From assembly GCF_963675165.1 (NCBI RefSeq), contig NC_087390.1, positions 5,259,250-5,323,249 of the forward strand: 64,000 nucleotides of DNA. The letters run 5' to 3'. Below the pieces are notes generated by a model. It did no database searches, was not told the origin of the DNA, and was given only the letters and a program-made list of their open reading frames with translations. How positions within the stretch are numbered: the stretch's first letter is position 1; each line of letters starts with the position of its first letter. This DNA comes from Halichondria panicea. Lineage: Eukaryota; Porifera; Demospongiae; Suberitida; Halichondriidae. This document shows positions 1 through 64,000 of this stretch, piece after piece. The translations under genes and the position numbers were made by a program.

Positions 1-58
1 TTCATTGTCTTTTACCAGCTAAAATCACTGTACAAAATTGATCTATGCATGTACTTAC

Positions 59-3000
59 ACAAACTCTCAGGCACTGAGTTCCATCTTGTGTGCAGTTGAA
101 GTGTCCTCCACAATCAAGAACACAACTATGCGACTGCCAACAGATAATTATATCCAATACTTATTAATGATTGATCACTGTGTATACATAATCTCAACAT
201 ATGAAAACATTGGACATAATGGTTGCCAGAAAGTTAGTGATTCAGTAGCATTTGGCAGGAAGCAAATATTTATTACTCTTCTATTGAAAGGTATGCATGC
301 AAATCGCTCTATGTGTACAACCAGCAGCAGCATTGTGTTCTCATTCCGGTAATTAGCAGTTGATAAAGCAAAAAATTCAACCCAAGAGTGCACAGAAATC
401 AGTAATGCCCTTCAATCCAACCACAGGACAATGGGTGCATAACTGTAACTTAATAGCTTACACATAGTGAAGAGCATTGTGAGCTAGTTGTCTCCGGCAA
501 CAGACTATAATATTCTGTGCACCCTTCTCTGCACCCTTGGATCTGATGACAGAAAACAGTAAAACTCAATTAACACCTATCTTATAGTGACTACCGGATC
601 ATTGGGTCCCTGAGGCCTAATTGTGTGGGACACACTAAAGAGTACAGTCATAATACAGAGGAGGTGTTTATAATCATGATGGTATAATACTACGAAAATT
701 GAATGAACTAAAACGATATAGTAGCAGTATTACAATTATAGTGAACCATGTTGTATATGCATGTAAGGTGGTTGCTCACCTTTTGATACACAGTGCAATC
801 TTGCTCGATTACATCATCAGGAATCGCAGGCCACAATGGGTATGTGTTGTCCAGCTATAATTATAGAGAATCAATAGTCCATTCACGCAGACCATAATGC
901 AATGTGCATGCATGTCAATGTACGGTCATTGGAAACAGGCAATTGAGATATCACAGTGCTATTATGGCTTCTATTATGATTACAAAGTTTGTGTACGCAC
1001 AGTAAATTCAATTAGGAATTGATATGCCCACAGGCAATACAAAAGAGGTGGATGTGCCTAGACTATGCAGATACAATACCTTGTTAGCAACCAACGACTC
1101 TATTACTTAAGACACAACCATAAATAGTATAGGTAGTCCCATGGAATTGTACTAGTAAGTTGTATAAATTATCAAAGGCGTATCGCTCTTGAACATTCTT
1201 AGAGAAAGTCAAAGTGTACATGCAGATTACATGAGTTCGTAAGTCATTAAGAGTTACATGGGAGCATAGTTACATTTTAACACATAATTAACGATCGAAA
1301 CTCTACACCTCACATATTCAAAATAATACCTCCATAGAGACTCACTGATTATTACCTGTGGGATCCAATTATTAAAGCCCCGCAAAAATTTTAGCTATTT
1401 ACAATTCATACTAGATTCCAATCAGATCCTGGTGGTTCTGTGTTTACAAACAAACCAGGGTGATGGATCAAACCACAAAAGTGAAGCCAGGTTATTACAT
1501 ACCCCAGAACACCTACCCTTAAAACATTCCCTAATAGTTCGTAAACACCCATGGATTGATGTAAACATGTATTGTCTATACACTGTACATATTATGTGTT
1601 CACAGCGACTGCCATTTGCCAACATGCAACTCTGATAAGGCAACTAAATGATATACTCTGCTCCTTAATTGAAATTAAAGTGTACACATCGGATATATGG
1701 AATCTACAACTGACAGTATTACCGTTCACATCTAAATACTAAACATCGAATAAAGGATAATAATGATAATACCATTCAACTATAGTCAATAAGTGGCCGT
1801 GCATATTAATTGGCTAGAGGATGAATTTTGACCTGCAAACAAAATGTACAACATGGGAAAAACAACGTGTGAATTACTAGTGAACATTTTTCACCTCTGC
1901 TAATTGAAGCACTCATCTTGAGACTACAATTGTCACTATGAGTGCCTTTCCTTTACACTAGCAGTGAAACTTGTCGTTAATAATAGCCACAAACAATGGC
2001 AATTATTATTATACAGAGGAAGCAAAATTACCGTGTGGGTATAGATCTTTATTATCTTCACTACAATATACAAAGCGGAGAAAATAACATTTACATCCTC
2101 TAGCCAATCAATAATATTTACAACCATAATATAGCTTTCAAGGATTCCGTTACACAATGATAATATTATACACGTACCTTTAGTGTGATGTTCAGCTCTC
2201 TCAAGACCTGTACACACAAGTAATTAGAGTTGTATCATGAGCATACACTTACTACATGCAGTACACACAATGCAACGTATTGTCTATCGCAGACAATTCA
2301 TTAGATGCATTTGGCTCAGACCGTCTATTACTGTGGAACATTGAATAGTATATCATTGCACAGATAAATTATACTGAAATGTGTGTATACCTATAGTTAA
2401 TAATTTGCACCTAATCCCATGCATATGGTATGCAAGGTAGAAACTGTTGGCCATTTATAATGATTGTAGTTGTACTCAAGCTTGAGCATTTTATCTAACA
2501 GCTACAAACGTACTGAGGAGACTGCATGATAAAAAAGTTATAGGCACTATCACAAGAATGGGTGCGAAGGGAGGCAATAGTTCTGGAAAGATTGGATAGT
2601 TGTTAATTAGTGATCAAACAACAAGGTGCAAACTATAGCTCTAGCGCTAAACCAATTTTCAGTTCCGAATGTGTCATTGCGCTAACATTGTTGCTAATCT
2701 GCACCGATCCCATAATAGCCTATATCCCATCACTGCAAAGACATGCTCAATTAGATCCACACTTAATTAGCAGTAGACAAAGCTGAATAATTATACAGAA
2801 CGGAATTGCACAGCTCACCCTTTCTGTACAAGCCAGATGACATCGTATTTCAGCGACAGCGACACTCCTTAGTGTAAATTGAGGTGGTGGGCTGTACCGA
2901 GGAGCAAAGCATTCAGTTGTCTTCGTCTCTCCAGATCCTTCCCCACTACCAGAGCCTGAACCACCACTACCACTGGCACTGCTCTCTGTATCAAACAACC

Positions 3001-3085
3001 CAGGATCTGTCAGATTCTTAGCTCCAGCACAGAGGCTTTGCATTATCAGTAGAGCTATAGCTAGCAGCTGTAACTTCATGTCCAT
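59..3085 (-). CDS. Receptor-tyrosine-kinase-type ectodomain, 5' part (runs off left edge)
   Basis: I see four exons with matching splice sites, all joined in phase 0: 2819-3085, 780-854, 462-542 and 59-133. The first encodes a signal peptide (start chosen at 3085, MDMKLQLLAIALL..., because an upstream in-frame Met lacks a leader), a short Ser/Gly linker (SGSGGSGSGSGEGSG) and a Cys-rich stretch (ECFAPRY...CHLAC). Exons 2-4 match, exon by exon, the Cys modules of the complete receptor gene to the right: LWP/PWP...C; C-x3-C...C-x3-C; C-x3-CG-x2-x-C...C. The kinase part would lie beyond base 1. Known: sponges carry large tandem families of receptor tyrosine kinases. Inferred: this is a paralogue of the neighbour that lacks its mucin-like repeat. 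Whether it still encodes a kinase cannot be seen. Intron 1 is about 2 kb and I see no exon in it. Confidence 0.75.
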
Positions 3086-3160
3086 TTTTGTGCAGCACTC
3101 GCTTGTGCAAGCTTTATTATTAAGAAATGGCCCGAATAGCAGCTTGAGGCTTGAGCTCAA

Positions 3161-3876
3161 TGAACTCGTAGCTGCACTTTTATGTCAGTGTGGGCAGGAT
3201 GCCAATACCCACCTATAATTATTAGAGTTAGCTGAAGGTTCACATAATTATGTACACACCTAGTGCCTATAATAAAACATGCAGTAGATCTATCTATAGC
3301 AATAGCTGAAAATTAAGGCTTCACATTAATAAGCAACTTTAATTATTCCTAGCTTTGGCTAAAACAGTTTCTTCAAACAAAATGTTTTTGTTGTATAGAT
3401 CTACTGCATGATTGTACATGAATACAGCACGTGTCCGTTGATACATTACAATGAATTTGGCACGTCTTTGGTACTGAATTTTTGATCATGGTACGACAAA
3501 ACAATAAGAATGGAGATCAAAGTCGATTGTAGCTAGGAATTTAATTTACCAACTAACACTTGGCAACAACCAACATAATTACAATGCTGTTGACAACATA
3601 AATTACCAATATCACCGATCAGCGCCTGCATGACAATTGAATGGAACATATTCAACTGCACACCCTTCACAACTAGACTGACCGACTGTCGTTCAATCAA
3701 TTATCTCATGGCACGTTGATTTATACAAATAAACAATCAAACTTACTAGGGCGTGCCACCAACATAACACACGCGTAAATTCATCTACTGTAACACTAAA
3801 AAAAAAATGTTGTGACTTATGATCGTTCTATTCTATATAAGAGACATGAATATAATAGTTTGTTTAAGAACAAGGT
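3161..3876. other. Intergenic spacer between the two receptor genes
   Basis: About 0.7 kb, AT-rich, with no convincing ORF. It separates the 3' end of the complete receptor gene from the start of the next one on the same strand, so it should hold the terminator of one and the promoter of the other. I cannot place either signal with confidence. Confidence 0.5.
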
Positions 3877-6800
3877 TCAACCCAAATCCTCTGTAACAGT
3901 AATTGCGGGTACTCTGTTGCCATTATTTTCATCGAGAGATAGCTCTCTTCCGAAGAGTGGATTCAGAACTTCAATTCCAATATTGCCGTTTCCAGTATGT
4001 CCAACATTCACATACGCAGCAACACCATTTGCCGTGCCGTTGGAACTCTCACCGGCACTACTAGGCCTGCGATGACGACTGTTGCCATGATTACGCGTCC
4101 TATGAGTAATAGAATCTCCGGCACCAATCGAAACTTCGCCATTTTCAGAAGGCCTCGATACGAGCATACTAGTTGGTCTAACTTGTGCTAAAATTTCTTG
4201 AGCTTTCTTAGAAGGATTATCCACATACAGATTCCCCCCAATACGCTTTCTCTTATCTCTTACAACATCTCTGGATAGTAACATACTTGCCGAGCGTTGG
4301 GCCACATTGGGGTTAATGCGACTGGGTGAGGGGTCAAAGGAGGTTGGAGAGATACTACGGGGAGATCTTGGACCGGGTGAAGTTTGCCCTGAGCTCCTAC
4401 CGTGGTCGGATCCGGGCAAAACTGAGTGTGAGGTGGAGGCCATTTGTATGTACGTGCTCTGTCGATTTCCATTAGCATTAGGGGAGAGACGAATTTGATT
4501 TGGTGAGGTTAGGGTCATTCCCTCTGGGGCATTTTCTGGTTGGTAACACGGCCTGTCACTGTTGACAGGGAGGAAGTAAATGTACTCGGCGTTTGAACGA
4601 AGCATGTGATCAAACTTCGATTTCAATTCTGAGAAGGTAGGTCTCATGCTCGAATCTCCGTTCCAGCAGGCCAACATTATCGCATAGCTATTGGAAGAGT
4701 GATACATGGAGTAATTAAAACCAATTTATCCAGAATAAGAAGGAAACAAAACGTATACACAGAAAAATCGAAGGCATTACAGCGATGCAGGTACACATAT
4801 ATCTGTAGCTGCTACTGAGCTTCATGTGGATTAATTGCTGCTCTATAGATATAATACACTCTGTATATTATAATTATATAGCTCATAAATGCACTACCCC
4901 CTTCCATACACATAACACTGTCATTTAGGGGCCTCAGAGAACTTTTAACGACGGCACACATTTTCTTGATTACTAACTTACATTTCGGGAGAGCAGTTGT
5001 CTGGCTTCTCCATACGGTAGCCATTTTTCAGCAGCAAAATGAGGTCCTCGTTACTGATGGTGGGGTACGGGAACCCGCCTGTAGCAGTAACAGATAATTG
5101 GAACCATACATGTACCCAAAGTATAATTACGATGTGATAGACCTTCTTTAAAAAGGGGAAGTCTTTAATGGCATTTAGTATGCTAGGTGTATCCATGGTA
5201 ACTGGGTGTCTCCAGTATAATTATGTGGCATACATAGATACATTATACATAGATACATTGTAATGTGTGGATTCTCTAGCCAAAGCTTGGTTTGAGAGAT
5301 CTTAGTTTTCCATTGTTTCTATGCCCCACCATGTTTCCATAGCACCAGACAAACAAATTAAGCCTGTCTCATTACAATCACATGCACGCCTAACTACACA
5401 GCTGCAGGTACAAACAAACTCACCCATAGTTCCTATTTCCCACAGAGAGACGCCATACGACCACACATCTGAGGCACTGGTGAACTGACGAGTAAGAATA
5501 GACTCAAGGGCCATCCACTTCAACGGAACTCGCCCCCTGCTCTGCTGTACGTAAATCTCGTCCACTTCACGAGACATTCCAAAGTCGGTGATTTTGAGCA
5601 CCTTGCCCTCATCTACTAGGATGTTTCGACACGCTAGATCTCTGTGGACAATATCCAAGCTAGACAGGTACTCCTGCATGTGTGTGCATACATGTATAAA
5701 ATAAATGAATTTTGGTTTGGTCCACGCATATGAATGATGGTGTATTTGTATTGGGGCTCAAATGCATGCAAAGATAAATGCACACATGATAGTCTAAGAG
5801 CTAGTTGAGAGCTGCACAAATTTGCTCGGAAATTGTGCTGTTCTAAATTCAAGTTATGAGCTCAGAGCCAAGTTCGATAATGAAATCGGGCGCCAATAAA
5901 TTTTATATAGAGTCAAGCTCATGGTGAAACACACTTACCATTCCAGAAGCAATCTGATAGGAGAACTTAACGAGATCCACAGTCACAATACTGCCTAGCC
6001 TTATGTATGGGTTGTCATGGTCACCAACATCTTGTCCTGCATTCTTTGGCCAGATATAGATACATATCCGATAAAAAAATTGTACCACAGCCAATTCCTT
6101 TTTTGTTCATTCAAGCACCTCTGATTGCAATTTAACATAATTAGCATTGTGATGTAATGTACAGTGTGTAGGCAGGAGCTTGTACTGTTGAATGCATGGG
6201 CTGCCACAATTTCTTATTCATTGCTAGGGTGTAATTCACAAGAGAACAATACTGTACTATACTTGGTGATAGCTTATTGAATTAACGAAGTATTTTCATA
6301 TGAGGTAACATATAATTATTATAAGATGTTCTGTTTGACTAATCTACGAGCAATAAAGATAATAATTATAGCTATACCATTCCACAGATTATATAGGCAA
6401 TCACTACATAGATACTCAATGTACAAACATGCACTCAACATCTTAAGCGTATAATTAATTTATAGTCTTAAAATTCACTGATAATATTTACCCTTCTCAT
6501 GTCGGTCCTGAGATAGGAAAGTAGGTCTCCATACTCGACAAACTCTAAGATGAGAGAGAGAGGCTCTTGTAGAGTCACACACCCGACCATACCAATCACG
6601 TTGGGATTCTGGCCCTCAGAAATGGTCTTCATCATCTCTATCTCCGAGAGGAAGTCTTGTCTTTCGCTGCCCTGGGCTGAATCTGCAGTATTGAGAGGTA
6701 TTATAATTATACACAGAATAATAATACTCACTATGTACCTGCTACATAAAATGTCTGTACATGCCTAAAATCATTTCAATGCATGCAGTCATTATAAACT

Positions 6801-9800
6801 TATAATTATCGTATATAGAGATTTGAGATTCTATGAAGTACATGCATGCATGGTTACTGCAGATCTTATTGTTTAGAGCTTCTTAGTACTATACTTGCCC
6901 AGTCTTACATTGTATCTGTAATTGCATAACCGTATTAATCGCATTAGGTTGAAACTGTTGGCCAACAATCAGTTAGAATGTGCACTGTGCAGTCACATCA
7001 ACAAACAGAACAGGTAAATTTGAATTTGTTTGGTGGGAGAATATGCTAGGTGTATACGGACTGCACCCGTATTTTGCCATACCAAGACAAATTAAACCTA
7101 CTTATCCAATAGTTGAGTGTGAACGGACACTACAAACTATTAAAGTGGTAGACATACATCAAAATTGTGTGGAAAACCTACAATTTAGACTGCATTTCTT
7201 GAGGAATAATTCGTTTATTCTAGACAAAATGTAACTCTGTTCACATGCTCAGCACACAATTGACGTGGTAGTTGTTTAATATAGTTCTCCCAACTACAAT
7301 GTTGGATCCATAACTATTGTACGTACCTTTGAGCAACTTGATAGCCACAGGTACTGCAATAGCATTCCTCAAAGAAGGCTGCACTCTGGTACACCTTATC
7401 GGCCCCTTGACCACACCCTTGTACACTTCTCCGAAAGCACCCTCCCCTAAGGAGTCCTCTATGATAATCTCCGATGCTGATATTTCCCACTCGTCAATTT
7501 CAGGGAATTGGGGGTCAGTGGGTGTTTGAGTGAGCAGGTGGCGATGAGGGTCTCGACTAAACATGAGATCCATCCCAGACGGGTCGTGGAGCTGTGTGTG
7601 TGGTGTGTGTGTTTATACGTATGTATGTGTGTGCATGGAGTGATGTATTGACTAGGCGCGTGTGAATTACAATATTATAAAATTAAGCGAATGTAAGAAT
7701 GTATGCATGCGAACATTTAGTGCAACCTGCAGCATGTAGTAACGCATCATAGCAACAAGGAAAATTTCTTACATAAAAAGTGCCACCTTAAAAGTACTGA
7801 AGGGTTTACTGAAGACAAAACAGGTAACAACTATACAACTATATGACTGCCAGAGAGGAAATGATGTTGATTGTTGCTATACAAACAACGCCACAATTCT
7901 GTGATAAGAATCTACGCAGAAACACTTTGTTGGTTGTACCTAAACAAGGGAGTGGTTAACCAGCTTCCAATGATATTAACTAGAAGGTGTGACATGAGAA
8001 ATAATTATCTAGTGGAGTACATGCCAATGAAAACAAGACTACGTAATAATTAAATTATACAGGAACTATAATATGCAGTTGTTACAGGAAAAATACACAG
8101 CAGTGCGTGTTTAGGGTATACATATCAGCGTTAAAACTTCACGAAGACAATGCCACGTTTTTGGTTTTGAAACTTGCAGTAATCCAACCAGACTTTAGAC
8201 AGGCAATAATTTTATACACACATGCATCGGATGTGTGCATGTGAGAGTCGCTGTTAATAATAATATAACTCTGACATAATAACCCTGACATAATGTATTG
8301 CACTTGAGGGCTTGCAGAGACTATACATCTAGTCAGCAGAGCTGGGTGTGTACATGCATAAACTACCCCACATGAACACCTTGCAATATCATGAGATCTG
8401 TCGTCACACCAAAAATTAGCTGACTTAATTTCTCCTGAGACTTCAATTACCCAAAACAAGGAAGTTTATATAATCCAACTAACAAAGTTCAGAGGGGTTT
8501 GTGTAGATTCAAACGGATTATTAAATGTTATAGTGCACAAATTGAATTGGCATGACACAATATTTATTAAGTAACGCTTCCACCACAAATTTTATTCGAT
8601 GAGTATTGACGAGTGCATGTATGCATGAGTATGCCGGGTACTTACAATATTGAGCCTCCAGTTCCTTTTTCTCCTGCGCGCACAGTAGCAAAATAAGATG
8701 AATATGATGCAGGCACAAAGCACAACAATCACAGCAGCAAATACAGACACGCCAATCACGATCACAGCTGCAAGAAATTGACGGGTTTATTGTAGCACTG
8801 TTTGCAAACTGACCCTAAACCCACCCACGCATGCACCCATAATAATGGCACTGGAAACAGTGTACAGTGCATGGGAGTTCAGGTTCTCCTATAACGAAAA
8901 ACACACTATTTAAACTGGTATATATACATGCATGCATGCATGTATGAAGACACTGTGTGTACAGTCTTGTGTACATACATGCACGTACGTACTATCACAT
9001 AGATTACATTCCACTTACGATTGGTGGTGGGTTTTAAAGCTCCAGTAGAAGGCGTGTTTGGAGGGTCTGTTGTACTCTCCATGGTTGTAGGTGGGTCAGT
9101 GGGTGGGTCAGTAGTGGGTGGAGGGTCAGTGGGTAGAGGGTCTGTACAGGAGCCTGTATAATATCAGAGTATAGAATAAATGTATGGGTGCAATAGTACG
9201 TATCTACTCATGAATATACAGGTATACACAATGCATAATTTTTGCTGGAATTATACAAGTTCACAACTTTTTTCCACTCGCGTTGTATCACCTCTCAATG
9301 TGGGTGATTTTCTGTTAAGTGTTTTAATATACAGGCTCCTCCATGAGAAGCTGCTGGATGACTGACTTGAAAAGTCGTAATCACATAATTTATTGACTAG
9401 CCAAATTTTTGTTTTATATGTGGTGGCAAAAATTAATAACAAACTATGAAATTGAAAGAGCTCACTGTATAAGCTTCCACAAAGTCAGGTCATTTCTATA
9501 CTGAGAGTGATCGATTGCACTTCATGATTAATATCTCAATTACAATTGTAAGGGAGGACTATACGTATAGCTATAATTATGTGGGGGACCTGATTCTAAC
9601 AAATAAATAAACAATTAACGACAAAAGGCCTTGGAGATGGATAATCCAAACATCCTTCAAACGACCGATAGCCATTGCTGTCACCCCACCCTCCAACTTG
9701 TTAGTATTCAGATATTGAAAAGAAGCTATATACAAAAGTATAGTTTAATATTACTGTGCATGTGTTAATTAATAAAAGTCAAAAACGGTCATGGCTTATT

Positions 9801-12800
9801 CAGAGCGTGTGTGCAAGTTGCTAACTGCATTTCGTACAATCCCAACGACTAAACAGCTTCGATGCAACAGTGCTACTTCCTTGATGCACTTGTGTGAAGG
9901 CCTAACGCTAGCTCTGATAATTCTTTGATGTAGCCAAGGTACAAAGAAAAGGTGTGTTAACACTAACAAAGCAATAGACTCAACATTCATTGTGAAGAAC
10001 ATCAATTTCAATCTTGCAACTGCACACCTCCGAAACAACTATATTTGGAATACTATATTTGGAACAATAAGATATACTGAACACAGACTTGTGGGCGACA
10101 TTACAATCAATGTGTCTGCATTTTTGACAGAGCTTTGCTCTGCATGGCATTGCCCACTTAATAATATTGGTAGGACTGGCAATACTAAATTTAATTATGA
10201 CATGTACAATTAATTAAATGCTGTACGAACAGTTACAGGATTTGTATATAATTACTCGATATACTCTATCATGCAAATGAAGGTATTCAAACAACCCTGT
10301 AACTATGTTCACATAGGCAATAATTTTGACTTAAAGACCATATGAATTATAAGACAATTAATTGAACAACCCTTGTAGTTATTTGTTAAAAGAAGTTCAC
10401 TTATAAGCAATAATTGTGACCTATATAAACTTAAGGTGCAAAGACCATGTATGCATGTAAGCATTCGTACCTGGTACTCCAAGATAGATCAGAGAAGGCT
10501 CACTCCATTCCCCAAACACATAATCATTGCGAGGTCTGATCTGGAGAGCAATTAAGAGAGATCGAATGATTAATTGATCATGTGACTATGTTTAAATACG
10601 AGAACTAGTACTCAGTTTGTGCAAAAAAACACTCATCAAGAAATTGCAAGCACATTAATTAGTACAATAATATTTATGACTAGTCATTTTTGGGAGAATA
10701 AGAGGGCATGCATGCAGCCTCACCTGAATGGTCAGGCAGTAAGAATCACCATCTCTGAAAAAGTTGAACTCTTTCATTGCCGAAGTCATATCACCCTGGA
10801 AACATCGTATTGGCACATAGTTATGAACATTTATTCGTGCAGTAGTCTAAACATGTATTATGATGGTGGGTGGGTACAGGGCCTTATACGTATGTGTGCA
10901 TTACGTGAAATTGACACTAAACTATACTAAAGCAATCGGCAAAACCTAGGAAACCAGTTCAACTGCAGTTATACTGCAACACTCCGAGCACACACAGTAC
11001 TGAAAATTATAGTTATTGTATAATACAGATAATCAATTACTGCATAGGTTGAGGAAAAATCCTATTTGCACGGAAGGAGTTAGACCAAAATACTTACTGA
11101 GTAAGTACGTGTGATGAAAGATCATCCACACTGATATAATTATAGCTACTCACTTCAATATCATGCTCACAGAAAGACGCTCCACTGTTTGACACTGGTT
11201 CCTCGTTATCTAGGAGAGCTGTCTGACTCACACACGCCGTGTAAGTAGTCAGTACTCCATTGGGGAATAATGGCGGTGTCCAACTAAAGTTTAGCGATAT
11301 CTTATTAGTGCTGAGAAGATCATACGAGATAACTGTTACGTTCTGTGCTTGACTAGGGGGTGGGGAGGCAGTGTCCGTAGTACAGAAGAATTGACGGTTG
11401 GGGATAAAAGCAGAGAGGGTGTTAAAACGAACATTGGACTCGTTGAAATCGAAATACAGCTGCATTGGAGAGAATGTGCAATCTTAAAGATAGTATAATT
11501 TTATTCAGATTGATATACCAAAATATTGTAACTCACAGGTACACAGTCCAATTATACAGTTAAAGAGAAATAATTATCACTCTAGTAAGATAAAATTAAT
11601 GTTGGGTTATATACCCTCAATCTTGTCAGCCATAATTGTGTGACCACATGATTAAACGTAAGTGCACTCAATGATAGGAAAGGTATACGTGCTCTGTACC
11701 AAATTTCTGCATGCCAACACTGTATATCATTACACATACGTACTTTGAACCTGAAGACAAGACCAGAATCATTCCTAGGAGAGAAGAATGATCGCCCATT
11801 ATGAGGGAGGTAGTAATTAACGTCAGTGACATTAGGTCCCAGGTTCTGTGAGGGGGGATTAAGAGTATGGAATATAGGTGGTGTAACATGTCTGCACATA
11901 TACTACACGAAATCCGCTTTTATTCCTGAAAAACTGAAAATAGGTCAAATACTACATAGGGTACAAATCCCATGTAGCGCCCTTGAGGGAATATACAACT
12001 GCCCTCAGTAGTACAAATCCAATACACCCTTGATATCGATGGTATAACTATTACTTGTACGACTATAATTATGTACAATGTCATGTGCATGAATTATGGA
12101 CTCGATTAACTCACTGAGAGATCATAAACAGTGTTGGATAGTAAAGATTGAACGAAAATGTTGGAGTCTGCTGGTCTATATGTATCCACGGAGATGATGT
12201 ATTGAGTGATAGGGTTCTCAAAGGCTATGTAGAATGGTAGTGACCAAGTGAAGTTAAAGGAGAACTTGAACTCAGTCAAGTCCCAAATCTTGTTGCACTG
12301 TATGTCATCGATAAACTGCGGCATGCTGGGAACTGCATGTGTGTGTGTTGTGTGTGTAGGGGGAGGAGTGGGGGGAGGAAGGATTAGGGTTGGAGGGAGG
12401 CAGGCACAACTGTGAGCTTTTGTGCGATACAATTAGAAACGAGATATAATACTAGTGAAATCTGTTATAAGTGTAATCAAGAAATACTTACAAAACGCTG
12501 CATTGTGATTTTCAACTATGATTTCATTCTCATCCACACCGATAGCATGAACCTAAATATGGAGAAATAACTTGATCCATGAGTTGAACTATGCTATAAT
12601 TGAGCTCTCAAAATAGAACAAAATAAAATCCTGACAGTAGCGACCAATGGTAAGAATTTAGTAAAGACTGTACTCACAATAATGGTGTACACACATCCCA
12701 TTACCAACAGGTCCCCCGGCTCGTCGGCCATCACCCTCACAGAGGTGCTCTCCTGCACACAATAAAGGGGATAGCAGATAAAAAGACCCTCGAAACACAG

Positions 12801-15800
12801 AATTAAATACTTATCTAGACGAAGGACGTGATTCAGCTCACAAACAATTCCTAAGTAGAACATAATTATACGTAAACCCGGGGCACAAAACGACATTTTC
12901 AAATTCTATTGCACTCGATTGTGATTCGTGAAATGATGCTATAATTATAATTATTATAGCTGTCATGAATTATTCATTTGGCCAACACTTTTCATGCATT
13001 GGTTTCATAAGCTACTTTAATGCTAAATATAGCCCAAGTGATGTAGACAACAAATAGCAGAACTACTACGCACATTAAGAGCCAGTCTTCTGGTCCAAAC
13101 TCTTTCTCCACACTCGCTTCCCTGGTCGGGATTTTTGTACACATCCACCATATAGCCGTCCAAGTGGAGCTGACCTGACAGAAAAAAACCACGAATTGAA
13201 AAATAATGTGAAGGTTATTCGAACTTAGAACTTATAGGACCCATGCATGCATGCAAGAAATATCAAGATGTATATACTTCTAAAACTGAAACATTTGTAA
13301 AACACATATTTTTTTAGAATGTCAGCTGAGTACTATTACTCAGCATGCTCTTACTGGTTGGGTGTTGCCAAGAGATAGTCCATATCACATGACCAAAGTA
13401 GCCGACTCTTGTATCATCTTCCTCACTTACCACCCTGATGTTTGTGACTGGATTGGGCCTCCTCGTAGGGTCTGCAGGGGGAGTGTATACGAGACAGAGC
13501 TGGGGGGGGCATGAATCAATGGGATAGTAAGTTCAATTGCGGATAAAAAATCCAAGTTTTTAAATGCAAGAGGCTCAGCAGTGGGTCAAGTATTGTTGAA
13601 GCCAGGCCGTAAAACTTAAAAAACTTGAGGGATAGTAAGTTCAATTTCGGATAAAAAATCCCAGTTTTTAAACAAGAGGCCTAACAGTGGGTCAAGTATT
13701 GTAGCAGGCCGTAAAACTTGAAATGCATGATCTCTAACAGTAGGATAGCTCAGCCTCACAAAGGAAGTCATCAAGGTGATCAACCTGACGCACTATTGAG
13801 GTCATATGTAGTGAACAAGAGTCACAGCTGCATGGGGAGCATGAGTCAATGGAAGAGTATATATTAAGTAGGTGTTAGTTCCGTCAAAATGGACAGGACC
13901 ATGCAAGCATGGATCAGGTGGGTGTATCCACACAAGTTATGGTTGTTATGGTTAATGCTTGAAGTCTGTGATGAGCTGATAAGATGAAAGAGAGAGGCAT
14001 CTAACGGATCTAACAGAAGGATAGCGCCCAGACAGAAAGGATTTAACAGCTATGGTTCATACATCCTTGGACACACAATCCCATGTTGGTGTGATCAAAA
14101 ATGATCAACTTGACATACATGAAATATTTAAGGTCACTGTAATGACATGATTAGTGTACGTTATTATAGCGATTATTGAAAGATAAACATTCAATTTCCG
14201 TGATAGTTTACAAAATAGGAGACATACGTACATTTATACACTCCTCTAATCTAATCATAGGTGTACACTATATACGATAAGGATAGTTAGCGCTACACTA
14301 AACACCTCCGTACTCACCAAGCTGGTTTGTTCAAACACCTATATACACACGTATACAGTTTACACAACACTTACAGGCAGCGCAGCATGCATTCATATAG
14401 GTTAGCCATGCAGCACACAAACATTGGTTGGGTGTAGTCTCGCGGGCCGGTATAATTATTATCACTAATTCTCAATAATTCTCAAGGCTGTAACATGCAA
14501 TTTTAACAATTCATTATTGCTTCTTACAAGCTTTGTTTTAATTGCTTGAGCAAACACAAACTACACATGCACATGACGAACAACATGACGAACAACATGT
14601 ATTACTACTCTAGTGAAGTAAAGCAAGATTGAGAATCATGTAATGTATAATCTACATAATTATATCAGTGGCGTATAGGAAGGTGAGGGGCTCCAAGGGC
14701 TGGAGCCCCCCCATCTTCTATATAGGCTAGAGATGACTTATCAAGTTGCTCCATGTAGATAGCCGTACTTTTTTCATTCAAAACACTAGAGCCTCCCCCA
14801 TTGAGAAATTGCTTTCTATGCCACTGTATATACATACACTACAAACTAATGACCCAGTTATCAAGGCGGCTGCATGGTTTTTATTCCCCTGAGCAGACGT
14901 CTAGTTTGTGAAGCTTCTATTGCAATGTAATTTACATACCGCAACTACATGTACTGACCATCATGCCACCCATTCATATGATGTGTTCATATCCACAGTC
15001 ACATGTAAACGACAATCCATATCCGTAGCTCACACACACCCACTACCACCCACTATACACGTGTGCTATATTAACTAATACACGGCACACTCTTTTAAGC
15101 CTTTCAAAATAAACGATAAAAGGCTATTAGTAATTTATAACTGGGTAGTTACTTACATGCAGGCTTTGCGATATACATTGACATGCATGTGGTAGGATAC
15201 ATGCCTGCGTGTGTACTATAATTATGCTATGTACATATGTATCATCGTTACCTCCATAAATTTGTTGTATTCGAGTTGGTCCAGAGAAATCAGAGAGTCC
15301 GTTTACGCTGAGCACGGCAAATCTGACAGACACTTCTCTACAGGCAAAGTCCGCCAGGTCCAGGCTTAGTGTTGGGTCAACCTGATCAGAGTAGACACTT
15401 AATTATCTCCACAGTTATATACGTGTCACATATGGCATTTACAATTTAATTGAAGTGTGCACAAGAAAAAGCAATGGGAATTTCATGCAGTGTCAGAGTA
15501 AGTGTGTTGTTTTTGGGAAGAAAAAAAGCACACAATGACTACCTTTAAAGGAATTCTTATAAGTTACAGCCTCTTACTACCCAGCATCAAGCGTAGTTGG
15601 AGTTGAATGTTATGCCTATTTCAAATAGTAGGAATAATTGTACCCCGCTAGTAGTTGCAATAACACTGCATGCAGGTACATAAGCAGGCTCACCACCCAA
15701 TGGTAGGAATAGTTGCTTGTGGTGTGATCCAGGATCTCAAATAGGAACACAACGCCGGGTGTGGTCAGAGAGGGGGAGGAGGGCACAGACCCGGATATGT

Positions 15801-18800
15801 TCACGCTGAATACTCCCGCTCTATCACTACCCTCGGTTTGGACTAAGGTGGGCGGGGCAATGGGGTTCAGTGGTCGATTGCACTCTAGAGAGAACATAAT
15901 GACATAATAATAATGATATGGTAGGTCATGCAGTGTGTTTAAGCAAATAAAGTCACGAAAGGGATGGCTGCCTGTAATTCTTCGTATAAAACGGTGTGCC
16001 AAATTTAATTCTCATACACACTGTACATATTTGTCAACTACCGTATAGCGCGAAATTTTCAAGGCACTTATATTTCGTGGATTGGCCTCTAAAAGCATTT
16101 CGTTGCACAATGTTCGCGGAATGAAGCAAGCCACGCCTTTAAATCTTTGCACGTTATAGCAGGTAATTCTAATTAAAGAAAAATTTTCGTGGACTTAAAT
16201 TTTCGTGTAGGATTGCTAACCACAAAATCCGCGAAAATTAAGCCCCTCGAAAATTTCGCGCTATACGGTATTACAATCATTGAGCAAGTGTTATCTTTTA
16301 AGACTCCGAATTATCAGTATAATTATTGCTGCCTAGATAGTACACGAAACTCTTTTTTCAAAAGCAAAAAATTTTCACTCTTGATAATATACCTGTTGAT
16401 GTACAGTCTAAAGAGAGTTGGCAACCGTCATCGCAACTATTGCTTGAACTCTGAAAATGATGCAATTAAGAAATTATCAGTATGCACTAAAAAATTATAG
16501 AGAACATGTTTCCTCTACACCATTACACCTCTTTAAACACACCCCCAAGCCACTCACACAAGTGAGGGGGCAGTTCTGTCGGACCCACCACTCATCAGAA
16601 TCTGGGTTGTCGCACTGAAAAGCACCACACTCGTTCTGACAATGTTCACTCTGTTAAGCAAAGTCATATCGTGAAATATGTATACTACTTTTAAGTATAA
16701 TTATATTTAGTGTGATTCTCTATTCTAAAGGTATGAAACTACACAGTCTACACTCACGCAGTCGTGTCGGCAGGCGCGGTCGGGAGATGGTGGAATATCA
16801 TCGTGGAGTACAAGGCACCCTCTAGTACACTCGTGAACCTGCATGCATACATGAAAATAATAAGTACAGTAGTGTGAGCCAACTCATAAACAGTGTGTGC
16901 ACATAACACATACACGCACATGCCTTCTACTTTTTTTTATTATTGGACAATTTGTGTCAGTGAAAGTTGTCTGAACACAATTGAATGACAAGCATGAGTG
17001 ACTCACAAACTTATGAGGGTTACAATTTTGAGGTTTCAGGGTGGAGAACGGCCAGGGTGGAAACTGATTATTCGGTACAACTTTACCCTGTGAGTGCAAT
17101 CAATTGCGTAAAGTAAAGAGATTTGAGTACATAAGAATATTGTCTAGGTGTACATGTAATTAGTATAGGCAGCTGTACACTTACTCCTAAGGTGGGGTTT
17201 TGTGAAACGTCCAAAATACACTCAACATAGCACTTTCCCTCCACAACAAGCAGACTATCATCAGTGACTCTGCTGCTATACGTGGTCTCATAGTTGATGC
17301 TGGAGTAGGCAGGGACACGACATTCTGGAGGTTCTGTAGTGCCTTCAGTAGGAGCACCTGTGGTGTCGGAGTCAGCCTGAATTGATGCTATCTCTTCAGT
17401 TGTAGTGGTTGCTACAGGCCTGGTTGAAACTGGGACGCCAGTTGTGAGCAGTGCTGTCTGTGTGGTCGTTACATTTGCTTGAAGTTCTTCTGTTGTAGCG
17501 TCTGTAGGCCTAGCTGGTCTGGTAGGACCTGTGGTGACGAGGTGTTCAGTTGTAACGGGAGCTGCTTGTGTGGTTGTAGCGACTGTAGGCCTAGCTGGTC
17601 TGGTAGGAATTGTGGTAACGAGATGATCAGTTGTAACGGGAGCTGCTTGTGTGGTAGCTGTGTTTGGGTCTTCTGTTGCAGCGACTGTAGGCCTAGCTGG
17701 TCTGGTAGGAGCTGTGGTGACGAGATGATCAGTTGTAAAGGGAGCTGCTTGTGTGGTAGCTGTGTTTGGTTCTTCTGTTGCAGCGACTGTAGGCCTAGCT
17801 GGTCTGGTAGGACCGGTGGTGACGAGATGATCAGTTGTAACGGGATCTGCTTGTGTGGTAGCTGTGTTTGCCTGAATTGGTTCTTCTGTTGCAGCAACTG
17901 TAGGCCTAGCTGGTCTGGTAGGAGCTGTGGTGACGAGATGTTCAGTTGTAACGGGATCTGCTTGTGTGGTAGCTGTGTTTGCCTGAATTGGTTCTTCTGT
18001 TTCAGCGACTGTAGGCCTAGCTGGTCTGGTAGGAGCTGTGGTAACGAGATGTTCAGTTGTAACGGGAGCTGCTTGTGTGGTAGCTGTGTTTGGTTCTTCT
18101 GTTGTAGCGACTGTAGGCCTAGCTGGTCTGGTAGGACCTGTGGTAACGAGGTGTTCAGTTGTAACGGGAGCTGCTTGTGAGGTAGCTGTGTTTGGTTCTT
18201 CTGTTGTAGCGACTGTAGGCCTAGCTGGTCTGGTAGAAATTGTGGTAACAAGATGATCAGTTGTAACGGGAGCTGCTTGTGTGGTAGCTGTGTTTGCCTG
18301 AATTGGTTCTTCTGTTGTAGCGACTGTAGACCTAGCTGGTCTGGTAGGAGCTGTGGTGACGAGATGTTCAGTTGTAACGGGATCTGCTTGTGTGGTAGCT
18401 GTGTTTGCCTGAATTGGTTCTTCCGTTGCAGCGACTGTAGGCCTAGCGGGTCTGGTAGGAGCTGTGGTAACGAGATGTTCAGTTGTAACGGGAGCTGCTT
18501 GTGTGGTAGCTGTGTTTGCCTGAATTGAAGCTAGCTCTTCTGTGGTAACAGACCCAGCAGATGTATCAGCTGTTGAATCAAGTTGACCGGTAGTTGACTC
18601 GGTTTGGGGTAAAATTGTCGCAGTTTGAAATGTTGAAGGAGGTCGACTTGTAACTGTGGTAGTTTCAGTAACAGCTACTTCAGTTGTTCCACTTGACTGC
18701 ACAGTGATAATTTCTTGTTCAGAATCAGTGGTTGTCTGCATATCCGCAATAGAAGTCGCAGTTGTGGGTCTGGTTTGAGCTATTGTGGTAGAGTGAGTTT

Positions 18801-18984
18801 CAGCTTCAGTAGTTGTGCTGGTGTAGTCTGGCATGGTAGATCCCTCTTGATCAACATCTCCACTGCCAGTGGCAGTACTGACAACAGATACTGTACAATA
18901 GACACAAATCAACAGTAGAGCGAGAGGTAATGGTAGTCTCAGAGAAACTATTTGCTTCATGGCTACTCTTGATCTTCGACTCAA
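3877..18984 (-). CDS. Receptor tyrosine kinase with mucin-like, Cys-rich and FN3-like ectodomain
   Basis: Cell-surface receptor tyrosine kinase, about 1796 aa. Exons (GT-AG, phases consistent): 17185-18984, 17007-17087, 16758-16838, 16558-16650, 15694-15882, 15252-15381, 13431-13471, 13074-13169, 12678-12752, 12492-12552, 12115-12332, 11744-11845, 11154-11459, 10724-10795, 10471-10540, 9019-9153, 8646-8767, 7327-7591, 6492-6682, 5939-6043, 5424-5673, 4982-5078, 3877-4687. Order: signal peptide (Met at 18984, or 18960), Thr/Pro repeats to about residue 550, Cys modules 560-685, four divergent FN3-like domains 686-1138, Pro/Thr stalk, TM near 1185-1212 followed by ARRRKRN, kinase about 1255-1550, 250-residue tail. 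Catalytic features are present: GEGAFG (1273), VAIK Lys 1309, HRDLACRN (1421), DFG (1441), WMALES. The activation loop has one Tyr (EIYVQQ, 1452). The tail has YIQM, a YxxM-type SH2 docking motif. Ligand unknown. Some short ectodomain exons (13074-13169, 11744-11845) are less certain. Confidence 0.88.
13521..13722. repeat. Tandem duplication of about 105 bp in a receptor intron
   Basis: Two adjacent copies start GGGATAGTAAGTTCAAT (13521 and about 13628) and share GTGGGTCAAGTATTGT and CAGGCCGTAAAACTT. They lie in the intron between the exons ending at 15252 and starting at 13471. No coding content. Confidence 0.7.
14666..14826. mobile_element. MITE-like element, CAGTGGCGTATAG termini
   Basis: About 160 bp with inverted ends CAGTGGCGTATAG / CTATGCCACTG, inside a receptor intron. 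A related copy lies at about 39160-39287 (shared AGAGATGACTTATC and CCATTGAGAAATT). Non-coding; inferred non-autonomous DNA element. Confidence 0.65.
16041..16268. mobile_element. MITE with TA target duplication, CCGTATAGCGCGAAATTTTC termini
   Basis: A 228-bp element has inverted ends CCGTATAGCGCGAAATTTTC and GAAAATTTCGCGCTATACGG and is flanked on both sides by TA, as in Tc1/mariner-type MITEs. It sits in the intron between the exons at 16558-16650 and 15694-15882 of the receptor gene. No ORF. Confidence 0.8.
17480..18530 (-). repeat. Coding tandem repeats (mucin-like, 10 units of 31-35 aa)
   Basis: Ten near-identical units occur in the first receptor exon, each carrying NTATTQA-PVTT-HLVTT and PTRPARPTVA segments. 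Units differ mainly by presence or absence of IQA. The region is rich in Thr and Pro and should be heavily O-glycosylated and extended. Because the unit length is a multiple of three, gain or loss of units keeps the frame. The opposite strand is also open over the array, but only as a by-product of the repeat. Confidence 0.9.
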
Positions 18985-20552
18985 TGCAATGTAAAAATTT
19001 AATGGCTAGTCGTATTTTATATTTTAACTCTCTTCCCTTTGCAGTTTGTTTCCTGCTTCTTGCACCAATCTATTACACATGGCAGGAACTAAATATAGCC
19101 ACAAAGCCGCCATGTGGCTTTGCTTAGAAACTTAAACACAAACAAATTTAGACAAATTTACATGCCACAGCAAACTGAACTGACAAATTGTTGCAAAAGT
19201 ATGAGATGAATTTGAACATGTTCAGTGCTATCTTATAGCATTGATGAACATCTATATGTAATTGTTTTTCTTGTCGATCCATTGAGAGTCGAGAAATGCA
19301 TTGTTGAAAATACTGTATAAAATAGTACTAGTTGGACAGATGTGAGCACACAATAAGCCACATTTTGTGTATTAAATCCAACAGATGTCCTCCTCAATAC
19401 ATTCCAAGCATCGTCCAAATCAGTCGTACTTGTATTCTGTGTGGTACGAAAAATATGCTATTATTACAGGTCAAAAATTTTTTTAATCAGGAATTGCCTG
19501 AACAGACCACTGTATATGCTTACCCCACTGTAGAGAAGCTCAGCTAACCTACCCAGCTTATTTAGTGTACCTAGCAAGTGGAATAAACCTGTAATGTTAC
19601 TCATAAATTATTCCTGAACATCCAACATTAACGAGCAACAGGTTAATTAATCTCACCGTTATTTGCCACGTAATAGCGAGTTTTAAGCATTTCTAAATGT
19701 TAGCAGCAGTGGGATACAGCCATTATTACTGTGGCTGTGGACCAGGGTGTACTTCTGGTCCATTTGCAGAGAGATTGTTGAAACGAAAGAGCCGGAAATT
19801 GAATTGGACTCAGACAGCGAAGACCAGTGACAGTGATAAGGAGAATATAGAGACAAAAGTCATCACTGGCCTGGAGTAAAAGACAAATTGATAGATATGC
19901 AAACATGACTGAACATTTAACCATAGATCATGTTTTAACTGTGCTCTTTGTATTGTTTACACACTATTAATTTTATGATATATTCACATGTAGTGCCATC
20001 TACAAACGTCAACAGACAAATTGTTGCAAAGAGAATACACTTACAAAACTCTGCATACACTTAGCTTAATAACATTGGAACAGACTTATATAGTTAGAAG
20101 TTGTGTCCCACCCGCAACAGACTAGCTACTCCATGTAAAATCCCAAAATCATGTTTACAGGAATGGCAATTTTGGCTACATTACTCAACAAAACTTGCTT
20201 CAACTTGAAGTATACTCCTACATATACTACAAAACCAACTTATGTACTTACCTTCTGAGCTTTGAACAGTGGTCTGGGTCTATGCTACACAGTAGTCTCG
20301 ATTTCCAGCCTCTATGCAAGAGTCTGGTGAACTTCACTATCACCACTTGTGTCAGGCCCTAAGTGCCGCGGTTAGATAACCTAGTAGTGATAATTGGGTG
20401 TTAACCAAATAGTGTAGGTGTAGTGGTGGGTGTTACCCACTGTGTGGTGAAATTCATGCAATCACTGAATGGGTACAGGTGTGGCCAAAAATCAGTGTGG
20501 AACATTTAGTTTATGACTTTCAAGATTTAGTACATAATTATAGTGCAAGACT
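18985..20552. other. Intergenic region upstream of the receptor gene
   Basis: About 1.6 kb with no gene I can support. It contains the 5' flank of the receptor gene and, towards 20.4 kb, the flank of the helicase fragment. Short ORFs here show no recognisable motif. Confidence 0.5.
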
Positions 20553-21275
20553 ATGGAAAGACACATGAAGATGCAAGACGTGATAATTGAGAGTGCTAGA
20601 GCAATTGGGATCCATTATTTAAAGCCAGAGCAAATGAAAGCAATGTATTCAATCATTGGAGGAAAGGACACATTTGTGTCACTGCCAACCGGCTATGGAA
20701 AGTCAGTAATCTTTGCTGCATTACCTATGGCCTTTGACCAATTGAAAGGTGAACTAAAATTGCTGTATGAGTGTACCTATATATACGCCTTTTTCTGTTT
20801 TGCAGGAACATCTGGAAGCATTGTACTTTGTATTAGTCCTCTCACTTCGCTGATGATGGATCAACAAAAAAAGTATGCAGCTGGAGGATTGACAGTGGAA
20901 TACGTTGGAGAAGCTCAGACAGACCGTAGTGCTATTAACAGAGTACTGAAAGGAGAAGCTCAGTTGGTGTTCATCTCCCCAGAGAGCATATTAGCGAAGG
21001 GTATTTTTCGAAATATGCTTCTGTCACCACCGTATATAAAGAATCTCGTTGCAGTAGTAGTTGATGAAGCCCATTGTGTTAAAACCTGGGGAGATGATTT
21101 TCGAGTCGCGAGATTGGAGATTTAAGGAGCCTCATTCCAGACAATGTCGGTGTTCACGCACTTACTGCTACCTCTACAACAGAAACATTTTACATTGTCA
21201 GTAGAAGGTTATGTATAGACGATCCTACTTTAATTGCCTCCCCTCCTTTCCGAGACAATATTTCTTATGGTTCTT
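20553..21275 (+). pseudogene. RecQ-like helicase fragment, frameshifted and truncated
   Basis: Exon 20553-20748 and exon 20806 onward are joined across a 57-bp GT-AG intron. They encode the N-terminal RecA-like half of a RecQ-type DNA helicase: ATP-binding LPTGYGKS, CISPLTSLMMDQ (motif Ia region), VFISPES, and DEAH (motif II: VVDEAHCVKTWGDDFR). After DDFRVA the frame is lost by a small deletion near 21100; the next frame continues with GDLRSLIP and HALTATSTTET (motif III) to about 21275. The second RecA domain is absent. Known: RecQ-like genes are multicopy in sponges and other animals rich in DNA transposons. Inferred: a dead copy or transposon-associated remnant. Confidence 0.75.
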
Positions 21276-21392
21276 ATTTTAATGGTTGCTGCTGACACGT
21301 ACACCGGTGGAATGGTTGCTGCTGACACTGGTGGAATGGTTGGTACTGAAACAGATAATGGAATGGGTGGTGTGGGGGGTTCCTGCATAACT

Positions 21393-21701
21393 CTACTTCT
21401 TTTTGGCGGTGGTGGTTAAGTTATCTTCTGCATGTCTTGAAAGCAGACCATTTATTAGCTCTGTTGCTTCCTTCTTTACCTTGCATAGCTTTTCTTGTTG
21501 AGCATGGACATTCTTCAGTTGTTTCTCGCACTGGTGACACAATATACTGTCACTAGCACTAGTTTCAGGGATGCAATGCAGAGGTACTGGAAGGAGCTGC
21601 ACAAGTACTTCTCTTGCTTCAGAACAGCTATGACCATTGAGCTTCTTTCGCCTTCGGTTGTCCAGAGACTCATTCGCACACAAACAGCAGTAGAGGCCCA
21701 T
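21393..21701 (-). CDS. Small protein with paired CxxC zinc-binding motifs (fragment or N-terminal exon)
   Basis: The 102-aa ORF starts MGLYCCLCANES, followed by a basic RRRKKLNG segment and, 40 residues on, ILCHQCEKQLKN, then a Lys/Glu-rich helix. Two Cys pairs around a spacer resemble ZAD-type or other Cys4 zinc-binding modules at the N-terminus of DNA-binding or transposase-linked proteins. It lies tail-to-tail with the broken helicase, so it may be part of the same dead element. The ORF could also be one exon of a longer gene. No function can be assigned. Confidence 0.4.
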   Translation of the reverse strand: MGLYCCLCANESLDNRRRKKLNGHSCSEAREVLVQLLPVPLHCIPETSASDSILCHQCEKQLKNVHAQQEKLCKVKKEATELINGLLSRHAEDNLTTTAKKK

Positions 21702-22558
21702 ATCTAGCTATTTTTTCGTGATGCAATAGCTTACGTAACAGTTTACACAACAGGCCACAACGGCCCACAAGGCACTTGACAAGAGGTTTCACACCCCAAG
21801 AAAATCTTGGGGTGTCTGCACGAACTGTTCATTGCAAGTTCACCCGACCATAATTATAAGAAGTATGGGAGGGAGTGGCCAGACTATAGGGTGACCGAGC
21901 AACAAATATCGTGGGGGGGGGGGGCCGCTCTAAGTGGCTGATACACAGTCGAACAGCAACTCCACATGCTATGGAGACTTTGGAATGGCTGTATTATAGT
22001 AGAGTGGTTGGAAGTGTTAGACGTCCAAGAACATGAAGTAAAACCATCTATGAGAGTCTTTAAAGACACTTTCTTCTGGTGATGCAAAAAACCTACCCAG
22101 TCGAATCTTGGACGTTCTAAAACTACTGGCTGTTCTAGTAAGACCGCTGCACAAGTAGATCATTGTGTAATTTGTCAGACGATAATTATAATGATCCACA
22201 GGTCTGGAGTATATACGTCTTTTATTGCATACTTTATGACTGGCTGTTAGTATAACAGTTGGTGTCTACATATAGTATGTCATACAGTTTCAAGATCATT
22301 TTATTATCTAGATGAAACTCCTCAAGCCTCGCAAAAACCCAAACCAGGTTTAATTAATTGTGTGGTAGACAACAATCACAATAATCCCAATAATTAGTGT
22401 GCCAACTATGATTATAACAACTATCCCTTTAACAAGTTTTTTTCACAAGAGATCATGCTATAATTATTATAAAGTAAAAATACTTTGCTATAATATATAG
22501 ATCTTTAATAAGCTATAAATTCAGAAATATCATTCTGCATAATTATATAGTATTATTA
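21702..22558. other. Spacer between zinc-motif ORF and COG5 3' end
   Basis: No gene seen. It contains a 10-bp-arm hairpin at about 21791-21815 (ACACCCCAAG / CTTGGGGTGT) and a G run near 21915. The COG5 3' UTR and polyadenylation signals should fall in its right part. Confidence 0.5.
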
Positions 22559-34560
<12,002 letters not shown>

Positions 34561-34807
34561 GATTCAAACAACTCACAACAAGGCCATGTGCTGCTCAGTG
34601 GGTACGGTGTGGGCAGGAAAAAAATCACTCATCAAGAACAGAAATTAAATTTAACCACAACACACCCTACGAATTCTAACTAATTATAGCGAATTTTAGC
34701 GAATTTGCAATTCATAACGCATGCGTAAGTTACATGTAACGTACGCGCTTATAATAAAAAAATTTTTTACACGCAATTTTGAAAGGTTTGGGCATAGATA
34801 GTACAAG

Positions 34808-36383
34808 CATAGATAGTGTAGTAAGAGGGATTGGAAACGGACCGCGATTGTCGGCCAGTCCAGGCTGCGCAGGAAGTTAATTCACTGCACCGGAAGCTAA
34901 TAATAGTTTCTTCACATCACTTTGGGATGGCAGCACAGATTACAGAGCAGACAGACAGCACATGAGACCTTGATAAGAGCTAGAGCTAAAGAGCAGTGAT
35001 GAGCATCGAAGGTACAAGTCCAAAATACCAGTCTACATTTGTATAGCTAGCTTGCTTGTCCATTTTAATATTTGTCCCTTTTAATACAGAGAAACACTCT
35101 ACTGAGATCAAGAGAAGCCACTAAGCCTCTGTTTGTGAAGACGAAGGATTCAAGATATTTAGCAGTGCCAGCATCATGTAACTGCACTGACTTTGAGCAA
35201 CAAAGTTGTAGCTATGAATGGATGATTTACAAGGGAAATACAATTTAATAGCTATCACTTTAGCGTATTGTGTATTCACACTCTTATACTCTTAGTGTAT
35301 ATAGTTGATTCGATACATAATTATAATTATGGTTGTTTGATCACACGTAAAAAAATAATTATGTGCATCAAATAGAAATGTAGTTAAACACTTCGAGAGG
35401 GTTCTAGCCGATTTGCTCACTCAGAAAGGCACTTGCATCAGGGAGGATGAACAGGTCTCCTATACCATGTCAATGAATGATTTGACTGCAAAGGGGCGAG
35501 GGGAGTTTTAAGTTTACAATACACATTGTATATATACGTACCTGACTGTGAACTCAGTCCTTGTGGCATCACTACAGCATCTTGTTGCAGCCAGTGCACT
35601 TAGCTCCTTACGGCTAGAAACCGATTTTTCCCAGTGTCCCAGTCGTCCAGGTATTCATTCTCCAACCCTATAGTATATATCACCCATGGGCAAGTAAACA
35701 AGACGGTAGTAACATAATAACGTATGACCAGTATATACATGTACATACGTCAATTTGTAATTATACATGTAGACTAAACATCACAGCTACTGCCAAAATA
35801 AGGCTTTGTTCAGTCAAATGAAGGTGTCTATTGCACAATATACAGCACTCACTATAATATAAAGGCATTTAGAAATACTCATGACAAATTATATGCCAAA
35901 GAGAGGTACGGAAAAGTGGACATAAATTTAGGTCAATTTGTCATTTTATCACCATGTTGTGAACTTTTCTTAGTACTTAGCAGGGCCAACTCAACACCAT
36001 TTCATTCCTTACCTAATTCTCTATCAACAACATCATCAATCTTTAATATTGCTTGTATAACAAAAAAGATATAGGTACAGAAAGTCATTCCAGTTTGAAA
36101 ATGCCGCCAATTTCTGATATAGGACTGGTAAATAAGGTCCCAATAAATAATAAGTATCTACATGGTAAGAGAGGCTCTAATAAATACTGCTACTAGTTTT
36201 AGTGCTTTACCTTTGTCCTAGAACAGGAGAAAACCTTGTCTTTGTATCTCTGGACGGGCGTGATTTAGCGCTTATAGCTGCGTTACGCGCAGCCTGGATT
36301 GTCCACAAGACCCCAAGTTCATTACATTGCATTGATAAGCCCACGTGATCCCGTTTCCAATCCCTCTTACTACACTATCTATG
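34808..36383. mobile_element. Non-autonomous DNA transposon, CATAGATAG family, copy I
   Basis: A 1576-bp element has inverted termini: left CATAGATAGTGTAGTAAGAG (continuing GGATTGGAAACGG) and right the exact complement. A perfect 7-bp direct repeat GTACAAG flanks it (34801-34807 and 36384-36390). Further in, AGTCCAGGCTGCGC and its inverse recur. No transposase ORF. Interior 34890-35530 resembles 54320-54975. Its left end is about 250 bp upstream of the COG5 start codon, so it probably overlaps or abuts the COG5 promoter. Two more copies are at 39412-40636 and 55938-61207. Confidence 0.85.
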
Positions 36384-36384
36384 G

Positions 36385-36462
36385 TACAAGTACAGATTTG
36401 GAAGCCCCAAACCATAGATAGTCTACTATCTATGGTTTGGGGCTTCCAAATCTGTACTTGTA
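36385..36462. repeat. Perfect 38-bp-arm palindrome with 2-bp centre
   Basis: Arms 36385-36422 and 36425-36462 are exact inverse copies around CT. The centre reads CATAGATAGT-CT-ACTATCTATG, that is, two transposon termini fused back to back. It directly abuts copy I of the CATAGATAG family and contains most of its target duplication. Confidence 0.95.
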
Positions 36463-37831
36463 GCTATGTTTATTAACGATCTTTACCCATTGAGAAGACT
36501 ATCTTCATGTATCTATGTACAGTATAAATAATTATTGATAATTTCCTCATGCTGGACGGAGCTGGAGAGCTGCTGTGAGCAGAGTGCTGTGAGAGATACC
36601 AGTTGACAAAAAACATAGCTTCAACAGTATAAACTTCACTGTTAGCAGAGCTTGTGAAACGCGCGCATCTTGGAAAGAACACTGACAAGTAAACTGAGAA
36701 CCTAAAGAATTGACTGCAACACTACAAGAAGAAGAATGAAGCCTTGTGATGGTGGAGTGCAGAGGTGTAGAGCAGACTGGACCGACATGGGACCTCAACA
36801 GAAAGTGTAAAGCGATTGCTAAAGTGTTTTCGATGCTTCGATGATTGGCCGTAACTGTACACTATAATTACTGATTTTCGGCTATCCAAGTTTTTGCTAG
36901 AGTTCTCATGCAGAGCAATAGTATCAGGTTACATGCATATATGCATGCATGGTGCTGTTTGGAATGAGGGATGGAGCAAACTGTTAATAGAGTAGTTTCT
37001 TCTTGTTTCAGCCTGCATTCTAAGCACCACTCTGTATTGCTATGGTGTTATTCAGTGCCATGCAGTTACATGCATGCATATAGGACTTGCATGATGCATA
37101 TAGCAACCATATTTACTGATGTATCTTTTTAAGCATGTCTTTATGGCTTAAAGAGCGCGGAGTTTACAGTTACAATTTTTGGTTATAATTATGAGCCAAT
37201 AATTATGCATGGGATTAATAGCACAAGTATAACAAGCAATCGCAAGGCCTCTAATTGTATGAGGCAAAGTAGCTTCATTTCCACGTCAATTTTTTTAAAA
37301 GTTCGGGCCGGGAATGAGGCTATATAAAGCCAGAATAGTGATTGAGGTAATCTGATCATATGTAAGCTATAGAAAATGTTGATGCTTATATAATATATAT
37401 ATATGGATTGATGGTGCAATAAGTATATAATATATCACACTTGTAGCTAGCAGTAAGTGTTTTAATGTATGCACGAGGATTATACAGTAATGCTAGTAAT
37501 GCTCGAGCGTATATATTGCGAGTGCATCATCCGATCGCTGATTATGAGGCTGAAAACTCTATACTTTTCAGATTAGAAAAAGCTACCGTATATATACATT
37601 GTCAAGCTGCACTTTTGAGACTTAATGGTGATGAATAGAAAAAAGTGTACAATCTACTGTTTTTAGCCAATCAGATCAATTACAGATAATGTAATGTAGT
37701 CTTTACACACATTAATTTTGACAAAAATTGATATGGAAACCTCAGACTGGCATTGCATGGTTGGTTAATTACTAGTCAATAGTCTAGACATACACATTAC
37801 TACAAAGTTTCATCAGTTTTATTTATGATAG
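36463..37831. other. Gene-free region
   Basis: About 1.4 kb, AT-rich, with several GCATGCATGC runs. Short ORFs have no recognisable motif. Nothing further supported. Confidence 0.5.
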
Positions 37832-39187
37832 CTATCCAACATTAGAGCCATCCTTAACAACACTGAGTTCACGACCCCCAGCGATGCCACCAAAATCAAA
37901 GCTCATATCTAAAGCTCTCTCCCCGTATACCACCTGCTTGGGGTGAGGGTCACTACCGTTAGTGCTATTCGTAACAGATATTGCAGCTTTTCGCAGATAG
38001 GTGCAGTTATATCGCTCAAGTACTTTTTTGTTCCCCATTCGAATTAGATTCATCAGAGTGATGGATGAGCAAGCATGGCCATTGCCTGCTCCCTCTTCAG
38101 CTACACTGGCCCAAATACCATCAGCTCCACTGCATAAGCACTCAAGTTGCACAGTCTCAGCCAGCCCCCACTTCTTATGCACGTGAACCAGCAAAAGTCC
38201 GTTATTCCACTTCCTGGCATTCATTAGTTTTCGTACAGCTGTCGTCCATGCCCCAATTTCTTCTGGTAAGTAGTCTCCAGTAGGTTCCTCAAAAATAATA
38301 CCCAGCAATCGTTTCTCCTGTGGTAGGGATGCAAAGTAGTCAACTGCAGCGAGTACACGTTCTGGTACTTCAGTCATTGCCATAGGGAAATCCCTAAAGT
38401 TGACGAAAATTTTGGAAGCCTTTGAAAGATTAGTACGAGACCATTCGATCCATTTCATGATCAGCTTGCAAATATCTTGCACTGAACAGGACTCCCAATC
38501 GATAGATTTGTCGGCAAGATCGAATTCGATGATTGGGTTTTTCAGTCCATGTTTTTTCATCTTAGCCAGACCAACTGGTATGGTTTCCCTGTCGATCATC
38601 CCTTTAGAAATTCCTTCTATGACTTCAGAGAATGCATAGAGTGTGCTCGGATCTTCACCATTTTCCATCAGCTGTTTGATGAACGTGTCATCAACTCGTG
38701 TCATGTGTGAGACAGACGCAACTATGATGTTTTTAAAGCCACATCTCTTCACTTCATTGTAGATTTTCCATTTGTTCTCGATGGTGAGACCGTGTAATCG
38801 GCCTACAATGCTTTCTCTTAAGGAATTGTCCAGTACAAAGCAGTCAAGGTTTTGGAGTGTGTGTCTCTTCTTTCCTTCATCTGCAATAGCAACTTTGATG
38901 CGATCCAGCTCTTCTTGATACGTTGCATGGGTATGAGCAGATACGCACTTGTCTATTAAATGCTTAGCAATGAACTTTCCACTCAGTTTCACTATTATAT
39001 CGCAAAACCATGTTCTGTATACTAACACTGTCCGGAAGTGAGAACCATAATTAGCTGGCCATGCTAACAGATAACCATGCATGTAAGCCAGTTTTTTTTT
39101 TATAGTATGTAGTAGATTTAGTTCTATAGATCTATAGAGCTTTCCCATATATCTATATAGGCTATTAATTAGAGATGACTTATCCAA
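37832..39187 (-). CDS. DRE-TIM metallolyase-like protein, 3'-truncated paralogue
   Basis: The intronless ORF matches the gene at 52523-54205 very closely over about 350 residues (from YQEELDRIKVAIADEGKKRH to SFDFGGIAGG). It keeps the DNSLRE and HVH metal-site-like motifs but loses the last about 190 codons: similarity stops at about 37878 and a foreign tail RELSVVKDGSNVG follows, so the EF-hand region is absent. The residue matching the full copy's start Met is Thr (ACG at 38923); the 88 residues upstream in the open frame have no counterpart and are probably not translated as such. Likely a truncated duplicate; may be a pseudogene, although no stop interrupts it. Confidence 0.6.
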   Translation of the reverse strand: MDKSSLINSLYRYMGKLYRSIELNLLHTIKKKLAYMHGYLLAWPANYGSHFRTVLVYRTWFCDIIVKLSGKFIAKHLIDKCVSAHTHATYQEELDRIKVAIADEGKKRHTLQNLDCFVLDNSLRESIVGRLHGLTIENKWKIYNEVKRCGFKNIIVASVSHMTRVDDTFIKQLMENGEDPSTLYAFSEVIEGISKGMIDRETIPVGLAKMKKHGLKNPIIEFDLADKSIDWESCSVQDICKLIMKWIEWSRTNLSKASKIFVNFRDFPMAMTEVPERVLAAVDYFASLPQEKRLLGIIFEEPTGDYLPEEIGAWTTAVRKLMNARKWNNGLLLVHVHKKWGLAETVQLECLCSGADGIWASVAEEGAGNGHACSSITLMNLIRMGNKKVLERYNCTYLRKAAISVTNSTNGSDPHPKQVVYGERALDMSFDFGGIAGGRELSVVKDGSNVG

Positions 39188-39287
39188 GCTGCACTATATA
39201 GTATATATATAGCCTTACTCTTTTTCCACTCATGCAGAGCCCCTCCCATTGAGAAATTACTTTCTATATCTGAATTATACGCCACTG
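39160..39287. mobile_element. Degenerate copy of the CAGTGGCGTATAG MITE
   Basis: Shares AGAGATGACTTATC, CCATTGAGAAATT and the inverse end CGCCACTG with 14666-14826; the left terminus is lost. Confidence 0.55.
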
Positions 39288-39411
39288 GCAGCAGGTATAA
39301 TTATAGATCTAATAAAAAATAATTATGGAGTAAACTATAAAGTTTCGCGGAAAGACTAAATGATTTAATTTTCGTGAATATGCCTATAGCGATAACTATA
39401 TAGGGTATAAA

Positions 39412-40636
39412 CATAGATAGTAGAGGGGAGGGATTGGAAACATCTCAGGTGACCAATGTATTGCCCTAGAGAATTCTGACACCATGCGTGTTGCATTCCG
39501 CAAGTATTGATTGCGATTGATTGCGAGACAGCTGCAAAGACAAAAGAGAAGAAACTGAAGAAAACTCCAGTAAGCACTGGCAGAGCTAGTATGTATGTAC
39601 ATTATCCATAGTAAATGTATGGTTTACATCATTTACCTAATTTATTTGATCATCAGAGGTCCATGTAGCACTATTTTACATCTATTTAGCTGGGAATTTG
39701 AAGGTATGAAACTTTGTGGGGGGATATCTTGAGCTAGGAAGTAGCCATGGTTGCTTGAGAGTGATCACAGTGTAGAGGAAGCATTGAAATATGCCTTAGG
39801 CATAGCTAAGTTGAGAATTAGGCTGTTTATTTTTTAATATTAACATAAAAGTGTGAAAAGAAGAATTCGTAAGTACATTTGTTTGCGGGGGAGTTGCTGG
39901 TTAACAATACATTGTACATCACTATTGTTCAGGTCTACATATTGCCTAAGGATCCCGATGTGCCTTGAGAAAAGTTTTTCCTTGCTAACCTGTATAGTTT
40001 TGGAAATATGCTAATTCAAACTTACCCGTAAATTGCTTTCCCAGGGTACTCAGAACATCTGAGGATCTGCCAAGACCCTTTGGAAAAGTTTGGCATGGCA
40101 ATGACAGAGGGAAGGGACACTGTTATTCATTACGATTGGTCGTGCAAAAGCTGTGTAGTGACCAGATGACCACTACCTAAACGTCGTCAGACTTACAAAA
40201 ATTATGTTTTATGTTTGTAAACATCATCATTTCTCCATGCATCCTTTGTGATTGTGTATATCATAATGTTAAGAAATATAAGTATGCAGTCTATAATTAT
40301 GGTCATGAGCTGTGCCTAGCGCCTAGTACTATACTTTTTTTTGTGGGTGCGCATGTCTTGTTCTTTGAAGGTTTGTTAAGGTCTTTATAATAGGATGTGT
40401 AATTCTTCAATGCAACCGAGAAAAGTCTCATTCTGATGTACAGCAACCAAAGAAACTAGTTCAGATCTATGTATGTAGTAGCTAGTAGCTACTGTGGGCC
40501 AGAGACAGCTAGCTGTTCACTCTCTTTTGGCCCCAATTAAATTAACTTCCTGTCTATTTCCTGTCTATTTCCGGTACGACACGCATGGGCCGCGTGAAAT
40601 CCCTGTGTTTCCAATCCCTTCCCTCTACTATCTATG
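39412..40636. mobile_element. Non-autonomous DNA transposon, CATAGATAG family, copy II
   Basis: A 1225-bp element has left end CATAGATAGTAGAGGGGAGG and a right end inverse to CATAGATAGTAGAGGGAAGG, both continuing GATTGGAAAC. A perfect 7-bp direct repeat GTATAAA flanks it (39405-39411, 40637-40643). No transposase ORF. It lies about 225 bp upstream of the truncated metallolyase ORF and about 25 bp from the A-tail of a LINE. Confidence 0.85.
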
Positions 40637-40659
40637 GTATAAATTTCGTGGTACATGCT

Positions 40660-42300
40660 TTCACTGTTTTTTTTAATTTTTTTTTTTTATAATAATTCTG
40701 CAAAATGCATGGATACACTAGTAGCATATCACGCTAACCTAATGTGTGCCCTGTATATATTAATGCATTTGTTCTGCAAATTGGTCTTTCAAACTGTATA
40801 TTTTTTGTGCTTCTTAGATTGAGAGGGCATACTCTTCTTTCCAGTGGTGGATCAGGGAATTTAATGTTACCATTTATTACCTGGTAAAGGTATGATAGCT
40901 TCAGGTACAATCTTCTTGTAGAAAGGGACGGTAGGTCCACAGTATCTAATAGGGAGTCGTAGTCCATATTCCAAAGTTTTGTGCAGATTTTAAGGGCAAA
41001 CTTTTGTACTTTTTCTATTTTGTGAGAATTTGTTTTTTGGTGTGGATCCCAAACAGGGGCAGCATATTCCAGTTTTGATCTCACAAGGGAGATGTAGAGT
41101 TGTCTTAAACATTCTCGTGACGAGTGGCCATAGAACTGTTGGTAAATTATACCAACCTGCTTGCAGGCATTTCTGCACATTTCTTCTATGTGTTTTGACC
41201 ATGAGAGGTCGTGAGAGATCCACACGCCAAGGTACTTGTAGTGGTAAACTTTAAGTAGGGGACGTCCACTGATATTGAGACACATGTTGGGAAGTGGTGG
41301 GCTGAATGTTCTTGATATAGTCATGTATTTACACTTGCTTTGGTTAAACAAGAGTACATTTCTTTCAGACCATGCTTGGAGTTGATCAATATCTCCTTGC
41401 AATTTTATATAATCTTCAGGAGATTGAATAGGATGGTAAAGAAGAAGATCATCAGCATAGAGCAAGAGACTTCCTTCATTTTGATGTAGATCGATGTCAT
41501 TTATATAGATTAGGAAAAGAAGAGGTCCCAGCACCGAACCCTGGGGAACTCCTGACACAACCTCCGAGATATTTGATGACTTTCCATTTATTATGACATA
41601 TTGTGATCTATTCCTGAGGTAGCTTGCTACCCAAGATACCAGGTGGGGATCTAGGTTCAGATTGGTTAGCTTACTCATCAATATCGAGTGAGGAACCTTG
41701 TCAAATGCTTTTTTGAAATCAAAAAAGACTGCACATACACTCTGACCATCTTCAAGCAGTTTGTGCCAATTGTGCACTGCCGTAAGCAGCGCACCTGTGG
41801 TGGATTTTCCTTTAGTGAAACCCCATTGTTTATTCGAGAGGAAAGATATATCTTTTAGCTGTTCTAAGATTTTACTATACATATGTTTTTCCAGGAGCTT
41901 TACAAGGATGGAGAGTAGCGATATAGGGCGATAGTTTAAGGGATCAGACTTGTCGTTTGATTTGGGTATTGGAGTGACATGAGCCAATTTCCAGTCGTAT
42001 GGCAGTTCACAGTTTTTTATCGATAATATATTGAAAAGCATTGTTATACTTGGGGTGATCGTTTCAGCAGTAGCCTTTAGCATTTTGGCGGAGATTCCAT
42101 CAGGACCATTTGCTTTTGTGGTGTCTAGATTTGATAACAGGTTGAATACTTCATCTTCTGTGCAGCGTAAGTTCTCAGGTAAGTCTCTTGTTGGTTGTTT
42201 AAAGGAATTTGGGTCAAGAGGAGGAAGTGAATGGTTGAAATTTGCATAAAACTGTTTGTTAAGGAAACTGTCTATTCTTATGGCTACCAACTGGTCAACT
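40660..42300 (-). mobile_element. 5'-truncated LINE (non-LTR retrotransposon)
   Basis: The minus-strand reverse-transcriptase ORF is followed by about 45 bp of 3' UTR and an A-rich tail (T-rich on the plus strand, about 40660-40690). No endonuclease domain remains, as expected for 5' truncation during target-primed reverse transcription. Confidence 0.85.
40734..42290 (-). CDS. LINE reverse transcriptase, C-terminal part
   Basis: A 518-aa open frame. RT motifs in order: GPDGISAKML, RPISLLS, VFFDFKKAFDKV, SGVPQGSVLGPLLF, LLYADDLLLY (catalytic YADD), YKYLGVWIS, then the C-terminal region with SLVRSKLEYAAPVWDP. It copies its own RNA at a nicked target. The motif set resembles the jockey/CR1/L2 group; the exact clade is not resolved. 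The frame is unbroken, so the insertion is probably young, but without its endonuclease half it cannot move alone. The listed Met is only the first in the truncated frame. Confidence 0.9.
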   Translation of the reverse strand: MVAIRIDSFLNKQFYANFNHSLPPLDPNSFKQPTRDLPENLRCTEDEVFNLLSNLDTTKANGPDGISAKMLKATAETITPSITMLFNILSIKNCELPYDWKLAHVTPIPKSNDKSDPLNYRPISLLSILVKLLEKHMYSKILEQLKDISFLSNKQWGFTKGKSTTGALLTAVHNWHKLLEDGQSVCAVFFDFKKAFDKVPHSILMSKLTNLNLDPHLVSWVASYLRNRSQYVIINGKSSNISEVVSGVPQGSVLGPLLFLIYINDIDLHQNEGSLLLYADDLLLYHPIQSPEDYIKLQGDIDQLQAWSERNVLLFNQSKCKYMTISRTFSPPLPNMCLNISGRPLLKVYHYKYLGVWISHDLSWSKHIEEMCRNACKQVGIIYQQFYGHSSRECLRQLYISLVRSKLEYAAPVWDPHQKTNSHKIEKVQKFALKICTKLWNMDYDSLLDTVDLPSLSTRRLYLKLSYLYQVINGNIKFPDPPLERRVCPLNLRSTKNIQFERPICRTNALIYTGHTLG

Positions 42301-44286
42301 GGTGACGTGGCACTTTATGCATTTAGCCAATGATTGTAAAACAAGCTGTGTACGTGCTTGTGTACGAGATCAGTGTAATTGGAACTGACTGAGAAATTAT
42401 CCTATTTACAGTAAATTAATTGAGTTTGTGTCATCCCTCATTCCAAACAGCACATGCATACGTTCACCATTATTGCTCTGCATACACACTGTTAATTGAT
42501 ACTCTTCAAGTTAATTGAGACAGAAACTGCATGACTACCTAGCTATTAGCAGTAAATGAGTTCGTTTCATCTTTCCAACAGCACTAACATTGTTATAGTA
42601 TTTGATTGTGACTCTTAGTTCGGAGAGCTCGAGGTTCGTACTAGCCTCCTTCACCGGCCTTTGAAAGAAGGCCTGCTATCGACTGCTTGCGCATGCGCCA
42701 AATTATTGGATTTTTTTCCCCGTAAATATTCCTATATGCATGAATGAGTGCATGCATGTGTGCATTCATTGTATTCATTGTATTTGGTATATACTGTAAA
42801 TTGCAACGCTTTTAATACGGTGCATGTCAAAACTCGTGCAGCTACTCAGGCATGAGGGTAAAATCCAATACACACTAAAATATTGTATCCATGGTGAAGG
42901 TAGCATGAAACATGATTAGCATGAAGCAATTAGGAGCTGTTAAGATATCGTATCCATGGTGCAGGTGGCATGAAAGTTCAAACACCTATTGATTAGCAGC
43001 TGTTGTCAAAACCCATGTCTATACATGTGAATATCATTCATAACTATCAGATAGCTGGACCACGTGCATGCACTCTTATATGCATGAGTGCATGTGTGGA
43101 ACTTTCATTAACAACCACACCCGATGAGCACCCATACGCTATAAAACGGCCAAGAGCTAGCTCAGGTCCGGATTGAAACTACAATGACTTCAATGTAAAG
43201 CAATTAACCTTCAAGAGCGGCCACTTCTCTACCCCATGCATATAAAAGTAGCTTTATTAGTCCCCATCAACTTTAGCAATGGACAAAACCTCAGAACAAA
43301 CAGCCACACAGAATTAGCAGGGAATTATTGCTGCATGAGATGGTTTTCCCCTCCCTATATACATGCAACCTAGCTTGTATAGATATAGAGAAGCAGTTAG
43401 CAATGCTCCATGCAGGATTCATTTGCAGCAGGGATTGACTCATGCAGAGCATGCATTGTGATTGGCAATTCAACAAAGACCGCCTCTCTATATAATGGCC
43501 AAAAGGCTGTTCTCGGCATAGTTCTCCGTTATGGAGGTTTCCAAAGCAAAACATGGCGAGCATGCACAGCGCAGCTTGCATCACTCGTCATATTAAGTCT
43601 GCTTCTCAAATGTCAAGTCACTATAATAATTGTATGTACATAGTGTAGTAAAGATAAAAGCATTCTTGAGATAGGTGCAAGCAAAGTGGACGTGTCTAAG
43701 CCTGCAGGCAAAATGCACATGCAGAGCTCATTTACCTATAATTGATTCAGTACACTGCATGCATGCATGACTGATTGACTGCAGCCAATCATGCATTCAT
43801 ATGCATCTAGTTGATCATGCATGCATGACTATTGTGTAAAGGAGATCGGGTCTTAAAAGCATTTCAACACTTACTCATGTTACGTATATATAGTCCATAA
43901 TTATGTCAAAAAACATACATAGTAGAATGACATTGTATCGGATTGGAGTTATACTCTTGTCTGATATCTTCACTTGTTTCCACGCTTTTTGTTGTTTCCC
44001 CTGACCAGCCAATCCTAGCAATTATTCGGTCACATTGCAAATGTTTTCTAGTTGAATAATTACTATAATGCTCCTGCCATATAGTTGATGCACACCTCCC
44101 TCCCGGGATATATCTACACTGAAGGAGTTCCTATACTCCCCTCCCCATGCAGGGCCTATATATACATTATACAAAATACTGGTCGATTGCATGCAGCCCA
44201 TCATGCATTTATGTACATCTATCTACATGTATATATAGTTAGTCATGCATGACTATATTGCGTAAATTAAAGGCATTTGAACTTGC
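42301..44286. other. Gene-free region with local duplications
   Basis: No supported gene. Local direct repeats: TATCCATGGTG blocks near 42888 and 42950, and about 43745-43880 is repeated at about 44172-44290 (shared ATTGCATGCAGCC-type, GTCATGCATGACTAT). A GCGCATGCGC palindrome (NRF1-type) lies at about 42690. Confidence 0.5.
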
Positions 44287-44680
44287 TCAGGAGAATGTCA
44301 CCATGAATTGGAAGGTATACATCTCATGACTTAGTTCTCCAACTTTACTAGAAGTGAATGAGGCGTGTTTGATATCTTTGACACATTCATATTGTCTCTT
44401 CTTTTCAAGTTCATGCTTCCTGTAATAGTTGGTGTGTTGGTTCGATCTTGCGTGGGGAGTAAACACTCGTACATCCAGATAGGTACGTTCAAAGCGCCCA
44501 CCCCAAAAACTGTTGCAAGCAATGTCTAATCTGGCACCGTCTTGGACGTTTGATGACAGCCAGATTAGTTCTTCACCACTTACAGGTTGTACTTCAGGCT
44601 CTATGCAGACGTCACTGCAAATTTCAGTGAGTCGGTTGGCCGTCAAATCTCTTATTTCATCAAGTTGTGCCTGGTGATAG
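44287..44680 (-). pseudogene. Retroelement C-terminal remnant 1
   Basis: Open fragment with DEIRDLTANRLTEIC, DGARLDIACNSFWGGRFERT and DVRVFTPHARSN, then a basic ELEKKRQYE segment. The motif series (EIRxLTA, DGARLD, FWGGRFERT, FDVRVFxPHA) is one I associate with the C-terminal region of reverse-transcriptase-type multicopy proteins in sponges and cnidarians. No RT core is present. Two more pieces of the same family lie within 3 kb. Confidence 0.55.
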
Positions 44681-45199
44681 TGAAACCACCGTGATCGACT
44701 GAGAATTGTTTACCGCATGCACAAGATGAAGGGACTCCTGGTAGTTGCCAACTGTAGCGAAGCGAGAGGGAATCTCGAAAAGCTCCTTTGTGTAAGTCAA
44801 ATCCAAATTCTTGGATATGGATCGAGGGAAGTGAGCCGATTAGAAGCGCCTTTCTCTTGTGCTATAGGTCCATATAGATCTTCGTAGAGTGGTATAAAGG
44901 GATTGTTTCAGGGTGTCTGCTGTATATGTTTATATAATGTTCGCGATTTGATTGGCGGACATCATTCCTGGCTTTCACTTGAGCATTGGCTACTTCTGTG
45001 GCATACTCGAAGCTCTCTTCTTAGATAGGTGTTGCCGCCACTCCCTGAAGGCGACGACGTCCGTGTACTCTCTTCTCACTCTTGCAGCTATACCAATAGC
45101 TAACGTTCTAGTGCAGAGCTATATAACTACTATATATAAGATGTATGTACTTTCACATGTACTTTTTGCTGGTACATGTATTGCGTAGTGACATATACA

Positions 45200-45480
45200 T
45201 AGATAGAAGCTTCCAATGCTATCGGAAGAATGAGTTAGAGAAAAAGAGATGTTATTATGAGCGCATTAGAGATAGAACACGGCTCGTTTACCCCACTGGT
45301 TTTCTCTGCTGCTGGAGGAGTTGGCCCAGTTGCAACCATTGTCTACAAGAAGTTGGCTTCTCTACTATCCGAGAAGCAAGGAAGGCCATACGGTTCCACC
45401 CTCCACTGGATGAGATGTAGACTGAATTTTTCACTCCTACATGTATAAGATCTGCCGTGATGTAAATCCGAGGCTCCCAA
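45200..45480 (+). pseudogene. Retroelement C-terminal remnant 2, frameshifted
   Basis: Opposite orientation to its neighbours: YRKNELEKKRCYYE in one frame, then EIEHGSFTPLVFSAAGGVG and YKKLASLLSEKQG in another; the frame changes near 45262. Continues the same protein family downstream of the part seen in remnant 1. Confidence 0.55.
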
Positions 45481-46079
45481 TCTACCTTTGCTTTAATACA
45501 AGCCAATACCGTCAATACTGACTCAATTGACCTGGCCGTACACAAAGGGCAGGTACAATCTAACTCAACTATATTCTTTTTTCTTTTACAATGTACCCGT
45601 TGTGACATTCATGAATTATTTCATGCACGTTAAAAAAATGGATAGAAGCTGCTAGCCTCGATTCCAGGCCGCATTAAAGTACGGCGTGGTACGTATTGCA
45701 TGGGTTTTTTTAAACTACAAAGGATTATATTTATAGTGCAGTTCAATACATGTACAAAAAATAATTATATAAATAAAATAATAGATCACACTAATTGTGA
45801 GGTTCCAGTTAGTTACAGCCAATGAGGCCACATTCGGCACTCATTAGGTCTACAAGAGATCTAAGGAAGCATCCCGGGTGCGAGCGTGCTCCCCTGATGC
45901 AGCGAATTGATGATCTCAGAAGGTGAGGCGACAATGGTTCGATTATATATGGATCATCTTTCTTGGATGCCAGGAGACAGGTGAGGCACTTATAAAAGGT
46001 AATTACCTCAGTTCCGAGTCCACCTGTTGCTGAGAAAACCAGGGGTGTGAACGAGACATGCTCTACCTACCTGACTCTT

Positions 46080-47060
46080 TGTTCGTATATAAGCGTTCTT
46101 CTTCAGTCTTTCGTGTTCGGATATAGCAAGAGGTGAGATTAGTGTTTCTGTTTGAGCGAGCATGTGGGTTAAACACTATCACGTCACAGAAGGTTCTTTC
46201 GTGCCTACCTCCCCAGAATCCGTTCATGGCAATTAACATCTAGTCTTGCCCCATCTTGTGTAGATGGCAGAGCCTCCCTGAAACGTTTCTCCTGTGACAG
46301 GTTGCAGATCGATCTGGCTCGTTGCTAACTTTATGGCACACTTTTGTTAGTAAATTTGCAGTAAGGTTCCTGATTTCATTGTGTTGGATGATAGGGGTTC
46401 CACCTTTCGGGCACGAGAGAGCATGTTCCACTGAGAAGGAGCTTCCACACGAGCAGTTTGAGGGAGTACGATCTGGTTCCAGCCATATCTCAGGGCCAAA
46501 GCATTGTGAAACGCACTTTTTGTAGAGTGAATCCAAATTCTTCAATGGGTATATAGTGTGGTTAGCCAGTTTGAAGCTCCTCTTTCCTTTTCCGCTGCTC
46601 AGTTAGGGTGTGTTTCAGGTTGTTTGCTAGCCTTGATCCCAGGCCGAGTTTTCGCTTTTGCGAAATGCATAACTTAAATAAGTGTATGGCATTTACAATG
46701 GACTTTCGGGTCTTGGCGGTTCGACGTGGTGTGTCTAAAAGTATACTAAAGCAGTTTGAAGGACTATACTGTAAACGTTTATGAACAGTACAGCTTATAA
46801 ACTCGGCCTTGGATCGAGGCTGTCGTTTACAGTTAAATTTTGTTGAGTGGATATTATGTTGTAAGAGTAAGATGACGTGTTACTTAGTCCTTTAGTGGGG
46901 CTGAGATATTTGAGGATGCCATATAGGTCGCTTCAGTGTCCTTGGTAGGGTTAACTGCAGCAATGCCTCCGAGCCTGGCCGGAAGGGCAAGGAGATTTCT
47001 TTCTTCATCATTAGGTGGAGGTTTGTCAGTCAACCTTGCATGCCTTGCATTGCATGGGTG
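46080..47060 (-). pseudogene. Retroelement C-terminal remnant 3, broken
   Basis: In minus-strand order: LLALPARLGGIAAVNPTKD (about 46890-47060), a gap of unrelated sequence, then a Cys-bearing CSCGSSFSVEHALSCPKGG and HNEIRNLTANLL (46240-46545), then FWGGRHERTF and VFNPHARSN in shifted frames down to about 46090. The order is that expected for one C-terminal region, interrupted by frameshifts and insertion. Confidence 0.55.
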
Positions 47061-47266
47061 ATAGTGTACATGCACTTTAAATTACAATAATTATGGGTAA
47101 TCGTATACTACGAATGTAAAACCTTAGTAAATTATACTGTAAATTAGTACGTTTACTATGAATAATGTTCCATACTGAGGCCTACTTTATCTCCATCGTG
47201 AAGCTGTGGCTTATGCCATCTATATTGCGTTGGTCTAGAAGGCTTGAACACTATAGTTTTAAGACA

Positions 47267-47495
47267 GAAGAGGCTCTCATCTATGTCTACGTCTAGGATG
47301 GTCCAAGAAAGACTCTTATAGCCGGATTGTCTTTGCAAGTAGCAGTTTGAGTACAGGCTATGGCATGGGAAGTGTATGGTGCCTCTTAAAGAGGCACCAT
47401 ACACTTCCTATAGCCTGTACAGATCCAAGGTAAGACATCCTGATCATACAACTGTCATAGAGGTAGATGAGAGCCTCTTCTGGATTTAGACTGCC
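47267..47495. repeat. Nested hairpin repeats
   Basis: Inner arms GTACAGGCTAT...GTGCCTCTT and AGAGGCACCATACACTTCC...AGCCTGTAC meet at about 47387. Outer arms AGAAGAGGCTCTCATCTA and TAGATGAGAGCCTCTTCT lie at about 47267 and 47467. Probably a fold-back element. Copies of a GCCTCGATTCCAGGC-type motif surround it (45655, 46632, 46805, 47523). Confidence 0.65.
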
Positions 47496-48276
47496 TTCTG
47501 CAATAGAGAACTAAGTATATAGCCTCGATTCGGCCTTGAATCGAGGCTAAGATTCCACACAGAGTGGAAAGCATGCGCATGGGTGGCCGACAGGGTCACC
47601 CCCTCCGCTGTCACTAAGACAGTTAGCTCTAGCAAAACTGCAGAGGGAGTCAGACTACTGCAGAGGGAGTCAGAGACTCAGGAGAGTTATAGCATAGATA
47701 AACGGGATAGGCAACGCCCAGCACTTCCGTTGGATGAGGCGAGTTGCTAAAAAGGGGTGTGCACTCAAAATGTCAGTAAAGATTTTATATTATAGCAAGC
47801 TGTGCTCTTGAGGAGACACCAGATACACTTAGACATAGGCTATTAATCTTTTAGAGCTGCTTATGCAAAGTGGTGAGGAAGTGAGCTCCAAAGGGGGTGG
47901 GTGTCAGTACTCTCTACAAACCATAACAGGTCTGTTCCCAAGTACTTCAAATGCCATCTCTTCGATCACACAATACAGATAAAGATACTTGTGTTCCACT
48001 TTCTAATACCTAAACTGTGTCTTAGAGCACTTCAAACTAGATTACCATGTACAGTAAGAGCAGGAGAGGTACGCAAACTTTCTGGACTTCGGACAAACGT
48101 TTCATGGTGCTGCCACTACTTCACTGCATTGAGAGCTGGAAAATATGCTTTGTTCCATGCAGTTATAAACACACTTTAATTCTGTGAAACGTACATGTTA
48201 TAAAATTAGTTCATATTGGAGATAGAGGTACACAAAGGTTCCGTACAGAATGTCACTAAATGAAAAAAGTGCCCTA

Positions 48277-48535
48277 AGTATATAGGAGAGCTTTAATGCT
48301 CGTCGGCACTATATCTCTCCTATATACTATGAGGCATTTTTATAATGCATTTTTATAATGCATGTGCATTAAACAATTTCCCCAGGTATATAGGAGAGCA
48401 TTAATGTCCATTGGCATTAAAGCTCTCCTATATACTAGGAAACATTTAATGCTCGGCACTAAATCTCTCCTATAATAATATGGGATATGCTTTATGATTG
48501 AGGGCACTAAGTCTCTCCTATAATAATATGGGATG
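48277..48535. repeat. Cluster of hairpins upstream of the transposase gene
   Basis: Arms AGTATATAGGAGAG and CTCTCCTATATACT occur twice as inverted pairs (48277-48328, 48386-48436), followed by two direct copies of CTCTCCTATAATAATATGGG with ATGCTTTATGATTG. It directly precedes the first exon-like segment of the plus-strand gene. Confidence 0.8.
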
Positions 48536-48628
48536 CTTTATGATTGCCACACTACTGTGCCTTGTCTCACTGGAAGGTACATACGACTATTAAAATTGTA
48601 TATATCTGTTTACCTACTTTCTTCCTAG

Positions 48629-49933
48629 CACCAAGAAGATAGTTGGGATCTCTACAGTGTCTCGAACAGACCACGGTGTTGCTCAGACACGAGAATTGCA
48701 GTGCACTAAGATTGCTGTGCCACAGGCAATTGCTCGTAGTATGGCACCTTTTTGTGTATGTACTATGCTAATCAGTATTGTAATTCAGGTCTGAATGTTG
48801 TAGAAGTAGCGCATGACATGCAGCATCAAGTGTCTCGTTACGTGACCTCTGATCTGGGACTGAAGAACTCCTTTGATATATGGCATGGTAAGTAGATCTA
48901 TTAGTAATAATAAAGCATGTTCAGAACTGTTTTATTCAGGGACCAAGAATTTGTCAAAGTGTCTCCAGAAGGTTACTCAGGGTCGAGTTAGAGACAAGGG
49001 ACTGACATGGTTTCCTGAGCTGGTTGACAAGCGTACGTTTCCTATACTTACATGTAATGGTGTGTTTTCAGTGTTCTTTATATAGAAAAGAGTATAAAGG
49101 TGCATCTATACTGGGCTATGAAGAATTGTGATGGTGATGGCCAGAAGCTTCGTAGTCTGATAGAAAATATCGCTATGCACTATCAGGTAAAGTAATGCAA
49201 TAATAATTATTATTACACTAGTAATTTTTAGGACAACCACCTTGAATGCCACCCTTCATCGACTTGTCATCTCCCTCACTACGCTCCTGGCAAGGATCTG
49301 CTGACTGACCTGGCTACTGTCCAGCAGCTGGAGAAACAATTGAAGGACACCTACATCTATCGCTTCCCAGAGTCCTTCTGTAGGGTATGTTCGTTGAGTA
49401 TGACTATAACCTACTTAGACTGTGTGCTGTATATAGTGTCGTGATATGTATTGGGTGGAAAGTTTCAATCACCAGCTTCTCTGCTACATCTCAAAGAGGG
49501 TTTTCTCTATGAGAATGAACTTGGCTGTGTTGGACTGGGTAAGATTACTACTTTCCCTGACAATTTGATATTAATAATTATATGCACAATTATTCAGAAT
49601 GAGAACGTGGGACGAGAGCACACAAGCAAGCGCAAGTTGAAAGACCTTCGGCGACCTGACCGCAGAACTGCCATGAAAGCTCTCGTCAAGAAAACGTATC
49701 AGTTTGCTTATGTACTGTGGACCACCTACGTTACAAAGAACATGACAAGCTTGGAGTAAGTCAACGTATCTAGTGATCAGTACAATACTTATTGTTATTG
49801 TTGTAGTTTTCTTGATGAAGATGATGGCGATGATGGCGATGATTCTGATATTTTAGAAGATGGGGAGATTGTACCTGATTCAGACAGTGATTACGAGGGT
49901 GATGATCCTGGCTGTGTGGGACCAAACGTCTGA
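48629..49933 (+). CDS. Kolobok-like transposase-derived protein (5' end unresolved)
   Basis: Exons with consistent phases: 48629-48753 (tentative), 48789-48887, 48940-49032, 49086-49186, 49232-49384, 49437-49538, 49598-49755, 49807-49933. The protein carries the layout I know from Kolobok-type DDE transposases: NVVEVAHD (first acidic site region), FDIWHGTKNLSK, VHLYWAMKNC, HYQDNHLECHP, WVESFNHQLL (Glu-containing catalytic block), RMNLAVLDWNENVGR, then a basic stretch and an Asp/Glu-rich tail ending PGCVGPNV. No frameshift or stop seen. Upstream exons were not found; a segment at about 48530-48581 with a donor may precede it. No TIR pair or TTAA duplication identified, so domesticated host gene and intron-containing transposon are both possible. 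Confidence 0.7.
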
Positions 49934-50071
49934 TTGTGTGAGTATGTTGGTATAATGTACTTTTGTTTCGCTAACCCTCTTTTAGCTAGTCATATACGTC
50001 ATCCTATGTTTATCATTAATTTTACATACAATTAATAATGAGTCCGTTTGTACTAAAATTAATCTTCTATA

Positions 50072-50810
50072 TTATCGTCTGTAGTGTCGTTCAATACTGG
50101 CATCAAATGTACTCATGTAATCCCTATAATGTCCGTCATCTGTAGGATAGCGTCTTCGAATTTCCTGCATGTATACACTTGAGTAATTTTAATGCCATGA
50201 ATATTTTTTTCTTACTTCAATTACACAGCATGGCATGATGTCTCTCCTGTCATCTCTTGCAGTGCGCAGCTCCTTTGCTCTCAAGTACTCCTCGTCCTGC
50301 CACACCCCAAGTGTGTTCAAACACCTCCAAAACAGCTTGTAGAGCCTGTGTCGCTTCTCTGCATTGGCTGGATGTGGGTCACATGATCCCTTCAAAAACG
50401 TTGGAGGCTGTTGAACGACGCACGGGGCACAGAAACAGTGTGGACAGTGGTTGAGCCTTCTGTGGACGGGCACATTATGCTGTAGTGTCTCGTAACCACG
50501 AGGAAGATCGCGCACACTCACATCTGCTGAAAGAAAGCGATAATAATTGGCTAAGTTGTACACGTATTGTGATATGGTCACTTACCTTGCCTTTCTTCCA
50601 GATCAATTTCATTCTCTGGTCTAACCACCCTCTCCCAAACGATCTCTGCCCTAAACCCTCTTGTTGGCTGGTGATCACGAATGAATTTGTTCAATTCTGA
50701 GATGAAAACTTGAGGAGGAATATCGTCGTATTCAACTCTAACCTGGAACAAAACTGTGTATAGCTTCATATTGTTTGTATTGGTCTTACTTTTATGGTTT
50801 TTGCAGCCAT
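50072..50810 (-). CDS. P2X7 C-terminal (P2RX7_C / Zballu)-like zinc-binding domain protein
   Basis: Four exons with consistent phases: 50790-50810, 50586-50742, 50216-50526, 50072-50164; 193 aa. The N-terminal 60 residues (MAAKTIKVRVEYDD...) are soluble and unrecognised. The rest matches the cytoplasmic ballast domain of P2X7: HCPHCFCAPCV, then LKGSCDPHPANAEKRHRLYK, FWRCLNTLGVWQDEEYL, RRDIMPCCVIE and EIRRRYPTDDGHYRDY. In P2X7 this Cys-rich domain binds zinc and nucleotide; no channel segment is present here, so it is a stand-alone form, known from invertebrates. Role unknown. It ends 138 bp from the stop of the convergent transposase gene. Confidence 0.85.
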
Positions 50811-50992
50811 AGTAAGCGCTAGCAAAGATAATATCTCTGTGGATAGTATAGCTAGCTGTGTGTGCAAGTCTTGCGGCACAATTTGAAATTGTAATCACTT
50901 CCTTCCGGACTGCCCAGCCCCCTTTTATACACGGGAGCGCGGCGTGCTATCGCGCATTGATATCTGACGCATTCTCGTTTAATGGGAAACAT

Positions 50993-51250
50993 TAGGCCAC
51001 TCCAAGTGACACTCTGGTTTCTGGTCCTGAAGTTTTTCTAATTGCATGCGGGCGGGCGGCTTTTCTCATTATGTCATTATCAATTTCACCTTATGAATCT
51101 CATTATTTTGCAAATGAATATCATTATCACACTATTTTGTACCTGGACCATTCTGCGCATGCGTAGTAGAAATAATGAGATAGAAATCCAAGAATAAAAT
51201 CTGATGCGGGCGGTGGACCAGAAACCAGAGTATCACTTGGAGGGGCCTTA
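50993..51250. mobile_element. MITE, about 258 bp
   Basis: Inverted ends: left AGGCCACTCCAAGTGACACT (continuing CTGGTTTCTGGTCC), right the inverse of AAGGCCCCTCCAAGTGATAC with the same continuation. Internal GCGGGCGG segments. Possible TTA/TAA-type flank. No ORF. Confidence 0.75.
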
Positions 51251-51353
51251 CAGGGAAATTATCCAATAATTTTGCGCATTAGTCATTTCATGGGCTCGAA
51301 TAAACATCTTTACTATAAAGCTTAGGTACAGTCTACTGTAGCTTCACTATATG

Positions 51354-51523
51354 CAGGGCGGGTCGAAGAGATATTTTGAAAAAAGGCTACTGAAAGCTCA
51401 CAAGAGGCTGTTTTCCTTGGCTCTGACCGCCATTTTAAGTGGAATTAGTCTACATAATGACTATTATTATTTTGTGAGAGTTTTTTGGCCTGGAAAGAAA
51501 AAAAACACTTCGACCCGCCCTCC
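51354..51523. mobile_element. MITE-like element, about 170 bp
   Basis: Inverted ends GGGCGGGTCGAAG (51356) and CTTCGACCCGCCC (51508). A 60-residue ORF crosses it but has no motif and is probably spurious. Confidence 0.55.
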
Positions 51524-52522
51524 AGAATGGTAAGAAGCATCATATACAGCAAAAACACAGAGCTAGAAGTGTTTTTGGAAGTTTAAAATGACTACTAGTT
51601 TTTGTGTTGTTTCTAGTAACTTGATGATCGCTCAGAGCTTCCACTGGAACATGTTTTGTATGTGCTTCAAACTTTTATCATGGCATTTATAGTTTCACAA
51701 AAATCATTATAAGAAAATCATGAATATCATGAGCAAACTGTTTACCGCAACTTTAATTACTGTGGTTAGTTGTTAGTTACCATAGTTTGTGTTTAGGAAT
51801 GTTCATTAGTAATTATCTCTGTTGAGTTTCCGGAGCAGAGCCTCCCTTAGTAGTCTTTTGTTTTGTACAATAGTTCTTTGTTGTAAAGAGGCCCTGCCTG
51901 CGGGGCTCTGTGCACTATACCCTCAGGCTTGCATGCATGTTCTGCATGTTTTGTCAGTGTCTTTTTGTGATCTCTATTGTATTCTGAAACTCTGTCAAAT
52001 TCAACTTGCTTGTCGCTTGCTAGCTATAGCTCAAACTGCTGTGCATCAGATCTCTTGCCAATAAATAGTGCTTCCAGAGCCAATCCAGTTTCAAGTCAGC
52101 AGGATAATCGCATTCATGACACTCTCTAATCTACCACACAATTAATAATTATTGATCAATATTGACAAGTTAATAGCAGCACGCTCCTTTGGTGTAATAT
52201 TTACAACAGTATAAAGGGCTATAATTATAATAGTTAGCTATAAGTTCATGATTGTCTGGGAGACACTGCATGCTCAAGCCCCGCCAGATTTGCATGCATA
52301 GATCATTCTGTGCTCACAAATATTGAATCAACCACAAAAAATTGTTACATATAATTATACGGTAATCAGCTTGAATAGTTATACACAAGTACAATTGTTT
52401 GGATTGACATGGCTAGAAACAAGTTATGTATATATAATTATTATAGCTATGCACATCGCACACTACTAGTTTAGCAACTTCTAGTTTAGCGACTTTAAGT
52501 TCTCACATCTAAGAGCAATCTT
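51524..52522. other. Gene-free spacer
   Basis: About 1 kb, AT-rich. No gene seen; the part next to 52523 should carry the 3' UTR of the metallolyase-like gene. Confidence 0.45.
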
Positions 52523-54205
52523 TTAAGACTTTTGTAGTTCGTCACGCATGGCAGGAATGAGTCCTTTACGAAATGCGATCGACAACAGCTCATCAGCAGT
52601 CTTGACGTCATATTCGTGAACAGCCCATTTTAGATAGACAAGGAATTCCTTCCAATCGACAAACCCATCACTGTCCATGTCCATTGCCTTTAGTCCTGCC
52701 TTAGTATCGTTGCATTTAAAACAACCAAAGTAGGGTGCCATGAAGCCATTGTAGAACGAGTCAAACTGCAGGGCATCATCTCCCTGTACCTTGTCTTGAA
52801 GGTCCCATGTGTCCCACCTCTCTTTAATTTCCGTAATCAGCAATTTCTCAAGATCTGTTCCTGCTTGCATGCGAGCAATTACATCTCCCATCTTGTTTGT
52901 TATTTGCCCTCCAGATCGATCAAACAACACAGCCAGGCCTGCTTCACTCATGTACTCTTCTTTTCTGTTTCCACGGAGATCTTCCAGCATAACTTCTTTC
53001 ATCTTTTCAGCTATCTGCTGGTTGAATTGCGGATTGCTTCCAAACAACTCATTAAGCCGAGTGATAATCATGGCAGTTGAAGCAAGTGTGCTGATCCTAA
53101 CCGGTGGCTTCTCACCAAAGAATTTCGCAATATCGAATTCACCTTTTCCTACATGACCCCCTGCGATGCCACCAAAATCAAAGCTCATATCTAGAGCTCT
53201 CTCCCCGTACACCACCTGCTTGGGGTGAGGGTCATTACCGGTAGTGATACTCGTAATAGCTATCGCAGCTTTTCGCAGATAGGTGCAGTTATATCGCTCT
53301 AGTACTTTTTTGTTTCCCATTCGAATTAGATTCATCAGGGTGATGGATGAGCAAGCATGGCCCATGGCTGCTCCCTCTTCAGCTACACTGGCCCAAATAC
53401 CATTAGCTCCACTGCATAAGCACTCGAGTTGCACAGTCTCAGCCAGCCCCCACTTTTTGTGCACGTGAACCAGCAAAAGTCCGTCATTCCACTTCCTGGC
53501 ATTCATTAGATTTCGTACAGCTGTTGTCCATGCCCCAATTTCTTCTGGTAAGTAGTCTCCAGTAGGTTCCTCGAAAATAATACCCAGCAATCGTTTCTCC
53601 TGTGGTAGGGATGCAAAGTAGTCAACTGCAGCGAGTACACGTTCTGGCACTTTAATCATTGCCATAGGGAAATCCCTAAAGTTGACGAATATTTTGGAAT
53701 CCTTTGAAAGATTAGTATGAGACCATTCAATCCATTTCATGATCAGCTCGCAAATATCTTTCACTGAACAGGACTCCCAATCGATAGATTTGTCGGCAAG
53801 ATCGAATTCGATAATCGGGTTTTTCAGTCCATGTTTTTTCATCTTAGCCAGGCCAACTGGTATGGTTTCCCTGTCGATTACCCCTTTCGAAACACCTGCT
53901 GTGACTTCAGAGAATGCATAGAGTGTGCTCGGATCTTCACCTTTTTCTGTCAGCTGTTTGATGAACAAGTCATCAACTCGTGTCATGTGCGAAAAAGACG
54001 CGACTATGATGTTTTTTAAGCCGCATTTCTTCACTTCATTGTAGATTTTCCATTTGTTCTCAATGGTGTGGCCGCGCAATTGGCCTACAGTGCTCTCTCT
54101 TAAGGAATTGTCCAGTACAAAGCAGTCGAGGTTTTGGAGTGTGTGTCTCTTCTTTCCTTCATCTGCAATGGCAACCTTGATACGATCCAGCTCTTCTTGA
54201 TACAT
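52523..54205 (-). CDS. DRE-TIM metallolyase (HMGL-like)-type protein with C-terminal EF-hand
   Basis: Intronless, 560 aa. Residues about 20-370 look like an HMG-CoA-lyase/isopropylmalate-synthase-type TIM barrel: LDCFVLDNSLRES (place of the D-x-T-L-R-D metal motif, with Asn-Ser and Glu replacing the usual residues), NIIVASFSHMTRVDD, GIIFEEPTGDYLPEE, LLLVHVHKKWGLAETVQ (HxH metal-ligand position) and GANGIWASVAEEGAAMGHAC. Residues about 380-490 are a helical linker. About 490-520 hold a canonical 12-residue EF-hand loop DMDSDGFVDWKE. Inferred: a divalent-metal C-C lyase or condensing-type enzyme under Ca2+ control; substrate unknown and the altered DRE motif leaves catalysis open. A truncated twin is at 37832. 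Start chosen at the first Met of the conserved frame. Confidence 0.72.
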   Translation of the reverse strand: MYQEELDRIKVAIADEGKKRHTLQNLDCFVLDNSLRESTVGQLRGHTIENKWKIYNEVKKCGLKNIIVASFSHMTRVDDLFIKQLTEKGEDPSTLYAFSEVTAGVSKGVIDRETIPVGLAKMKKHGLKNPIIEFDLADKSIDWESCSVKDICELIMKWIEWSHTNLSKDSKIFVNFRDFPMAMIKVPERVLAAVDYFASLPQEKRLLGIIFEEPTGDYLPEEIGAWTTAVRNLMNARKWNDGLLLVHVHKKWGLAETVQLECLCSGANGIWASVAEEGAAMGHACSSITLMNLIRMGNKKVLERYNCTYLRKAAIAITSITTGNDPHPKQVVYGERALDMSFDFGGIAGGHVGKGEFDIAKFFGEKPPVRISTLASTAMIITRLNELFGSNPQFNQQIAEKMKEVMLEDLRGNRKEEYMSEAGLAVLFDRSGGQITNKMGDVIARMQAGTDLEKLLITEIKERWDTWDLQDKVQGDDALQFDSFYNGFMAPYFGCFKCNDTKAGLKAMDMDSDGFVDWKEFLVYLKWAVHEYDVKTADELLSIAFRKGLIPAMRDELQKS

Positions 54206-54299
54206 TGTATATGGGCAGCACAGCAGGTACCCACACTATAAATGCTTAGCAATGAACATAACTGACACTTATATAGTCTTGAAACCACTCTCCGTAAAT

Positions 54300-54975
54300 A
54301 CAGGATTAGAAACTAACCACGCACGCTGACCACCGGAAGCTAATAGGCAGCACAGATTATAATAGTAGCCTCGATCCCAGGCTAAGAACAAACTTGAATA
54401 GAGAGCATGCAGTGATAAGCATCGCAGGTATAAGTACAAAATAGCAGTATAGCTTGCTTGTTCCTTGTGATAATACTCTACTGAGAGAAGCCACTATAAT
54501 TATTATAGCTGTATGATTTAAGATACCAACATGCAGTGTCAGTGCAACTGCACTGACTATAGTGGATGATTTACAAAATAAATAGCTTGATCACTTAATA
54601 ATTTATATTTATACTTCTGTACATTACCTTCAATTTATGGGCAATGTTAGTCGTTCAATCACACATAAGAAATTAATAATTATGTGTATTAAAATTAATT
54701 ACAATAATGTTTCCCTTTTTTTGATCTGCTTGCGGTTTTTCTTTTGTGTAGTCTTTGTTGTTGTCATTTGTTACCACAGCTCACGTCTCTGCACAAGCTG
54801 TTGATAACCCTCAGTGCATGCTTCAGTATTCTGGCAGAACTCCACTGATTCACTCACTCAAAAAGCACTTTACGTCAGGGAGGGTGCATAAACAGGTACT
54901 TTACCATGTCAACGAATGATTTAACTGCAAAGGGAGGAGGGGAGTTTTAGGTCTACGTACTTGACAGTGTTCGCT
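54300..54975. repeat. Partial copy related to CATAGATAG-family copy I
   Basis: Shares ACCGGAAGCTAATA, GGCAGCACAGATTA, AGTGATGAGCATCG-type, TAGCTTGCTTGT and GGAGGGGAGTTTTA with 34880-35520 in the same order. The left end keeps AGGATTAGAAAC (compare GGGATTGGAAAC) but the CATAGATAG terminus and a target duplication are not visible. Lies about 95 bp upstream of the metallolyase-like start. Confidence 0.65.
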
Positions 54976-55930
54976 CCAAACAATCAAAGCATATACTCCA
55001 GTGATGAATTAATAATTATATGTATAGGGCTACATTTTGATACCAAGAACATCCTCTATGCTTATTCCATTGTTGAGATAACACTGAAAAACTACTATTT
55101 TCTACTGTTTTGACAATATCAGCAGTTGCAAACCACAAACCAATGATGCTTTAATCAACCACAAGCTTAATTAAAAATGGGCATACAGTTATTACAATGA
55201 CATCTGATTCTAGCTAGTCATTCCTGTTCAATGTTCAGAGCTCATGGAGCTGCTCATTGCAAACTGATAGGAGACGATCTCCTCTTCACAAAAATCCTAG
55301 ACAATGGTCTGGTTGATCATCCTATATGGTTTATTACCCTTGCTCTGACCCATGCATGTATATATCACACAGGAATTACACACAGTGCAAACTTATTATG
55401 CTTCTCTCCTTGAATATTGAAGATTATTTTTCTGTGCATAGACAAAATAATGATAGGCCCTGATAAATTATCCTTTTTTCACCCATTATTCTATTCTTGT
55501 GCTTATATTGTTCTCGGATTATTCTCATAAAAATCCCTACATAATAATTATAACTGAACAAAAACACAGCACACACAATTGACCCAAAACATAATATAGT
55601 GTTTTCTTGCTGCCTTGAACTGATCCATAATGTTCACCTTCATTTTTTGCCCTGAGAACTTCATTATGCAAAACTTCATGTAAGGATCTTTACCATAAGC
55701 AATAGTCTACAGGTCAGAGAGAGCAGATAGGAAGGTGGGGCTGGTTGCTGCAGCAGATATGGAGGTGGGGCTGGTTGCTGCAAAGACAGAGCTGGAGGTG
55801 TGGCTGGTTTGGAAGGAAGCAGGGAAGGATGTGGGCTGGGTCTCAGTAGTTCTAGAAACCATGTAATTGTAATAGGCGAACTCAAGAAAGCGTTCGGCAC
55901 CGGAGGAGGCTCAGAATCCATTGTTTGTGT
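54976..55930. other. Spacer left of the nested transposons
   Basis: No supported gene. A Pro-rich minus-strand ORF (55676-55936) arises from short GGTGGGGCTGGTTGCTGCA-type repeats and is doubtful. One end of a long-distance inverted repeat lies at 55618-55695. Confidence 0.45.
55618..55695 (+). repeat. Left arm of a long-distance inverted repeat
   Basis: About 78 bp (GAACTGATCCATAATGTTCA ... GGATCTTTACC) matches the reverse complement of 63923-64000 with only a few differences. The match reaches the window's right edge, so the true repeat may be longer. Confidence 0.9.
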
Positions 55931-56937
55931 GTTCAAACAAGAAGGAGAGGGATGGGAAACGCTACGTAAATAGCATTGACGATCCGCGTTTCGGTCAATG
56001 TTTTCTTCTTTATTTCCTCCAATCCATGCTTTTAGCTAGTACTAGGCTATAAACTAGCTGCTGAGCTCCATGTATATGTATTAGCAATGGCTAGTGGAAC
56101 AGTCACAACAAGGTAGCAGCAATAGTTAGTGAGACCCTCCAAGCAGTGAAAAGCAGCTTGGACAGGCAAATTTTTGAGAGGAGCTCTGTCTGTACCGTTG
56201 AGTATTCCAGTACAGTGACTGACATGATAGAGAATTATGGAAATGTAGCAAAGTTCTGTGAAATTACTGTGCCGATACGATGAACCAACTATCAATGAAT
56301 ACAAAGAGACATTTACATACATTCAATCATTGATGTAACTTTCTAAATGGGTGTCATAGGAATGAATGACTCCCCTAAATAATGACTCCCGGTCACTCCT
56401 ACCTAGGCACCAGTGACTCCCGGTCACTCACGCCTAGGAATAAATGACTCCCCCGGTCACTGACTCCTAGTCACGAATGACTCCCCCCTGGAAAAAATGA
56501 CTCCCCCGAAATTTATATATGAACACTGATCCATAGAGCTAAAGAGACTTCAGGGGCTATACTAAGTACATGCATCCTCAAAACCTGTCACAGTGTGACT
56601 ATACAATCAAGCTCAAGACTGTTATCAGGACTGCATGCATGCTATCTGTGAGAGACCTGTTTAATACATAGTATGACTATAATTACAGCTGTTCCTTATA
56701 TACTGTAAACTGGTTCAGTTTAGCTATTAGTACCTATAGTACTTATACTACATTGTACACTCTGTTCACATTTTCACACGTCTCACGGTCACTGTAAAGC
56801 AAAACTTATAATACAACAACATCCATCAAAATAACAAATAGATCTACAGTGCATGAAAAACAAACAAAACAACAGTGCAAATTAACAGTGTATAAACAAA
56901 AACAGCTAGTGGAAGATAACGAAATGCTAAAAAAATT

Positions 56938-59900
56938 CTATCTAGATCTACAAGTAGGACAAAACCAATCTCCAAGTGGAGATACTTTAATACGAACACA
57001 TTTATAATGATACCACACAGTACATGTGTCGCACTGGACCATTTCATCATAACAGTCAGGGCGGAGACAAGGGCAGTATATCGTAATTACTATGCTGGAA
57101 AATCTTTCTGGTCTCTTGCGGCTACTAACATCTTTTGACTTTGGAAATCTTCTGAGTTTCTCATTTTCAAAGCAACGCACAAGATGTGGCCTCATTTTGT
57201 CTTCATTTAGGGTGATGGTATCCAGATTGTCTCCTTGCAATGCGTGGTATGCAGCGGCAATTGCAAACAAACCACAGTTGTTACTGCCACTGCTCTGCTG
57301 TTGAATGGAGGCCACAGATAGTAACAGCCCATTGTGCGCTATTAAAGGCTTATACATCTGTGCGATTTGCAGCTCAGCACTTGGCTCCAGGTCTTTCCCA
57401 TATTGGAAGCAGCTATCAAAGAGGAAAAGTTCCCCCTTGATGAGTGCTGTCGCAATCCAGTGATGCCTCTCTGTTACAAAGAATATCTGCACGGCTGTAT
57501 AGGATATATATGATATAATTATTATACGGTACGGCCAAGGATGAGGATGAGGTATAATTATACCAATACTATAATAATACTACTATTAATTTAAGTAGAA
57601 ATTATACCTGTGGCTTCACTACTAGTGACTGCAGGAAAGGACATCTTCTGAACCAGAAGAGTAGAATAACAGCCTTCAATATTTGGAAATTGCATTCGCA
57701 TCAGTTTGTGCGCAGCATACATATGACGGTCAGAAAGCATCCCGCTCTCAGCAAGAACTACATCCTTGTCTCCCGTCCTCAGGTCCAAATCCTTCACCCA
57801 GTAACTTGAATTCTGTCGAATGTGCACACAATAATTATAATGAACGGTTTATAGTGTGCATGCACATAATTATTAATAATAATTGTAATTAACGATAGCT
57901 CCTGTTAACAAGTATATAACTATATACCTTTCTTGTTACAGATTGAGTAGTCCTTTGCTTCTTCAAAGGTGGCTCCATAGAGGATGCAGTCTTAACCTGA
58001 GAGAAGGGGGCGTCTCGCTTGCGAGAGGAGTGAGCATCTGGCTTGTGAGAGGAGGGGACGTCTGGCTTGTGAGAGGAGGGAGCGGCTGGCTTGTGAGAGG
58101 AGGGGACGTCTGGCTTGTGAGAGGAGGGAGCGGCTGGCTTGTGAGAGGAGGGGACGTCTGGCTTGTGAGAGGAGGGGACGTCTGGCTTGTGAGAGGAGGG
58201 AGCGGCTGGCTTGTGAGAGGAGGGGACGTCTGGCTTGTGAGAGGAGGGAGCGGCTGGCTTGTGAGAGGAGGGGGCGTCTGGCTTGTGAGAAGAGGGAAAA
58301 TCACAATTTTTTTCCCACAGCTTCTAAAAATGGAGTGTATAATTATAAAGAAACATGAAACATTAAATTAATATCGTAAAGAGAAATGTAATGTAATTAT
58401 AATTAGCTTCAAAATCTAGAGACACATGCATTATACCTTGCTTGGGTCTTTCATAGGAGTACTCGTCAAAGAAGGGTTAAACTGATCGAGAGATTCATCG
58501 TGATGGTTGTCTGATAATTCGGAAGGATCCGAGAGAGAACTATGTTGATCAAAGATAGGTTTTTCGGAGTCTGAGCCATGGTAATGCTTTAACCGCTGTT
58601 GGTTAACAGCCTTTTTTAAGGTCTTTCCAGTCTTAGGGTTGGCAATCTTAAAGACTCCCTTGTCCAAGCACTCCACCACCGTGTATGGGCCTAACCACCG
58701 AGGCTTCAGCTTGTCTCCCTTCTTACATTCCCTGGCTGAATTCCTCAGCCAGACCAAAGTCCCAGTCTTAAACACCTATATAATTAGAAAAATGACATGG
58801 CTATGACATTAAACGAGTAATGAAAATAGCCATGCTACGCTCATACAATGATATAGCCTGCTCACCCTCTTGTCTGCATGCTTCCGATCATAGTACATCT
58901 TGTCCTTTTCTTGGGCATTGTCAATGTTCTTCTTGGCTTTGCTGTGGATATCATCCTTTAACTTTGTAACAGCTCGAGCATGGGTCATAATGGCACTAAT
59001 GTCCCAGCTCTGCTCAAGTTCACCCTCGCTGCCTAACTCCAGTTGAATAGGGAGTACAGGTTTCCTGCATGTGGAATGTTATAACAATAATGCATGCATG
59101 CCAGATTATCATGTAATTATTATAATAATTATAATTATGAACAACTCACCGACAGAACATCAACTCGAAAGGTGAATACTTCGTTGCCTTTTGCTTACTC
59201 GTCCTATAAGCAAAGAGAATAGCGGGCAAGTGGTAGTCCCAGTCGGTCTGTGAGTCATTCACATATTTGAGTAGTGCTGTTTGAAGTGTTTGATTGAAAC
59301 GTTCAGTTAGCCCGTTGGTTTGTGGGTGGTAAGCTGAAGTGACCCTGTGCTCTGTTCCAGTGAATCGAAAAAGCTCTGTGTTGACCTGATTAACAAACTC
59401 ACGGCCTTGGTCCGATATCAGCACCTCACAAAACCCAAACCTGCGTGCATGTATAACCATAATCATTAAATACGTGTTATTATAATTATGTGTAGAGATG
59501 CATGTGATTACAATTTCACACACATGCATAGCTTACCGACAAAACAAGTTGTACAGGAACATTGCCACTCCAAATGCAGTTTTGTCAGGGAGTGGGGCTG
59601 CTTCAGCCCATTTGCTAAAATAATCGACCAATGTTACCACATATTTGCTGCCATTGGGTGTAATCGGCAAAGGTCCTATCAAGTCTATGCCAACCTATAA
59701 AGTGAATTACATAATTATAATTAATATATGATTGTGCTCAAAACAAATAATTATTATGCAATGCCATAAAAATTATAGTGTACATATACCTGATGCCAGA
59801 CTTTGGGTTGTACAGATATCGGATGGAGTTTGGCATTTGTGTTTACAAATGCTGGGTTCATTCTCTGGCACTGGCTGCAGTTCTTTACATACTCTCGAAT

Positions 59901-60314
59901 CTCCTCCACCATCGACTTCCAGTAGAATCTAGAACATATCTTGTCTATAGTTCTATCTCTTCCAAAGTGGCCACCAGCTGTTCCTGCATGCATGCGTATA
60001 ATAGATTACAAGCATACATAATTACATACATGCTCTATTACCTACTATTATCATTTTACCAAAGCCATAATAATTATTATACCTGCATGGCAATCTTCGA
60101 GGATTCTTGATTTCTCCTCATTGCTGCGCACACATATCCTCCAGTCAGCTGCATCAGCAGCTTTGGTGTGCTTCTTGTAATATAGGCTACCATTTTCAAA
60201 CTTAAAGTTCTGCCTGCATTTTCTTCTAAAGTTTGCCTTCTCTGTTTTGCTGTTAATAGTAGGAGGGTATTCTCCTTTTCGTAAATAGTTTTCAATCTCT
60301 TGTAAATTCTCCAT
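56938..60314 (-). CDS. Ginger1 transposase: integrase + Ulp1-like protease + PHD finger
   Basis: Nine exons with consistent phases, 856 aa, no stop: 60083-60314, 59790-59983, 59537-59694, 59150-59440, 58866-59064, 58437-58775, 57928-58323, 57608-57812, 56938-57494. Domains: N-terminal YLRKGEYPP; H2C2 zinc finger (CHAGTAGGHFG ... NCSQCQ, residues 75-120); DDE integrase core with Asp146 (GIDLIGP), Asp205 (SDQGREF), Glu241 (TERFNQ), giving D,D(35)E spacing; GPY/F motif WLGPYTVVE (about 385); a 10-aa repeat linker of the SSHKPDVP type; NLS-like PPLKKQR; Ulp1-type cysteine protease with His683 (RHHW), Asp698 (LFLFDS), Cys745 (SNNCGLFA); C-terminal PHD finger CPCLRPDCYDE...CDTC...CPTC. Catalyses cut-and-paste transposition. 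Published Ginger1 proteins share the integrase plus Ulp1 layout. Confidence 0.93.
57999..58290 (-). repeat. 30-bp coding minisatellite in the Ginger gene
   Basis: About ten units of CTCACAAGCCAGACGTCCCC type encode a PSSHKPDV/PSSHKPAA linker between the GPY/F motif and the Ulp1 domain. All frames on both strands are open across it, so long ORFs in the other frames are artefacts; the chosen frame is the one that continues into PPLKKQR and the protease exons. Confidence 0.85.
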
Positions 60315-61282
60315 TTCTTGCTGCCTTCTTCAAATGACATGACTGTGAACGATCACTGGTTTTATACCATAGATCTAGCTGTCACTTGCTGTCAACTACA
60401 GGATAGAACAATTAACCTTGCAACTCTGCTCTTCACACATTTATAGGTCTACATTCCAGCTGTCACTTGCTGTCTACTACAGGATGAACACTTGCTTCAT
60501 TGCTACCTTGCATGCTACTACTAACCTTGCTCTTCATCCTGCATGGCTCTTCATTCTCTACTATATGTCTATGAGGAGTGCATGAATGTACTCTTGCTAC
60601 TATATACTTACATTGATGGCAACATTGGCGGAACAAACATGCGCATAGGGGAGTCATTTATTCCTGGGGGAGTCACCCACACCTTAGGCAGGAATGACCG
60701 GGGAGTCACTCCCACCGGGGAGTCATTCATTCCTCTGACATGGGTACACAAAAAGTCTGCTTTTAAAAACCAGCTTACTAAGACAAAAATGAACATTACT
60801 TACCAACCTAAAGCCAAGTGGCTTTGATTTTACTTGCATACAATGCCCAGCTACTTAAGAAATAGGGAATCATTAATATTTTGGGCTGTAGTCACAGCCT
60901 CTCCTTGTAGAAGGTACACAGAGCCACTAGATAGAGCCGAAACGATAATACAACACTCAAAAAACTGCCTTTGAAAGTTTTCAAGCTCTTGGTGAGATAC
61001 ACAATGTTTCTATATGATGCACAGTAGGTGTGGATGCTCAGCACAGTACTAAGAGTCCCAGTGGAGAGCTGTGAATGATAGTAATAACATTTCCCGCTGG
61101 GTTGGCGAGGTGTCTAGAGCCGAAACGCGAATCAACCTTTTGGCATTACACAGAAGTGATTGTGCGCACGTGCTCCGTTTCCCATCCCTCTCCTTCTTAT
61201 ATCTATGGTCCAAACCATTGTTGTGTCAGGCATATGAGCGTTGTTGCTATGATCTAAAATGCTTAGACACTGTTATTTATAG

Positions 61283-61620
61283 GATTAATTTATGATTAAA
61301 TTTAACATCCCTCTGTAATTCAATTGTGATGGGTGTTTTACTGCATGGCTTATATGATACATGATCTACATGCATGCATAAAGTAATTATAAAGAATGCT
61401 ATCAGGGGTCCTATAATTATAACTGCGGCAATTATAAGTTTAAACCAAAAATATTCATACATTATTACAGTGCAAACTTATAATGCAATTGATTAAGAAT
61501 ATCTGTAGCTGGTTAGGCTTCTGTGGTTTAAGCTATCACATGTAGGTGTCCTATCCTATGCATGACTGAGCCCCTTAGTTAAACCACAGAATGATGTATT
61601 AGCATAATGCCTGAGTACAA
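61283..61620 (+). repeat. Left arm of a 340-bp inverted repeat
   Basis: Inverse counterpart at about 63484-63808: shared TGATGGGTGTTTTACTGCAT, CATGCATGCATAAAGTA-type, AGGTGTCCTATCCTATGCAT, GACTGAGCCCCTTAGTTAAA and ATTAGCATAATGCCTGAGTA. Loop about 1.86 kb. Confidence 0.88.
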
Positions 61621-63483
61621 GTTCATGTGTCATTGGGCTTATGTCTTTGGGCTTATGTCTGACCATGCTACAATTTTCTCTTGATTCATGTTTTTGCTAT
61701 TTATACGTAGAAAGGATCAGTATGGCAACATCGTTTCCATGGTTACTGCATGCGTTATGTACTGTGACCATTTAGAATGTAGCCTCTAATCACACACGTA
61801 CGCTTCAGTTGCAACAACAAACTCACTATCAAAGCCAAACACACTACGTACAGCGCAAGTAACTTGAAAACTTTATACTTATAGTAAATGTATATAATTA
61901 TATTGCAGCTGTGTTGCACAATGTGGCACAGTTAGTCTGTCAGCCAGCCTTTGTCACATAATTATATCACAATTACGCAGTTATAATAATACACACTTTT
62001 ACGGAAGCCTGTACAGGCCATTTGCTTCTATTCTAAAATTCCACTCTGAACTTCCATTCATGGAGTGCACATATAATTTTATAGTCTCAGTCTAGCCATT
62101 CAATTATGGTCAAGAGTAGATAAGAGTATACTCTTAGACTATCTTCAGTGTTCTCCTATAACTGTCCAGTGGTGTATATAGAACCAGGCCCCACTTTATT
62201 TAACACTATACATGCTTGCTTTTTACCCAAGCCAAAGAATCAAGCTTTTAATTGTATGCAAGTACACCAATAAATCTCAGAGCAGGCAAAATTAATATCT
62301 TTTTTAGGCCCCTGCAGGTGCACTTGTGTGTGCACATGAGTATATCAGTTCCCTTTCTAAAGCCCTTTCTACTATCCATGCATGCTCTCTGCTGTCAATA
62401 TGTTCGCATTTCAAATTTTCTAGCTATCTTCTAGTCTGTGTGATATTTCTAGTCTGTGCATGTGATATGAGATAGACACCTCTGGTATACAGCTGTTTGC
62501 ATAGACCTTACAAAATACTAAATATTTCACTGCCATTACCACAAAACCACCATACAATGTTGCTATGCAAACAAAATAATAACTACATGTACATGTACTA
62601 AATAAGGAGTGAGCAATAATGGCTTCTAGAACTATAGACTATGAAAACTCATTCTAGAACCAGTGAGGATTTGAAGTGAAAAATGATCTACCACCTGTAG
62701 ATGGCTGACTCACTCACTGCGGCATACGGTTTTGACCAACAAGTATTAACATATTCCTCGTATAAGCAGCAGGCCTCTCCAAAACAATATTTTGTGATCT
62801 GTCAGTGTTTGAGGTCCTTTACAGTACTTCGTACTATAACAGTTTCTTCAGCCTGAAACTTCTCCCACTGCTTTCCATACATGCAGTGGACAGATTAGTA
62901 GGTATATATTATTATCTGCTGGTATGCAAGTCCCAGCCCATTCTATTTAATATCCTCACCATAATTTGTATGTGAGTTTCAATATCACCAAGAGTAGATA
63001 AGAGCATCTACTATTGATACAACCTTTATAGCGTCTAATTTTTTCACAGATTTAATAGCCATTTTTGTGAAAATAAAGAAGTATTTTGCAAGGTCTATGC
63101 AAACAGCTGTACATGTACCACAATAGCCAATCTTCAAAGAGAGAAGCATTATAAGTTTACACTGTGAGTAATTTCTGAGGGATGTTACCATAGCTATACC
63201 CTCTGTATTCACAGGAATTACACACAGTGCAAACTTATAATGCATTTAGGCTTCTGTGGTTAAAGAATGCTTTCACAGGTGTCCTATATGACTGAGCTTA
63301 AGTTAATAAACCACAGAATGATGTATCTATATTATAGCAAGAGTGTATGAGAAGAGTGTCGAACTACCATGCCTCTTAGACTACACAAAACTGTGCACAC
63401 GCAAAGTAACATGACTCATGCACACGTGATGAAGTATTGTAGTAATCTTATAAGTATATAATGTTAACCGGGACGTTTTTAGG

Positions 63484-63808
63484 GGTACTCAGGCATTATG
63501 CTAATATATCATTCTGTGGTTTAACTAAGGGGCTCAGTCATGCATAGGATAGGACACCTGCATGTGATAGCTTTATTTAACCACAGAAGCCTAAATGGCT
63601 ACAGATAATCTTAAGTTTGCACTGTGTGTGTGAATTTTTTGGGTTTAACAGTCATAATTATAGGACCCCTAATAGCATTCTTTATAACTACTTTATGCAT
63701 GCATGTAGATCATGTATCAATGCATGTAAGTAATTATTGACCGTGATAAACCATGCAGTAAAAACACCCATCAGAATTAAATTACAGAGGAATGTTAAAT
63801 CATAAGCT
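63484..63808 (-). repeat. Right arm of the 340-bp inverted repeat
   Basis: Starts GTACTCAGGCATTATGCTAA and runs inverse to 61283-61620 with scattered differences. Together with the left arm it has the size expected of a fold-back element. Confidence 0.88.
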
Positions 63809-63922
63809 CAGTTATATAGCTATAGGACACAGAGCATCACCTGTGATAGCATTTTTTATATAGGCCCTACATGATAAATTATATTAGCATAATTAGGAAT
63901 CATATAGACAATGTCTAATTTT

Positions 63923-64000
63923 GGTAAAGATCCTTACATAAAGTTTTGCATAACGACGTTCTCAGGGCAAAAAATGAAGGTGAATATTATGGATCAGTTC
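63923..64000 (-). repeat. Right arm of the long-distance inverted repeat (to window edge)
   Basis: Ends GTGAATATTATGGATCAGTT at the edge; inverse of 55618-55695. The two arms bracket the CATAGATAG/Ginger nest and the 340-bp fold-back. Confidence 0.88.

Follow-up and report, generated by a model that had tools for sequence, protein, structure and literature searches.

The window, by which we mean the whole stretch of 64,000 nucleotides of Halichondria panicea DNA that was analysed, contains three non-autonomous copies (strand not assigned) of a transposon family recognised by the end motif CATAGATAG. Copy 1 (34808..36383) is a P-like element of 1576 bp with perfect inverted ends of 33 bp, and it lies between 7-bp target duplications reading GTACAAG (34801..34807 and 36384..36390, both +). 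Copy 2 (39412..40636), also P-like, measures 1225 bp and is flanked by the 7-bp duplications GTATAAA (39405..39411 and 40637..40643, both +). For these two the initial annotation, with its perfect 7-bp repeats, was accurate. Copy 3 (55938..61207) is decayed and amounts to about 877 bp without its insert; here the earlier description was right about the length (about 880 bp) and about the flanks, which are GTTCAAA at 55931..55937 (+) and GTCCAAA, with one mismatch, at 61208..61214 (+), but not about the shared ends, since the left one lacks 8 bases and starts with CAAGAAGG at 55938, and the right one reads CATAGATATAAG..GGGATGGGAAAC.

The insert within copy 3 (56352..60740, - strand) is Ginger-like, with a 4-bp duplication (TGGG/TGGG), ends of the form TGTCA(T/G)AGGAATGAATGACTCCCC and reading frames that were named, by reading the frames, as an integrase, an Ulp1-like protease and a PHD finger; its coding part holds a 24-bp tandem repeat. 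Elsewhere in the window a 300-nt direct repeat of 94% identity occurs at 37870-38169 and 53152-53451, 15.3 kb apart, and inverted and direct repeats, the longest of which share a TATATAGGAGAG core, are clustered at 48260-48534.

Ends and target duplications across the genome

The motif CATAGATAG occurs 8 times in the window, where shuffled sequence leads one to expect 0.93, and we searched the genome (131.5 Mb in 39 contigs) for it both alone and as part of a composite end, CATAGATAG-N(3-16)-GGGATTGGAAAC. Alone it is not specific (1372+1369 matches, with 480+426 in the control), and the first 8 solo sites listed (L001-L008) all fall inside two other dispersed repeats. The solo sites listed for G000:C1 between 0 and 2.4 Mb are strand-biased over megabases, with + sites predominating up to 1.05 Mb and - sites between 1.2 and 2.4 Mb. 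The composite end is found 296+287 times and its reversed pattern not once. Among 100 of these 583 ends that were listed, 52 have no exact partner, and the sequence was examined for 7 of the 52. One candidate for a full-length copy, L016 (4.4 kb), was set aside, as it has no transposase-like frame. The hexamer CACGTG stands just inside the inverted repeat at one end of copy 1 and of L017, L012, L055, L056, L057 and L065; this is the transposase side in L055, L057 and L065 and the ORF2 side (see below) in L056, and in L064 the hexamer is absent within 80 bp.

Target duplications were compared for 34 end pairs (copies 1 and 2 and 32 genomic pairs, mostly from contig C1), picked because both ends matched the end pattern. 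At a length of 7 the flanks were identical in 29 of the 34 and had at most one mismatch in 32; at lengths of 4-6 and 8-11 no pair was perfect, which bears out the claim of a family with 7-bp duplications. This count includes as misses L009 and L034, which have no duplication (3 and 7 mismatches), and enters both L043 and L044, which are one site in a duplicated segment; a spurious pair (47693/61207) and the inner false ends of L009, L015, L017 and L033 were dropped beforehand. The 34 do not include L040/L041 and L054, whose duplications are perfect, copy 3, where there is one mismatch, or L053, whose flanks do not match.

Because the length is fixed in the pairs examined, the two objections that the initial annotation had itself raised, freely varying duplications and termini that are really host promoter motifs, do not apply to the composite ends. 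The second of these can draw on the 2741 matches to CATAGATAG alone, far above the number of composite ends, and on the lodging of the first listed sites in other repeats. Nevertheless, composite ends that are absent in reversed form, that come in pairs and that are so regularly bordered by duplications refute it as an account of the composite end, and we give an accidental pairing of promoter motifs virtually no credence. The proposed GTNYAAR (GT..AA) preference, on the other hand, has to be replaced: over 31 distinct sites the preferred sequence is a symmetric GT-NNN-AC, a palindrome centred on the duplication itself, while T/A and G/C are favoured more weakly beyond it, and 41 of 93 positions are self-complementary, compared with 22.9 +/- 4.5 in random 7-mers of the window.

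Transposases and a convergent second gene

A genome-wide search with PF21787, the profile for the RNase H of P transposases, gives 46 matches, and several of them begin about 2 kb from a composite end. We examined 21 elements with transposase sequence and found both ends in nine. Duplications of 7 bp border eight of these, perfect in all but L048, where one base differs; in L053, the remaining element, the right end is damaged and the flanks do not match. Most full-length elements are 4.4-5.5 kb long, and one is 11.4 kb. Their transposase exons carry an N-terminal RNase H segment, a GTP-binding insert and a C-terminal RNase H segment (in L065 PF21787, PF21788 and PF21789 all exceed their cut-offs, in L064 the first and last of these), and the transposase profile recovers the structure of the Drosophila P transposase, 6p5a, at E 2.7e-4. 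Of the candidate catalytic residues D, D and E, the second D falls in the part that aligns with 6p5a, and the other two, assigned by eye, occupy the expected Pfam segments (first D in LIDEM, E in QDPLENYFG). The protein has a Cys-containing N-terminal part and stops soon after the C-terminal RNase H segment.

A TNP-like RNase H fold split by a GTP-binding insertion domain is characteristic of the P superfamily, as is a 7- or 8-bp duplication at a palindromic site of the GT..AC type, and both were found here. The family is placed in that superfamily by its catalytic core, with an architecture that is not the canonical one. This answers the question that the initial annotation posed about ends with 7-bp duplications, and the statement that such duplications fit no common superfamily cannot stand: P fits, and Galileo has duplications of 7 bp (PMC4168063).

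Nor does the driver have to be left blank, as the initial annotation had left it, for these same ends, bordered by duplications of 7 bp, enclose P-type transposases, and copies 1 and 2 can be linked, through shared stretches of 33-631 bp, to individual elements that carry a transposase. Sequence comparison gives 97.8% identity to L058 for the right 631 bp of copy 1, 100% for its left 33 bp and 77% between its positions 586-870 and a transposase exon of L058. Copy 2 is 86-87% identical over its left 625 bp, and 91-93% over its right 82 bp, to the transposase-bearing L053 and L040/L041, and pieces of copy 3 match L060, L066, L054 and L051 at 70-95%. Since copies 1 and 2 share these stretches with transposase-bearing elements, and since the non-autonomous L012 and L036 retain fragments of the second gene, ORF2, the short copies are internal-deletion derivatives. 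All three window copies would have been moved by the P-type transposase and ORF2 proteins of full-length elements.

Dada elements make duplications of 6-7 bp, and are recognised by a Dada transposase and by insertion into multicopy RNA genes. Duplication length alone is compatible with Dada or with a new superfamily in which the P transposases are merely nested insertions. Yet in eight of the nine elements with both ends found, the shared ends and their 7-bp duplications enclose the transposase, and in non-autonomous copies the fragments of transposase and of ORF2 that remain follow the same order; nesting is thus refuted for the copies examined, in which the P transposases account for the family, and its chances overall are negligible.

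In most full-length elements ORF2 is a reading frame that starts from the opposite end and runs toward the transposase, tail to tail. It is present in 17 of the 21 examined elements (L048, L059, L061 and L062 are without it) and is about 320-350 aa long. Its identity between families falls to about 30%, and the conserved motifs include RYxAGYV, DRGGL and TIRGF. Genome-wide it has 76 matches, of which 58 were used, the other 18 being adjoining pieces of loci already entered. An ORF2 lies within 9.5 kb at 34 of 42 merged transposase loci (not all of them independent, as eight rows have an identical score), always in convergent orientation (34/34) and in 27 cases 1.2-1.6 kb from the RNase H segment. 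ORF2 is missing at eight transposase loci, and conversely 21 ORF2 loci are without a neighbouring transposase match; the latter, at C14:2154892, C39:33161 and C6:6951491 of G000 and 18 other places, include some long open frames and may be deletion derivatives or else transposon-derived host genes. At several loci both transposase and ORF2 have long open frames. Between close copies, dN/dS of ORF2 is 0.44-0.55 in the three pairs for which it could be computed, each with few changes; two further close pairs show no synonymous change at all, between families dS is saturated, and we place no weight on these values.

Pfam returned no family for ORF2 at its cut-off, a PF12596 profile search of the genome gave no match, and ORF2 profiles run against PDB sequences found no P transposase. 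In predicted structure (one model only), the best of 981 chains is 6p5a residues 617-734, and the match spans nearly the whole of this 118-residue segment with the C-terminal half of ORF2; the N-terminal half matches only chains of unrelated kinds. The C-terminal half is also acidic in composition and has a basic tail. Judged from this model, it may correspond to the acidic, helical, basic-tailed C-terminal domain of the Drosophila transposase, where it is fused to the rest of the protein. We think it probable that both parts of the following hold together: the CATAGATAG family consists of P-superfamily cut-and-paste transposons, and ORF2 is homologous to the P C-terminal domain.

That ORF2 is instead an unrelated accessory protein of a P-superfamily transposon (a repressor, a DNA-binding protein or a nuclear-import helper), resembling the fold by chance, strikes us as unlikely. 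A chance likeness has to contend with the first rank among the chains and the near-complete span of the segment, with the lack of this very domain in the transposase, with the expected acidic composition and basic tail, and with the fact that the link to the P C-terminal domain had been proposed before the structure was predicted. We consider it very improbable that these are canonical Galileo- or 1360-like P elements whose THAP and fused C-terminal domains were missed through introns, even though the 7-bp duplications and the GT..AC target are like those of Galileo. Against it, the 14 THAP matches in the genome include none at transposase loci (loci compared by eye; a highly diverged THAP could escape), the convergent stop codons are only about 80-172 bp apart in all three elements measured, the C-terminal domain not being fused to the transposase, and the ends, at about 30-33 bp, are unlike the long repeats of Galileo.

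Excision footprints

Head-to-head remnants of the ends, CATAGATAG-N(0-30)-CTATCTATG, occur at 51 places in the genome and at none in the control, and they constitute an assay-independent record of cutting positions and of the repair of the breaks. We examined 40 of the 50 that were listed; the other ten were the window site, four further occurrences of a core that was already represented, and all but one of the six C17 copies. Flanking 7-bp direct repeats are perfect in 27 of the 40 and have at most one mismatch in 30; one footprint has a perfect repeat at length 5 instead, and when flanks were swapped between footprints none of the 40 matched with one mismatch or fewer. In the 30 footprints each side retains 9-20 nt of known end and none more than 20, the bound of 9 nt being imposed by the search pattern. 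The commonest retained lengths are 12 and 18 nt (10 of 60 sides each), and 55 of the 60 sides retain 18 nt or less, the five longer ones being explicable by one or two chance bases. The retained ends stop at about 18 nt, and therefore excision leaves at most about that much of each end. Indirectly, these footprints point to a long stagger, with the 5' cut placed within the inverted repeat, a further trait of the P superfamily. Spacers of 31-61 were found at 6 places (1 in the control); in one of them filler is again enclosed by 18+18 nt of the ends, and two or more resemble copies with an internal deletion.

One 32-nt footprint core appears six times among the listed places in a span of about 220 kb (G000:C17, 1.94-2.16 Mb), and so this footprint probably multiplied as part of a larger unit that was duplicated. 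The window footprint, recognised by inspection, hosts copy 1 and extends over 34786..36441 (no strand assigned), with GTTTGGG duplications at 34786-34792 and 36435-36441 and end remnants CATAGATAG at 34793 and CATAGATAGTCTACTATCTATG at 36413-36434. Its filler repeats the right flank in inverted orientation, the two 38-nt arms (36385-36422 and 36425-36462) being 100% identical. Read in this way, copy 1 is a later insertion into an older excision scar.

A proposed split transposase and its relation to known systems

We lean toward the reading that this is a lineage of P in which the transposase has been broken into two obligate subunits, encoded by convergent genes and kept across families between which ORF2 identity drops to about 30%. 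The proteins of the two genes would assemble in trans, an arrangement that seems to us rather likely, to form one transpososome. At the 3' ends its cuts would coincide with the element boundary, and the opposite strand would be cut about 18 nt into the inverted repeat; it would insert at GT-NNN-AC palindromes with a 7-bp stagger, and would also mobilise the non-autonomous copies. On balance we would also assign the catalytic core to one subunit and the C-terminal domain, which contacts target and single-stranded DNA, to the other. If this is true, nature has performed an experiment on the P transposase in which the C-terminal domain can act as a separate subunit, its role in target binding and control becomes testable by adding or withholding one protein, and two-gene control could regulate transposition by stoichiometry. 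A literature search, with Repbase outside its scope, found no P element with a separate C-terminal gene.

The ProtoRAG or RAG1-RAG2 transposon is similar in one respect, having two convergent genes in one DNA transposon, but it belongs to another transposase superfamily and makes 5-bp duplications. Departures from known P elements are the separate, convergent C-terminal-like gene, the lack of a detected THAP domain and duplications of 7 rather than 8 bp, the last of which Galileo also has. The Drosophila P element (6p5a) has in common with this family an RNase H transposase (by profile match) with a GTP-binding insert, short inverted repeats, a palindromic target, internal-deletion derivatives and a long staggered cut, of 17 nt in the fly and probably about 18 nt here. 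It differs in its 8-bp duplications and in having one gene with a THAP domain and a fused C-terminal domain, attached via a disordered linker; in the sponge elements no THAP was found and the C-terminal-like domain lies in the second gene. THAP9 and the zebrafish P-like elements likewise combine a P-type transposase with deletion derivatives, but have 8-bp duplications, 13-bp ends and a THAP9 gene. Galileo, another member of the P superfamily, differs in its long inverted repeats and its THAP domain, and shares with the family described here its 7-bp duplications and a GT...AC consensus, GTANTAC (PMC4168063).
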